From contig JBBPFI010000004.1 of NCBI GenBank assembly GCA_037974965.1, forward strand, positions 62,001 to 126,000: DNA of 64,000 bases. Reading direction: 5' to 3'. The notes beneath the pieces were generated by a model, which was given only the letters and a program-made list of their open reading frames with translations, was not told the origin of the DNA and did not search any database. Both the position numbers and the translations under genes were made by a program. This document shows, one piece after another, positions 1 to 64,000 of the stretch (position 1 is the first letter of the stretch; the number at the start of each line of letters is the position of its first letter). The stretch is from Dacryopinax spathularia (taxonomy: Eukaryota > Basidiomycota > Dacrymycetes > Dacrymycetales > Dacrymycetaceae).

Positions 1-191
1 AGAGAAGAAAGCATTAGTACGTCACCATTGATAACCAGAGTGGCGAAATAGCCACGTCCCAGCCCTGTTTCGCCACCATAATTGCTTCCGTTAAGGGATC
101 TCGTGACTCCTACACGACGCGTGCTCTGCTGAGGATTAATCTCGAGCGCGTTCGACGCATACGTTTGTACCTCACACATCATATCTTCGTT

Positions 192-1247
192 ATGCCTTCT
201 CAACAGTCGCTCGACAACACCCCTCAGACACAGAGACTCGCTCTGCCGCTCGATATCCTTTCCAACATTGCTGACATGGTAGACTTGTCCGGCGACGGCC
301 GTACGTTGGGAGCTCTCTCGATGACCTGCTACGAACTCTTCGTCTGCACCCGCTATCTGCTATACAGGACGCCAATGACTTACATTGGCCGCCGAAGCCG
401 CCATCCCCTCGCTAGTCAACTCAAGCTTTATCGCTCCATACTTAACAATCCCGATCGTGCACTTATGGTTCAGAACTTCACGGCGATGTTTATGGGTACG
501 GAGAGTACGACTCCGTCCCTGGCTGCTTTTTCTTGCATCACCTTCCGAGTTATGGGCCTCATGACAAACCTCCAATCTCTTGCTGTAGAGGAGGGCATCT
601 CGAGCTTCCTCGAACCTCTCATAGCGAGCTGCAATCATTCGGCGTTTCTCCCGCATCTGACGAATATATGCGGAACGCCGTCGCTGGTGGCTCGCCTCAT
701 ACCCGGCCGTGCCATAGAGGGGCTTGTGTTGCTTTCCGATCTAAACGATCAACAGCTTAGTGTCGATCTTGGGGCGAAAATATCGATGTGTCCCACGGTT
801 CGTGTCCTCAAGCTGAAGACTGAGTCATGCGAGACGTTCGAGATCATCGCACCGGGGCTCTTTGAGGGTTGCTCGCACTTACAAATGCTGGAAATCGAAA
901 TCGAAGAGGAGGATGAAGAGGTAAGGGTCATCCCTACGGCTCATAAAGCTAAGGCTGACATTCACAAGACGTATGCATACTTTGGCAGTTTCCGAGCGCT
1001 CAATCTTCTGGTCCCCTGCCAAGCCCTTGTCCTACTGTTTCTCGATATTCCCATTCCTACGGAAGCACTCTCGGTGAAAGACTACGCTCTTGCGATTCGG
1101 GTGCGAGGACTCTTCCCACATCTTATGATATTCTCTGTGCACGATTACTGGACTGGGGAGGGCATGGATTACCACTGGCTGGACCTTACCGACATGGACG
1201 ATCCAAAGAAACAGTGGAAGGTGGTGCACTCGATTACGGAACACTGA
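192..1247 (+). CDS. F-box-like protein, single exon
   Basis: One uninterrupted reading frame of about 351 residues. The ATG at 192 is the first in-frame ATG. The N-terminus (LALPLDILSNIADMVD, then a short helix-rich stretch ending in LLYRTPM) has the layout of the F-box-like motif that opens many basidiomycete proteins of unknown target. The remainder has scattered leucine-rich patches (VRVLKLKTES, LQMLEIEIEEED) as in degenerate leucine-rich repeats, and an acidic run near residue 245. In the family, such proteins recruit targets to SCF ubiquitin ligases; that role is inference here. The gene is followed, tail to tail, by the kinase gene. Confidence 0.55.
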   Translation: MPSQQSLDNTPQTQRLALPLDILSNIADMVDLSGDGRTLGALSMTCYELFVCTRYLLYRTPMTYIGRRSRHPLASQLKLYRSILNNPDRALMVQNFTAMFMGTESTTPSLAAFSCITFRVMGLMTNLQSLAVEEGISSFLEPLIASCNHSAFLPHLTNICGTPSLVARLIPGRAIEGLVLLSDLNDQQLSVDLGAKISMCPTVRVLKLKTESCETFEIIAPGLFEGCSHLQMLEIEIEEEDEEVRVIPTAHKAKADIHKTYAYFGSFRALNLLVPCQALVLLFLDIPIPTEALSVKDYALAIRVRGLFPHLMIFSVHDYWTGEGMDYHWLDLTDMDDPKKQWKVVHSITEH

Positions 1248-1493
1248 ACGCAACAGCTGCATTCGAGAAGGGGACCTTCCTTGCGCATACATCTGGGCAG
1301 ACAGAGTCAAGACAGGTGCTGGATGGTTTCACCTCGGTCAGAAAGGGGAATAACAGGAGTAAGGACAGGAAGACGTGGATTCATGGCTCAAGGCTAGTGA
1401 GGGACATCGCATAGGCTGTGTAGAAAACAACAAGTGTTCAGTACTTTACAAGATGCTTTGGCACCACTATGATACATAATAAGTGAAGGGTAT

Positions 1494-3296
1494 TCAGGAT
1501 AGGAGAATCGTATTCCGGATCACGGTGACATCCGCCGGGGCGGAGTGCTTCAGCAGAAATGTCGCATCTCCGTCGGCGGTGGCCTGCCCAAAGAGGACGT
1601 CCTGATGCGCCTGCTCAGAGAGGACGTCCTGATGCGCCTGCTCAGAGAGGACGTCCTGAGACGCCTGCTCAGAGAGGACGTCCTGGGACGCCTGCTCAGA
1701 AAGGATGTTCTGGAGAGCGAGGTCCTCATTGGGCAGAGTGAACCACTCGTGCTGCAACGCTGCAGCAGCGGATAAGCGCTCATCCGGCAAAGGACGCATC
1801 ATCGCCAGGATGAGGGATTCAAGCAAGTGGGTGCTGCGCGGGCTCATAGTTTCGTGCTTCCTCTGGAGGCGCTTCTTGATGGGGGCTAACTTCAGATGCC
1901 CTGGCGGATGGAGGAGTTGGCCTATCGACGCGGTCAGCGTGCCAGAACAGCGGAGCGCTTAAAAAGAAGTACCGTGGTCATCGAAGAACTCCTTGCTCCT
2001 CTCGCAGGTGGCTAGAAGCGCTTGGGGCATGGGACCCACATGCTGCATCATGGTAGCGATATATCGTTGTTCCCCTGTGCAGTTCCTGGTCTCCTTCCAG
2101 GAAAACAATGGATTGCCATCCATGAGCTCTACCATCTTCAACGTGTGCTTCAGCGAATGGTCTCCCACCGGCGGATGCTAGGGAATGCTACACACCAGGC
2201 AGGCGGCTGTCCAGATATCCACCTTCTCATTCCAGCTGCCGTGCAGAAACACCTCTGGAGGTCTCAGTAACTTACCCAACACGACCGAGCGGTGCATGCC
2301 CTCCGACCAATCAGCTGTGCTCAGATGAGCACTCCACAAAAATGTATACGGGGTCTTTCACGTACCCATTCCGAAATCAGCTAGACGGATCTTAAGTCTG
2401 CCGTTGCTAATGGGTACAGCGATAGGTTGGGATGCCGCAATGGGCACCTCTGCGATATCTCCCTTCCTATTATGGATGCGAATGGTGGCAAGAAGGCGAG
2501 CTGGATCGCAAGCGATCTGTTTGGTAATGACTTTGGGATCTTCTATGGCAAGAAGTATGTTCGAGGGCTTGATATCTGAGCATTCCGTTGAATAAGTGGC
2601 AAAGCAGATCCGCTGTGCACCTACCTGTGTGAACGATGCCACAGCGGGTGTGGATGTAATCGAGGGCTTGGAGCACTTGCTTGAACACATCGCGTAGCGT
2701 GTCAACAGAGAGCAAGCACGTCCATTGCGGGTTCAGACACTGTCCGCAGGCTTCGAGGACCATAACAAGATGCTCGCCCAGAAAGCTTTGGATCTTGAAG
2801 TCGTCTATGAGTCGAATGACGTGGTTATATCCCGGGTGCGTCTTGTCCGCTTCTCTGATCCTCTTCAACACCTTGACCTCCTTGTAAAGCACCTCGGGCC
2901 GCACATCTTCCGCACGCAGTACTTTAACTGCACGGAATCGCTCAACTGCAGCGTCTTCCCTAGGAGCCGGTCAAGCAACCACCTTCATCTAGAGTTGAGC
3001 GGCACTCACCCAAGGTTCTCTGCCAGCCACACCATACCGAACAGGCCCCAGCCCAGCTTGCGGAGGATGATATAACGGCCGCCTTGAAGTTCCATGCCAA
3101 ACTGGATGGGGCAATAGTCGTAACCGTGTTGAGGTATCTGACTCTCCACGACTGTGAGCTCCTCCGGGAGTTCATCCAATTGATCGCAGTCGAGGTCCTT
3201 TCTGATGCAGCGGGTTCGCGGGGCAAGCAAAGCGTGAGCCATATTGGAGATGCTTGTGAAGACTTTCGTTGAACGACTGCTAACTTTGGCAGACAT
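1494..3296 (-). CDS. SRPK-like protein kinase (CMGC group), about six exons
   Basis: Spliced minus-strand gene; the ATG is at 3296-3294. The kinase landmarks appear in order: glycine loop LGWGLFGMVWLA at the end of exon 1, AVKVLRAEDV with the ATP-binding lysine, the catalytic loop HTDIKPSNIL split by an intron near 2600, ADFGMG near 2370, then RPPEVF followed by EKVDIWTAACL. HTD instead of HRD and the insert between the HTDIKP loop and DFG are typical of SR-protein kinases. The tail holds the subdomain XI helices (RKHETMSPRST...RLSAAAALQHEWF). Introns at about 3009, 2623, 2369, 2220 and 1975 keep frame. Fungi often carry expanded SRPK-like families, so a role in phosphorylating splicing factors is only possible. 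The C-terminus carries a nine-residue tandem repeat, described separately. Confidence 0.8.
1592..1715. repeat. 27-bp tandem repeat inside the kinase C-terminus
   Basis: Four full copies of a 27-base unit start at 1592, 1619, 1646 and 1673, with a degenerate fifth at 1700. On the minus strand each unit encodes nine residues of the type SEQASQDVL or SEQAHQDVL, so the repeat keeps the kinase frame. The first two copies are identical, which points to recent slippage. Confidence 0.9.
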
Positions 3297-3995
3297 GTCG
3301 CAGAGTGGAGAAGTGGAGTGGTGTGGGTGAAAAGCAGGATCGTGTCAAGGAGTGAGGAGACAGGTAGTTGGTCGTGATGAAGACAGGATGGAAGGAATGC
3401 CGGGGGCTGTTCGGTTTGCCATAGCCCCACAGCGAAGGGGGCCACAAGGCCAGCCGTTATCTACCGTAGCACTATGTCAGCGGGTGAGGCGATGGAAGAA
3501 GGTGCCGGCGCACCCGTATGTATCAGACCTTAACGGAGTTAGATTCCAAGGCACCCGAAATCGCAGGAGCTGCTCCACGCGGTCCACTACTCTCCCCCAT
3601 CTTATACCACACCTCTGGCTTGCTTCTCCACTCTAGTTGCTGCTTCTATCCCTTCCCTTGGGAGAATGCCACATCGACACTGATGGGCTTTGGCGCGCAA
3701 AGAGGAAGATCTCTAAACCTGGAACAAGGACTGAGGCCGGCGAACTGCTCGGAGGACAGTCACGTAGACTCACCGCGACTCAGCCTTGCCACGACACAAT
3801 GGGGGAAGAGTGTAGCTTCTCTGTCGAACTTTTGAGAATCTCTGAGGCATCCCGCTGGCAATCTGGCGGTTTCCCTGGCCGTTGCCTCGTGGCCGCGCTG
3901 CGCAACAGCATAGCTTCCGAAGCCGCGATTATCAGTTAAGTAGGCTTGCAACCCAATCACCTCGGACCCTCCGTGCTCTGTCCTCCCTCGACGAT
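3297..3995. other. Intergenic, divergent promoter region
   Basis: About 700 bases between the start codons of the kinase (minus) and the small gene at 3996 (plus). Open frames here are short, overlap each other on both strands and show no recognisable motif. I see no repeat or RNA gene. Confidence 0.5.
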
Positions 3996-4717
3996 ATGGG
4001 CAGGAGCTCCAAGGGAAAGCAGTCTAGTAATCGCCCCAATGCACACAACAATTGGCCCGGATGGGTGTCGTATGTTCGCACGCGGCTCAACCGTCTCTCG
4101 GAGAACTGGTCGGCTTTGAACATTAGGAACGCCCGTCGAGTCACTGGTCGAACGTTAAGGGGGGCCCCACAAACCTGGACGATGTTCGAAATCGTTGGCG
4201 TTAACCGTGCCGCTCCGACTATTGCTGTGCAACATCCCACGGAAGTGCATGCGTACGTGTTGTCTGGGTTTCATTTCATCTGTCGCTGATTAGCTTTCGC
4301 TGCAGGTCTGATCCTCAATTCACCGCACATGCCATCGCACAGATCCGCGCAATTCTCAGGAGGAACAACGGCACTTGGCGTAATCGGGTGATAGGGGCAG
4401 TCGCTTTCAGGTGCGTCCGTGTTGTTCCAACGTTCGACGATCTGACACAGAATAGGAGGGCCTCCCACACTAACGGCGATCAACTCCATTACACGGTCGA
4501 ACTCACGGACGTCAACGGGGTCCACATCTCTACACGGCATTTCTATTACGATTCTAATCTTCAGCATCTCCTGGAGAGCTCGGAGCAGGAAGGGAACGAT
4601 GATGACAACGACGAAGACAATGGTCCACCGGAGTATGGCGCCGGGGGACCCAGCGGCGGGTGCGGCGGAGGCAGCGGGGGTGCTGGGTTTGGCGGTGGAC
4701 AAGCTATCACTGTTTGA
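3996..4717 (+). CDS. Hypothetical protein with acidic and glycine-rich tail, two exons
   Basis: Exon 1 is 3996-4252 and exon 2 is 4306-4717; the 53-base intron starts gtacgtg and ends ctgcag, and the frame continues as EVHA-SDPQFTAHAIAQIR. The product is about 222 residues. It has a basic N-terminus (MGRSSKGKQSSNRPN), a central region of alternating hydrophobic and charged residues, an acidic patch (EGNDDDNDEDNG) and a glycine-rich end. I do not recognise a family. The intron, the clean frame and the biased tail argue that it is a real gene; low-complexity ends like these are common in lineage-specific fungal proteins. Confidence 0.5.
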
Positions 4718-5356
4718 GGAACACATCTGTTAAGCGCTTCGTTACTTGTATGGGTCTGGCAGTGTTATGCAGAGCTCGGTCTGAATGTAGCATTGCGCAC
4801 GAGTAATGAAGGGCGTGTCAAGCTTGTTCCTTGGCTGTACGGTTAGACTCATTATCGGCCTACCTCTGGGATATCCTGAGGTGTGCAAGCCACTTATGCA
4901 AACGTTACTGTTTGCTTAGCCGAGTCGGGTATTCAAGGCCCAGCCCAAAATATTCTTCACGACTGACCGGGGAAAAACTACGAGCACACTTCGTAGCAAT
5001 TTGTCCTGGCCCGTCTGCCCTGGTAATCTCTTGAAGCGTTCGGCGGAATTACTCAAATTAGGACCAGCTTGGGTGCTCCCCAAAGCTTCACAGAGTACGA
5101 GAGTCGGCCTCGGTTGAGTCGAGCGCCGGCGTATTACCGTTAGTCTCTAAATCGGCGGGCTGAGGTTCAGCCTGAGGGTCTTCGGCCGGGAGTAGAAGAG
5201 AGTGGCGAAAGAGCCGGAGGAATCGGGAGTTGCGCCACTTTGGGCAGGCTCATCGTGAGCGCAACTCATCCACTGTTGCCATTGTCTACACCTTCTGACT
5301 GCTTAACTCTCGCAAGGTGCCTGAATTTCGCCAAGCATGGAGAAGATCTATTGACC
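4718..5356. other. Intergenic, upstream of the transposase
   Basis: No supported gene. I looked for terminal inverted repeats of the Plavaka element beginning CACT and did not find a pair matching the downstream flank. Confidence 0.4.
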
Positions 5357-8300
5357 ATGAAACAGACTCCCAACCCTGTAGCTTGTTCTAATGCGACATG
5401 CGGACGAATCTGCAGCGGCGAACGCGGCTTATCGGCGCACTTGAGTAACGCTGCTTCATGCCGGAAATGGATGACCGATATCCTACATGCGCCTCTACCA
5501 GAACGCGATGTACTTCAGGACGATTTCTGGGATTTCGAACGAGAGTCGTCACCCAGCGACACGCTTGATGAATACTTCAACACGGCCGACGACGAGGCGC
5601 CATGGTCGCCGCACGCCGAACTTGAAGGGCTCTCGAACGGAGAGGAACGAAGTCAAGCGCCGACGGGCGCAGATATCAACAATGGAGCCGAGTTCTGGGA
5701 GGACACCGGTGCCTCCCAGCCAGCTTGCAGCCGACAGCCATGTCACTCAAACTCACCGGCAGCGGGCGGTGATCACGCGTGTCGCACCTACTTGCCTGGA
5801 GATCCTGAGGAGAAGATTTTCGGACATATGAGCACGAGATGGGAGGCTTTCAAGGCTAGCGAGAGCGACCCCTCCAATCCATTCTTCCCGTTCCCCGACC
5901 GCGAGGAGTGGGAGCTGGCCGAATTTCTCCTGAAGGCGCCCCTATCTAAGCACGACATCGATCGGTTCCTCCAGTGCGCGTATGTGAGTACGCTCAATAC
6001 GGGGCAACATCGTTCTCACGCTGGTCGTTTTAGGTTCAGGCTCATCCCGTTTCTTTTAGCAATGCGCGAGAGCTTTTCAGCAAAATTGATGAGCTGCCTG
6101 GAGGTCCGGAATGGCGGAGCGAATCGGTTACCCTGGACGAGGCAGCCGGGGAGCCGCGTGAACTCTTTTATCGGAATCCGGTCGATTGCGTTCGCTACCT
6201 CCTGGGGAATCCAACATTCAAAGGCTCCGTCCTGCTGGAACCCTCCTTGGTGTTCACCGACGAACGGAGACGAGTACGTGTCGTGAATGAAATGCTCACC
6301 GCAAACTACTGCTGTCAAGTCCAGGTATGCCTCCTCCCTTCGTCTCTTGAAACCGGCATCTGATATTTTCTTGTAAAGGCCAGCTTGGATTCCAACGTGA
6401 CGTTTGTCCCGATAATTCTCAGCTCAGACAAGACGCATCTGACCAACTTTTCGGGCGACAAATCGGTCCATCCAATCTATCTCACGATTGGTTCCATAGC
6501 CAAGGATATTCGCTCCAAGCCCAGCCGTAGGGCTTGGATATTGCTCGCCTATATGCCAACCGAAAGCTTTGTGACCGTTTCTGGAGGAAAATGCGAGACA
6601 AAAGCTATGCAGGGTCTGCTCAATCGGCGCATGTGGCATGCATGCATGAAAATCGTCGTAAAGCCCCTGGAAACCTTCGCCATCCAACCTCTTCCAATGG
6701 TCGATCCTGACGGCAACATTCTTCTTGTTGTCGCACGCATAGCCGCATGGGCTGCCGACCTCCAAGAACAACTTATGCTCGCTTGTTTGAGTCAGACCGC
6801 GTGCGTCTCGTGTATGGCCAGAGGACATGGGTTGGACGAACCGACAAAGCGGTTTCCTCCTCGTTCTGGCATCTGGATTCTCTCGACGCTCAAGCAGCTC
6901 CGAGCGGACAACCCCAGGGCTAGCAGTTATCGATTCCTCCAGCTTTGTCAGGCGGCGGGCCTAAATGGGGTAGAAGATCCCTTTTGGGAAAGTCTTCCCT
7001 TCTTCGACATCTGCTCCGTTTTGACACAAGACGTGCTCCACGGTCTGCATAAGGGCTTTTTCGATCACACCGCCCAGTGGGTTTTCAACACCGTGACGAC
7101 TGAGGAAATGGATCGCCGGATGATGGCGCTACCGAGGACACCAGGCATGCAAGATTGGCGTAGAGGGGTCAGCAAAATCTCGCAATGGACAGGACGCCTA
7201 CATCGCGATCTTCAGCGAGTTATTCTTCCCTCTGTCCTGGGAGCTGAAGGAATGGAGCCTCAAGCCGTCAGAACCCTCAGAGCGCACCTGGATTTCATCC
7301 AGATGGCTCAATACAGCACCCATACGTCTACTACGCTAGGACTTCTTGATGTATACAAGAACCGATACTTTCAGAACCGGAAGGTGTTCATCCGCAACGG
7401 AGCTCGAAAGGGAAAGAATGGAACGATCTGCCACTTCCGCGTTCAGAAGCTGCATAATCTCGAGCACTGGAAGGAGACGATTTATTGCCTCGGCACGACA
7501 GATAATTACAACACAGAGACGACGGAGCGTTACCACATCGACTATGCGAAAAAGGCCTACAAGGCAACAAACAAGAAAGCATACGCTCGTCAGATGGTTA
7601 ATTGGCTGAATCGTCAAGAGAAGGTACATCAATTCGGTGCCTATCTGGGTTGGCGCACTCAGCGATGGCATGAAGAAGAGTTGGAACCTGAGTGCGGGGA
7701 TTGCCAGACGGACGACAACGGCTTCGGGTCCCTCGATCCTGCGGTCACCACAGCTTGTAGCTATGGAGAAACTGTTGACGACTCCGCCCCAGCCTTCCAA
7801 CATCTGTCATTACTAGGCATGTCTCCCATACAAGTCGCCAGGAAGGCCCATCTTGAACGTTATACCCTTGACCAAGTGGCCGAACTTTTTTCCCTTCCCG
7901 ATCTCCGCGAGCAGTTCACTCTCTACTGTTACCTGAAAAGCCTTCCTACCGACACTCCGCGAGCGATACGCCGTAGACAATCAGTTCCCGCCAGCTTTGT
8001 CCTCCCGGCTCGCTTCGATCTTTTGGATGTTTGGTTTCAGTTTCGGATACATCTGCCAAAGTTAGACGAACAGTTCGGAAAAGAAGGTGTTCGAGCTGTG
8101 CGAGCAAAGCCGTCACGACAAGACGTCCGAAATACCCGCACGAACATCAACAAACGAGCGTTGGCAATGCTGCCAGAAGAAGCTCAGTATGACCCGGTTT
8201 TGCTTGTGATCGATCCCCAAATCGCCAGTATGGAAACCCTGGACGGTGCGCGGTTCGGTGTGCCTTCAGGCTTGCTTTGACATGTTGCTCAGGGCTGCAG

Positions 8301-8648
8301 GCCGCTCGAGTTCGACTTATCTTCCGAGTCCATCAATCAGTGACCCACGATCATGCACACGGCACCGCAAGCGACGAGCCACTGATTTTGGTGCACTGGT
8401 ACGAGAAAACCAGAAAAGCACCAGAACCTGATTCTCTCCTTCACAAGATATCGCGACAGACGGACGAGACGGGCGAGCAGATATCGTCCGTTGTGCCTCT
8501 GGTGACTGTGGCAAGAAGCTGCCCCCTTGTCCCTGCCTGGGGTGACAGTCCTGCTGCCGGAGTAACGCCAGACAACGCCATGTCGATCTACAACAAGTTC
8601 TACATCAACTCATTCGCCGACCACCTGACATATATGTCAGTATGGTAA
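5357..8648 (+). CDS. Plavaka-family transposase, four exons, apparently intact
   Basis: Exons 5357-5983, 6034-6324, 6379-8245 and 8293-8648 join in frame into about 1,046 residues. The N-terminus has a C2H2-like finger (CSNATCGRIC, then H and C about 15-22 residues on) as in Plavaka and related CACTA-clade transposases. The catalytic core carries VPIILSSDKTHLTNFSGDK followed by PIYLTIGSIAKDIRSKPS, then TQDVLHGLHKGFFDH, then TETTERYHIDYAKKAY, which supply the expected Asp, Asp and Glu of an RNase-H-fold DDE transposase. The last exon gives the typical C-terminal ARVRLIF...SCPLVPAWG...NKFYINSF block. The third intron (gtgcgc...gctcag, 47 bases) removes an apparent stop at 8278, so the frame is not broken there. 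The enzyme would cut and move its own element; no stop or frameshift was seen in the exons. Confidence 0.85.
5357..8648 (+). mobile_element. Plavaka (CACTA-clade) DNA transposon, coding part only
   Basis: The coding unit is complete, but terminal repeats and target-site duplications were not identified on either side, so the true element ends are unknown and lie outside these limits. The three miniature CACTA elements elsewhere in the window have CACTAG ends; no CACTAG pair was seen around this gene, so it is not shown to be their autonomous partner. Confidence 0.55.
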
Positions 8649-9264
8649 ATTCCTGGCGTCGATGAGCTCCATGGCACCGCTCGACGTTAAAGCACCTGAA
8701 GACGCCTGACCTGGAATCGGACCCACAAATCATGGCAAAATCGCTCCCCATGACACAGTTGATTAGGAAGAAGTACGGCAGCCTCGGCAGAGTGGTGGAA
8801 GTCGACAGAAGAAGAGCCACTGCTCATATCATTGAGGATGCCATCGAGTCCTAGGCCTGCGATTTGCCACAATGTCGACCTAGAACAACCCGGTCGGCGT
8901 AGATGAAGACCGTGACACGATCGAGCTCCACGAAACTGCGAGCCACAATAAGGCGTCTGATAGTTTGCCGCCGGTGGACTAATAGACGAGCTGCCAGAGC
9001 GTTTCCAGAACGGCAGGATGGATGGCAAGATATGCAAGACTCGGTCATTCCATCGTACAGAGGAGTAGCATCGCTAGTAAGCGTTCGCCTCCTCGGTCGA
9101 GTCGTTGTCGTCGTCGTCGTCGGTCCCCTCGTCGTCGTCGCGCCAGCCCGGACCCTCATCGACCTCGCCGTCTGTAAAACGCTTCGGGCTGCGCTACTCG
9201 CTATTCCGTCCAAGCACAACCGATTATTCGCTCTGCTCGTCGTTCCCTCTGTTCATTCCTTCAG
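8649..9264. other. Intergenic with CGT trinucleotide run
   Basis: No gene is supported between the transposase stop and the small membrane protein. Both strands have overlapping open frames caused by the low-complexity CGT/ACG run at about 9100-9141. Confidence 0.45.
9100..9141. repeat. Interrupted (GTC)n microsatellite
   Basis: Runs of gtc/tcg triplets broken by a short ggtcccct insert, lying about 125 bases upstream of the next start codon, probably within the 5' leader. Confidence 0.8.
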
Positions 9265-9723
9265 ATGGCCGGCGTCTTTCTCGTCATGCTCCACGTTTAC
9301 ACCCTGTTGCTCGACATCCTCAAGTACATCATCGGTATGGCCGGTCGTTTCAGCCCTCGCAGCCCACTCCTTATGGCTGTCGCCCTCATTCTACCTCTCG
9401 TTCTGCTCTTGCGCAGAGGTAGCCGACTCTCATCCACCTGGAGGATCATTCGGGGCATTCTCACCCCTTTCTGGTTGATGATCCTCGTACTCGCCTTCCT
9501 TCTCCTTCATGTCATCGGCACATGCGCGCAACTTCTCCGCACCCTCGCTCACAAACTCGACATGGTTCTCGAATGGAGCTTTCTCCTTACGATTTCCGCG
9601 GAATCCGCCATCCTGGACCAAAGCCTTACCACTATGAAGACCATTCGTAAGAGAGTTGCGAGGTTTCTTAGGAGGGTCAAGGCGAGGGACGCGCAGGCTA
9701 TGGGAGGGGTAAGTATGGCGTAA
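9265..9723 (+). CDS. Small membrane protein, unknown
   Basis: Single-exon frame of 152 residues from the ATG at 9265. It has three hydrophobic stretches: residues about 3-24 (VFLVMLHVYTLLLDILKYII), 34-49 (PLLMAVALILPLVLLL) and 66-86 (LTPFWLMILVLAFLLLHVIG). They are separated by basic loops and followed by a basic, partly amphipathic tail (KTIRKRVARFLRRVKARD). No family is recognised. The hydrophobic pattern supports a real membrane protein rather than a chance frame, but nothing else does. Confidence 0.45.
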   Translation: MAGVFLVMLHVYTLLLDILKYIIGMAGRFSPRSPLLMAVALILPLVLLLRRGSRLSSTWRIIRGILTPFWLMILVLAFLLLHVIGTCAQLLRTLAHKLDMVLEWSFLLTISAESAILDQSLTTMKTIRKRVARFLRRVKARDAQAMGGVSMA

Positions 9724-10499
9724 ATGGTGAGTTGGCGTCCTCTCAATGCATTAAGTGCACTCGCTGAGCATCTTAGTAGGTCTATCTCATCGTCCGGCTG
9801 GTGTAATGAGTGGAGTATTCCCGATCGTAGTTTAAGTCTCGGCGTTGACGCAGTTTGTAATCGCAAGAATCGCACCTCGTAACAGTGCATGTACCCAATG
9901 ACATTCATTGTCCGAGCTTCGGGGAGCGCTGATTGTGTGGTATTATATTAATTGCATCACCTATCTAATGTGGCAGACTCGTCGCATTGGCAGGAATGTA
10001 AACCCTAGCCACGTAGCCTGAAACGTGACTACGTAAGCTCCCATAGCTCTCGTAGCTCTCGTAGCTCTCGTCGACTACTGACTTCGCTGTAGCACGAGCG
10101 CGTTTCCTGATGAGATCGACGGATTTGGCCACCTTGAGGAGGAGACGACACGTGACCTCCACATTCCTGCGCCGCTGCTGAATAAGCATCTCAGCAGACA
10201 GCTGTTCCGCTGCTTCACCTCCTCGTTCGCCTCAATGTTATTCGGGGGATATCGCTCGCCATGAAGGGAATAGGAGGTCTTTCCCGCTTCCAACGATGAC
10301 AAAAATGATCTGTAAGCAGAGAAGAAGACGCGACGACTTGCGCGTCGCTTTTCTTGTTACTTCTGTGCATTATTTCTGGTTGTTTTCGTTGGCATAAAAG
10401 GAGCGCTACTTCACAACCAGAACGATCCAACACTGCCCTCGAAAGCACCTATATTTCAACAAAAGCTAGCTCTACGTCCTCTTCTTCCACATCTCGCAA
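9724..10499. other. Intergenic with short tandem repeat and SDR1 promoter
   Basis: No gene is supported. A nine-base unit (tagctctcg) is repeated three times at about 10043-10069, and a TATA-like box lies at 10393 in front of the first SDR gene. Confidence 0.5.
10393..10400 (+). promoter_or_regulatory. TATA-like box of SDR1
   Basis: CATAAAAG, 107 bases upstream of the SDR1 ATG, within the range seen for the other array members. Confidence 0.5.
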
Positions 10500-11398
10500 A
10501 TGGCTCCAACCGTATATCTCGTTGCCGGCGCTAGCCGCGGAATCGGTATGTGGCCACGGGTTCGTCTCGCCCGCCTCTACTAACCTGGGACAGGCCTCGC
10601 GGTGGTGACTCAGCTCGCTGCACGCGACAACACCATTGTATTCGCCGGCGCTCGCAATCCCGCGGGGGCTACAGGACTGCAGGAGCTGGTCGGGAAGCAC
10701 CCTGGCAAGGTCCACGTGGTGAAGCTGGCTGCAGCCGACGCTGGAGACAACGAAGCCGCGGTTGCTGAGATCAAGAAAGTCGCCGGTCGTCTGGATATCG
10801 TCCTCTTCAATGCAGGGAAGGGCGATCACTATGCTCCAGCTACCGAGGTCGACCTTGACAATGCGCTCGAACACTTCCACGTCAGTTCTTCACGTCGTCA
10901 CAGCTCGTTTGAGACGCTGAACTGTGGCGTAGACCAATGCCATCGGACCTCTCGCCTTGTTCCAAGCCACCTGGCCCTTGCTGAAGGCTAGCACCGAAAC
11001 TCCAAAGTTCTTCATCACCTCGTCTGCACTGGGCAGCCTACACCTTGCACCCCAGTGGCCTTGGCCCACTTTGGTGTATGGGGCGAGCAAAGTTGCCGCC
11101 AACTATATCGCGGCAAAGCTCTGGTATGAGTATCCCGGCCTGAGTGCGTTTAACAATCTCCTGTCCTACGACAGCGACCTGATGCGATTCTGAATTAGTC
11201 TCAATCCCTATCCATCCTGGAGTCGTCACTACTCCGGTGGCCGACGAGCTCGGTGCTATCGCTCCCAGCTTCAAGGACCTTCCTCACCTTACTCCGGAGG
11301 AGAGCGCCAGCGGCATTATCAAGATCATCGACAACGCCAAGCGCGATGAGAATGGTCCCAAGCTCACCAACTACGATGGAACCACGTTGCCCTGGTAA
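10500..11398 (+). CDS. SDR1, nor-1/sniffer-type reductase, four exons
   Basis: Classical SDR of about 250 residues, expected to reduce a carbonyl with NADPH in the cytosol; the substrate is unknown. The coenzyme loop GASRGIG is split by the first intron (from 10546). Then come FAGARNP, NAG (in LFNAGKGDH), FITSSALGS with the catalytic serine and YGASK with the catalytic tyrosine and lysine. Three introns: after GIG, before the TNAIGPL strand (10881-10932), and before SIPIHPG (11144-11198). The end is YDGTTLPW followed by TAA. It belongs to the three-intron class with SDR4, 7, 11 and 12, whose pre-intron-3 motif is a [YKA]-YP-[GDE]-[LI] type (here YEYPGL). Confidence 0.88.
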
Positions 11399-12286
11399 AG
11401 ACTACCCCGTCGATCGTAGTACAGTAGACGATGTACTCAGCTCAAATCCACAATAAGGGCATGCATTGCCGATTCCTGACTCTAAGTCTGAGGCGCGGCG
11501 ATGGAAAGCCGAATGAGCTTGATATGACATGACGTCGACAGTCAACTGCTTGTGCATGGTGTGAGGTTGCTACCCAGAAGGAGGTTGTTCATGCAACGAA
11601 CGTCTCCCTATAGGGATGGATAACTTCCGCCCGACCTGCTGATGAACTTGGTTAACCTATCGGTGTTGTCAGCGGGATGTGAGCAGCGAGCTGGTTGCTT
11701 GATTATGGATGCGCTGAGATGGAAAGGTCGTCTCAACAGTAGGGGCAAGACAGGCCGGCGGCCGGGCACGTGATCGGTGGGATACGGGTGCTCCCGGATT
11801 AGCAAGCAGGGTCCACCCGCTGGACCCTGATGATGCTGATTAGCAACGAACTTCCCACGGTTCTTAGCGGTCCCACTTATCGCCGTTGGTCAGCTCTCCG
11901 TTTCCGGCACTTTTCCCGTTCCGAAATGGGCGTGCTGGATTTGCAAGCATGCTCATGCTTGGTTCTGGTATGAGACTGCCCAGACCTATCCATGCACCAT
12001 AACACTCGTCTGATGAAGCAGCCACGCTGGCGACCCATATGGATTCGCTCTTGCTCTTTGAAATCCAGTTAGGCTGCAACCTTACCAAGCGCAGGCGCTC
12101 AAGGATGATTACTCAACTACTACTGCTTTTGGCAATCTTGTAGACGCTGTATAAGGAGCTTCGAAGATATAAAAGAGCGTCTGATATGGCAGCAAGAGCT
12201 CATCAACAACACCTCTCCGCCATTCCAAACTGATACCTTGAAAGCACCTATCCCAACTACAACCCAATCACACATCTTCTTCATCA
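11399..12286. other. Intergenic between SDR1 and SDR2
   Basis: About 890 bases without a supported gene. The distal end holds the SDR2 core promoter. I see no SDR remnant or transposon end here. Confidence 0.45.
12168..12175 (+). promoter_or_regulatory. TATA box of SDR2
   Basis: TATAAAAG, 119 bases upstream of the ATG, followed by a C/A-rich leader rich in AACAC and CAAC, typical of fungal 5' leaders. Confidence 0.7.
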
Positions 12287-13077
12287 ATGGCTCCTACGGT
12301 CTATCTCGTTTCTGGCGCCAACCGCGGTATTGGTGGGCATGTACTCTCGAGGGCGCTACCTCCCGCTAACTTTCCATAGGCCTCGGCCTCGTCACCACGC
12401 TTGCCGCTCGCGATAACGTTGTCGTCTTTGCAGGCGCTCGCAATCCGTCTACTGCCACGGACTTGAAGGCTCTGGAGTCCAAGTACCCAGGCAAGGTCCA
12501 CACGCTCAAACTCGTGTCTGGGGACCGGGCCGGAAATGATGCTGCCATCGCCGAAATCAAGCGCATCGCCGGCAAGCTGGATGTGGTCATTGCCAACGCT
12601 GGCATCGCCAAATACTTCGGAACGATCCTCGAGACTCCTTTGGACGAGATGCGCGAGCACTACGAGGTCAATGTAATCGGGCCTACGGTCCTTTTCCAGT
12701 CGGCGTGGCCACTCCTCAAGGAGTCGCCCAAGCCGGAGTTCGGCATCATCTCCTCCATTGCAGGCAGCATCGCCGTCGGCGGCGCTCTCCCTGCTGGCTT
12801 CCTTGCCTACGGCGCCAGCAAGGCGGCTGCCAACTACCTCGCCATGAAGCTGCACTCTGAGCACCCCGAGCTCGTCGTCCTGGACATTCACCCTGGTCCT
12901 GTTGAGACCGACATGGGCAACTTCTCGAAGGAATCCGACCCCTTCATCGCCAAGGCTCTCACGTTCATCACCGTGCAGGAGAGCGTTGACGGAATCCTGA
13001 AGCTGGTTGACAACGCCAAGCGCGAGGAGGACGGGCCGAAGATGATTGGTCACGATGGCACCGTCTTCCCGTGGTAG
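12287..13077 (+). CDS. SDR2, nor-1/sniffer-type reductase, two exons
   Basis: About 247 residues. Only the first intron (after GANRGIG, about 12334-12379, ending ttccatag) is present; the two later intron positions used in SDR1 are continuous coding sequence here (EHYEVNVIGP and HPELVVLDIHPG). Motifs: FAGARNP, ANAGIAKYFG, IISSIAGS with catalytic serine, YGASK, IHPGPVETDMG, ending HDGTVFPW. It is the likely closest intact relative of the pseudogene at 14.3 kb, with which it shares the ETDMGNFSKESDPFIA block. Confidence 0.92.
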
Positions 13078-14319
13078 TCGTATCGTTGCGCTGGTGTACT
13101 AGGCATCGATGTATCTAAAGCAACCCTCCAATGAACAGGAACATACTGCATATTCAATGGCTTTGTGCAGAACTCAGTTCAAACCAGCGTGATTCCCATC
13201 GGCATTTGGCAATGAGTCGAATTCAGGGCAAATCCAGGACAGATCCCGAGGGAGGCTGACGTAGGCGTGCTGCTCGCTCATCCATAACTGGACTCGAAAT
13301 GTATCGGACGAGCGGATCCATATTGTTGCGGTGACAGGGTGTCCATGTGCTCCAAAAATTCAACCAGAACTGACACTCTTACCCAGCTGCACGAGATCCA
13401 CGAGATACATCATCAATGTCGCTACACAGTTTTGGGACATGCTAACTTGGTTGGCGAACAGTTGACCATGGGGATCTGGCAGGTCGATGCAAGATAGGGG
13501 ACCGTCGATCGTCGTCAGTACATTCGTCGGTAGAATGCGTCTGCTACGATAGCGAGGCAACTCGAGAGGTCCTATGAAAACTATCATGTGCTATGGGAAC
13601 TCCTCACTGACCCAGTTTGAGCTCTTCCGACGAAGGTGAAGGCTTCCTTGGATTGGAGGACACTTGGTTCCACTGACTTTGTGCCAGACGGATTGCCCAA
13701 AGAGCCATAAATGAAAATAAGTGAAGACTAGGTAGAACTATGCAGAGCGGGGGGGACTCGCCTACAGGCGCTACAAGGTCCTACGGACCCCTAAGAGCGC
13801 TTTGTAAGACCCTATAGTCAAAGGGATTTTACTGAAGGGTCTCAAAACAATACTATATTGGACTAGACCCTTTGCTTGCTCAGCTAATCAAGACCCAAGC
13901 TAGACCACTGGGAAAACACCGCGCGCGGATGGGTCTAAACCTGCTTGCCGGTTTGCCCGTCGCGGCTTTCCGGTCGTAACTTGCTACTGTCGGCGTACTT
14001 GGGATGTGCCGGACCGCATGACGAGGTCGACCGAGCTGCCATCTTGGGTATCCGCAGACTCTCCACTTTGCAGGCTGCCTCAGCGATGATCAAGCTGTCT
14101 CTAAAGACTGGCTATGTCAGTGTGGTGCTTACGACGGGAAGCCAAAGATGCTTGGGATGACGGTCTCGACGTATGTATATCAAGGCCAAGTTCATTGAAA
14201 CCTCTACTAATTGAATATCCAGGACACAACCTTTTCAACTCCGTAAAGCGACTCTTCCTTGAGAACAAAGGCTGGCCCAAGCAGGCATCGGCACCTCAGC
14301 AGCAGTTGCTTCGAACTGG
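13078..14319. other. Intergenic, possible old repeat debris
   Basis: About 1.2 kb with no supported gene. The part at 13745-13950 has short GGTCT/AGACC-rich stretches and a gctttgtaag string that recurs near 16865, suggesting degraded dispersed repeats, but no paired ends were found. Confidence 0.35.
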
Positions 14320-15085
14320 ACCGACCCCGATAGTCTGCGTGGTTTCGGGCGCAAAACGAGGTAGTGGTATGTTGACCTCCTTCGCCTTGCAGCAGGCTGA
14401 CTGTAAACAGGGCTCGATTTGGTGCATCGCTACTCGGCCAGATGTGATCATATTGCCGGCGCATGAATTCCTGAGAAGGCATCGGAGCTGCAGTCACTCG
14501 CCGCCAAGTACTCAGGAAAGGTGCACATCGTCAAGCCCGTATCGTGCAGGCAAGGACGCCGCGGTGGCCGAGATCCAACACATAGCTGACACGCTCGATG
14601 TCGTGATTGCGAATGCCGGTTCTGCCAAGTACTTCGGCAGCATGCTTGCAGACACCAGAAGAAGAAATGCGCGCGTACTGGCAGGTCAAGGTCATCGGCC
14701 CTACCGTCCTCTTCCAGTCCACCTGGCACTACTCATACAAGCTGCTCAGCCGAACTTGGCCATCATTTCCCCCATAGCTGTCAGGATCCCTGTCGGCGGA
14801 GCGCTCCCAGCAGGTTTCCTGGCTATGGTTCGAGCAAGACGGGCACGAACTTCCTCGCTATGAAGCCGCACATCGGAGCACCCGGATCTGGTCGTGGTCG
14901 ACATCCGCCCAGTACCGGTCGAGACCGACATGGGCAACTTCTCGAAGGAGTCCGACCCTTTTATCGCTAATAAAGCGTTGCAGTTCATTACTGTCAAGGA
15001 GAGTGTAGGCGGCATCCTGAAGCAAGTGGACAGCGCCAAGCGGGAAGAGGAAGGGATGATCGGACACGAGGGCTCAGCTGGTATA
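14320..15085 (+). pseudogene. Broken SDR copy (SDR3), two-exon class
   Basis: A recognisable but decayed SDR. It begins with the remnant TPIVCVVSGAKRGSG, keeps a GT...AG intron at the class position (14366-14410), then loses frame soon after the second-strand motif. Later islands occur in different frames: the DVVIANAGSAKYFGSML region (about 14597-14645), a serine region with PIAVRIPVGGALPAGFLA (about 14772-14823) and VETDMGNFSKESDPFIA near 14919. I count at least four frame changes or in-frame stops, and the YGASK motif is disrupted. It lacks introns two and three, like SDR2 and SDR5, so it was copied after those introns were lost. The C-terminal GPK...DG...PW end is missing. It is the host's own gene family, not a transposon. 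Confidence 0.85.
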
Positions 15086-15647
15086 CGACTCTCGGACACC
15101 GAGATTTCGGACTATTTATATGAACAATTTGAGTACTCAATAATGCTATGCGCATTACGGCGCTTACCTTCCTCCCATGACCGTCGGTCAAACTCGGATG
15201 TCCGCGGAACAGAGACATACATTCAGTTTCCTCCATGTGGGGACCCTGTTTCGACTCGTTGGGTGACCCCATTCAACCCATCCATTCACCCCGCAAGACA
15301 TGTTACGCAATGCTGACCTAACGGACAAATGGGCATCGTTTCTTACACTGATTTGCTAAGGTGATGATTGAATCGAAGGAGGAGATGCCGTATTTCATGC
15401 GGTGGAACAGTTTGAGGCTTACTAGCTGCATATGAGCGCTCGCCGCTTCAGGATTTTAGGAGGCAGTCGGCCTCATAGGAGCGCATGCACAGCGGACGAC
15501 GGGAGGGGTTGCTGAATGGGTGTCGAGCTCAGGAAAGAGATCGCCGAGCGACCGACAAGAATGATATAAGAAGGCGAAGACGACGAAGGAAGCCTCCTAT
15601 TACTCTCAAAGTTCTGCCCGCCGTTCAGTCTGATATCAAGAAAAGAA
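15086..15647. other. Intergenic before SDR4
   Basis: No gene is supported. A TATAAG string at 15565-15570 lies 83 bases upstream of the SDR4 ATG and is its likely core promoter. Confidence 0.45.
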
Positions 15648-16565
15648 ATGGCACCAACTGTCTACCTCATCACTGGCGCCAACCGCGGCCTAGGTATGGC
15701 GGCATCTCCTTTGATCTGCTCGGAACTGACGAAAGTGTACCAGGCCTGGCATTCGTCACCGTCCTCGCCTCGCGAAAAGACACCGTCGTCTTTGCAGGCG
15801 CGCGCAACCCCGACTCTGCCAAGGAGCTCCATGAACTGGCAGCGAAGCACCCCGGGGTCGTGCACGTCGTCAAGCTGAGTGCGACGGACGAAGCGGAGAA
15901 TCGTGCCGCTGTCGCAAAGGTGAAAGAGGTTGCCGGGAGGTTGGATGTCGCCATTGCCAATGCTGGAATCACGGGCCGCTTCGAGGAGACTCTGCATACT
16001 CCCGTCGACACAACGCGTGAGCTGTTAGAGGTCCGTTTGACTGCCCGAAGGAGAGTTATCCACTGATGACGTGGATCACACATGTAGGTGATGGCTCTGG
16101 GACCGTTGATCCTCTTCCAAGCAGCCTATCCCTTGATGAAGGCGACCTCGGACAACCCCAAGTACTTGCTCATGAGCTCCATAATAGGCAGTATCGAAGT
16201 CAGCACGCGAATTCCGTCCAAGACGACCGAATATGGGATGGCTAAGGCTGCTGCCAACTGGTTCGGCAGAAGGCTGCATTACGAGTACCCAGGACTTGGT
16301 GTGTAGCCAGCCATTATCCAGTACTTTCTAGTGGTTTACTCAGCTCGCTTGCTCAGCCGTCCTCATCGTCCATCCTGGGTCGGTCGCCACCGACATGCTG
16401 ATTGAGTCGGGCAAGAAAGACTCGGTGCTCGCCGGCGCGGTGCCGACCGCTATCACTCCAGAGAAGAGTGCACGGGACATCCTGGGTTTGTTGGATAACC
16501 TCAAGCGAGATGAGGAGAACGGGCCAAAGCTCATGGTGAACGACGGATCCGTCTTGCCGTGGTAG
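15648..16565 (+). CDS. SDR4, nor-1/sniffer-type reductase, four exons
   Basis: About 250 residues, three-intron class. Introns follow GANRGLG, follow TRELLE (16030-16087) and precede VLIVHPGSVATDM (about 16300-16357). Motifs: FAGARNP, ANAGITGRF, LLMSSIIGS with catalytic serine, and YGMAK, where the usual YGASK has two changed spacer residues but keeps tyrosine and lysine. The end is NDGSVLPW then TAG. It is one of the more divergent members (TRIPSKTTEYGM in the substrate-side loop), so its substrate may differ from the two-exon copies. Confidence 0.87.
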
Positions 16566-17194
16566 ATGGACTCCAGTGGCTAGGAGACTCGCGAGCTGTA
16601 ACCATGTAGGAGGAGAATAGACAACGTCTGGATAGAGTGACGGTCGAAGCAACTTCTAACCACATGTTTGGTTTGCTGGTCTGGATTGGTCTGGCTTCAG
16701 CGCAGACCCGCTTCAGACCATCAGCTTCAAGACGGGTCTCAGCGAGGTGTGCGGGCCTTACGAAGCAAAGTAAGGGTAGACCCCTACTGACGTCACCGCG
16801 TGTCCGCTTTATCAGCCATAGAATTCCCACGAACCCCTGCCAACGGCGCCTAACGACCAAACGCTTTGTAAGAGTCTTCTGCAGCGACCGCTGGTCCAGG
16901 CTTTCGACCCTGACTTACTGCTTTGTAAACCGCTAATCGATCTTATCAATCCCCTACGCTTCAACAATGAGCAACGTCTGTCTGTCTCTTGCTAATGTGC
17001 TTGTTCAGCGACAGGGCGTTAGCTCAAAGCTAGTCCTCGATGGTGACTTGACCACCTGCTCCAGGGGATATAAAATGGAGTTGCGTTCATCATCTGTTAT
17101 CCACCAGCGAGCAATTCGAGCAAACATCCTCTCTTAGACACCATACCAAAACAGCCTACCTCACCAGAAGTTCCTTCCAATCAGCAAACTCTCA
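16566..17194. other. Intergenic between SDR4 and SDR5
   Basis: No gene. At about 16670-16745 there are several GGTCTG/CAGACC words in both orientations, as in a worn inverted-repeat element, but no clean ends or target duplication. The SDR5 TATA box lies at the distal end. Confidence 0.35.
17069..17076 (+). promoter_or_regulatory. TATA box of SDR5
   Basis: TATAAAAT, 126 bases upstream of the ATG, followed by an AC-rich leader. Confidence 0.7.
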
Positions 17195-17996
17195 ATGTCT
17201 CCGAGTCCCACTGTCTACCTCGTCTCTGGCGCGAACCGCGGCATTGGTATGTTCCTTCCTAAGCCAGATCGTAGTAGATACTTACGACCACGCAACAGGC
17301 CTCGGTCTGGTTAAATCGCTTGTCGCTCGACCTGATGTGGTCGTCTTCGCCGGTGCACGTAACCCCGACAAGGCCTCCGACCTCAAATCGCTGCAGTCGC
17401 AGCACCCCGCTAAGCTCCACATCGTCCAGCTCACCTCCGCCAACCGCGCAGACAACGAAGCTGCCATCGCCACCATCCAGAAGATTACCGGCAAGCTCGA
17501 TGTCATCATCGCCAATGCGGGCATTGCGAAGTTCTGGGGGAGCATTCTCCAGACCCCGGAGGAAGAGATGCGCGAGCATTACGAAGTGAACGTCATCGGT
17601 CCTATGGTGCTCTTCCAGTCTGCCTGGCCGCTGCTAAAGCAGTCACCCAAGCCGGTGTTTGCTCTTATCACTTCGGTTGCCGGATCGATCGCTGCGGGCG
17701 CTGCTATGCCTGCCGGCTTCCTGGCTTATGGGGCTAGCAAAGCTGGCACGAACTTCCTCGCTATGAAACTGCATTCTGAGCATCCCGAGCTCGTCGTTGT
17801 GGATATCCACCCTGGAGGGGTAGAGACGGAGATGGGCGACCAGGCCAAGAAGGAAGACCAGACAATCCGTGAGAACCTCGAGTTTATCACGGTTGAGACT
17901 AGCGTTGCGGGGATCCTGAAGCTCGTCGATGGAGCTAAGCGAGAGGAGGAGGGACCGAAGATGGTCGGCTATGACGGCACTGTCTTCCCTTGGTAG
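17195..17996 (+). CDS. SDR5, nor-1/sniffer-type reductase, two exons
   Basis: About 250 residues; only the intron after GANRGIG (about 17248-17299, ending gcaacag) remains. Motifs in order: FAGARNP, ANAGIAKFWGS, LITSVAGS, YGASKAGTNFL, IHPGGVETEMG, YDGTVFPW. The start MSPSPTVYLVSG has two more residues than its sisters. It shares the one-intron structure and the HSEHPELVV block with SDR2 and the pseudogene, so these three form the youngest-looking subgroup. In the serine motif the residue pair is TS rather than SS, which keeps the catalytic serine. Confidence 0.92.
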
Positions 17997-18662
17997 ACCA
18001 AAAACACTGCTTTCGAGCACCAATGTAGCACTAGAACAAAGACTGTAGCATAGATTTGTAATATTCATTGACGCTATACCTCGAATTCCTGTTATTGGCC
18101 GGAGTCATCCGTATTACGCGACGGGTGTAAACCCGTGACTCACAACCTCCGGAGCAGACGCGGACTTGCTGCGGGAACACTCTTCCTACGATTGAAAGCA
18201 GTAGGGCAACGTAGGAACGCTCCGTTTACCGTCCAATCTTCCACCAAACTCCGCGTCTCGTGGTTACTTTTCTTGAAGCGCACTTCGTAGCAACACGTCA
18301 ATCTCCCCACGCTCAACTTCCACCGTTTTTCCAGACGAGGAGATGCATAGATGGGTATGTGCTTAGAAGAACATTGTCCGATCAGATTCGTTCAGCAGGA
18401 AGGTTACTACTGTACGCAAAGATACGGATTTCCATGCATTGCCCTCCAGCGTTCCTAGAGCAGACTGAGCGAGGAGCGAGAGATGACTCGAGTCCTAGCT
18501 ATGACTGTTCTTATTATGATGTCAGCAGAGATTACGATCTGGACCAGTGGAACAGCACGGTCTGCGGTATAAAATGAACGTTCTCGGCGTCGTCGATTTC
18601 TTGAAACGCACAAATCTTAACAGAGCTATCCAAGCCGTACAGCCCCGTGCCGACCAAAACAT
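17997..18662. other. Intergenic between SDR5 and SDR6
   Basis: No supported gene; holds the SDR6 TATA box at its end. Confidence 0.45.
18568..18575 (+). promoter_or_regulatory. TATA box of SDR6
   Basis: TATAAAAT, 95 bases upstream of the ATG. Confidence 0.65.
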
Positions 18663-19515
18663 ATGGCACCCACCGTCTACCTCGTCTCTGGCACCAACCG
18701 CGGAATTGGTAGGTGCTCCTCCGGACCCTCAGCACGGAGATATGAGAACTGAGACGTACATGCAGGCCTTGGCCTCGTCAAGCAGCTCGCAGCCCGTCCG
18801 AACACCATCGTCTTCGCCGGGGTACGCGACCCGTCCTCCGCCAAGGACCTGCAAGCTCTTGCGACCGAGCACCCAAACAGAGTGCACATTGTCCCTCTCA
18901 TCTCCACTGACGGTCCCTCCAATGAGTCAGCTATCGCTTCCATTGACGAAGTTGCTGGTCGACTCGACGTAGTTCTCGCCAACGCGGGGATCAACACCTA
19001 CTTCGGCCCCGTTGTCGAGACTCCGGCCGACGTGGCGCTCGAGCACCAGCGAGTTAACTTCCTCGGGCCACTCGTACTCTTCCAGGCTGCCTGGCGACTC
19101 CTGAAGAACAGCGAAAATCCAAAGTTCGCCATCATCTCGTCTCTGGCGGGTAGTATCGAGGTGGGCGCTGCCATCCCGGCTGGGATGTTGGCATACGGGG
19201 CGAGCAAGGCAGCTGTCAACTATCTTGCCGCAAAGATGCATCACGAACATAAGGAGCTGAGTAGGCCTCTTCCTTTTCCCAAACGGTTACTTCGGCTCAT
19301 CATGCGATGGTTTAGCGGTGATCCCCCTGAGTCCTGGAGGTGTGGCCACAGATATGGCTGCATTCGCCCAGAAGGCGGATCCCCTCATGGCGTCCATGTC
19401 GCTCATCACGGTTGAAGAGAGCGCCAGGGGTATCCTTTCAGTTGTCGATAGTGCAGTGCGCAAAGAGGATGGGCCCAAGTTAACCAACTATGATGGAACA
19501 ATGTATCCTTGGTAG
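18663..19515 (+). CDS. SDR6, nor-1/sniffer-type reductase, three exons
   Basis: About 247 residues, two-intron class: introns follow GTNRGIG (about 18709-18765) and precede VIPLSPGGVATDM (about 19260-19316); the middle position is continuous (EHQRVNFLGPL). Motifs: FAGVRDP, ANAGINTYFG, IISSLAGS, YGASKAAVNYL, YDGTMYPW. FAGVRDP replaces FAGARNP in the second-strand motif that contacts the cofactor's adenosine side. The sequence is intermediate between the HPEL group and the YP group. Confidence 0.88.
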
Positions 19516-19948
19516 ATGATAGTACCGTCAGAGGAGGAGAGGAGACGGAGGGTGGCGCAAATCGAGGGGTCGTGCGTGGGGTTTGCATGGAATGTAGGGG
19601 ACCAAATGGACCATCGGCCTCTCCTGCTGTTGACCACCAATCTCCTCTACTGCAGCTAATGAAATTATCGTTTACTCCTCCTAAAAGCCACTGGCACGAC
19701 TGTTGGGAACGTTTCGACCTTCATCATGAGCGGTGTAACCCGCTGGGTCGCCCCCGTCGCGCCCATGCGATACTCTAAGCACCAATCACCCTTCGCGCTC
19801 TAGTGACATCTCTGAATCGCCCGAATTCTGGTCACCAAACCCGCCAGGCTCCATGTTGGACCCACCGATCTTCTGAACTGCATAAACGAGAGAGACATGT
19901 CGAACGAGGCGATGTAGAGTCTCTCGAAACTGCTAAGAGCTGGACAGG
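19516..19948. other. Intergenic between SDR6 and SDR7
   Basis: About 430 bases without a gene; only a weak TATA-like CATAAA lies near 19880. Confidence 0.4.
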
Positions 19949-20917
19949 ATGGCGACACCTACAGTATATCTAGTTTCCGGCGCGAATCGTGGTCTTGGTG
20001 CGTCGTCTCTCAAGCATCCATATGAGCGTGTCCTGACGTCTTCTCGAGGCCTCGGACTTGTCACTCAGCTCGTGGCTCGAGAGAACGTGACCGTCTTTGC
20101 CGGTGCCCGCAACCCGGATACGGCATCCGATCTCCAAGCGCTCACTGCGAAGTACCCAAACAAGCTTCACATTGTCAAACTGGTATCGGCCGACGAGAAG
20201 GGGAACCGCGCTGCTGTGGAGGAGATCAAGCGTATTGCTGGACGGCTGGATGTGGTGATCGCTAACGCGGGTATTGGAAAGCATGTCGGCCCCGCCTTGA
20301 CCACCCCACCTGAGACGATGCGCGAGCATTACGAGGTATGTATGCGCTCTCAGTCCGTCCTCCTTGCCTCCAATTCACACGGTATTGTCCCATCAGGTCA
20401 ATGTAGTCGGTACCTTGGTCGTTTTCCAAGCGACGTACCCACTCCTCAAGGCCTCCACCTCAAAGCCCAAGTTCTTCCCCATCTCCTCTGGTGCAGGAAC
20501 CATGTCCAGCGGCGCACGCTTTCCATTCCCCGTCCTTCCGTACGGCGCAAGCAAAGCTGCGGAGAACCATATGTCCGTCAGGCTGTATTATGAATATCCG
20601 GATTTGAGTGAGTGACCTGCCTTTCGGAGTGGGTCGTAAAAGGCTTATAATGGAATGTGCCAGTTTGCTATCCCATCGAGCCTGGCGCAGTTGAGACTGA
20701 CCTGAGTAGGCTGTTTTCTTTCATGGTTCGCACATTTGATCTCATGGCGTCTTCAGTGAAAGCGGCCGGGGAGTACGATCTTCGTATAGCTCAGATGCCG
20801 AAGCTCACGCCGGAGGAAGCTGCTGCTAACGTGCTCAAACGTGTTGACGAGCTTGAGCGTACGGAGGAAGGCGCGAGCCTGGTCAATGCTATTACGGGTG
20901 AAACGAGGCCATGGTAG
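19949..20917 (+). CDS. SDR7, divergent nor-1/sniffer-type reductase, four exons
   Basis: About 265 residues, three-intron class (after GANRGLG, after MREHYE at about 20337, after YYEYPDL at about 20611). Motifs: FAGARNP, ANAGIGKHVG, FPISSGAGT with the catalytic serine, PYGASKAAENH. The segment after IEPGAVETDL is longer than in the sisters and carries LFSFMVRTFDLMASSVKAAG, which changes the lid over the active site. The end, ITGETRPW, lacks the YDG of the others. The stop is 123 bases from the stop of the convergent SDR8. Confidence 0.87.
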
Positions 20918-21040
20918 ACTTATCCTGAACATCGCATCCGGTTACTTTGGAGGACGAATCAATTAAGCAGTGTTTGTGCGTTGCTTTGAATCTACGGATG
21001 TTTCTATGATCATGCTACTGAGGGTGGAGGACGGTGTCGT
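20918..21040. other. Tail-to-tail junction of the two SDR blocks
   Basis: Only 123 bases separate the stop codons of SDR7 (plus) and SDR8 (minus). The two 3' ends must be very close or overlapping. Confidence 0.8.
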
Positions 21041-21892
21041 CTACCAGGGCAGGACCTCTCCCTCCCAGCTCAGCAATTTAGGACCGTCCTCCGTCCTCTT
21101 TGCCCCATCCAGCAGCTTCACGATGCCGCTCACGCTCTCGTCCACGCTGATCGGCTTGAGCAACTCCATGAGAATCGGCTCCTTCTGCTTGCCGAAGGAT
21201 GCCATATCCGTTTCGACCAAACCAGGATGGATATCAAGGACAACTGACAGGGCGAACGAATTATCAGCCTATCACTCTCGTATGCGAAGGAAGGCGCGTA
21301 CTAAGCTCAGGATGCTCCGCGTGGAGTTTCATCGCAAAATGGTTGTCTGCCGCTTTCGTGACCCCGTATGCAAAGTTCATCACAGGAAGCGGGGCACCGC
21401 CAGCGATACTTCCCGCCAAGCTGGAGATAATGACGAACGTGGGCTTGGGAGACTCCTTCAGAAGCGGCCAGACGGATTGGAACAATACGATCGGACCAAT
21501 GACGTTCACCTCGTGATGCTCGCGGATCTCTTCCTCAGGCGTGTCGAGGATACTGCCGTAGAATTTCGCGATCGCCGCATTGGCAATCACAACGTCGAGC
21601 TTGCCGACGACCTGCTTGATCTCCTTGACTGCGGCTTCATTGTCTTTGCGCACCGCGGAGGTGAGCTTTACGATATGGACCTTGCCTGGGTACTTCGTCT
21701 GCAGTGCCTTGAGGTCGTGGGCCGAGTCTGGGTTGCGTGCGCCAGCGAAGACAACGACGTCCGGACGCGCCGCGAGGGCTTTCACCAGCCCGAAGCCTAC
21801 ATGGATCTAAGCCGCTTGCCCGGTAAAACGGCTAGTAACAACGCACCAATGCCTCGGTTGGCGCCGGAAATGAGGTATACTGTAGGCGACAT
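21041..21892 (-). CDS. SDR8, nor-1/sniffer-type reductase, three exons
   Basis: About 248 residues on the minus strand. Introns follow GANRGIG (near 21845) and HAEHPEL (near 21302-21245). Motifs: FAGARNP, IISSLAGS, FAYGVTKAADNHF and LDIHPGLVETDM, ending WEGEVLPW. In the ANAG motif the final glycine is alanine (ANAAIAKFYGS); this loop stabilises the central sheet and positions the active-site asparagine, so the change may alter activity. The catalytic serine, tyrosine and lysine are present. The sequence is close to SDR9 and SDR10. Confidence 0.88.
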
Positions 21893-22569
21893 GTAGGGAT
21901 GGGTTGCGGTAGTGGATTCTGTTGTGGACGAAGAGGCGAGTTCTGTACTTTTTGCTGTTGTTTGAGCTGGCGGACAGGCAAGATCTTATAGCTCGCTCAT
22001 CATACTCCTCGTCCGCGGTTCCCTGCCAAGTCGGAGTTTATGAATCGTAATGGTATGTCAGCTATCAAGCTACGTCCTATGATGCTGGACATAATTGCGC
22101 GATGAGATTCCCGGTAAGAGAAACAAGAAGAAAGAGTATTGCCACGCACAGCCGGCAGTCTCGTTGCGGCAGCAGGCTGAGCGCTAACCAACGGACGACA
22201 AGCGGGCGCCAGCGGACGAAAGATCAACAACTTCCCGTTTCCTTATTTGGGCTCTTCTATCAGATCTCGAAGATTGGCGCCGAATTTATTGCTGATAAAG
22301 CACCGAAAACGCGGAGATTACGCAATGTTGCTGGGCAACATTCCGGTGGGGATTGGCCGAGCAACGTAACGATTACTCGCGGATTCCCAGGACGCCTAGT
22401 GTCCGTAAGCTATGGTGCAATAGCTTGCCACACGTGATATTCGGTACGATATGGTATACGGCCATGCTACTATGTTTGCAACAACTTCGACACGACACGC
22501 GACTCTACAAGCCGACAGATCGACGCGACGGGGGTGAACGAACGGGCGCCCCCCCAGCCTGCTGTACAT
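21893..22569. other. Intergenic between SDR8 and SDR9
   Basis: No gene is supported. TATAAG on the minus strand at 21985-21990 is a likely SDR8 core promoter element, about 95 bases upstream of its ATG. Confidence 0.45.
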
Positions 22570-23417
22570 CTACCAGGGTAACACCGACCCGTCAAAATTC
22601 AGGAATTTCGGCGCCTCTTCGGTCCGTTTCGCGTTATCCACCAGATTCAAGATACCATTGACGCTGGTTTCCACAGGGATTGGTTTGGCGAATTGCTTGA
22701 GTATAGGTTCCTTCTCCAACGCAAGCTTCCCCATGTCCGTCTCCACCGTTCCAGGATGGATGTCGAGCACAACTGTACATCATCAAGGTGAGTACGGATC
22801 GCTAACATTATAAAGCAAGACGTACCCAGCTCAGGGTGTTCTCCGTGGAGTTTCACGGCAAAAAAGTTCACAGCGGCCTTGGAGATGCCATACACTCCTC
22901 CCTTGATAGGGAGCGGGGCACCGAGGGCAATGCTTCCTCCCAAGCTGGAGATGATGGCGAAGGTCGGCTTGGGTGATTCCTTGAGCAAGGGCCATGCTGC
23001 TTGGAAAAGCACCATAGGGCCGCCGACGTTGATCTCGGTATGGCCAAGGAGTTCTTGAACCGGCGTCTCCAGGATACTGCCGTAGTAGTTGGCTATGCCG
23101 GCGTTCGCGATTACAACATCCAGCTTGCCGGCGATCTTCTTGATCTGTTCGACCGCCGCGTCGTTGTCGGCACGGTTAGCAGAAGTGAGCTTGACGACAT
23201 GCACTTTCTCCGGATACTTGGAGTGCAGCTCATTCAACTCGCTGGCTGAGTCGGGATTCCGCGCCCCAGCGAAGACGACCGCATCGTCGCGAGCTGCAAG
23301 TGCTTTGACTAGACCAAGACCTGGACAGATGTGAGCTGGCATACTCTCTTTGCTCGAGTGTAAGTACATACCGATACCCCGCGTAGCACCAGAGATCAGG
23401 TAGACGATAGGAGCCAT
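22570..23417 (-). CDS. SDR9, nor-1/sniffer-type reductase, three exons
   Basis: About 248 residues. Introns follow GATRGIG (about 23372-23322) and HGEHPEL (about 22826-22773). Motifs: FAGARNP, ANAGIANYYGS, IISSLGGS, VYGISKAAVNFF, LDIHPGTVETDM, FDGSVLPW. An upstream in-frame start candidate exists at 23477, but the ATG at 23417 gives the family N-terminus MAPIVYLISG and the longer start would overlap the TATA box, so the downstream ATG is chosen. Confidence 0.9.
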
Positions 23418-24029
23418 GATGGTTGCAAGATTTCTGCAGCAGCAGGCATCACTGTCGACAGGGCTTATATAACCCACGCTGATGAGGAGTAACCCGTTCG
23501 TCCATTACGTGGACAGGCCCCGACATTGGTGCCTCACCCGTCGACTTGGGAAAGCTGGACCAGATCTGGCTGGAAGGTGGCACACGCAATCATTCAAGCC
23601 CCGTCCAGAATTCGTGCGTTGACGGACAACATTCGGAGCAAAAAACGAACGAACGTCGGCGAGGTTACCTCCTTCACCCGCTTTCCAAATGAGAGCAACC
23701 TGCGAAGGTGACCAAAATGTACAGTTATCGGTGGAGGCCGAATCGGACGACGCCGTAATGGTCCGGGGTAACTTCAGGGATCTGATAGGGTTCCCGCACA
23801 TCGGGCTCCGCAAGTCAGATTATGTAAGGTGCTTGCACCACCCTGTCGCATCGGACGAACGAGTAGCGCTTTCCAGGCATTTCGATCCATGGATGGAATG
23901 TCTTGGCACTCGGGAACGGCTATTACTCATCAGGGATACAGGGGGGGTCTGCAGATTCCGCCGGAAAGTGATCACATAATTCGCTTCCAACATCTAATGA
24001 CACAAGAGGGCTTCGCATAGCTACATAGC
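23418..24029. other. Intergenic between SDR9 and SDR10
   Basis: Nothing recognisable apart from the SDR9 promoter. Confidence 0.4.
23465..23472 (-). promoter_or_regulatory. TATA box of SDR9
   Basis: TATATAAG on the minus strand, 48 bases upstream of the ATG, closer than in the sister genes. Confidence 0.6.
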
Positions 24030-24865
24030 TTACCAAGGTATTACCGCACCGTCGTACCCAATCAGCTTCACTCCGTCCTCCGGGCGTTTCGCGTCGTCCA
24101 GCTGCTTGATGAGGCCCTGAACACTCGTTTCCACACTGATTGGCGTCATCGAATCGAAGAAACGCTCGACCGTCACAGCGAATTCCGCCATCTCCGTAGC
24201 CACAAAGCCAGGATGCAGGACGAGCACGACTGAGCAGAGAATGAGCAGTGCCGTTTGCAAAAGAAAGAGTAAGACTTACTGAGTTCCGGATGTTCGACAT
24301 GCAGCTTTATAGCGAAGTAGTTCACGGCCGCCTTTGACATGCCATATGCCACATTCTTAAGTGGAAGCGGCGCTCCTACCGAAAGACTTCCGCCGACACT
24401 GGAAATAATGGCGAAAATCGGTTTCGGCGACTGCTTCAGTAGTGGCCAGACAGCCTTGAAAAGCACAACAGGGCCAACGACGTTCACTTCGTGGTGCTCT
24501 CGGATCTCTTCCTCAGGAGTGTCGAGAATGCTTGCGTACACTTTCGAGATTCCGGCATTGGCGATCACGACGTCCAGCCTGCCGGTGATCTCCTTGATTT
24601 TATCGACGGCGGCGAGGTTGTCGGCACGATCGGCAGAGGTTATCTTGACGATGTACAGCTTGTCGGGGTACTGAGTCCTGAGCGCTTCTAGCTGGTCTGC
24701 CTTGGCCGGGTTGCGCACACCGGCAAAGACGACGACGTTTGGTCGCTGGACAAGGACGTTCACGAGGCCGAGTCCTGGCAAATGTCAGACGATGCTTCAT
24801 GTTGGAAGAATGAACATACCGATGCCCCGATTCGCGCCCGAAATGAGATACACTGTGGAGGCCAT
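24030..24865 (-). CDS. SDR10, nor-1/sniffer-type reductase, three exons
   Basis: About 246 residues; introns follow GANRGIG (near 24820) and HVEHPEL (near 24285). Motifs: FAGVRNP, ANAGISKVYAS, IISSVGGS, AYGMSKAAVNYF, then VVLVLHPGFVATEM and a phenylalanine-rich MAEFAVTVERFFDSM stretch, ending YDGAVIPW. It groups with SDR8 and SDR9 by the EEEIREHHEVNV block and by having two introns. A TATTAAAG-like string on the minus strand about 70 bases upstream may be the core promoter. Confidence 0.9.
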
Positions 24866-25505
24866 AGGTTCAGCAGGCTAATGAAGGGGATTTGAGTACA
24901 ATGTCAACGCGAGCCTCCGCACATTGTCGCCCTTTAATAGTGCTGGATGTCACCCTCCAAGCGCCCGGAACGATCTTCGTTCATGCTGACTGATTCGCTG
25001 AGCAAAGAAAGAGCGACAATTAATGCTTTGGCCGAGGTAGCGAAAGTCGGCTCAGCTGGTGGAATTTCCAGCCTCGCAAATAGGCGGCAGAACAAACCCG
25101 GAGGTGATCGACAAGATCGCGTCGCAGACGCCTGAATGGGGAGCTTTTAAGGCAGCCTGGGAGTGATACTCCCACGCCCGCAGGGAATGCTGGCCACAGT
25201 CGGGCTCGGACCACTCGCGGAGAAGGCTCCATATATTGCCGGGATTTGTTGCTGACACAACCTCGCACGGGCCGTGATTGCGTAATGTCCAACGAAGACC
25301 CTTGGCTCGGAATCGGCCGGAATCCCCGAGGCTTTCGAATTGTGCATGGCTCGTTCATTACCCGGTCAACTTGCAAAATCAAGACTCGGACTAAATTGTG
25401 CAGATGATACAATATAGTCTGTAGAATCTTGATTAAGATTAAAGACATGAAGAAGACGACATGCTCACAATACTTCCTTCCTCCCAACCCTCCAAGAATG
25501 CAACC
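24866..25505. other. Intergenic, SDR10 to membrane protein
   Basis: A minus-strand frame at 25020-25487 has no ATG start or motif and is not supported. No repeat is seen. Confidence 0.4.
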
Positions 25506-26708
25506 TCAGATCCTCTTCCCCTCTCTTTCCTCCCACAGGATGTCATCTCTCCACATCCATGTTCCTGACAACAACGCTGCCGGGCCCATGAGGATAAACG
25601 CGCCAATTTTAATCCCCCATGTGCCGGGGTCGAGCAGCTCCTTCCAAGCCCTGGTGGTTCGTGTCTGGCTAATCGCACACAACGCAGCAGCATATGTGGA
25701 GACGAAGATGAAGATCCAGTCCCATTTCAGGAAGTTGGCCAGTGTGAGCCAGAGGTAGCCTTCCGCACTGACATCGGGTGTCGGCACGTCGAGAACGGGG
25801 AGGAAGGTTCGTGCATAGGCGGTCCACATACGTGCGTAGCCACTGTCAAGCTCGGCAGCTTCAAGCAGCGCGGCAACGTGTGCGATCGTCCCGATAACGA
25901 CGCCCAGACCTTGGGTTGTGCGAGCCCAGAAGTCCCCGAATCCGGGATCTTCGCCAGCTTGTGCAGGGCGGAGTAGCGCCCATACTTCACGGGCCACGGC
26001 GATAGTGAATGGGAAGAACTGCCAAGCGAGCGTCCATCGTGGATCGTTGAGGAAGAGCATGCCGAGGGTCGGGATGCCGTAGCCAAAGAGGATGCCAGCA
26101 AAGACCGCCTCACCCCTATGGCTAGGGACTGCCGATCGGGGCTCGCTTGTGAGCAGCAGCACGAGATAGTATATCGGAAGGATGAAGCCTCCGCCTAAGT
26201 TCTGGTAGGCGAAGCCCCATAGAATGGGATACCGTACGAAGATGCTTGCCCCCGGTCGCTCGGCCTCCAGGTACTGCACCCCCAGCACTGGGATCAGCGT
26301 AGCCAGCAGCTCCCACGACAACTCTCTCCCTCCTCCGCCCGCAACAGTTCCTGGCGAGACGTTTGGCCATGGCGATCGTAGAATGAGCTCGAAGAACGTA
26401 GTGAGGAGGCAGAAGGTATCGTTCGCAGTCACGGTCCAATTGCCCAACCACGCTGGTAGGTATTGGAACTGGCTGGGCGTTGCTCCTGGCGGACACCACG
26501 TGTGCAACGTAAGAGGAGCATTGGGTATAGGGTGATTGATCGGATACCACATGTTATGGTACGCAAACGCCGACAGCGTCGTGAATAGCGGGATGAGGAT
26601 GCCTGCCGGGACGGGCGTCGAGATCCGGGTTGTTGTTGGGTGTTTGGCGACCGCCGTCGGTGATGCCGCCTTCTCCGTCGTCGCCATCTTCGGCGTTGTC
26701 GTCGACAT
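25506..26708 (-). CDS. Multi-pass membrane protein inside the SDR array, single exon
   Basis: Uninterrupted frame of 400 residues with the ATG at 26708. After a Ser/Thr/Lys-rich N-terminus of about 30 residues come roughly seven to eight hydrophobic segments, including GILIPLFTTLSAFAY, FILPIYYLVLLLTS, AVFAGILFGYGIPTLGMLFL, TTQGLGVVIGTIAHVAALLE and IFIFVSTYAAALCAI. The ELILRSPWPNVSPG motif and the overall plan resemble fungal integral membrane proteins often found near secondary-metabolism genes, but I cannot assign a reaction. It is transcribed in the same direction as the flanking SDRs, with separate promoters. It has no intron although all intact SDRs do. A CACTA miniature element lies 350 bases upstream of its ATG. 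Confidence 0.75.
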   Translation of the reverse strand: MSTTTPKMATTEKAASPTAVAKHPTTTRISTPVPAGILIPLFTTLSAFAYHNMWYPINHPIPNAPLTLHTWCPPGATPSQFQYLPAWLGNWTVTANDTFCLLTTFFELILRSPWPNVSPGTVAGGGGRELSWELLATLIPVLGVQYLEAERPGASIFVRYPILWGFAYQNLGGGFILPIYYLVLLLTSEPRSAVPSHRGEAVFAGILFGYGIPTLGMLFLNDPRWTLAWQFFPFTIAVAREVWALLRPAQAGEDPGFGDFWARTTQGLGVVIGTIAHVAALLEAAELDSGYARMWTAYARTFLPVLDVPTPDVSAEGYLWLTLANFLKWDWIFIFVSTYAAALCAISQTRTTRAWKELLDPGTWGIKIGAFILMGPAALLSGTWMWRDDILWEEREGKRI

Positions 26709-27058
26709 GTAGGGCTAGCTGCCTTCCAGAAAGGATAGCTAAGAGAGGAGGAGGGGAAGACAAGAGTGCGGTTTATGTTGTGCACGACGAAACATGACAC
26801 GAACGTTGAGATGGCGGATTGCTAATTCCGGTAATTCAGGGTGTAACCCTTGGCATCTGATCGGAATCGATTGGGCGGGCTTTCTCCGAGTGCCACAGTT
26901 TGTGGCGATTCTTATCGCTTTCCATCGATGACATCTTTCTTGAAGACTTTCTTGCCAAATTTGCTGAGAACTGTTCGCCCTTCCAATCGGTCTTCAATAT
27001 GAAGGAATCGACAGATGCTGACTGGTTTCGACCTATGAGCGACGCGAAGTACCACGCT

Positions 27059-27748
27059 CACTAGGGACCCGGGTCTCACTGATAGCCAGTGAGTCCAGCA
27101 CTGACTATCAGTATTTACGTGCAAAGCGCACTTATTGCCCACCTTGGGCACCGGTAAGAGCTTGTGAGGTAGATCAGTGCGCACTTTTGCTTATGGCTAA
27201 GTCCCCATCAAAGGGTCCTTGTGCGTCGCTCTTCTCCTATTGACCACCATCTCTGCAAGCGATAAGGTAAGTATATGCGCATAGAACTGTATATATTGGT
27301 CTCATTTCTATCACAGGTTGAGAACAGGTACCTTGGACAAGAGCGGTGCACACCCTTCTTAAATGGTTCAAGGACTTAAACTGACATATTGGATAGGGAC
27401 CTTCGAGCGCAGTCCACCCACAGGAGATATGTCCTCATACTCTCACGATTCTAACACACCAACTATTTGGCTTCATTTGATTATCTTTTTCGGTCTCTAT
27501 TTGAGCTGTATAATGAAATTAAGTATACACAATAATGTTCTAGAAGTGATTGCGGAAAAGTGCAAAACACATTGGCTATCAGCGCTCATACCACTGACTG
27601 TCAGTGTATTGCTGCACTGAAAACGGACATTTTGCGCTGGATATCAGTGTAGGTTTACACTGACAATACAGTACCTTATACACTGATATCCAGTGCGTTG
27701 TTCACTTATTGTTCACACTGACAATCAGTGTATATCAAGACCCTAGTG
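27059..27748 (+). mobile_element. CACTA-type miniature element, copy 1 (690 bp)
   Basis: Starts CACTAGGGACCC and ends GACCCTAGTG, giving inverted ends of CACTAGGG. It is flanked by a direct GCT (27056-27058 and 27749-27751), the 3-base target duplication expected for CACTA transposons. Both subterminal regions carry repeated imperfect palindromes of the type CACTGATnnTCAGTG. It has no transposase. Internally it shares with copies 2 and 3 a block ending aaggtaagtatatgcgcat. It is non-autonomous, and its orientation is set by that shared block. Confidence 0.88.
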
Positions 27749-27894
27749 GCTGGCGGCTACACAAAATCTCGGTCTAACGCTCTACTATCTGTTTCGCTAT
27801 TAAGTGGGTATACTGAGGCTGCTTCGCAAGCGCTGCACCCGTCCACGATCTTATTCATGTGCTGCTGCCTTACAAGTTCAAACATGTCAGCTAT

Positions 27895-28815
27895 TTACCA
27901 CGGCACGACAGATCCGTCATAGTCCAGCATCTTCGGTTCCTCTCCCCGCGTGGCCTTGTCTATAAGCTGTAGCAGTGCCGCCGCACACTCTTGGGGGGTC
28001 ATCTTCTGTATCTCGTCAACGTATGGGACGCTCTTGGAGGCAATCTTAGCCATATCGGTCTCTACGACACCAGGGCTGATCGGGACAGTGACTAGCGAAG
28101 AAGCTCAACATCCCCGATCTCTACCTTTTGGAGAACTCGTAGACTCACCTATCTCTGGATACTTGTGCCACATCCTGGCAGCAATCCAATCGACCGCTGC
28201 TTTGCTCGCTCCGTATGGTGTCACGGGTATGGGCATCGCCGACCCGACCTTGGCGCTGCCGAGGAGCGAGCTGATGATGATGAATTTGGGAGTCTGCTTG
28301 CTGGCCTTGAGCAGCTCATACGTCGCCTGGAAGAGCACTAGCGGACCGAGCGTATTAACCTGCACAACGTCCTCAGCGTCTACCCCGTTCGGTCGACGAG
28401 AACGAACCTCGAAGTGCTCCCTCATCGCCTCCAAGGTCGCGTCTAACGGCTCAAGGTAGACGGTGTGGATGCCTGCATTGGCGATGACGACATCCAAGTA
28501 ACCGGCAACCTCCTTGATCGTTGCCACAGCTGCTTCGTTGTCCTCCCGATTAGCGGACGTTAGCTGGACGATATGGAGCTTCCCGGGATGCTGAGCTTCG
28601 AGCGCGCGCAGAGATGTGGCAGATGACGGATCGCGCGCGCCAGCGAAGACGATCACATCGCCCCTTACCAGCAGCGCGGTCACTAGTGCCAAACCTGCTT
28701 CTAGTGAGTAGCGCATTCATGAGGACTAACCTCTCGCTCGAAGCTTACCAATTCCGCGGTTAGCTCCGGAGACAAGGTAGACCGTCGGGCTTGCTACATC
28801 GATTGTGAGGGACAT
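27895..28815 (-). CDS. SDR11, nor-1/sniffer-type reductase, four exons
   Basis: About 255 residues. The ATG at 28815 gives MSLTIDVASPTVYLVSGANRGIG, slightly longer than in the sisters. Introns follow GANRGIG (about 28747-28697), MREHFE (48 bases at about 28410-28363) and YPEI (about 28148-28092). The middle intron is a multiple of three without a stop, so unspliced transcripts would add 16 residues. Motifs: FAGARDP, ANAGIHTVYLE, IISSLLGS, PYGASKAAVDWI, ISPGVVETDM, YDGSVVPW. It pairs with SDR12 by AxxWxAARxWHxYPxI, indicating a local duplication. Confidence 0.88.
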
Positions 28816-29300
28816 AATGACGACAAGATACTGGTTGTCCAGGGGTTGACCTTTGGGGATACTGCAAGAGACAAGGCTTTATACGATCTCTACAACCTCC
28901 ACCTTACGCCAGCGCTAATCGGCCTCGCCCTTATAAGGCCCTGACTTTCCGCGATACCGTTCCATATCCATTGTGTGTGCGGTCGGCTGGAACATTCGCA
29001 GCGTGCCAAGAATAGTACGAACCCATTCGTACAGATGCGCGATCTTAGTTTGTAGGTGAGTTCTTCGGCCTCCAGATCCCGGCGCTCACTTCGCTGATTG
29101 CTTTGCTTCTAATTGCCAGCCTGCTTGCCGCTCTGGACGGCTCGCCGGCATGACCATCGCTGCGGTCTTCTTTCACGGACATGTGACAGTGCTTCTTCCT
29201 GGGATCACTGATTGAAGCGCAGGACATGAGAAACCGCCCAGATACGGTGTCATATTGGGCACGGCTATGGCCCTATCTCCTTCACACGAATCTACAGGAT
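28816..29300. other. Intergenic between SDR11 and SDR12
   Basis: No gene; contains the SDR11 TATA box and a second TATAAGG-like string near 28931. Confidence 0.4.
28877..28883 (-). promoter_or_regulatory. TATA box of SDR11
   Basis: TATAAAG on the minus strand, about 62 bases upstream of the ATG. Confidence 0.55.
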
Positions 29301-30220
29301 TCACCAGGGATGTACCTTGCCGTCGTGCGCCAATAGCTTCGGCTCGTCTCCCCGCTCCGCCTCATCAACCAGCTTTAGCACCGCCTTCGCACTCGCTTCA
29401 GGAGTGAGCATCTTCAAGTTCTTGACTGCTGGAAGGGCCGCGACAGCACCGGCAGCCATGCCGGTATCGACAAGTCCCGGACTGACAGGGACAGTAACTG
29501 GCATCCGGGTAACATCCACGATCAGCAGCCTGCCCTTCTCGCACGATCTGGGAAGGAAGACATACCAATGTCAGGATACGCATGCCATATCCTCGCTGCG
29601 AGCCAGTTGAGAGCAGCCTTACTCGCCGCGTACGGCGTCGAAGGGAACGGCATCGCAGTTCCCATCTTGACACTCCCGAGGCCGGTGGTCACGACGATAA
29701 ACTTCGGCGTCTTGCTGCTTGCCTTCAGAAGCTCGTAGGCCGATTGGAACAGGACGAGCGGGCCGATCGCATTAACCTCCCAAACTGTTTAGAACGCGAT
29801 TTACGGTCGATTAAGCGCCGGAATGTACCTCAAAGTGCTCTCGCATCGCCTCAATGGTCGTCTCCAGCGGGTCCGTAAAGGAGGCATTCATCCCAGCGTT
29901 GGCGATCACCACATCCAGCCTTCCGGCGACCTCTTTGACCTTGGCGACGGCAGCCTCGTTCCCCGCCCGATCGGCAGAGATAAGCCGAACGATATGTAGC
30001 TTGCCTGGGTGCTGCTCCTGGAGCGCTCGCAGATTCTTGGCTGAGGCGGGATCACGCGCGCCGGCGAAGACGATCGTGTTCTCCCTCTCGACCAGTTGGG
30101 CCACCATCGCAAGACCTGTCACACTGTTAATACCGTGCGCTTCCGTCCCAGTTAGCACGAGCAGGAGGACATACCGATACCGCGAGTCGCGCCGGAAACC
30201 AGGTAGACCGTCGCCGTCAT
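29301..30220 (-). CDS. SDR12, nor-1/sniffer-type reductase with altered serine motif, four exons
   Basis: About 247 residues, three introns at the class positions (after GATRGIG near 30176, after MREHFE near 29828, after YPDI near 29568). Motifs: FAGARDP, ANAGMNASF, PYAASK with catalytic tyrosine and lysine, and VSPGLVDTGM. The stretch that normally reads ISSxxGS is VVTTGLGS, so the catalytic serine position is threonine. Some SDRs tolerate threonine here, so loss of activity cannot be assumed. VDTGM replaces the common VETDM. The end is HDGKVHPW with a TGA stop. It is the last member of the array. Confidence 0.86.
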
Positions 30221-30837
30221 CCTGACAACTTAGAAGGTTGTGAATGTGCAGGAAGTCGTTTTATCGAATACAGCTAGCTCAAGTCGTCGTTAGGCTCTAT
30301 ATGTACCGCGAGGATAGAGTGAAACCCATGAACAGCGCCAGTTTAGCTCAGGGACGAAGAAGCCTAATGTGCCCCGGTGCTTCGCTGTCTACCTGGAAGA
30401 CCCCGCGGTGAGAGACTGCGGCGCTCAAAGCCAGCGCCCGCCATCGATCTCCAAAACATGGAACATCTCGCGTTGGAGTTGCCACACATAAGTAGCTGAT
30501 CGTCCCACACAACGTAGGTTGCTATCATGCCGTTGTCACAGAGTCCGGAAGTCGTGAAAAGACGATCCATGCGAGTCTCCATGCGTCGTCACGTGATTAT
30601 CTTGCTTGGCACCGCGCTCTCGAAGTGGAGAGGGTACTTCCCGATAAAGCGCTCAACAAGCGGATGTGCAGATAAGATCATCCATCGTCATTACATCCCA
30701 TAGACAAACATACACGAACGGCACACACCCGCCCCTCTCTCCCGAAAGAGTATTGATTCCCCCGCTCAGCCTCGACACTCCAGCGCAGATCAAAGAGCGA
30801 TACGTAGCTCCTTTTGTCGCATGCCCCACTGTAGAAC
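30221..30837. other. Intergenic, end of the SDR array
   Basis: No supported gene. A TATA-like string near 30294 on the minus strand probably serves SDR12. Plus-strand frames here and further on are shadows of the Cdc73 gene. Confidence 0.4.
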
Positions 30838-32584
30838 CTAGTTGTTCACCGCTAGCCAAGCCTTATGCGCCGCCACCCAATTATCCAGTTCTTTCCAGAA
30901 CTGAGCGACGACCGTCTTGTCCACGTGTCTCCTGCTCTGATCAATCTGCTCCCCCTCATCAGCACCGATCCGGAACTCCCCACGGGGAAGGGGCGGGGAC
31001 GTACCTTCAGCACGCTAACATTCCAATCCTTCACCGAGCTGCTCAGCGGCTCATGCGCCCACTGCACATACACACCCTTCACATTATGAAACAGCTGTTT
31101 GGGGTCGGGCCATTTATAGGGCTTGAACTGCCAGCTTTGGCCTGTTGTTAAAACGCAGACGACGCGGTCCCTAACAAGTGGGTTAGCTCGCTCCTCTTCA
31201 CTTGCAGTGAGTGGGCGGGAGAGGAGCAGAAGGACGAGAGAAAGACGGGAGGAAGGAAGCACGCACCACGGATCCCCCCCATACCCAAACTTGCCCAGCG
31301 CCTCCACCCCATCAACCACAAAATACTTGACCAGCCTCTCCTGCACCTCCCCACTGGGCAGGGTGACCACCCGTTTCCGATACACCGGTATGACGTCCTC
31401 TGCCTTTTGGATCCCTTGTGCGAGCGCTTCGGCGCGCGCGATGCTCGAGGGGATGAAGGAGGCTTGTTCGAGGAAAGTCTTGACGTTGTGCATCGTTATG
31501 AGGGAGGTGGGCGAGGAGGAGATCATTATGATGGGGTGTTGGTTGCCTGCCAGCGAGGTCAGCGCATATCCCTTCCGGACCTCTTATCCGGACCTCCAGC
31601 AGCGATAGGTAGTGGCCCACGACGAGCGGGGAGGAAGGAGAGGACGAAGAGGGAGGGTACGCACGTAGTTTCTTGGCTTTTTGAGCGTCGGCGGGGGCTG
31701 TCGTGCGGGCGGGCGCTTTTTGAGGTTCTTTGGCTTGTTTCAGCCGTCTTTGGATGGAGGGGCGGAGTTCGGAGTAGTTCTGCGCCAGGGTCAGCACACA
31801 ACCAAGATGGAAAGAGCAGTGGGGAGGAGGAACTGGTGAGAAGGGACGTGGGAAGGTGGGAAGGTAGAAGGTGAACGAGCAAAGAAGATTGGAGAAAAGA
31901 AGAGCGGGGAGATGGACGCACGTTAACCTTCCACCCCCGCAACACACTATTCCTATCCCTCAAAATGACCTCCTCAGCCTTCATCCTCTTAACAAACTGT
32001 CGATCCTGCTCGTCCGGAATATACCTCCTCTTCGCCCCTCTCTCCCTCAGTCTCTCCAGATATCCCTGTGGCGGCGATCCGGGCGGTGTGGTTGGTCCAT
32101 CAGGAGGCGCGATGTATATGCCTTTCTTCTCTCCTTCTTCAGCCGCAGGTGCAGCTGGGAGAGGGACGAGTGATGCAGGTGCTTCAGCGGAGGGGTCGGT
32201 TAGCCAGGCGAGAACGGCTCGCCTGTCGACCAGGGATACGGCAGGGCCCGAGAGGGCGGCGTCCCTCGCTTTTCGGAGATAATCACCAGGCCCATCGTCC
32301 CTCCCAAGCCAAACATAATAAACCGCATCAAGGGTATAAAACTTCTCCGTTTCCTTCTCCGGGTTCGGAGGCTCTTCTCCTACAGCAGGGGCAGATTGGC
32401 CAGGACGAAGAAGGCGAGTGGGGAGGGATTTGTCTAGTGGTGTAGGGTGGGGAGGGAGAAGGATGTGCGTGCTGATGGCGAGGGAGGGGGCGGTGTTGTC
32501 TTCGCTGGGGTCGGAGGAGAGGAGGAGACGGGGTGGGTGGGCGGATTGGATGGAGGTGCGGAGGAGGAGGAGGGGGTCGGGCAT
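30838..32584 (-). CDS. CDC73: Cdc73/parafibromin, Paf1 complex subunit
   Basis: Spliced minus-strand gene starting at 32584 (MPDPLLLLRTSI). The N-terminal half has the Cdc73 signature KFYTLDAVYYVWL followed by the VDRRAVLAWLTDP region. A basic, charged linker follows (YLERLRERGAKRRYIP...DRQFVKRMKAEEVILRDRNSVLRGWK). The C-terminal Ras-like domain starts PIIMISSSPTSLITMHNVKTF and runs through YFVVDGVEAL, DRVVCVLTTGQSWQFKPYKW, WDVSVLK-like NWNVSVLK and HVDKTVVAQFWKELDNW to LAVNN and TAG at 30838. In the family, Cdc73 binds RNA polymerase II with Paf1, Ctr9, Leo1 and Rtf1 in the nucleus and promotes elongation and histone modification. At least four introns; the acidic and proline-rich linker is long for a fungus. 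Confidence 0.9.
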
Positions 32585-33152
32585 CTTGGAAGGGTTTGAA
32601 TGGGTGAGTGAGGGTGGGGGTATGCGTTGGACGACCAGAGGATGAGCGCAGCTTGAAGCGCCGGTCAGACAGCTGCGACGACCAGCCAATTTTTGGTGGA
32701 TTCAGATAGACCGATAGATATGCTCCAGTCGATAGTCAATCTCGTCCTCAGAGTCTAGACAATAGCAGAGTCCCGTGGGCCAGTCGACAAATCGCCTCAG
32801 TCGAGATCAACAGCGATCCGAAACCGAATAACGCGAACCCTATCCAGCTCGGTGCGAGTGGCGACCCTCACCCATTCGCGTCCAAGCTCTCCGTGACCTG
32901 CCCTAAAGCAAAGTGCCCTATCGGATCGGATGACGATTGCGGTGCTTCCCACTGCGCCCGCTCACTCCGCGTTGCCCATTCCACGCACATCAACCCTCAC
33001 CGTCCTTTTCCCTCCACAACACGGTCGTCAGGGCAGGCACACAACTCACCACTCCTGCCTGAACTGCACGCATATACTCTTCTCTTTCTCTACTCTCTAT
33101 TCATTTATCTTGCTTGCTTGCCTTTGTGATTGATAGACAACAATACCCGAAA
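32585..33152. promoter_or_regulatory. Divergent promoter region, CDC73 and intersectin
   Basis: 568 bases between the two start codons. Long C/T-rich tracts precede the intersectin ATG (ctcttctctttctctactctc and similar), as in many fungal promoters without a TATA box. No separate gene is seen. Confidence 0.6.
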
Positions 33153-36100
33153 ATGGCGTGGAACCAACCTAGGCCGCCATATCAACAGCCTACGGGTCAG
33201 TACGGCAGCACGTTGGGTGTCAACCCCCAGCTAGGGCAGTTCCAGACTCCTATGCGTACTGGATTCGCCCCGAGCCCGGGCATGCCAGGTGGTCTGCAAC
33301 CACCAGGAGCAGGGCTGATGCCTCAGCCTACTGGTTTCCCAGGGCAGTTCGGCCCTAGCCCTACTGGACCTGGTGGGCTGCCGATGGGGTTGTCTCCTCA
33401 GCCTACTGGGTTCCCAGGAGGACCGGGGAGGTTGATGCCTCAGGCTACTGGCTACCCGGGTGGACCGGTGGACCCAAGGCTGCTGACGATGGCCAACACG
33501 TTCATGCCCGCCAACCCTGCTGCGCCCTACGTCGGCCCACCCGGTCAAGGAGGGCTCAACCTAGGCCCCGCGCTCCCCTCCTCCTTCTCCCTCCCTCAAC
33601 AACAACCTCTTGGCCCCCAGCCCACCGGCGCGCCCCAACAAGCCGCGAACAAGCCCACCTCCTGGGCCTTGACGCGCGAAGAGAAAAAACAATACGACTC
33701 TATATTCCGCGCGTGGGACACGAGCAACAGCGGGTTCATTGATGGCGCTACGGCGCTGGAGGTGTTTGGCCAGAGCGGGCTGAGTAGGGAGGAGTTGGCC
33801 CAGATTTGGACGTTGGCGGACCAGGATAATAGGGGGAAGCTCAATTTGAGCGAGTTCCATGTGGCTATGGGCCTGATTTATCGCCGTGAGTCTCTTCCTC
33901 CGCTTCTTGTTCTTCTTCTTCCTCTTCTTCCTCTTCTTCCTCTTCTTCCTCTTCTTCCTCTTCTTCCTCTTCCTTTCATGTTCCTCCGTCAACCTTCGAT
34001 CATCAATACGCCTTCTCCGACCCGGTCACCTTCGTTCGCTGCGGGCGATGAAGATATCGTGTAGGATGACGTGCTCACATGCATGTATGCAGGCCTAAAC
34101 GGCGCCCCCGTCCCCCAAACCCTTCCCCCAGAACTCGTCCCCCCCTCCTCACGCGACCTCTCCTCCTCGGTCGACTTCCTCAAAGACCTCCTCCGCTCCG
34201 ACACGCGCGGCACGCCCTCTCCCTCAAACAACGACCTCGCCCCAGGCCCCACGTCATACGCCAAAACTCGCTCTTTGTACGCGCCTGAAGCGCCTCCTCC
34301 CGCTAGAAAGGACGCTACGGTGTATAAGCACGACGACGCGTCTGATGTCCGGGGTTATTCGAGCAGCAAGAGACATATCGACAGGAGGGCGGTAAGGTTC
34401 GAGGGTGAAGATCCTGGTGAGGGGAGGAGAGAAGATCTGGGAGTCATGAAGCGCGAACTTGAAGAAGCCGGCCGAGCGCTAGAGAGAAGCGCGGGGAGAG
34501 AGAAGGAAGACGAAGAGCTCGACCGGGAACTCGAAGACCTCCGCTGGCGGATCCGTCGTGTGAAAGACGACCTGGAATTCGCCCAACGGCGCGGCTCCTC
34601 TGCTACGCCCGAGGAACGTCGCCGGCTTGAGAGAGAACTCTGGACCCTTGTACACGAAAGAGTGCCCGAAGTCGAAAGACGGGTGGAAGAGAGAGAAAGG
34701 AGAAGGAAACGAGAAGAGTCCCGCTGGGCGGAGGAAAGGGATAGGCGGAATGAGAGATTTGGCAGGGCTGGGTTTGAGGAAGATCGCAGGGGGTACGAGA
34801 GGGGGACTTTCGACAGGGATGATGATCGTGATCGGGACCGGGATCGTGACCGGTATGACCGCGATAGGGACTACGACCGTGACCGCGAGAGGGATAGGGA
34901 TTATGATCGGAGGGACTACGACCGCCGTGACCGCGACCGTGACTACGACCGGGACCGGGACCGCGACCTCGACCGCTCTCGCGACCGGGACCGCTCGATC
35001 GACCGCACCCGTTCCCCCGCCCCTCCTCCACCCCCAACATCCTCCGCCACTGCTCCTCCCCCGGCTCCCCCTCCTGCTCCTTCCTCCGCTGCTCCGAGCT
35101 CCACTGCGCCCAGTACGAGAAATATGACCCCTGCTGAACGGGCGGCCTTCTTGAAAGCGGAGGCGCAGCGCAGGATCCAAGAGCGTCAGCGCGCTCTTGG
35201 ACTCGCTCCGTCTCCGGCGCCTTCGCCTGCTCCTGGGAGTGCGTCGGCGGCGAATGGGGGCGCTAAGGGCGTGGATGAGGATGTGGAGAGAAGGCTGGAG
35301 CAGGAGAAGAAAGAGAAGGAAGAACGCGCCAGGCGGGCGGAACAGGAAGCAGAAGAACGGGAGAGGACGAGGAGGGAGAGGCTGGAGAGAGAGAGGGCGG
35401 CCAGCAGTACCCCCGCTCCTCCCGCTCCTGCTGCTCCTTCGGCGCCAGCGGTGGCAGAAGCAGCTAAACCTGCTACACCTGGTGTTGGACCTGCGCTACC
35501 CACCGTAGCTCCCAGCGCTGGGAAGGCCCCGGCCCCTGCTCCTCCTAAGCCGAAAGGACGGGCTGCTCCGCCTCCTCCTCCCGTTCGCAAGCCCGGCGCG
35601 CCTGCTCCTCCCACCGCCACCGCTCCTCCAGCCGCACCGCCCGCGCCCGTCTCCCGCCCCACAGCTCCACCCGCTCCTCCGGCTCCTCAGGCTCCTCCAG
35701 TCCCCGTCCCTGTCCCTACACCCGCCGCAACCGCAACTCTAGACCCCGAAGAGCTCGCTCTACAGGAACGCGAGGCCCAACTCCGCGCCGCTCGTCAAGC
35801 GCGCTTAGAACGGCTTGCGCAACTCGAGCGGGAAGAGAGGGAGGAAGCGGAGAGGGAGGAGAGGTTGAGGAGGGAGAGGGAGGCGGCTAGGACGCCTAGA
35901 CCTGGGGGGGAGACTCCGAAGCCTGTTGTTGAGGCCGCTCCTGCTGCCCCTCCGGCGCCACCTGCTCCTCCTGCTCCTTCTGCTCCACCTGCGCCGGTTG
36001 CTCCGGTTGCGCCTACCGCTGCTGCTATTGCGCCTGCGGCGGTTAATGGGAATGGGACGCCGCAGAGGCATAATCCGTTCCGCAAGGACGGGGCTGCTTC

Positions 36101-39100
36101 GACCCCTGCTCCTGCTGCACCTGCGCCGCCTGCAGTGCCGGCGACGAGCGGCACAGGTACCCCTGGCACTGGGAACAACCCGTTCTTCAAGTCTGGTGCT
36201 ACGGCTACCTCAACTCCAGCAGCACCACCCGCGCCTCCCGCGCCCGCCCCTCCCAAAGCTGCCTCCATCCCCGCTCCTACGCGCCCGTCGTTCAACCATG
36301 CTCCTTCGGACAGCGACTGGGACTCCATCAAAGAGAAATCAGACGACGACGATTCTTCCGATGACGAATATACAGCTAGCAGGGATACGAGGGCCGTACT
36401 TGCGAAGCAACTATTTGGGGGTATAATGCCCGCTCGCCCGGCGAGTGGACAGTCTATGGGGAGAGGAAGTACGCCTAGCAGCCCGGCTGTTGGGGCTCCT
36501 GCTCCTCCGCCTCCACCGCCTGCTCCTGCCGCGCCTGCTGCCCCTCCTGCACCGGCTGCACCGGCGGCGATTGCGGCTCCTCGACCTGCTCCTGCCGGGC
36601 CGGCCGATATCGGTGCCCTCTTGAGTGGAATCCAGCAAGGTACCAAACTCCGCAAGACAGTCACGGTAGACAAATCTGGCCCTGCAGTAGGCGGAAGGGT
36701 CATCGGCGACGCCGACGTCCCGGCACACATTGCGAACCCGCCCGCCGAGGCTCTGCAGCCCGCATCTCGCCTGCCAGAGCCCGAACAGCCCCAGCAGGCG
36801 TTCCACGCTTCCCCTGAGCCTGAATCCGTTAGCCTCGAGCAGGAACAGGAACAGGATACGCAGACCCCGCGCTCGCAGAATCGGCAGAGCGTGGACTGGT
36901 ATGCTGGGTTGGCGGCGGATCACGCTAATTCCAGTGTGGCGCCTAGCGTTCCTAGCGTGGCCGAAGCCGACGAGGAAGAGGAAGAGAACGCTCAGCCTCA
37001 GCAGTATCAGCCGCAACCACAGCAAGAGCCAGAGCAGCAGCCGACGATGGGTTCTTTCCCTTCTGTTCCGTCTATTCAGGTGGAGGAACATGAGGAGGAA
37101 CATGCGCAGAGTGAGGTTTCTGGAGGTCCGCTGGCCGATGTCGATATGGAGACGGGTACGTGCTGTTTATGCGTTTTTTTTGAAGGCATGTAAAGCTGAC
37201 GCGAGGAAAAGATATACGTGTTAGGACGCTTTATGCCTACGAGGGCCAGCGGCCTGAGGATCTCAGTAAGTTTACCGGTGTTTTTGTTGTTGGATAATTT
37301 GGCTTATGCGTGCAATAGCCTTCCAGGAGAATGTGGTTATTGCCGCGCATCCCTCGAAGTCTGGCGGCGATTGGTGGTACGGGAGCATTGTCAAGACTGG
37401 TGCTGAGGGCTTCTTCCCGCGCAGTTATGTCGAGGAAATGCATGATAGTACGCATATCAGTCCCATTGATCAGACAATCGTCCCTGACTCTGTCGTAGTT
37501 GTTGCCGCCAAGGCACTCTACCCTTACCAGGGCTCGACGCCTGAAGAGCTGCCCTTCGCTGAAGGCGATCATATCACCATCGTAGACCGTTCCGACGAGA
37601 ATTGGTGGAAGGCGGAGCAGGGCGGGGTGATCTTTAATGTGCCCGCGGCCTATCTGGAAGTTCAAGGTTAGCACCGCCGCGCCAGCCTCGCGGGGTCTGT
37701 CCGTCTAAACGTCGAATGCAGGCTGAAATAATTCTTTTCGGTGCTTTTCTTTCTCTCTCAAAAATCCCTACGATCACTCGTACTACACAACCTACAAACC
37801 GCTACCCGCGTCATATTTACACGATGTCGCCTTGGGCAACCAAACTTACGGTACTCTCCTTTCAATGTATATCCGTTTTTGCTTGGACATTTTGTTTTGA
37901 ACTGCAGATGCCAAATCCGCTCGGGACGGCGCCGTGCCTGACGAGGCCCCTACAGAAGACATCGCAGAAAACGAAGAAGCTGATAAGGCGGACGAAGAAG
38001 CGGAGCTTACTGCAAAGCTTCCGGAAGATCACGGGCCGGCCCGCGTGGAAAGTGAGAACCGCACTGATGTTGACCCTTCCGCAGAATCACCTTCATCGTC
38101 CACCAGCATGCCTGTCGGCTTGGGCCTTGCACCTCCCATCCTGCCGTCGTCCGCCTTTACACCACCGCCTCCATCGCCTGTGCCCAGCTCGGAACCTGTC
38201 GCAGACGATGAGGCTGATTCGTCCGACGACGAATACCTCTCTTTCGAGAGCGAAGACGATGCTGGTGAACACGAGGATGAACACGAGGATGCTCAGGCGC
38301 GCGAGGCACAACGGCTGGCAGAACAAAAGGCTCGCGAGGTCGAGCGACAACGGGTTCTCGAGGCTGCTGGACTCGTTGTTAAGACTGATACCCACAGGAA
38401 GCCGCCTCCACCACCTGTTCGCAGGATGAGCCGAAGGCATCGGCCTCCAAAACTCGGCGACGTTAGCGAGTTGCCAACATTACAAACTGTCGCTGAAGTG
38501 AACCGGGACAAACCGCTCCCTACCCCGTCTATTCCCCCGCCATCTCCAGGCCCTCAGACTCCTTCGATAAGATATGTGGATGACGCCTTTCAGCGCTATG
38601 AAGACTTCAAGCAGCGTCAAGCAAGGAATCGCCAGTCGATCGCTTCGACGATCTCACTGGAGACTATGCCTACTCCTTCATCACCTGGGCCCACCCCGCT
38701 CTCTCCTGTGCTCACTGTCGGTTCCGTGAACTCGATAGGATCTGGCGTGTCACAGCATGCGCCATCGCGGTCGGATGACCTGCGATCAAGTTGGGCTAGC
38801 TTCATCAGCAAGATCAAGCCTGGCTCGGGCGGAGTGGGAGAGCTCAAACCGCCCCCAGTAATCAGCGGTCCAATCAGTGCCCCCATCTCTGGCATGGCCT
38901 CGAGGGAGAATAGTCCGGCATTTGGGACCGTAAGTGAAAGTGAGACAATATGATGCGAGGTTGGCTCATGGGATCCAGACATGGTCCACGCTTGTCTCCA
39001 AGGAAGCACTGGAGGGTATGCCTGAGCGAGAACGCAAGCGTCAGGAAGTAGGTCACTCTGAAGGTTGCTTTCGGTAACTGTCTGACGAGGTTCGACAGGC

Positions 39101-40471
39101 TATCTTCGAGCTCATCAACACCGAAGACACATATGTTCGTGACTTGCAGCTTATCGTTGAGGTACGGGTGCAACAAGCTATTGGATGATGCAGGCTGACC
39201 ATAAATCAGATCTTCTACAAGAGCGTCATGGAGTACCTTGATGACAAATCCGGCAAGCTCATCTTCGACAATATTGAGGACATTTTGCTGTGTAACTCGG
39301 TATGCGGCTGTCGGAGAGCCACATGGCTGGACCTGATACCTCTCTTTAGACCTTTCTGAGCTCGCTCGAAGAGAGGCAGAAACAGTGCCGGCTGTATATC
39401 GACTTCATCGGTGACATCCTCGAAGAGCACATGTCCCACATGGCCATCTATGAGGTGCGGCAGCTTGTACCTGCTACTCAACTCGTGACTAACGCCTGAG
39501 CGCTTTCCCAGTCGTATTGCGTGAATCAAGCTCCTGCCTCTCGAGTACTACAGCGGCTCCGTGAATCAAACAGATCTCTTGGTGCTCATTTGGATGTAAG
39601 TAATTCGGCTAGTTCGTAATCTTGTCCCAATTGACTCTGCAACAGCAACTTCGGAGCGACCCTCAAGTGCGAGGACTGGACCTTTCTTCCTACCTTCTGG
39701 AGCCAATGCAACGTATCACTCGTTATCCATTACTCCTTCGTCAGGTAAGAAACTGCCCTGACTACATTGCCACGGCTCATAAGAACCCACTAGGTGTTGC
39801 ATTATACCGAAGGGCCTGATGCTCCCGCTATCCAGAGAGCACTTGACACTGCAACTGCCATCCTGGATACGATCAATGAAAGTATACGCGAACGTGAAGG
39901 CGAGGAGAGGTTGGCCGCGGTCTCCAAAGACCTGTGGATCGGCAATGGGTACTCCTTCCCTCCTAATTCTCAGCAAAACTGTATCTGATCAGCTTACAGG
40001 CAACTTGTACTCAACTCGGAGACACGGTATATGGGGCGACGGCGTCTGCTGAAGGAAGGCACACTTTACAAAGCAAAGAGCGGCAGAAAGTTGCAAGTCT
40101 TCCTGTGTTCGGATATCTTGGTGATGACAACCGACTCGCCCATGACGCTTTACCGCATGGTTAGTCAATAAGGTCACAGCCGTTTTACATTCTGTTCTCA
40201 CTGCCTCACAGCCCATGCCTCTCTCCGAGCTCCAGGTCAAGGATATGCCAAACCGCGGTATGCATTCCTACTTCTGCGGCTTGTGAAGATGGCTTCTGAC
40301 GATAATCCAGATGACTGTCACTTCCAGCTGGTGTTGGCATATCCCCGTGGCGGAGAATCTGTTGGCCTACGTGCGGCTTCGCCGAGGGAATGTCATTCTT
40401 GGATGAAAGCGCTTCGTGATGCGATTCAAGCATGCAGCAGAGCAGAGAAGCGAGCTTCGCGACGGAGATAG
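33153..40471 (+). CDS. CIN1: Intersectin/Cin1-type endocytic scaffold and RhoGEF
   Basis: One long spliced gene. An N-terminal region of PQPTGFPG-type repeats leads to a single EH domain (about residues 170-245, with DTSNSGFIDG and DQDNRGKLNLSEF calcium-loop-like segments). A charged coiled coil follows, then an Arg/Asp repeat, a Pro/Ala-rich region, a WH2-like LLSGIQQGTKLRKTVTV (near 36630), two SH3 domains (LYAYEGQRPEDL...WWYG at about 37217-37440; ALYPYQGSTPEEL...NWWKAE at about 37510-37665), a linker, then DH (FELINTEDTYVRDLQLIVE to LEPMQRITRYPLLLRQ) and PH (GTLYKAKSGRKLQVFLCSDILVMT). This EH-WH2-SH3-SH3-DH-PH order is that of Cryptococcus Cin1 and animal intersectin, linking endocytosis, actin and Cdc42/Rho activation. 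At least twelve introns; the exon path around 37670-37910 is least certain. Confidence 0.85.
33903..33976 (+). repeat. CTT/CCT microsatellite in intersectin intron 1
   Basis: A 74-base pure pyrimidine run of cttcttcct units lies between the donor gtgagt at about 33883 and the acceptor atgcag at 34092. It produces spurious open frames on both strands. Confidence 0.9.
34810..35008 (+). repeat. Arg/Asp low-complexity repeat in intersectin
   Basis: Imperfect six-base units encode alternating RD, DRDR and DYDR residues for about 65 residues, next to a second low-complexity stretch rich in Pro and Ala (about 35015-36600). Synonymous codons vary between units, so the repeat is partly maintained by protein-level constraint rather than being a fresh slippage product. 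Confidence 0.85.
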
Positions 40472-41308
40472 TCTGTTCCACCGTTCTCATCTCCCTTTCC
40501 GATTCCCTTTTACTTCTACACGCAAGGACGATACCTCTGACTGTATATGTAGCAGTGCATTCCATCTTAAGGACATTTCCTCTCATCAGTGGCTGCGCTG
40601 TACACACCAACGAGGCTATACCCTCTTCTGAGGCATAGTGCGCCTGCGCGCTTCTGACACTCTACTTTTCACTGGCCGCTACAGGATGGATATTGATGCG
40701 TGCCATCGTTTCGACTTGATGGAAAGACCCTCAGTCGGTCCCTCCGTTGGTAGCGCTTCTTATGACGAGACGTATCGGACACAAATTGAAGCCGTTCACC
40801 CCCACCCTACGTTGCCTGGGCTTGCACCGCTTCGCCCGACTCAGCACGGACTCTCCCTGGAGCTCACGAGCCAGCCGCGAGCACCTCTCCTTGTTATTCG
40901 TCCAGCCCGGCTCAGCCTGGCCCTTTGGTCCCCTCGTCCACCCTGCATATCATTTGTCCTAATTTCTCCCATTTCATCCTGCTCAATGTTGTCAACCATT
41001 TCCAAAAATTCGCAATATTACTCTACATAACTCATCGGTCTGTACCTCCCTGGTCCCCTGCTTCCTCCCGGATGGTCTGTTGCAGTTGTCAAAGTGAGTC
41101 TCATATTGGGTGTTTGATAGGCCGGGTCTGGTACTGCAAGCAGGTTGAGGCACATGAGGGAGGTGTCTGGGGGTTTGCTTCGATGCCTCCTGCAAAAACG
41201 GACATCCGGCCTCATTGGCTTCCAATAGAAGCATCACGTCCCTGTCCCGCGTCCCACAAAGTCCTATCATCCCTTCTATGCTCGCTTGTGTTGATTTGTC
41301 TGCATACC
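40472..41308. other. Intergenic after intersectin
   Basis: Overlapping short frames on both strands without motifs; no gene supported. Confidence 0.4.
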
Positions 41309-41699
41309 ATGATAGTGCGGCCTTCCTCCTCTTTTGAAATGACCATACCCGAAGTTGAAGTGGCCATTGCTCAAATGGCTGACGAATTTGAGCGCATGAA
41401 AGAGCGCATCTCAACAATTGTACACATCGACGCTGGTAATGGGCGTCACATCCACGCGGGTCAGTCTGACATAGAGCACTTTCGCATGCGATTTCAGCTG
41501 GTCTGTCTATATCTTCATTGCTACGTAACGAGATCTGACCATGTCCATCTCCTCCCAGCTCGTTCCCTTTCTGCACCCTCAAGTACCACATGCCGTGGAG
41601 ATGGACATCAATGACATGTTGACTGCATTGGAGTCCGCCACCAAGTCTGCCGTTGATCTGCTCCCTCAAGAGTATCCAGTGATGGGGAAAACGAGTTGA
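41309..41699 (+). CDS. Short hypothetical protein, two exons
   Basis: From the ATG at 41309, exon 1 runs to the donor gtctgt near 41502 and joins after an acceptor tcccag near 41559, giving about 112 residues (…FRMRFQL-LVPFLHPQVPHAVEMDIND…). It is rich in acidic and amphipathic helix-forming residues (VEVAIAQMADEFERMKERI; MDINDMLTALESATKSAVDLL). No family is recognised. It overlaps the end of a minus-strand frame, so one of the two is probably not real; the regular splice sites favour this one moderately. Confidence 0.35.
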
Positions 41700-42930
41700 T
41701 CACCAGAAAGCTGGAAGAGAGGGAAGATAGAATACACAATAGAGCAGATACATACTGGAAGGGGCAACAACACAGCAAGAACATTGGTGGAGGCGGACAG
41801 AGGCATTGGTACAGCGGTTATCAAGGATGTACCAACTTGCTGCTGATTCCGGCGAACTGGTATATCTCCTGCGGGCAACCCTACAGGATTCCTTTGAAGG
41901 CCAGACGAAGAAGGTGGATGAGAGCGCGGAGCGCAGTGGCCGCTGGTGTCAAAAGGATGAACTGGTGAAGGTGAATGGTGAGCAGAAGCCTCAAGGCGCT
42001 GTTGGTTGACATTGATACCGGAGGATTGTAGGCAGGCTTGAAAAGGTAAACCGCCAATATGCTGAGGACAGAGGCCGGTTAGAGTAGCGACGGGATTAAA
42101 CAGAGTGGGTGTAACATGAGCCTGTGACTGCAAGGGCATAGACGGCAATGTTGGTTGTGGAAGTGCATTCGAGGTGGAAGCAACAGGTGGGAAAACCAAT
42201 GAAGCAGCACCTGGCATTGCGACACCGTCCGGGTAGTGATGAGAGTAAGCAATGCAACACAAAGTCCCCCCACTAACGGGATTCAGACACGGAGTGTCAA
42301 AGACCCAATCTGCTGCCGGCTAAAAGCAGAGACGCAAGTTAAAATGATGGAGATCCACAAAGCAGAACAACTCACATTGTAGAAGTACTTGCATGGGCCC
42401 GCGGAACTGGCAAAACGCAGTGGCTTTGGATGGTGATGGGCATCAAGAGGGCAACTGCAGATGCAGAGTGTCTGTGGTGTGAAACAAGGTGGTTCGGGCG
42501 GCTATGAATACACAGACTGTGAGCAAACTGGCTGATACCGGGATATCGATGAACTTGCTGTACAAAGAAAGGTCTCACACAACTCACAGTTCTGGCAAGA
42601 AAGGGAGGGGAGAGGGAGGCGCAGTGGCAGGGGCATGGGCGATGGGCAGAGGGATGTGGGCATTGAGGAACAAGTGGGAGAGATCCACTTCCGCATATGT
42701 AAAAACGGAATGCCTTTGTCACCATGCAAATGTGGGGATGTCCCACACTGAGATAAGAGAGAAGCAGTGCAGAACATGGAAACGGCAGGCTGGGTGATTG
42801 ATGGATTCGGTTGCATTTGGTGATGAAGCAGATGACAAGTGATGGGGAGCAGGACACCAGAAGCAGGTCGCTGCATGTCACTAAAAAACAGGTACTTGAG
42901 CCGGCACGCTTAAAAATTAAGTCTGAGGGC
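41666..42930 (-). other. Possible minus-strand gene, Pro/Ser-rich, unresolved exons
   Basis: The last long frame (41666-42262) is Pro/Ser/Gln-rich. It extends upstream through a clean 56-base intron (donor gtgagttg near 42376, acceptor cttttag near 42321) into FASSAGPCKYFYN-PAADWVFDTP, and further through an intron ending ctgcag near 42448. Beyond that, several frames stay open and I cannot choose one or find the start. It may be a real lineage-specific gene or a repeat-derived region. Confidence 0.3.
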
Positions 42931-43556
42931 ATTGGTCTTCTGGAGAATGCATCTGACTGAATAATGGGAATGAGAAAGATGAATCATCCTTGAGGCAGCC
43001 GGGGAGTTAAGTGCTGAGTCGGGAGGAGGGAGGACGAAAGCAATAGGGCTGGTCAGGGACAGGTGCAGGGCTGGTCAGGGACAGAATGCAGGAAAGAGCG
43101 GGGAGATGCAGGCACACACAAGCACAGTGGTGCTGATCAGGGATGGTCAGTAATAACGTGGGATATGGAGGGCTCATGGAGGCTAAGGTGGGGAGGCTGT
43201 GATATTGCTTCGGGTCTTGTAATTTTGTCCCAAACATTTAGTCATAGTTTCTCCATACAAATGGCTCCGCGCCGTCTATCATGCAGATCGATTATCGATG
43301 AACTGATATGGATGCCCCCGAGAGGATGGCGCGTTCCCCGTTGTCAAAGTGCTGATTGGTTCCCAGATGCAACGACATCAAGCACCTCGCCGTCACTAGT
43401 TGTGATAACTCCAAGTAATGGGTACTGGGTGATCACTCCTACCAACCCTCGCATTCTTCCAGCTAGCAAAGTACAAGTTTCACTCTTTACAAGACTGCAC
43501 AGGGCAAGCAGATTTCCAGCTCACGGACTAAAGGCAACCAGATTCTCCAGCAGGCT
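42931..43556. other. Intergenic with short direct repeat
   Basis: A 17-base string gggctggtcagggacag occurs twice about 22 bases apart at 43046-43084. A plus-strand frame from 43261 runs antisense into the HMG gene and has no motif. Confidence 0.4.
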
Positions 43557-44783
43557 TTACCTCAGCTGGTCTTCCGCAGAACAGGAGCTGGTAGATCGAC
43601 TGCTCCTGCCTGACATGCGAATTCGCCGCACCCTGCGCTCACTCATGTCAACAAGCGATTCACTTGCGGCAGCTTCGACACATACCTTTTGCCGTTTCCG
43701 CCTCGACAGCTGCTTGGCAACTTCTCGCGAGCCGGGCTCGTACTTGTACCCCTGAAAACGCTCATGATGGCGCAGTCGGGCGAGGTTGGCCACCTCTTCG
43801 AAGATCTCCTTGACATCGGCGTCGACCTGGCTCCACAGCTCCGTCGTCTTCCAGCATATACTCCGCCCATCTCCTCTCAGTAGGCCGAATCGACGCTGGA
43901 CTTCGCATGCCCAGCTGCGAAAGATGATGAAGCGATTCGGGGATCGGCGAACATGGGACGCATCGTAGGTCGCGTTATGCGATTCTTTCGGTTCGACAGT
44001 AACCAAAAGTGCAATGACGCCTTGTGCAGATGGGGACAGCTTCCCGAATGCCCGATCTTGAACCAGGACTGGGCTGCACGCAAGGCGACTCGGAGGAGGA
44101 GGCGCCAAGCCCGGATTCCGGACGCACATAGTGATCGTCCGCAGAAGTTCTGAAGGTGCATCAGAGCTCGGGGTGTCCGCCAACGATTTGGTGCTAGAGA
44201 CGGTCGGCGTTGAGAAATGTGCCGACACGTAGGGCGATGCGGGTTGAGAGCTGACGTTGTAGACGTCGGCCTTGATGTCAGCTCCAACTGCGAAGGGATC
44301 GCTCGCAGGAAGAGCGCTGGCCATACACGACGGCGATATGGCAGTCGGGAAGGGAGCGAAGATCGACGATTCCTCCTCTTGGACGAAGTGCAGCTTCTGT
44401 CCAACGGAAGAAGTGACTGGCCAGTCGCCAGGCCATGAGTATGGACAGAAAGAACTGTCAAGAATCGTCGGCAACACGGGGTAATCCAGGTTTACCCACA
44501 TTGATGGGGAAGTATGGGTAATAGAGAGGGCAATACCGCCTCGCATCCCCAGCGTAACGGTCCGGTCGTCGGAGTGCATTGGGTAGTGCTGGCCGTGGGC
44601 AGAACACATCGTGCTTATAGGTCGCTCGGTTGGACAAGGCGGCAGAGGCGAGGGGTCGACGAGGCGAGGTACGGTGGCTGCATGTGTCAAGCCGGCTGGC
44701 GCGGTCCAAATGGGTCCGCTTGAAGGTGTCGATGACTCTACTGTGGTGAAGGCAAAGCTATCGACAGAGGGTGGGGAGATCAT
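43557..44783 (-). CDS. HMG-box transcription factor (MATA_HMG type), single exon
   Basis: Uninterrupted minus-strand frame of about 408 residues from the ATG at 44783. The first 270 residues are Ser/Pro/Thr-rich and look disordered. An HMG box follows: RRSPNRFIIFRSWACEVQ, then SICWKTTELWSQVDADVKEIFEEVANLARLRHHERF, then YKYEPGS. This matches the RPPNAFILFR...W...K..H...YPDYKYRP pattern of mating-type and Ste11/Prf1-like HMG boxes. The tail is basic (AKQLSRRKRQKV, a nuclear-localisation candidate). In basidiomycetes such proteins regulate mating, sexual development or other differentiation; which applies here is not known. No pheromone, receptor or homeodomain gene was seen nearby. Confidence 0.8.
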   Translation of the reverse strand: MISPPSVDSFAFTTVESSTPSSGPIWTAPAGLTHAATVPRLVDPSPLPPCPTERPISTMCSAHGQHYPMHSDDRTVTLGMRGGIALSITHTSPSMWVNLDYPVLPTILDSSFCPYSWPGDWPVTSSVGQKLHFVQEEESSIFAPFPTAISPSCMASALPASDPFAVGADIKADVYNVSSQPASPYVSAHFSTPTVSSTKSLADTPSSDAPSELLRTITMCVRNPGLAPPPPSRLACSPVLVQDRAFGKLSPSAQGVIALLVTVEPKESHNATYDASHVRRSPNRFIIFRSWACEVQRRFGLLRGDGRSICWKTTELWSQVDADVKEIFEEVANLARLRHHERFQGYKYEPGSREVAKQLSRRKRQKVCVEAAASESLVDMSERRVRRIRMSGRSSRSTSSCSAEDQLR

Positions 44784-45261
44784 GAGGATATTTGTGCAGG
44801 GATAGGTCTTGTTTTGGGGAAAGAGGCGGATGATCACTGATGGCACTGATGGACGACTGATCAGAGAGGGAGGGAAAAGGATGGGATATGCAAGCAGTCC
44901 CCTGCTGTAAAGACAGTACTTTGAGGGCGCATGTCTCCAACATGCGCCGACAAAGTACTAACCCCGCCAGGAAAGCTAGGTGCGATGAGTCGACTCTCGA
45001 GCAGGCATTGACAGTTGCCTCATGTTATCGAAGCGCCGCTCGACAGACGTTCATGTCCCGTACAGCCCCCAGTTTTCCCTTCGCTCTGCCGGGAATACAC
45101 CCTGGTATGTGGTGCTTCTGGAAAGCAAGGTGAACCCGCACACATATTCACTCCGTTATTTGCCGATGTCAGAGTAAACTCATTAAAGTAAGCTCGGGCT
45201 GATATTCGGCACCTCCGAGTCGTTGTGCGGAAGCAGACGTCGATGCAAGTGAGTGGGATCC
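44784..45261. other. Intergenic upstream of the HMG gene
   Basis: No gene is supported up to the second CACTA miniature element. Confidence 0.4.
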
Positions 45262-45959
45262 CACTAGGGGCTCCATGCGCACTGATTCTCAGTGCGCAGA
45301 GTCAGTGAGCGGAGTGCTGATCATCAGTGCATAAGGCACTGGATTCCCAGTGCAAACTCACACTGAGAATCAGTGTAAAATGAACGATTTCAGTGCAGCA
45401 ATTCACTGATAGTCAGTATCATACACACTTGAAGTCATTGTTTTTGGCACTTAGGTTGAACTCGGATACAGAAACTTCTAATATTAACTGAAGTTCATTA
45501 TATGCACACTTGTCGACCTACTAGACATAATAACAAAAGGATGGAGCTATGTGGGGCCGGGTTGTGTGTTAGGATCGTGAGAGTCGGACAAGTACGCTCC
45601 ACAGAATGACAACTTCGCAAACTCCCTGTCCAGAGTGTTAGCATTAGCCTGGACCATGCAACGAGTGTGCGCACCGCTTTTGCTTAAGGTAAACCATTTA
45701 ATCCTACTACAATAATGAGCCAAATTCAAGCTAGGATATGCGCATATACTTACCTTTGAACTGCGCTGGTGGTGGTTAAGTGGAGGAGAGTGACGCGGCA
45801 GGACCCTTTCTCTGAACTTACCTATGAGTTCTAAGTTAGTGCTGATCTACCTATTGGACTCTTATCAGTGCTTACATGGGCAATAAGTGTGCGGCACACG
45901 GAATCACTGACAGTCAGCAGTAGCATCACTGATTATCAGTGACATTAGGGTCCCTAGTG
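45262..45959 (-). mobile_element. CACTA-type miniature element, copy 2 (698 bp)
   Basis: Starts CACTAGGGGCTCC and ends GGGTCCCTAGTG, with inverted ends CACTAGGG. It is flanked by direct TCC at 45259-45261 and 45960-45962. Subterminal palindromes such as CACTGATTATCAGTGA recur at both ends. Relative to copy 1 it lies in reverse orientation: its reverse complement contains the shared segments gtagatcag, aagggtcctg and aaggtaagtatatgcgcat in the same order. Confidence 0.9.
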
Positions 45960-46507
45960 TCCTTATACCATACAATGCTGCACACTCGTTATTGATGCAG
46001 CATTGTAGAAGCGTCAGTGGTTATTATCTCGCCCGGCACAGGGGATTGAACCACAGCCTGAGGCTATCATGAATCGATACTTCTTGCGATGATGAGGTGT
46101 CGTAGCAGGTCCAGAAGATGAATACCCGCGCACATGATCCCCTCCACGGTTCGGGGAACATAAATTCAGGGTGAGTTACTACCTTTCCATGCCTCGAGGT
46201 TTGGCCGAACGAAAGCCTATGGGATGGGGCGCTTCGCGGAGCCCGATGCGAGGTGGTTTAGCAGATCGAGCTTGGCGGAAGCAAGAAGATGAGAGAGAGG
46301 GGCTAAGGGCGCATGCTTGGCGCATAACATTCCTCCGCTCGCACCATTCTTTTCTTGCTGGCGGCCCGCAGCGGACGGGGATAAGACGGGCATAAGCCCT
46401 CCCGGTTCTCAAAGAAGAAGCCGTCTTCTCGGAAGTGCAATCTTCTTATGCGGGACAATCGGGGACATGCCCACGGAAGGGTGTTATGCCTCCCCGCGCT
46501 ATAGGAT
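45960..46507. other. Spacer between CACTA copies 2 and 3
   Basis: No gene. A minus-strand GGTTCAATCCC near 46044 looks like a tRNA B box, but no A box or cloverleaf could be built around it. Confidence 0.4.
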
Positions 46508-47197
46508 CACTAGCGTCCTAATACACACTGATTGTCAGTGCGCTCGATAAGTGAGCAAGCTGCTGATTCTCAGTGTGTAAGACACTGCATTCTCAGTGTC
46601 GGTAAGCACTGAAAACCAGTGCAAAATGTCCGTTTTCAGTGTACGATTTCACTGACCTTCAGGAGGTTACACGCTGAGTATCATTGCATCTTGCACTCAT
46701 TTACTCCGCGCACATTGTACTGATATATGCCCAAAAGTCCATTTATCCGCATACTCAAGAAGTAATGGAAGATAGCAAGGAACTTAAGGAGCAACATCGA
46801 TAAGTATGTTAGCGAGACCATGCTGATGTCCTTCCGGGAGCTTATCATCGGGGGTGAAGTTGGTAATCCTGATGCATATGTCAGCATTGAATACCAAATA
46901 GCAGACGGAAAATGGGCGCACCACATTGATCCAAAGCCAAAGCTCCAACCCTATCGCAGTAATGAGCCACAGAATGCAGTTATGGGCGCATATACATACC
47001 TTTGGGCTTTGTAGGTGGTAGTTGATGAATGAAGCACAGCGCGCGGTAGGACCCTTCGGGTTGGACTTAGTTGTAAGCCCCTTCTGGGAACTGAGCCACG
47101 TAGATCCCTTGGCATCAGCAGTCAGTGCGTTGTGCATGGAAACACTGACAGTCAGCGCAAAACTCGCTGACTATCAGTGACACCAGGGTTCCTAGTG
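46508..47197 (-). mobile_element. CACTA-type miniature element, copy 3 (690 bp)
   Basis: Starts CACTAGCGTCC and ends GGGTTCCTAGTG, so the ends pair as CACTAG with one later mismatch. It is flanked by direct GAT at 46505-46507 and 47198-47200. Subterminal repeats (CACTGATTGTCAGTGC; CACTGATAGTCAGCG on the other strand) match copies 1 and 2. It has the same orientation as copy 2. A minus-strand frame (46784-47137) crosses the shared block but carries no recognisable protein. Confidence 0.88.
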
Positions 47198-47964
47198 GAT
47201 AATGACTTCTCCCTTGGCAGTTTCCGATACACAGGGAAAAGATCCCTTCCATCCGTCCACTAAAGCAAAAATATGGTATGGTTTGCGAACATGACCAGGA
47301 AACAGAGTCGTGCTGAGGGCATGCGATGTGAGCGATAAGAGCGTGGGTGATGAAAAGGAGTGTATGCGCTGAGTATGGTTCTTGCGAAGGGCGCTTGCGG
47401 AACTGCGGAAGCTGCCGATTGTCGGGAACAAGCCACATAACGGCAGCCTACGTCATGCAGCAAGGCACCTCAGCTTAGGCGCCATTTTGGCAGCGGGAAA
47501 CTTACTGCAGTGTAAATAGAGTTGCTGACCCAGACGGAGTCATTGCTACCCCTCAGGGTTGATGTAAATAATGACGCCGGGTGCATCCATCATAATGGTG
47601 GATGCATCCGGCGTTATGTGGCACCGCTGGCTATACAATCGCCTCTTTGAGGGCACTTTGCCGGAGGTAGGCAGTTGACGTGCCTGACCAGCGCAATTCT
47701 TGATAGCTCCGTCAACCACAGTTTCGGCGTGTTGAAGTTGCAGGAGGGTGCACCTGTCTCGGTCCCTATGAGAAGCTTTTGTCTCACGACGTGGCGATTG
47801 GCGAGCTGATGCATGCCAGTGATCGATCGTGATGAGCTGCCTGACAGACGCGCGTCCTGCGGGGGGTGCTTCTCTTCGGGCTCCCCCTTCCTACATCACT
47901 CGCGTCCGAGGAACCGTCCATATTATCATTCACTGCGAGACGAACAACGACATACACGATCAAC
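47198..47964. other. Intergenic with near-perfect palindrome
   Basis: No gene. Contains the hairpin at 47573-47615, listed separately, and the upstream region of the RhoGAP gene. Confidence 0.45.
47573..47615. repeat. Near-perfect inverted repeat (21-base arms, 1-base centre)
   Basis: The left arm starting gacgccgggtgcatcc and the right arm ending gcatccggcgtt pair at 18 of 21 positions around a single central base. The three mismatches are transitions, so a G:T pair is still possible on one strand. Part of each arm contains GGATGCATCC or a close form. Confidence 0.8.
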
Positions 47965-49728
47965 ATGAGCGGCCTTAAGCTCGGAGAACGCAGCGGCGCC
48001 CGCGCGCGGCTCGCATGCCCCGTCTCGAAGACGCCATCCGCAGGCGTGGAGTTAGGCAGTAGCTCCGCCCCACCGGGCCGGCCGAAGTCATGCCTTCGCC
48101 AGCCCGCATCCGGAGCATCCTCGTTGCCACCCTCGGATCATAGCGCATATACAGCCGCAAGCCCACGCCCTCCTCGGCACAACAGGCACAACTCGCTTCA
48201 CAGACATGCGTCGCCGAACATGAAGGTTGTGCCCACGGCGAGCAAGACGCGGCCCGCCTTCGCCAGGGGTTCGACGCAGTACCACGACCCGTCGCGCCCG
48301 GTGCTCAGGCGTGCACCCACTCCATTCCACTATGCTGACGAACGGCGTCCAGAGGAGGACGATGAAGAGGGCGAAGACGTCCTGCATATGGAAGAGAAGG
48401 AGTTCGTCGACATCGATACGGTAGTCCAACAACTGGCGGACTTCTTGAATGAGCTGTCGGATATGGTCGGCAAGCAGCTGATGCGAAAGTACGTCTCCGC
48501 AGACAAGATATATGCGCTTCATCAAGCGCCGTCCATGGCGACAGTGAGCGGTACGCGAGGTTCCTGTCGGAAACATGCGCATATATGCTGATATATGGCA
48601 GGCAAGGTCTTCGGCGTGCCGGTACAGACGGCATGCGCGGTTGCACCATGTTTGGCGTTCTTCGCCGGACAACAGCAACGTCTTCCGGTTCTGGTATTCA
48701 CCGTCATCGAGGAGATATACGGCCGCGGTCTAGACGTGCCTGGACTGTTTCGCGTCGGCGGGAACGAGAAGCGAGTCGAATACCTCGCGCGAAGTTTCGG
48801 GGTCGAGCCGTTCGGCGAAGACGTAGACATCGAACAGGAGTCCATCCCCGATTTGTGTGGGCTGCTGCAGACATGGCTTGCCGCCCTGCCGGTCCCAATC
48901 CTCGAACCGGTACTGGAGCGGCCGTTCTTCTCCATGGTGGTGTGTGGGGAACATGCGGGTTTGGCGCCTGATGAACGCGTAGGCGCCGCTCGAATCCTGC
49001 TCCGCCTTCTCCCAGCTCCGAACCTCAGCTTATTGGTCTATCTCATCTCCTTCCTCTCCCATTTCCAGCGTTCCACCAAGCTGCACGTCGGCGTCGTAGC
49101 TGGATTATTCGCCAAACCGCTCGCCGCCAAGCCGATCCGAGGCGAAAGCGAGAACGCGAAGCGTGCCAGAAGGGACGCGGTCGAGGACGCGAAAGAGGTC
49201 GTCAAGTGGCTCCTGACGAACTGGCATCTCGTGATGGATGGGTTGATGGAGCAGCCGATACTCGAGACGAACCCATTTGATGTCGAAGAGGGCAAAAACG
49301 AAGCCAATCGGAACTTCGAGGAACCGCCAACTGTCTCAAATGCCAACACCTCGTCGGCGACCGCTTGTGACTGCTCATCTCGCAAAGCGACGTTTCCACC
49401 CGATGCCACCTATGTCGCGGGCGTGGCAGGAATGCTGGATATACTCTCTGAACATCTTGCCAAGATGGCTGTAGTGCTTGAGAGCGCACTTGAGGCTTCG
49501 TCTGATCTTCGCGGACCCGTCAACGCAGCGATTGAAGTTGTAAAAGAGGCCAAAGAGGCGAACGGTAGAGCGGCTGAGGATGCAGTCAAGGCGAAGACCG
49601 AGGTGGGTGAGACGGGTAAGTTGAAGTCCAGAATGGAGGAGCTCGAGGCGGACAAGGCAAAGGTCGAAAAGAAGTTGTTGGCCGCTCAGAAAGCCTTGAC
49701 CGCCGCACTTGCGCTGGAATCGACGTGA
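47965..49728 (+). CDS. RhoGAP-domain protein, two exons
   Basis: The N-terminus is Ser/Pro/Arg-rich (about 160 residues), then an acidic helix (EEKEFVDIDTVVQQLADFLNEL), an intron (donor gtacgc near 48554, acceptor tggcag near 48600), and a RhoGAP domain. The domain starts KVFGVPVQTA and holds the arginine finger in GLFRVGGNEKRV, the LLQTWLAALPVPIL helix and the LVYLISFLSHF segment. The C-terminus is an alanine/lysine-rich coiled coil (KSRMEELEADKAKVEKKLLAAQKA). RhoGAPs switch off Rho/Rac/Cdc42 GTPases at membranes; the coiled coil suggests dimerisation. About 560 residues in total. Confidence 0.85.
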
Positions 49729-50291
49729 GCATCAACGCGACTCATGCATCTTACGGAGACACATACAGACATGCAACATACATACAGAGGCGTGCTAGCC
49801 TTCCCACTCGAACTCCTTCACATCCTTGTAGCCATAGGTATTAGTCAACAGAGACAAAGTCAAGTGATTTGACAGGTGTCGGATGTTGTCGCGTCCATCA
49901 AGGGATCCTCAGCCATCATCAGCGTTACAGTACCGGTCGAGGGGAGATCAGTCTGCCCAGCACTTGGGTATCAATACCCCGCTTGCATTCCAGCTTCCAC
50001 CATCCATTATTGTCGTGCAACGCCTGGTGGTCTGCTGGCGGTGCTGAGCCTTTCAGCTGTGTGAGACGACCAGCGAGACGTCGGGCGCCTTTCACCGATC
50101 AGAATGAATTGACATGGCCCGGTCAACGATCGCGCTTCCCCGAGGCGTTCTCCACAAGGGTCAACGACCCAAGCCGGGGTCAAGTCGTTCTCGTCCACTA
50201 CACCTCACCACACACTCTTTCTTAGCGAACTTCCTCTCTTTCCCCACTACGGCGGACCGATATCTTCAATAGACGACATAGAAAGGACAAC
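49729..50291. other. Intergenic after RhoGAP
   Basis: No gene is supported; the short plus-strand frames have no motif. Confidence 0.4.
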
Positions 50292-51133
50292 ATGGCACCC
50301 ACAGCGCGTCTTTGGATATCCGTCTGGTTTTTCGTCTCCACTCTGGGTATGTTCGTTGATGCCTGCGTCGCCGCCAGCTTGACAATGTCGCAGTGGTATT
50401 CTGGGATGCGGGCTACTGTCTCCTACGGTATGGTGCTCCTCAAATACCCCAACAACAGGAGCAATTCTGACTCGTCTACCCAGACCTCGGTCCATGGAGG
50501 GCGGCGACCTGAACTGGATTTGGACACCGTACAACCTTTACGCGAAGATCGACTACGTGTACGGGTTACCAGCACTGGAGAACAATGAGGGGTTCACGAG
50601 TGCTCAAGGTGCGTCTGCAGTATCCATTCATACCGCAGCGACTGACACCCTGCATGCCAGCATTCCTGAACGTTGTCGAGAACTTCATCAATGTGCGCCT
50701 TCTTCCTATACGTTTGGGAGCATGGGGTGCTGACATGTCGGCAGCTGGGATACCTGTACACCGCTCACGTTCTCAAATCTCCGGTGGCACCGCTGATTGG
50801 GTTCACTGGTGTCGTAATGACGTTCTCGAAGACGGTGCTATACTGGGCGCAGGAGTACTACTGCGGGTGCGTGATCTGCCCAGCGTGGTCCCGCAGAATG
50901 CTGACTACTAGTGTAGGTATTGCAAGATCGGCCACAACACCATTCCGGATATCCTCTTGCTGTGGGTCCTGCCCAATGTAAGATCTGCACAGCCGTCTGC
51001 TGTATCGTAGCTGACTGCGGTTTAGGGCGTCTGGCTGCTGGTACCTGGCATCATCATCTACGTCCTCGGCAAGGACATCGCTACCTCGCTACGCACCCAA
51101 AAGACGATCGAGGACGTCCGAAAGATGGACTGA
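50292..51133 (+). CDS. EXPERA/emopamil-binding-like membrane protein, about seven exons
   Basis: Splicing through six short introns gives about 190 residues: MAPTARLWISVWFFVSTL, then VVFWDAGYCLLRPRSMEGG, WTPYNLYAKIDYVYG, GFTSAQAFLNVVENFINLGYLY, PLIGFTGVVMTFSKTVLYW, EYYCG, GHNTIPDILLLWVLPNGVW and LLVPGIIIYVLG. Four hydrophobic segments with buried Asp and Glu and a WDAGY motif fit the EXPERA fold of emopamil-binding, TMEM97 and TM6SF proteins in the ER. In that group, members isomerise sterols or bind lipids; the role here is not known. All introns are about 46-56 bases. The stop is 83 bases from the stop of the convergent MAK10 gene. Confidence 0.6.
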
Positions 51134-51216
51134 AACGAATAAAATGCGTAGAGGAAGGATAATTGTTATAATGGGATCTATTGCTGCGCTGGACCTACTC
51201 AGCCTCTAATGCATGA

Positions 51217-53976
51217 TCACTTCCGAACCCGAGGAACCAAGAACCATGAATGCCCATCGACAATCCACTCTATCTGTTGAATTGCTACTGGCGGTTCTCT
51301 CTCATCATTGCGCCAGAACGTTATGCACTTGCGGCACGTCCGGATCAGGTCGGTTAATGCAGAACGGAAAGCCGGGCGACAGAGGTCGTAATATGGGACG
51401 TCATCAGCCTGATGTAAAAGGCTGTCCAAGGATGATTGTGCAGTGTTGAACCACTTTACCGCTTCGCTCCTTAGGTGTGCGGGCTGAAATACCGGAGTTC
51501 AGCAAGTCAGGTTTCGTAATGCTGATCGTGGACATACGTCACCAACAGCGTGCTCCTGGATCCAGCGCACGTTACCGGACCAGTTCGGCTGCAAGTCATC
51601 TTGCACTCCATTCTCCGGCAGCGCCCATTTGAAGCGGCGTTCCATATTGCGCTGTTGCCTCTCCTCCGAGAGAAGATACTGTACAGGATTGGCGCTGAGA
51701 AATCCCTAATGACGTGGAGTCAAAATCAAGAGGTCGGATGAGGTGTGGGGGCGACGCACCATAATCGAACCATACACCATAGCCTGTAATGCTCCGACGA
51801 ACGATAGCTGCATTTGAAGAAATCGCACGCTGGTGGAGCCTACACCATATGAGGCTCGAGCTGAACGAAAGGGAAGAGATGGCTGACTTGCAGCGATTTC
51901 CGACTCATTGTCCAATAATCCGTTCAAAATATGAGCTTGTCGGCGTAGCAAACTGCTTGAGAATCGCAGAATTGGTAGCCATTCGGATTTGTTGTACAAT
52001 TCAAGCTCAAATCCCGAGAAAACAACCTCAAGAGCGATAAGACAACGGTAGTACTGCATGGTCAAGTGTACGCGATGAAGGACATGGGTTTCAAGCTGTA
52101 TCAATGTGAGTTTCTGTTGATTACCACCGGCGACAGCACATACCGTAAGATCCGGGAATACGATGCGGAACTTAATGTCCAGATCAGCCGCAATCAGTAG
52201 CAAGTCTCGCCAGTGCGGCAGGGCATTCGAATATATGCGCCGCTGTCGCGGCCGATTGTGGCAGAGGGTTGTGTGATAGTTCAGCAAAAGCTTTCGAAGG
52301 GTCAGCGAGAGGTTCGCGTCCGCTTTGCCCGACATACCTCTCCAAATTTCAGAATGCATTGCTGCATGCTGGATGCGAGGTCCTCCCTCATAGGTAGTGC
52401 AATAAGATGCTGCGGCATTCCCGCAGGTAGACCAGCAAGTTCCTCCAAAGCCTTGTCCACCAACCATTCGGGTTCCACCTCCCCCAAGACGCGTGAACCA
52501 TCGAAAATTGCATACTACCCCAACGCGTCAGTTTGATGGTTCAAGGCAGCATTGCAATCGCTCACACTGGTCGACGCTCGAACGAAAGCACAATATCTCG
52601 GCGACGGCTTCTGGCTCGAGGCCAATCGAAGCAAATTCTACGTGACCATTCAGACGGGATTCATGGACGAGAATTTGGGTTGCTTACCTCCCACATGATG
52701 GGACTTCGTTTGTCGCTGATGTCGCAGGCGTCGCCCATCCCGGCCAGGAGCTCGTCAAAGAAGTTCCAAGTCTCGTTCATATCTGGAAGAGGGATTGCCT
52801 CCAGCGGAGAGGTAAACTTCAGTCTCCGTTTGACGTCCGGATCAATAGCTCGCCTTGCCATAGAACTCGGCGAAGGCGATGGTATCTGTAACATGCGAAC
52901 TCGGGCCAGCGCGTGTCGAATTTGAGCCACATGAGCGAACAAAGAAGCCGATTCCCTTGGCAGCGATAAATGGAGAGCATTGATCCAGAGCTACAATATA
53001 CTTCGTGAGTCAGAAGAACACATAGGGGTTATCATAAGCCTTACTTTGCGCAAGTGTAGCCGTTCCAAAAGAGCCTGTCGTGTGCGACTCTCGATGTCTA
53101 TTCGCACGTATAAGCGGAGGTGATGGTGGAGATTACTGAGAAATACCGCCATAGGACTGTAGCCAATTGGTCGCTGACTTTATCAGAGAGATCACGTCTC
53201 TGGTGCTGACATTCTCCAGCATCGAAACGCCTGCCTTGTCAGCCTGCCAATCCTCGTGCTAGGAAGAGATTCTTCATCGTCAGGACATAAACCTGAGCCT
53301 CGGCAATAGGAATTACCTCATACACGCATCCCTTTGCGAACTCCCTCCAAGCGAGATCAACCGACTTGGTCATTCCCATAACACCGGAGGCGAGGACGAG
53401 ATTGACGAGCTGCGGAGGTCGTGTATGGTCAGGAGGATCTACTCCTTGCAACGATGACCACGCGGTGTGGTATCCAAGATGATGCATATACAGGATAGTG
53501 AAGACGGATTGGGTGAGCGTAACACCGTGATGCCAAAACATCTGGAGAATATTAGTGCGATGAGCGAGCATGTCTAGAGAATCTGACTTCGGCGGCAAAG
53601 GTCTGATCCAGCAGCCAGCAGATCTCATCTGGAAGCAACCTTTCGTGGACATTGAAAGCAGGCTTGTCGGTAGTATTGCCGTTCCCGAAGCCGCTGTCCA
53701 TTCTTGGATCTCCGATCTATGCGATAAAAATTCCAACGCAAACGTCATAAGCAAGCAGCCCAGCGAAACGCAGTGAACTGACTTTTATTGCGTTCATGGC
53801 ATCCATCATCGTAATATTCGGCATCGTGAGCATCTCACCGAGCTCCAGCTCTACGCGAGACATCAGAAAGTATAAACCAAGGATTAACAGGCCTGTCCAC
53901 CTTCAGATGCTTCGCAGATGACATTGTACATATCCCGATAGAGAGCATTTTCGCCGGGAATGCGCGGTGTTGACAT
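51217..53976 (-). CDS. MAK10: NatC N-acetyltransferase auxiliary subunit Mak10/NAA35
   Basis: Many-exon minus-strand gene. The start MSTPRIPGENALYRDM at 53976 leads through an intron to ELGEMLTMPNITMMDAMNAIK-IGDPRMDSGF, matching the Mak10 signature FTLxDAMSAIEIMDPKMDSG. MFWHHGVTLTQSVFTILYMHHL and LASGVMGMTKSVDLAWREF, also characteristic, follow. The middle includes LWINALHLSLPRESASLF and the FFDELLAGMGD region; the C-terminal part includes LNYHTTLCHNRPRQRRIYSNALPHWRDLL and MEWIVDGHSWFLV-like QIEWIVDGHSWFLVPRVRK. NAA35 anchors the NatC catalytic subunit to ribosomes, which acetylates Met-Leu, Met-Ile and Met-Phe N-termini. Exon borders between about 53240 and 52480 are uncertain. It shares a 128-base promoter with the mitochondrial TrpRS gene. 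Confidence 0.82.
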
Positions 53977-54104
53977 GGAAGTCGACCAGATAGACGCGGA
54001 ATCCGTAAATCGCTCACACCGCCACTAACAATCGAGCCCTTTGACGGAAGCGATTTCTTCGGCGAAACTACTGACGACCTCTTCCTTGTTCTCCGCCCCC
54101 ACCC
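53977..54104. promoter_or_regulatory. Compact bidirectional promoter, MAK10 and MSW1
   Basis: Only 128 bases lie between the start codons of the divergent genes. No TATA box is evident. Confidence 0.65.
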
Positions 54105-55515
<1,411 letters not shown>

Positions 55516-57274
55516 GGAGCGCCGCAGGTCTTCGTTAAGTGATTGGGCACATTTTCCGTTCTTTCGCACCGGGTATATCGTCGGGCAAATACGCCGCCCA
55601 CCGGGATGGCAGGCGGTAGCATGGGGGAGCGAAACGCTCCCGACAGTGTCCACCCTGTCCTTAGTCCCAGCTTCAGATCCGGTCCAATGTTGATTACTGT
55701 TTTCTTTGGAACTTCTTGTGGAAGCAGGCTCACGTAATTGGCCCGGTGGTGCTTTCCTGGCACCCTTATCCATCAAGAAGCCGCCTCACAACCAGAGGCT
55801 ACCAAAACGGAGCCCCTGATTATCCTAAAGTGGGAAGAGGCAACCGGCAGAGGGGATCGTTTCATTATATAGAAGCGGAGTCTAGTGCAGCATCAAGCGG
55901 TTTCTAAGCTGCTTTTCTTGGCCCTTGTTGCCGCAGACTTGCCACGTTATTGTCGGGTATGATGTTATCTAACAGCCTCCGCTTGTGCGCGCGCTGCTCG
56001 AAGGCCGTTGCTTTGCTGCCGTCGCAGTGCCGATGCGGTGTGAGAAGGGCTGAGCTAGCATGCCCTGTCTAACAGGACCTCCTTGGCTTCACAAAGCACT
56101 GGTTTAAGCTGTGCTTTCACAATGCTATAGTTGTTGCCTCTTATGGAACGCCGGTGCTCCGCATCCTTCCCATTATCTACTTTCAATGATAACCTTAAGC
56201 GTGTGCTGTTTCAAAAGCTCGACCCTCAACCGATGCACCGCAGCATTGCAAGCAGCATACTGGTGTTGATCGTCCTATTCGTGGAAAGGAGGGAGAGTGT
56301 AGCTGTCACCCGAAAGTAACAATTGGTGCAATGGAGAAGAACTGCCTAATTTGATGGCGTCCCGGGCGAGACCCCGGGTGTAGGTATCCGCGTCAGACTC
56401 CGCCTGCAGCCCCAGACGCTGCTTGGGGTTCTTTTGACGCTGACACTCTGGTTCGGTCCACTTCTCAACGCATGTCCCGCCGCCGTAAAATCCGAGGCCC
56501 GCCGGCTGACTCCATCGCAGAAATCGTTCGTGATGTGCTGGACACCCATCCCCGCTGATATTCTCTCGTCTTATCTCTGTCTCTATCGGTCAGCCGATTG
56601 GCTTGGATACGTATCCCGGTACGGTGCTGTTTCGAGGTCACCGCTCTCTTCTATTGTGTGCAAGCGGTGCCTGTACTTGAATGGCTTCCCCTCAGTCCCC
56701 GGAAGCATGCTAAATTCGACTATTCGGCCTGAGGCTTCCGAATTTTGTTAGGTCTCCAGGGACGAGGTTCCACCCAGCCCCGGCGACCTTCACTTGAGCC
56801 GGGGTGCGGGAATGTCTGAACACATGCACGGCGTTCGGTGGCCATTTGCTCTGTACTTTCTTCCGGGTGCTAGCGCGAGAGAATCAGAGTGCGCGTGCTG
56901 GAAGCATTCCTTGACGAAATCGGCATGAACGAAATGGCGAGGCTGTCAGGGTATGCGCAAGGGCGCTTCACCGGCGGGAGAAGGACATTCATATCAGTGC
57001 TTGCCCTTAAGGGAACGCGACCAGAAGCTGTGCCTCATGGGATCATTCTTCCTGCATCCTTTGGCGGGATGGTATGCGTGACGTTGAGGCTGAAAGGCGG
57101 TCCTTCGCGTTTTGATGAAACATCCTGGAGATTCTCTTTGTTGCCTGGATCCTCATGAAGCAAAAGTATAAAAACGAAGTCAGTTACGATCCCTTCCACG
57201 CAATTCCTCTCCTCAGCTCATTTGCCACAGATTCCTGCGCCAACCACCTTCGCATTGCTCGACACGCGTCAATT
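55516..57274. other. Long intergenic region
   Basis: About 1.76 kb without a supported gene. Frames at 56434-56751 and 56889-57158 have no ATG-plus-motif support. No repeat or RNA gene was recognised. Confidence 0.4.
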
Positions 57275-58963
57275 ATGAACCCTCAGAATTCCAGACGACG
57301 CTTCGCAATCAGTGGACCGAGCACTCACCATGCCGCTCCTGCAGTAGGCCAGCCGCCAACCCCTACCCGCCCCTCCTCCCACGGTCACTTTGCTTCATAT
57401 AATACGCCGGCCCCTGGAACACCTGGGTCTGTGCAAACCCCCTCTCGCAGAGCACCACCACTTCCGCACGCCGTTGCCTCCCAGGGATACAATCTGGTGT
57501 TTCCCGAGCAAGCCATGCCCATTTTCCGTCCTTCCTCTCAGTTTCGGCAGGCCGGCGAAGTGGAAATGTTCCAAGGTGTGTAATCGAGCAGACCACACTG
57601 TCTATGGCTCACTGTCTGGTAGGCCACCTACCCTATCAACTAGCAGACTATTCGAGGTATCACACTGGTACGATCGATCCAGCCTGGATTTCGCAGGGGG
57701 GAAATACTCCTCAGCAGGAGCACGAAGGGCGTAGACAGTACCTGCCGGAAGACGAGGACGACGAGTACGCAATGATGTCATTGTGTACGGAGACTGGCAT
57801 TGACTCTCTGGTTCGGAAATTGCTCAGCGGATCGCTGTCCCCTACACCCCTGCCAACAAACGAAAACTGGTCGCAGGCGTCCTTCTCGGCCTCCTCCTTC
57901 GGAGCTGGAAGCGAGAGCAGCCAATATTTCAACAGCCCGTCCACCGAATCAGAAACATTCGTGGATGGCCGGGCGCCTTCCATCGCAGCCAGTCTTCCCG
58001 ACAGCCTATGCGATCCGGACTACTCCCCATTCGCCTCGAGCTCGAGCGCAATGTTTGCTGCGTCTTCTCCCTCAAGTCCGCCGCCCGACAGGCTCGACCT
58101 ACGGCGAGGCCACCCTCGCTCGCCTGCGTCCTTCGTACAGGCAACTCACGAGCAGGAGCAGCCTGTCGTCCAGTCTCGAGTCAGGTCGAGGAACGTCGCA
58201 GCTTTCCGGATACCACATAGCGAGCCACAAGGGGATGAACGCATGGGTAGTCATCGCCCTTGGACACTGGCCGACCTCGACGCCGAGGGCAAAATCCTCC
58301 CTTACCAAGACGGCACCTTCTGGTCACCGGAATACTGTGAACGGCTAGGTCGGTCTTTCCAGAACGAGTTTGACCACCGGGCCTTCCATGAGGCAGATCA
58401 TGAGCTCACGTTAGCACCCCTCGCTTCTCCTTGATGTCACTCGCTTATCTGCCACTAGGAAGGAGGAAATGCAAGCGAATGCACTGCAAGTCGGTACCCG
58501 GCAGTACAAGTGTGCCTGGGAATGCTGCACGCACATTCGTTCTGGCGTCTCATTTGGCCGAGCGTTCGAGCTCGAGCGACACATGCGTAGCACGCATTCG
58601 GCCATGCGCCATAAATGTCCCTATTGTGACAAGCAGTACGCTCGGCACGACCTGGTCTTGAGGCACTGCGAAAGCGCGCATGCGGGACGCAAGGCGGCCG
58701 CTAGACGGGGGACAAACACAACTGTCGCACCGGGCGGTGTTAGAGGGACGCAGAGGAGCAAGGGTGCGGGTACTTCGAGGAAGCGTGCGGGATCAGGCTC
58801 CAGCTCGAGTCCCGGCAGGGGACCCGGATCAGGCGGCGGAAGACGGGGTGCAGACACGCCAGAGAGTGAAGAAGAGTCGTACGTTCCGACTGCCAGCACA
58901 CTGCGCACGGTCGCTCAAGCGACTCGACCCCCGTTTCTTCGGTCCAGCACAAGCCGAAATTAG
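57275..58963 (+). CDS. C2H2 zinc-finger transcription factor, three exons
   Basis: Start at 57275 (MNPQNSRRRFAISG). Exon 1 is Pro/Ser-rich. An intron (donor gtgtgt near 57576, acceptor actag near 57642) leads to a long Ser/Pro-rich middle with an acidic helix (EDEDDEYAMMSL). A second intron (near 58411-58459) leads to two zinc fingers: YKCAWECCTHIRSGVSFGRAF...LERHMRSTH and HKCPYCDKQYARHDLVLRHCESAH. The first finger has a long loop between its cysteine pair and histidines, the second is canonical. The tail is Arg/Gly/Ser-rich (possible nuclear signal). About 520 residues; a DNA-binding regulator of unknown targets. Confidence 0.82.
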
Positions 58964-60725
58964 GTGACTCCTTCATTATCCCTTTTTGGCAGACCAGACC
59001 CGTCGAAACAGTCATAGTCCTCGTTGCGGATAAGTTACTTCGTACAACACCTATTTATGACTCGAGCGGTTCATCAGGTATTCTTGGGTATATGTATTAC
59101 CAGATTGTGTGTATATTGCATTAAAAAAGAATTATTTATTTACCCCGGTGCTAGAGAGTGACGAATGATCCCGTTGTTGCCGCCCCCTGGCCTTTGTGCG
59201 AACACCCCAGAGGCAGATAACAAATCGATGGAGCAAATCCTGGTCTGATCTTGGCCCCTGCTGTGCGCCACATGTTCTTCCCCACAATGGGCACATCTAA
59301 AACTGGACTAGCCCATCATTCCAGTCGGAAGCCGTCCATTCCGCTCCGCACGGCACCCCTCTTTTCCCGCTCTGCCAAGCGTCGCAAACAATACGATTTT
59401 CCCATCCTCTGACAGATCATGCGATTACTTGCGCCAGAGCAGCAGCGACAAGCACAGAGCCCCAAGGCACAGGCGGATTTACCCAATCGCTGGGGAAGGG
59501 GTCGTGTGAACGGGACGCATGGGGCAGGGACAATCTGGCAGGGAGGAAGGCACGCACCCTATGGCTGATGCTCCGGTTGTCCGCCGATGGTCCCGATATG
59601 GCAATCGGCAGGAAATGCGATAGAACAATTCGGCAGGACACATTCATTCGCGCAGAATGGCGGGACCGTGCTGGCGACGGTAGCGCGGATAGATGACGTG
59701 GGGTGACTGTTCTGGCTTCTGGCTTCTGGTGGAACGGAGACTGGCGCCATCGATAGGCGGGATTGTCGGCATGCCGAGCGCCAGCTTTGCGCGTGAAAGG
59801 GTTCATGTTGTCGGTTCTGGACTGACGAATGGAGGTAAAAGAACAACAGAGAGGAGCGGCGCGCTAGAAGGTCCGAAGTCCTGGCAGAGCATGTACCTGA
59901 TTCGACCGAGTGCGGTCGACCACGAACGGTAGCTGTCATAGCCCGCAAACAATACGACATCACCCTCCAGCGCTGGCCGGGCAGATGATATGTCCAGCCG
60001 AGTTTTCAGAACGGGTGCGAGCAGATAGCGCGGACCGCGAGAATCGGAGCAGCTTCTGCACTCTGGCCCACGGACAGCCGCGAACTCGAGCGTATCATTC
60101 CGGCGAGTGAAGAAGTTGATGGAAGTGATTCCGGCATTGATCGATCACCGGATTGTCGTCAGTCGTCCTCCAAACCCTGCGTTCGAATACGCACGATGGG
60201 ATTAGATTGCGCTGGATGGGATTGGATTCCTCCACGGGGTTTAGTGGAATAAAAAGAAGCAGTGCACAGTCAGGCGCTGATGGCGGAGCGAAGTCAGCCC
60301 GACTCAGGATGTTGCGTTCACCCTAGGCAGACGAGGATCGGGACCTAATAGGCCCTTTCGGCCCTATGAACCCGAACGGCCTAGTAGGGGTTCTACCCGT
60401 TGAGATCTACACAGGACCTTTGCACGACCGGATCCGATGTCCTCTTTAGGCCCCTCGGAAGACAGATCGGTCAATTCCTGGACTCGGCCTTCTGCTCGCT
60501 CCCGGAACGGTGGGATAACCTCCTCTCGGCGTAGAGGTCTAACCCTCGCTTCTGAAGTACTATGCTGGTTAGACAGCGATCTGTTCTCAGAGCGCAAATC
60601 TCCTCATGACAATTTGGGCCTTTTGATCTCCTCAAATCACGTTCTCTCTGGACGATAAAGTTCGTGAAGACAATGCCGCTAGCTCTGCTTGTCGCCTCTT
60701 CGTTCTTACACGTCTCCGATCTCCC
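58964..60725. other. Long intergenic region
   Basis: About 1.76 kb with no supported gene. It holds an A/T-rich stretch near 59120-59140 and GGCC-rich short inverted words near 60350-60385, without clear element ends. Confidence 0.4.
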
Positions 60726-61451
60726 ATGGACGAGCTACCGTGGCGACTCGAGCTGGAGAGGAAGGAGGACGTCGATCCTTGGCGAGCCTTCGTTCTTGCC
60801 TATTTCTCGTCATTCCTCAGCACGACCGACAGTCGCCTGCACAACCCGCCCGAAGATTGCGAGGATGGCCTTCGATTGGGTCGCAAGGTCTGGCGTATCA
60901 TACTCTCTTGCCGAGATCTGGTCACAGGCGGAATCGAACGGGATCTCGAGCAGTGCGTGCGATGCATGACCCAGGCTCTTGTGGATTATCTTTCATTCTA
61001 CTATGGAGTCGATCACCCTACTGTCTGCGACCGCCTTCTCCGATCTGAACCGCAACGACCGGTCAAGCTCTGGAACCTGTTTCAAGCTTGCTGGTACGGC
61101 AGCCCGAAAGCAGAACATAGTGAGGCTCAGAACCCTCGACCTTACTCGTGCTAAAGCACTTTTCAGTTCGATCATATGCTCGCAGAGCCCGGACCTGTGC
61201 GAAAGACTATAAGCGAGCCATATCGACATTAGGAACAGATCAGCTAAGGGAAGAGTTGATCGCCCGCCGAGACGCTGGTGATCGACGAACTCGGGCACAC
61301 TTCAAAGACCTTCTTGACCGTTTTTTACTACAGCGTACGTCTCCGTTCCAAGCAGACCTATTCTTCTGACCAGTTGCTCACAGATCCTGAAGTTGGCCGA
61401 AATGGAGCTGGTCGTCGTCAGGTCCCTTCAGTAGAGCTAGTGTTTACATAG
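60726..61451 (+). CDS. Unrecognised protein, three exons
   Basis: From the ATG at 60726, exon 1 encodes MDELPWRLELERKEDVDPWR and a run of amphipathic helices. A 48-base intron (gtgagg...ttttcag, with a gctaa branch-like site) joins AEH-IRSYARRARTCAKDYK, and a second (gtacgt...tcacag) joins FLLQ-HPEVGRNG. About 209 residues, rich in Arg, Asp and Leu, probably all-helical. No family is recognised. It starts a group of three unfamiliar genes at the window edge. Confidence 0.5.
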
Positions 61452-62013
61452 TGATTAGATCTGTGAACCGAGATAGCGGTACAATTCCATATTCGATCAT
61501 CAAATACCAGCGGACCCAGTCCTTGGTCGGAGAAAGTTCTTCCTCTCATCACTGTCTCAACACGATCTACACAGACACAGATCTGACCCAATGGAATCGT
61601 CCTTCGTCCGCGATGCCTACAGCCGGTCTGTTCAGGCTCTCACCGTCGTCTCATCCTCTTAACCGAACTGAAAGAAAAGTCCTCTACATCCTCTCCTCGC
61701 TTTACTGATCCGCTGGTGGACTGTGCGGCCGAGCCTGAGGGGCTGAGGACCTCGACCTCATGGAGCTAGCAGGTTGCGACCAGCGTTCTGCAGGTCGTCC
61801 CGCCTGCGATCTACGAGCTGAAGGAGCCCGCTCAATGCGAACCAGGTCCTGTACTCCTTCGGGCGTTCGAACTGGGTCATATGCTCATATCCGCGATTGA
61901 AATAGGATCAAAATTACAGGACCAATGGGTATCTACGTACCATCCCATACGACGCAGTTCGTATGAGAGCGATCAGGGGGAACGCTGCCCGCTATACACT
62001 CCGGACCAGCCGA
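61452..62013. other. Intergenic
   Basis: Nothing recognisable between the convergent unknown genes. Confidence 0.4.
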
Positions 62014-62790
62014 CTAGGTCGCTTTGACCTTTCCCCCTGCCTTGCGCTCCTGAAGCCGGTCACTCCTGCGAAGCTTCTTCGAACCCGACGGCCTTCGAGC
62101 GCTCGAGCTTTCTTTCTGATCCACATCATCGACCTTCTCGGAGGACATGCGCTACACGATATGGTCAGGCAAAAGATCGTTCAAGGAACAATAGAAGCTC
62201 ACATCGACATACGCATAGAACAAGTCAAAGGTGGTCACCGGCGGACGGGCGTCAGTGTGGCCGTTCTTGATCTTTTCCTCCCATTCGCTAATCGCGATCG
62301 CATCCTCTGCCAGGGAGGTCTGAGAGACGTTGAGCGGAAGGTCGCGATCCGGAGACGGTTGTGCTCACCTCAGCTCGTACGACCAGCGTGTCTATGAGGA
62401 TGGCCAGCTCCTCCTGCAGGAAATCCTCCGCATCCAGCCCAGAATTCGGGTCTGGATGACCGAACGCTTCGGCAGGACGACGTCGACCACTCATCTCGTT
62501 CCTCTCGAGGGGTAGATTGACCTCCGACTCGCTCGGCTCGATCTTCACAATCATCGACTCTTGCTGTGGATCCATGGGGGTTTTCGACTGCGATTGATGA
62601 CCAGCAGGCGGTGCAGCTGGCAGTTCCTGGGTTCTTTCATCCGAAGGAGAGGCTGTCCTTTGCGTTAGCAAGATCCATTCACGAGACACGCCGGGGACGT
62701 GCCTTTGGGTCCCTCTACAGGATCACGAAGGCGATTGCGGGCGGCGATCTTTTTTCTTGCGGCTCCGTTCTTTACCCTCTTCGCCATGGT
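62014..62790 (-). CDS. Unrecognised basic/acidic protein, four exons
   Basis: Minus-strand gene starting at 62790 (MAKRVKNGAARKKIAARNRL, strongly basic). Three introns keep frame: near 62701 (with a tgctaac branch-like site), near 62368 and near 62191. The middle has MIVKIEPSESEV, where VKIE fits the sumoylation consensus, then GLDAEDFLQEELAILIDTLVVRAE, a likely helix. The last exon is again basic (SKKLRRSDRLQERKAGG). About 205 residues. The composition suggests a nuclear protein; function unknown. The start codon is 228 bases from that of the next, divergent gene. Confidence 0.5.
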
Positions 62791-63018
62791 CGCTTTTAGA
62801 TAGTGTAGATCTTAATAAGAGCTTGTTGAGCCAATTATTAGCGAGAAGTGAACCGGGCGGAACGTCGGATAGTCGCAATAGTGATCGTCTGAGCGAGAGT
62901 AAGATCTCGCTCACGTGACCGAGCAAGCGCGTTCAGCGACACGCGACACACGAATGTTGCGCTTCGCGGTCTTTGTTCCTTCCTATCTTGGTGACTACAA
63001 GAACAGCAGAAAAACAGC

Positions 63019-64000
63019 ATGTCTCTCGTTATTCCTAATCATCGTCTTGCTCTCGGATCTAAAGAGAATCGGCCAGTTCAAGAACATGAGATCCAAGGTC
63101 CGTTCAACCCGCATATACGATCAGCTGAGTCTGACAGGCAAGTCACAGATCTCTGGGACGCCTTGAACTCCAAGATAGGGCTACAGTCGACCTCTACGAA
63201 CACGTTCCTAGAGGGTTTATTCTCGGATAAGGACGTTTCGCAGCTGGGACTGCTATCCTCGCCTGCGGGCGTTCCTGCTTTCTCGGTCGACTACGGGTCA
63301 GGCATATTGGAGCCCAACCCCGATACCCAGACGACCGATGAGCTCTTGAACTCGTATATTCGTGAGCACAGCATTGCAGGGCCCTCAAGTCTGTGCATCA
63401 GTGGATCTAATATCAGGAACTGACCCTTCAATGTAGATCGGTCACCCTATCCCACTAAAGACTATCTTCCAGCGGGCACCGCAGAACCTGTCCTCGGCCT
63501 GAACGATTACAGCTGGATCTCGGGTTCAGACAGCATGCCAGGCTTTTCGGAAGACCGCAGCAACTCGGTATGTGCTCTATAATCTCTAACGTGCGCACCG
63601 CTTATTGTCCCTGTAGATCAGCCACGACTGGTCCGCCCAGCAGTCGGATGACCTCTTATTGGCTGGTCTATTCGATCCTGCGGCCTCTCGTGGTGCGCTG
63701 CAGATGTCAGGGTCGGGTCAGCTCTATCATCATCAATCGATCCAATCTTCAGGCTTGGGGTCATCGGGAGCCTCAGGATATCAGGATGGAGGTGGAACGA
63801 ATGAGGCACCACCTGGTTCCGATCCAACTCCTCCGAGCGGCCCTCTCCGACAACCATCAGAGCCGTCCAGTGGCTCCGAAGACGGACAGGAAAGACGAGG
63901 AGCTGAAGATCATTCCGACGCAGGGACTTCTGTAGAGGGTGAGGATGAGGATCTGGAGGATGAGGGAAATGCAGAGAGAATGGACGCGGAAGAACGGCGC
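63019..64000 (+). CDS. Acidic Ser/Gly-rich protein, partial (runs off window)
   Basis: Start at 63019 (MSLVIPNHRLALGSKENRPV). Introns near 63391-63437 (gtctgt...atgtag) and 63569-63617 (gtatgt...ctgtag) remove apparent stops and keep frame: AGPSS-NRSPYPTKDY and EDRSNS-ISHDWSAQQ. The visible part is about 290 residues, with hydrophobic-in-acidic motifs (DLWDALNSKIG, FLEGLFSDKDVSQLGLL, DDLLLAGLFDP) reminiscent of activation domains, then a Ser/Gly/Pro-rich linker and an acidic tail (EGEDEDLEDEGNAERMDAEE). The rest lies beyond the window. It could be the N-terminal half of a transcription factor whose DNA-binding part is not visible; that is inference. Confidence 0.5.

Follow-up and report, generated by a model that had tools for sequence, protein, structure and literature searches.

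Why does the fungus Dacryopinax spathularia keep so many SDR genes side by side at one locus, and what might they do together? The window, a stretch of 64,000 nucleotides that starts at C4:62001, holds 12 such genes, seven on the plus strand facing five on the minus strand (Table 1), and the similarity among the open frames of the array is far beyond chance (self-BLASTP down to E 6e-116). This layout had been predicted from the letters of the window, and our spliced models span exactly the same limits, 10500 to 30220, with the same 123 bases separating the stop codon of copy 7 from that of copy 8. The predicted array size of twelve fell short because the window edge cut the cluster. Upstream of that point, on the same contig, lie six further copies, A to F (five intact, one remnant; C4:5.3-53.0 kb). 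The whole cluster has 18 copies, 16 intact and two broken, within 87 kb (C4:5.3-92.2 kb), and the 64-kb view undercounts the family by a third. An open spliced frame was found in 11 of the 12 window copies; the broken one, copy 3, is a weakly supported neighbour of copy 2 in the tree. This one gene cluster contains a nested pattern of intron absence, which probably reflects intron loss, not gain.

Table 1. SDR copies and other features located in the window (positions are those of the window)
Feature	Position	Strand	Description
SDR copy 1	10500..11398	+	4 exons, intact; sister is copy F, which lies upstream of the window at C4:52105-53014
SDR copy 2	12287..13077	+	2 exons, without introns 2 and 3, intact
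SDR copy 3	14321..15079	+	pseudogene; model with 5 frameshifts and 1 stop
SDR copy 4	15648..16565	+	4 exons, open frame; Met in place of catalytic Asn
SDR copy 5	17195..17996	+	2 exons, intact
SDR copy 6	18663..19515	+	3 exons, without intron 2, intact
SDR copy 7	19949..20917	+	4 exons, intact; a fifth exon is uncertain, as it depends on a modelled in-frame intron of 51 bases
Tail-to-tail junction, stop codon of copy 7 to stop codon of copy 8	20918..21040	.	123 bases
SDR copy 8	21041..21892	-	3 exons, intact
SDR copy 9	22570..23417	-	3 exons, intact
SDR copy 10	24030..24865	-	3 exons, intact
ORF between copies 10 and 11	25506..26708	-	400 codons, probable membrane protein; no Pfam family
SDR copy 11	27895..28815	-	4 exons, intact
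SDR copy 12	29301..30220	-	4 exons, open frame; Thr in place of catalytic Ser

The Pfam family adh_short (PF00106) matches copies 2 and 5 with 75.5 and 85.2 bits (cut-off 26.6) in a scan of exon 2 only, and the other copies align end to end with these two. All three glycines of the N-terminal motif GxxxGxG are present in the 16 intact copies, and so are Arg12, Arg35, Tyr155 and Lys159 (CgSDR numbers). The two arginines are the basic residues of the rule for NADPH given in the available text of PMC11926874, one in the glycine motif and one in the beta2-alpha2 loop. The N-S-Y-K tetrad is complete in 13 of the 16 intact copies; Asn is replaced by Met in copy 4, and Ser by Thr in copies A and 12. 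Hence, the original prediction of eleven functional genes with all SDR landmarks stands for the open frames, and fails for the landmarks in copies 4 and 12. In the docking of the active enzyme GOX0716 described in the same text, Thr stands in for Ser.

The best solved sequence match of copies 2 and B is the carbonyl reductase 7YPD of Rhodotorula toruloides (E 2.4e-45 for copy 2 and 1.4e-54 for copy B), followed by 7XWH, and a Foldseek search with copy 2 also has 7YPD and CgSDR as its best solved matches, as weak support since it used exon 2 only at a mean pLDDT of 57.7. 7YPD is homologous over its full length, 38-48% identical to the 16 copies, and shares with them the glycine motif, both NADPH arginines and a C-terminal Pro-Trp; its tetrad is full, as in 13 of the copies. 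In contrast to the array, it is one enzyme, investigated for the reduction of fluoroketones, and its pocket residues are unlike those of the copies. CgSDR, the patulin-detoxifying enzyme of Candida (Meyerozyma) guilliermondii (7XWH-7XWN), is also homologous over its full length (E 3.5e-34 for copy B, 34-40% identity), and its tetrad and NADPH arginines align with those of the copies. The available text of PMC11926874 names yeast YKL071W as its closest characterised homologue, active on formaldehyde, furfural, glycolaldehyde and benzaldehyde, and describes YKL071W as NADH-dependent, which counts against an NADPH-dependent role of the array. The Sniffer-type carbonyl reductases 1YO6 and 1SNY match copy 2 as classical SDRs over most of the length (E 6.6e-17 and 5.4e-16), but are far more distant from it than 7YPD and CgSDR. 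The enzyme of PMC12225012 is, from the part available, a different SDR.

The family is confined to this locus: genome searches found no sequence on other contigs nearly as similar to the array copies. The copies are closer to each other than to the other genomic SDRs tested, and in a tree they form a group with 7YPD that excludes 10 other SDRs from the genome (89/92), as expected from the local family expansion originally proposed. A genome-wide PF00106 search scored 19 of 164 candidates, none of those listed being on C4, and is not a census of SDRs. Pairwise identity among the 16 intact copies is 45-79% (mean 53%). In all 10 pairs computed, dN is 0.14-0.33 against a dS of 1.06-2.9 (dN/dS about 0.08-0.21), with dS near saturation among the copies. 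A dS of at least 1 together with low dN marks this as an old expansion, subject to purifying selection. Since 7YPD is hardly more distant from the copies than the most divergent copies are from one another, some of the duplications, judged from sequence, may predate this lineage. The two convergent blocks do not describe this history, as neither strand block is a clade: the penalty for a monophyletic minus block is 67.7 log units (AU p 7e-5) and for a monophyletic plus block 158.4 (AU p 2e-65), in tests that left out copy E. A clade of the twelve window copies was likewise rejected (91.4 log units, AU p 1e-12). A scan of genome contigs for a bacterial origin with copy B, based on short exact patterns, gave a single 29% match, in Sphingomonas, which is weak evidence of absence.

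The variation among the copies is concentrated where substrates would bind. At the five substrate-contact columns of CgSDR (90, 93, 150, 152 and 187), mean entropy is 2.52, about twice the 1.27 of all columns, and 1.34 at their direct neighbours. Only 23 of 50,000 random column sets had an entropy as high, and 9 of 50,000 in a repeat. These positions were taken from a single relative, whose identity to the copies is 34-40%, and from one substrate. The available text of PMC11926874 lists nine residues, including Phe211, Phe212 and Phe200; our test rests on five columns because the array copies lack counterparts of Phe211 and Phe212, and the loop around Phe200 aligns poorly. The column of Val187 ranks second of 246 in entropy; according to the same text, replacing this residue by Phe produced the best mutant of CgSDR. 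Without column 187, the remaining four are less striking (238 of 50,000), and the clade of copies 2, 5, 6, 8, 9 and 10 alone has a smaller excess (446 of 50,000). Part of the high pocket entropy may be due to relaxed constraint. The 16 copies carry 15 different combinations of these five residues, copies F and 1 being identical. The patulin contact set of CgSDR (Ala90, Phe93, Leu150, Phe152, Val187) is complete in none of the 16, copy 2 being closest with three of five. We would not class the copies as patulin reductases on these residues, but patulin is also reduced by enzymes whose pockets are different, so some copies may still act on it. The spread of carbonyl substrates suggested in the original prediction fits both this variation and what the closest solved relatives do.

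We consider it probable that birth and death of genes at this one locus has left a panel of NADPH-dependent carbonyl reductases whose pockets have diversified, probably in the service of detoxification. The family, of which the window holds the larger part, would consist of classical SDRs like CgSDR and the Rhodotorula enzyme, and may have arisen through tandem duplication long ago, together with inversions, the loss of introns and the death of some copies. Purifying selection holds the cofactor and catalytic machinery while the substrate pocket varies from copy to copy; with a fixed core and a varying pocket, the intact enzymes probably use NADPH to reduce aldehydes and ketones in sets that differ or overlap between copies. 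Acting together, they would most likely render harmless the reactive carbonyls that reach the cell from its food source or competitors or arise in its own metabolism. The altered tetrad residue in three of the 16 intact copies is a point against this reading. A bolder version, which we hold only tentatively and think rather doubtful, sees the locus as a library of substrate pockets kept in the genome: a single reductase scaffold present in 18 copies, its specificity hot spots, above all the Val187 position of CgSDR, driven apart by positive selection with the catalytic core fixed, so that the whole cluster and no single enzyme would be the detoxification trait. The 16 natural variants of one scaffold offer a test of substrate division in tandem families and a source of biocatalysts.

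The copies could instead be ketoreductases of a secondary-metabolite pathway. Polyketides and terpenoids are often tailored by classical SDRs, and norsolorinic acid ketoreductase acts in aflatoxin synthesis. Genes for a glycosyltransferase and a sugar transporter upstream of the array, and the unclassified membrane protein inside it, are in favour of such a pathway. However, a frame-by-frame scan of non-SDR ORFs of at least 70 aa in C4:1-126000, with 151 translations covering 147 of the 214 neighbouring ORFs, found no match to a PKS, NRPS, terpene synthase or P450, in agreement with the original prediction that no core biosynthetic enzyme accompanies the array. On its right, the array is flanked by housekeeping genes (Cdc73, one EH-domain protein and one WH2 protein), and one pathway would rarely need 16 divergent ketoreductases. 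The membrane ORF has no match in PADLOC or NCBIfam, and its single-sequence model is unusable (pLDDT 40.6); it has two homologues of 29-36% identity elsewhere in the genome, and is therefore probably not an array-specific partner. On this evidence we find the tailoring of a metabolite unlikely.

Near-neutral birth and death, that is, tandem duplication in a permissive region of genes with a generic function and overlapping roles without specialisation, would account for the two broken copies of 18, for the three intact copies with altered tetrad residues and for the Plavaka transposase and dispersed repeats in the region. Yet 16 of the 18 copies are open at a dS of at least 1, with a dN/dS of about 0.08-0.21 in 10 pairs, and neutral copies would have decayed over such divergence; we regard this explanation as quite unlikely. 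Selection for dosage, in which many equivalent copies boost one reductase activity, is very unlikely despite the many intact copies with an upstream region each, the TATA-like 6-mers enriched in these regions (ATAAAA in 7 of 16) and the shared pocket residues of copies F and 1, since near-identity would be expected of a dosage array whereas these copies are 45-79% identical at a dS of at least 1, their BLASTN similarity ends at or near gene ends and their pocket residues are among the most variable.

Beyond the TATA-like words, no convincing shared regulatory motif was found upstream; CACGTGA occurs in 5 of 16 regions (uncorrected p 3e-5 among 4095 words). The start of C4 has no telomere repeats, and the telomere matches listed, which reach into C8, skip from C2 to C5 with none on C3 or C4; the array may still be subtelomeric. 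GH7 and class II peroxidase gave no match here nor in any of 14 control genomes, and the lifestyle inference is therefore nil. A limited search of the open-licence literature, including the available parts of PMC3815920 and PMC7033688, found no report of a comparable array. A parallel is the 'xenome' of wood-decay basidiomycetes (P450 and GST), where multigene expansions with tandem copies of differing activity are proposed to track substrate diversity (available part of PMC3815920, in which the word dehydrogenase is absent); the present array differs in being a reductase family at one locus. It is an unusually large example of an already known kind.

Self-comparison and spliced alignment confirmed the SDR array of the original prediction: twelve genes, seven on the plus strand facing five on the minus strand, copies 7 and 8 meeting tail to tail with their stop codons 123 bases apart. 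The genome (29.2 Mb in 24 contigs, the window being C4:62001-126000) has short GT-AG introns, TTAGGG telomeres, and Plavaka transposases, features that indicate a fungus, probably a basidiomycete. Gene models were produced with a purpose-written spliced aligner, and for copies 5, 7, and 11 an ATG 1-7 codons upstream of the model start was taken from the sequence. The spliced frame is open and ends in Pro-Trp-stop in 11 of the 12 genes. Copy 3 is a pseudogene, its model having five frameshifts and one stop.

The size of twelve is, however, an underestimate. Searches of the whole genome with copies 2 and B as queries revealed six further copies on contig C4, all upstream of the window, for a total of 18 copies in 87 kb, 16 of them intact. 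Copy E lacks the first exon and the C-terminus (model score of 110, against at least 545 for the other copies). Since C4 starts without a telomere, the cluster could extend past the contig end. The same searches found no cluster copies on other contigs: the best match off C4 has 29% identity for copy B (E 7.4e-10, contig C3) and 32% for copy 2 (E 5e-9, contig C1). Two short pieces are closer (42% over 69 residues on C6 with copy B, 51% over 45 residues on C2 with copy 2), and their genes (L044 and L042) are placed outside the cluster in the tree. The family is confined to a single locus; its size is unusual and its confinement clean, while its kind is already known and not categorically new.

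Features of the SDR cluster and its surroundings on contig C4
Feature	Coordinates	Strand	Evidence
SDR copy A	C4:5337-6285	-	genome search, spliced model
SDR copy B	C4:8826-9727	+	genome search, spliced model
SDR copy C	C4:10404-11308	+	genome search, spliced model
SDR copy D	C4:48484-49385	+	genome search, spliced model
SDR copy E, remnant	C4 about 50.4-50.9 kb	+	genome search, spliced model
SDR copy F	C4:52105-53014	+	genome search, spliced model
SDR copies 1-12	window 10500-30220	+ and -	self-comparison, spliced alignment
Local duplication, L033	C4:23433-24951		
Local duplication, L034	C4:31087-32701		
Plavaka transposase ORF	window 6385-8277	+	
Membrane protein ORF	window 25506-26708	-	
Dispersed repeat	window 27059-27749, 45261-45959, 46508-46662		
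Antisense frame (example)	window 12304-13098	-	self-comparison

The expansion is old, given that the 16 intact copies are 45-79% identical (mean 53%), that BLASTN similarity between copies stops at or near gene ends, and that dS is near saturation (1.06-2.9, with dN of 0.14-0.33) in ten pairs picked for closeness or contrast. In a tree whose outgroup was ten other SDRs from this genome, 7ypd, a carbonyl reductase of Rhodotorula toruloides, groups with the 18 copies at 89/92, slightly below the tool's threshold for a firm branch. 7ypd shares 38-48% identity with the copies and sits within their group, on a long branch whose position is uncertain; some duplications may therefore be older than the split from Rhodotorula. 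Firm groups are F+1 (100/100), 11+12, {6,(2,3,5,8,9,10)}, (2,3,5,8,9,10), and {8,9,10}; many deeper forks lack resolution. A single clade mixes plus- and minus-strand copies, the sisters F and 1 stand 19.5 kb apart, on either side of a segment that carries a Plavaka transposase, and AU tests rejected the monophyly of each strand block and of the window's 12 copies. Rearrangement inside a single cluster is therefore the best reading of the convergent layout, and not an origin from two convergent blocks. The Plavaka ORF is matched at 86% by a copy on C3, and has several remoter relatives.

Three introns interrupt ten of the intact copies, following exons of 46, 287, and 208-211 bases; copy 7 may have a fourth. 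Intron 2 is absent from copies 6, 8, 9, and 10, and introns 2 and 3 from copies 2, 5, and the broken copy 3. The tree implies one change for intron 2 and two for intron 3, the latter reduced to one if copies 2, 3, and 5 form a clade, a grouping that was not rejected (p 0.22). The 5'-most intron is retained throughout, which makes loss biased towards the 3' end, for instance by recombination with a cDNA, the likely route, the direction of change depending on a weak root.

Among solved structures, the closest in sequence are 7ypd, a reductase of fluoroketones, and CgSDR (7xwh-7xwn), a patulin-detoxifying enzyme of Candida (Meyerozyma) guilliermondii; residue numbers below are those of CgSDR. Arg12, Arg35, Tyr155, and Lys159 are invariant across the 16 intact copies, which are thus expected to use NADPH. 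In the catalytic tetrad (Asn111, Ser139, Tyr155, Lys159), Met replaces Asn111 in copy 4, and Thr replaces Ser139 in copies A and 12. The patulin contacts described for CgSDR are Ala90, Phe93, Ser139, Leu150, and Phe152, with Phe200, 211, and 212 modelled, and the best mutant described is Val187 to Phe (PMC11926874).

We compared five well-aligned, non-catalytic pocket columns (90, 93, 150, 152, and 187) among the intact copies, excluding 3 and E. Their mean entropy is 2.52 bits, against 1.27 overall and 1.34 in directly adjoining columns. Because the choice of columns was revised in the light of an initial run (93, 150, 152, 187, and 200; 0 of 20,000), with 90 taken in and 200 left out, all random-set counts are descriptive. 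Out of 50,000 random five-column sets, 23 in one run and 9 in another reached the mean entropy of the pocket, 52 when drawn from variable columns only, and 3 outside the 188-215 loop; without column 187, the remaining four gave 238 of 50,000, and within the clade of 2, 5, 6, 8, 9, and 10 the excess is weaker (1.60 vs 0.79; 446). The five residues form 15 distinct sets among 16 copies, identical only in F and 1. The copies form an old single-locus family of probable carbonyl reductases with pockets diverged more than the rest of the enzyme. Dosage, which had been proposed alongside a spread of carbonyl substrates as the object of selection, does not fit.

Detoxification is the likeliest use of the family. 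The closest characterised homologue reported for CgSDR is yeast YKL071W, NADH-dependent and acting on lignocellulose-derived aldehydes (PMC11926874), and SDRs are listed among commonly induced genes in brown-rot transcriptomes (PMC7033688). A Pfam scan of 151 non-SDR ORF translations, some overlapping (10, 10, 10, and 8 singly, 62 and 51 batched), which covered 147 of the 214 non-SDR ORFs of at least 70 aa in C4:1-126000, gave no match to PKS, NRPS, terpene synthase, or P450 families. The array is flanked on the right by Cdc73, then EH-domain and WH2 proteins and a RhoGAP, and on the left by polysaccharide lyase 14, an NmrA-like protein, glycosyltransferases, sugar transporters, a centrosomin-motif protein, and Plavaka.

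Upstream of the window, in the interval from copy C to copy D, a sugar-transporter gene is covered by another local duplication (L033 and L034; same orientation, 65-74% identical DNA). Between copies 10 and 11 lies a 400-codon ORF for a probable membrane protein, with no match in Pfam, NCBIfam, or PADLOC; its homologues, 29-36% identical, are at C4:168 kb and C2:1.0 Mb. About 690 bases long, a dispersed repeat that seems to be non-coding has CACTG-N5/6-CAGTG palindromes close to its ends and 13 matches beyond itself on 8 contigs (65-78% identity); it resembles an old non-autonomous element. Several SDR copies are overlain by long antisense open frames, which are mutually similar and are probably a by-product of sense-gene codon bias, not genes of their own.
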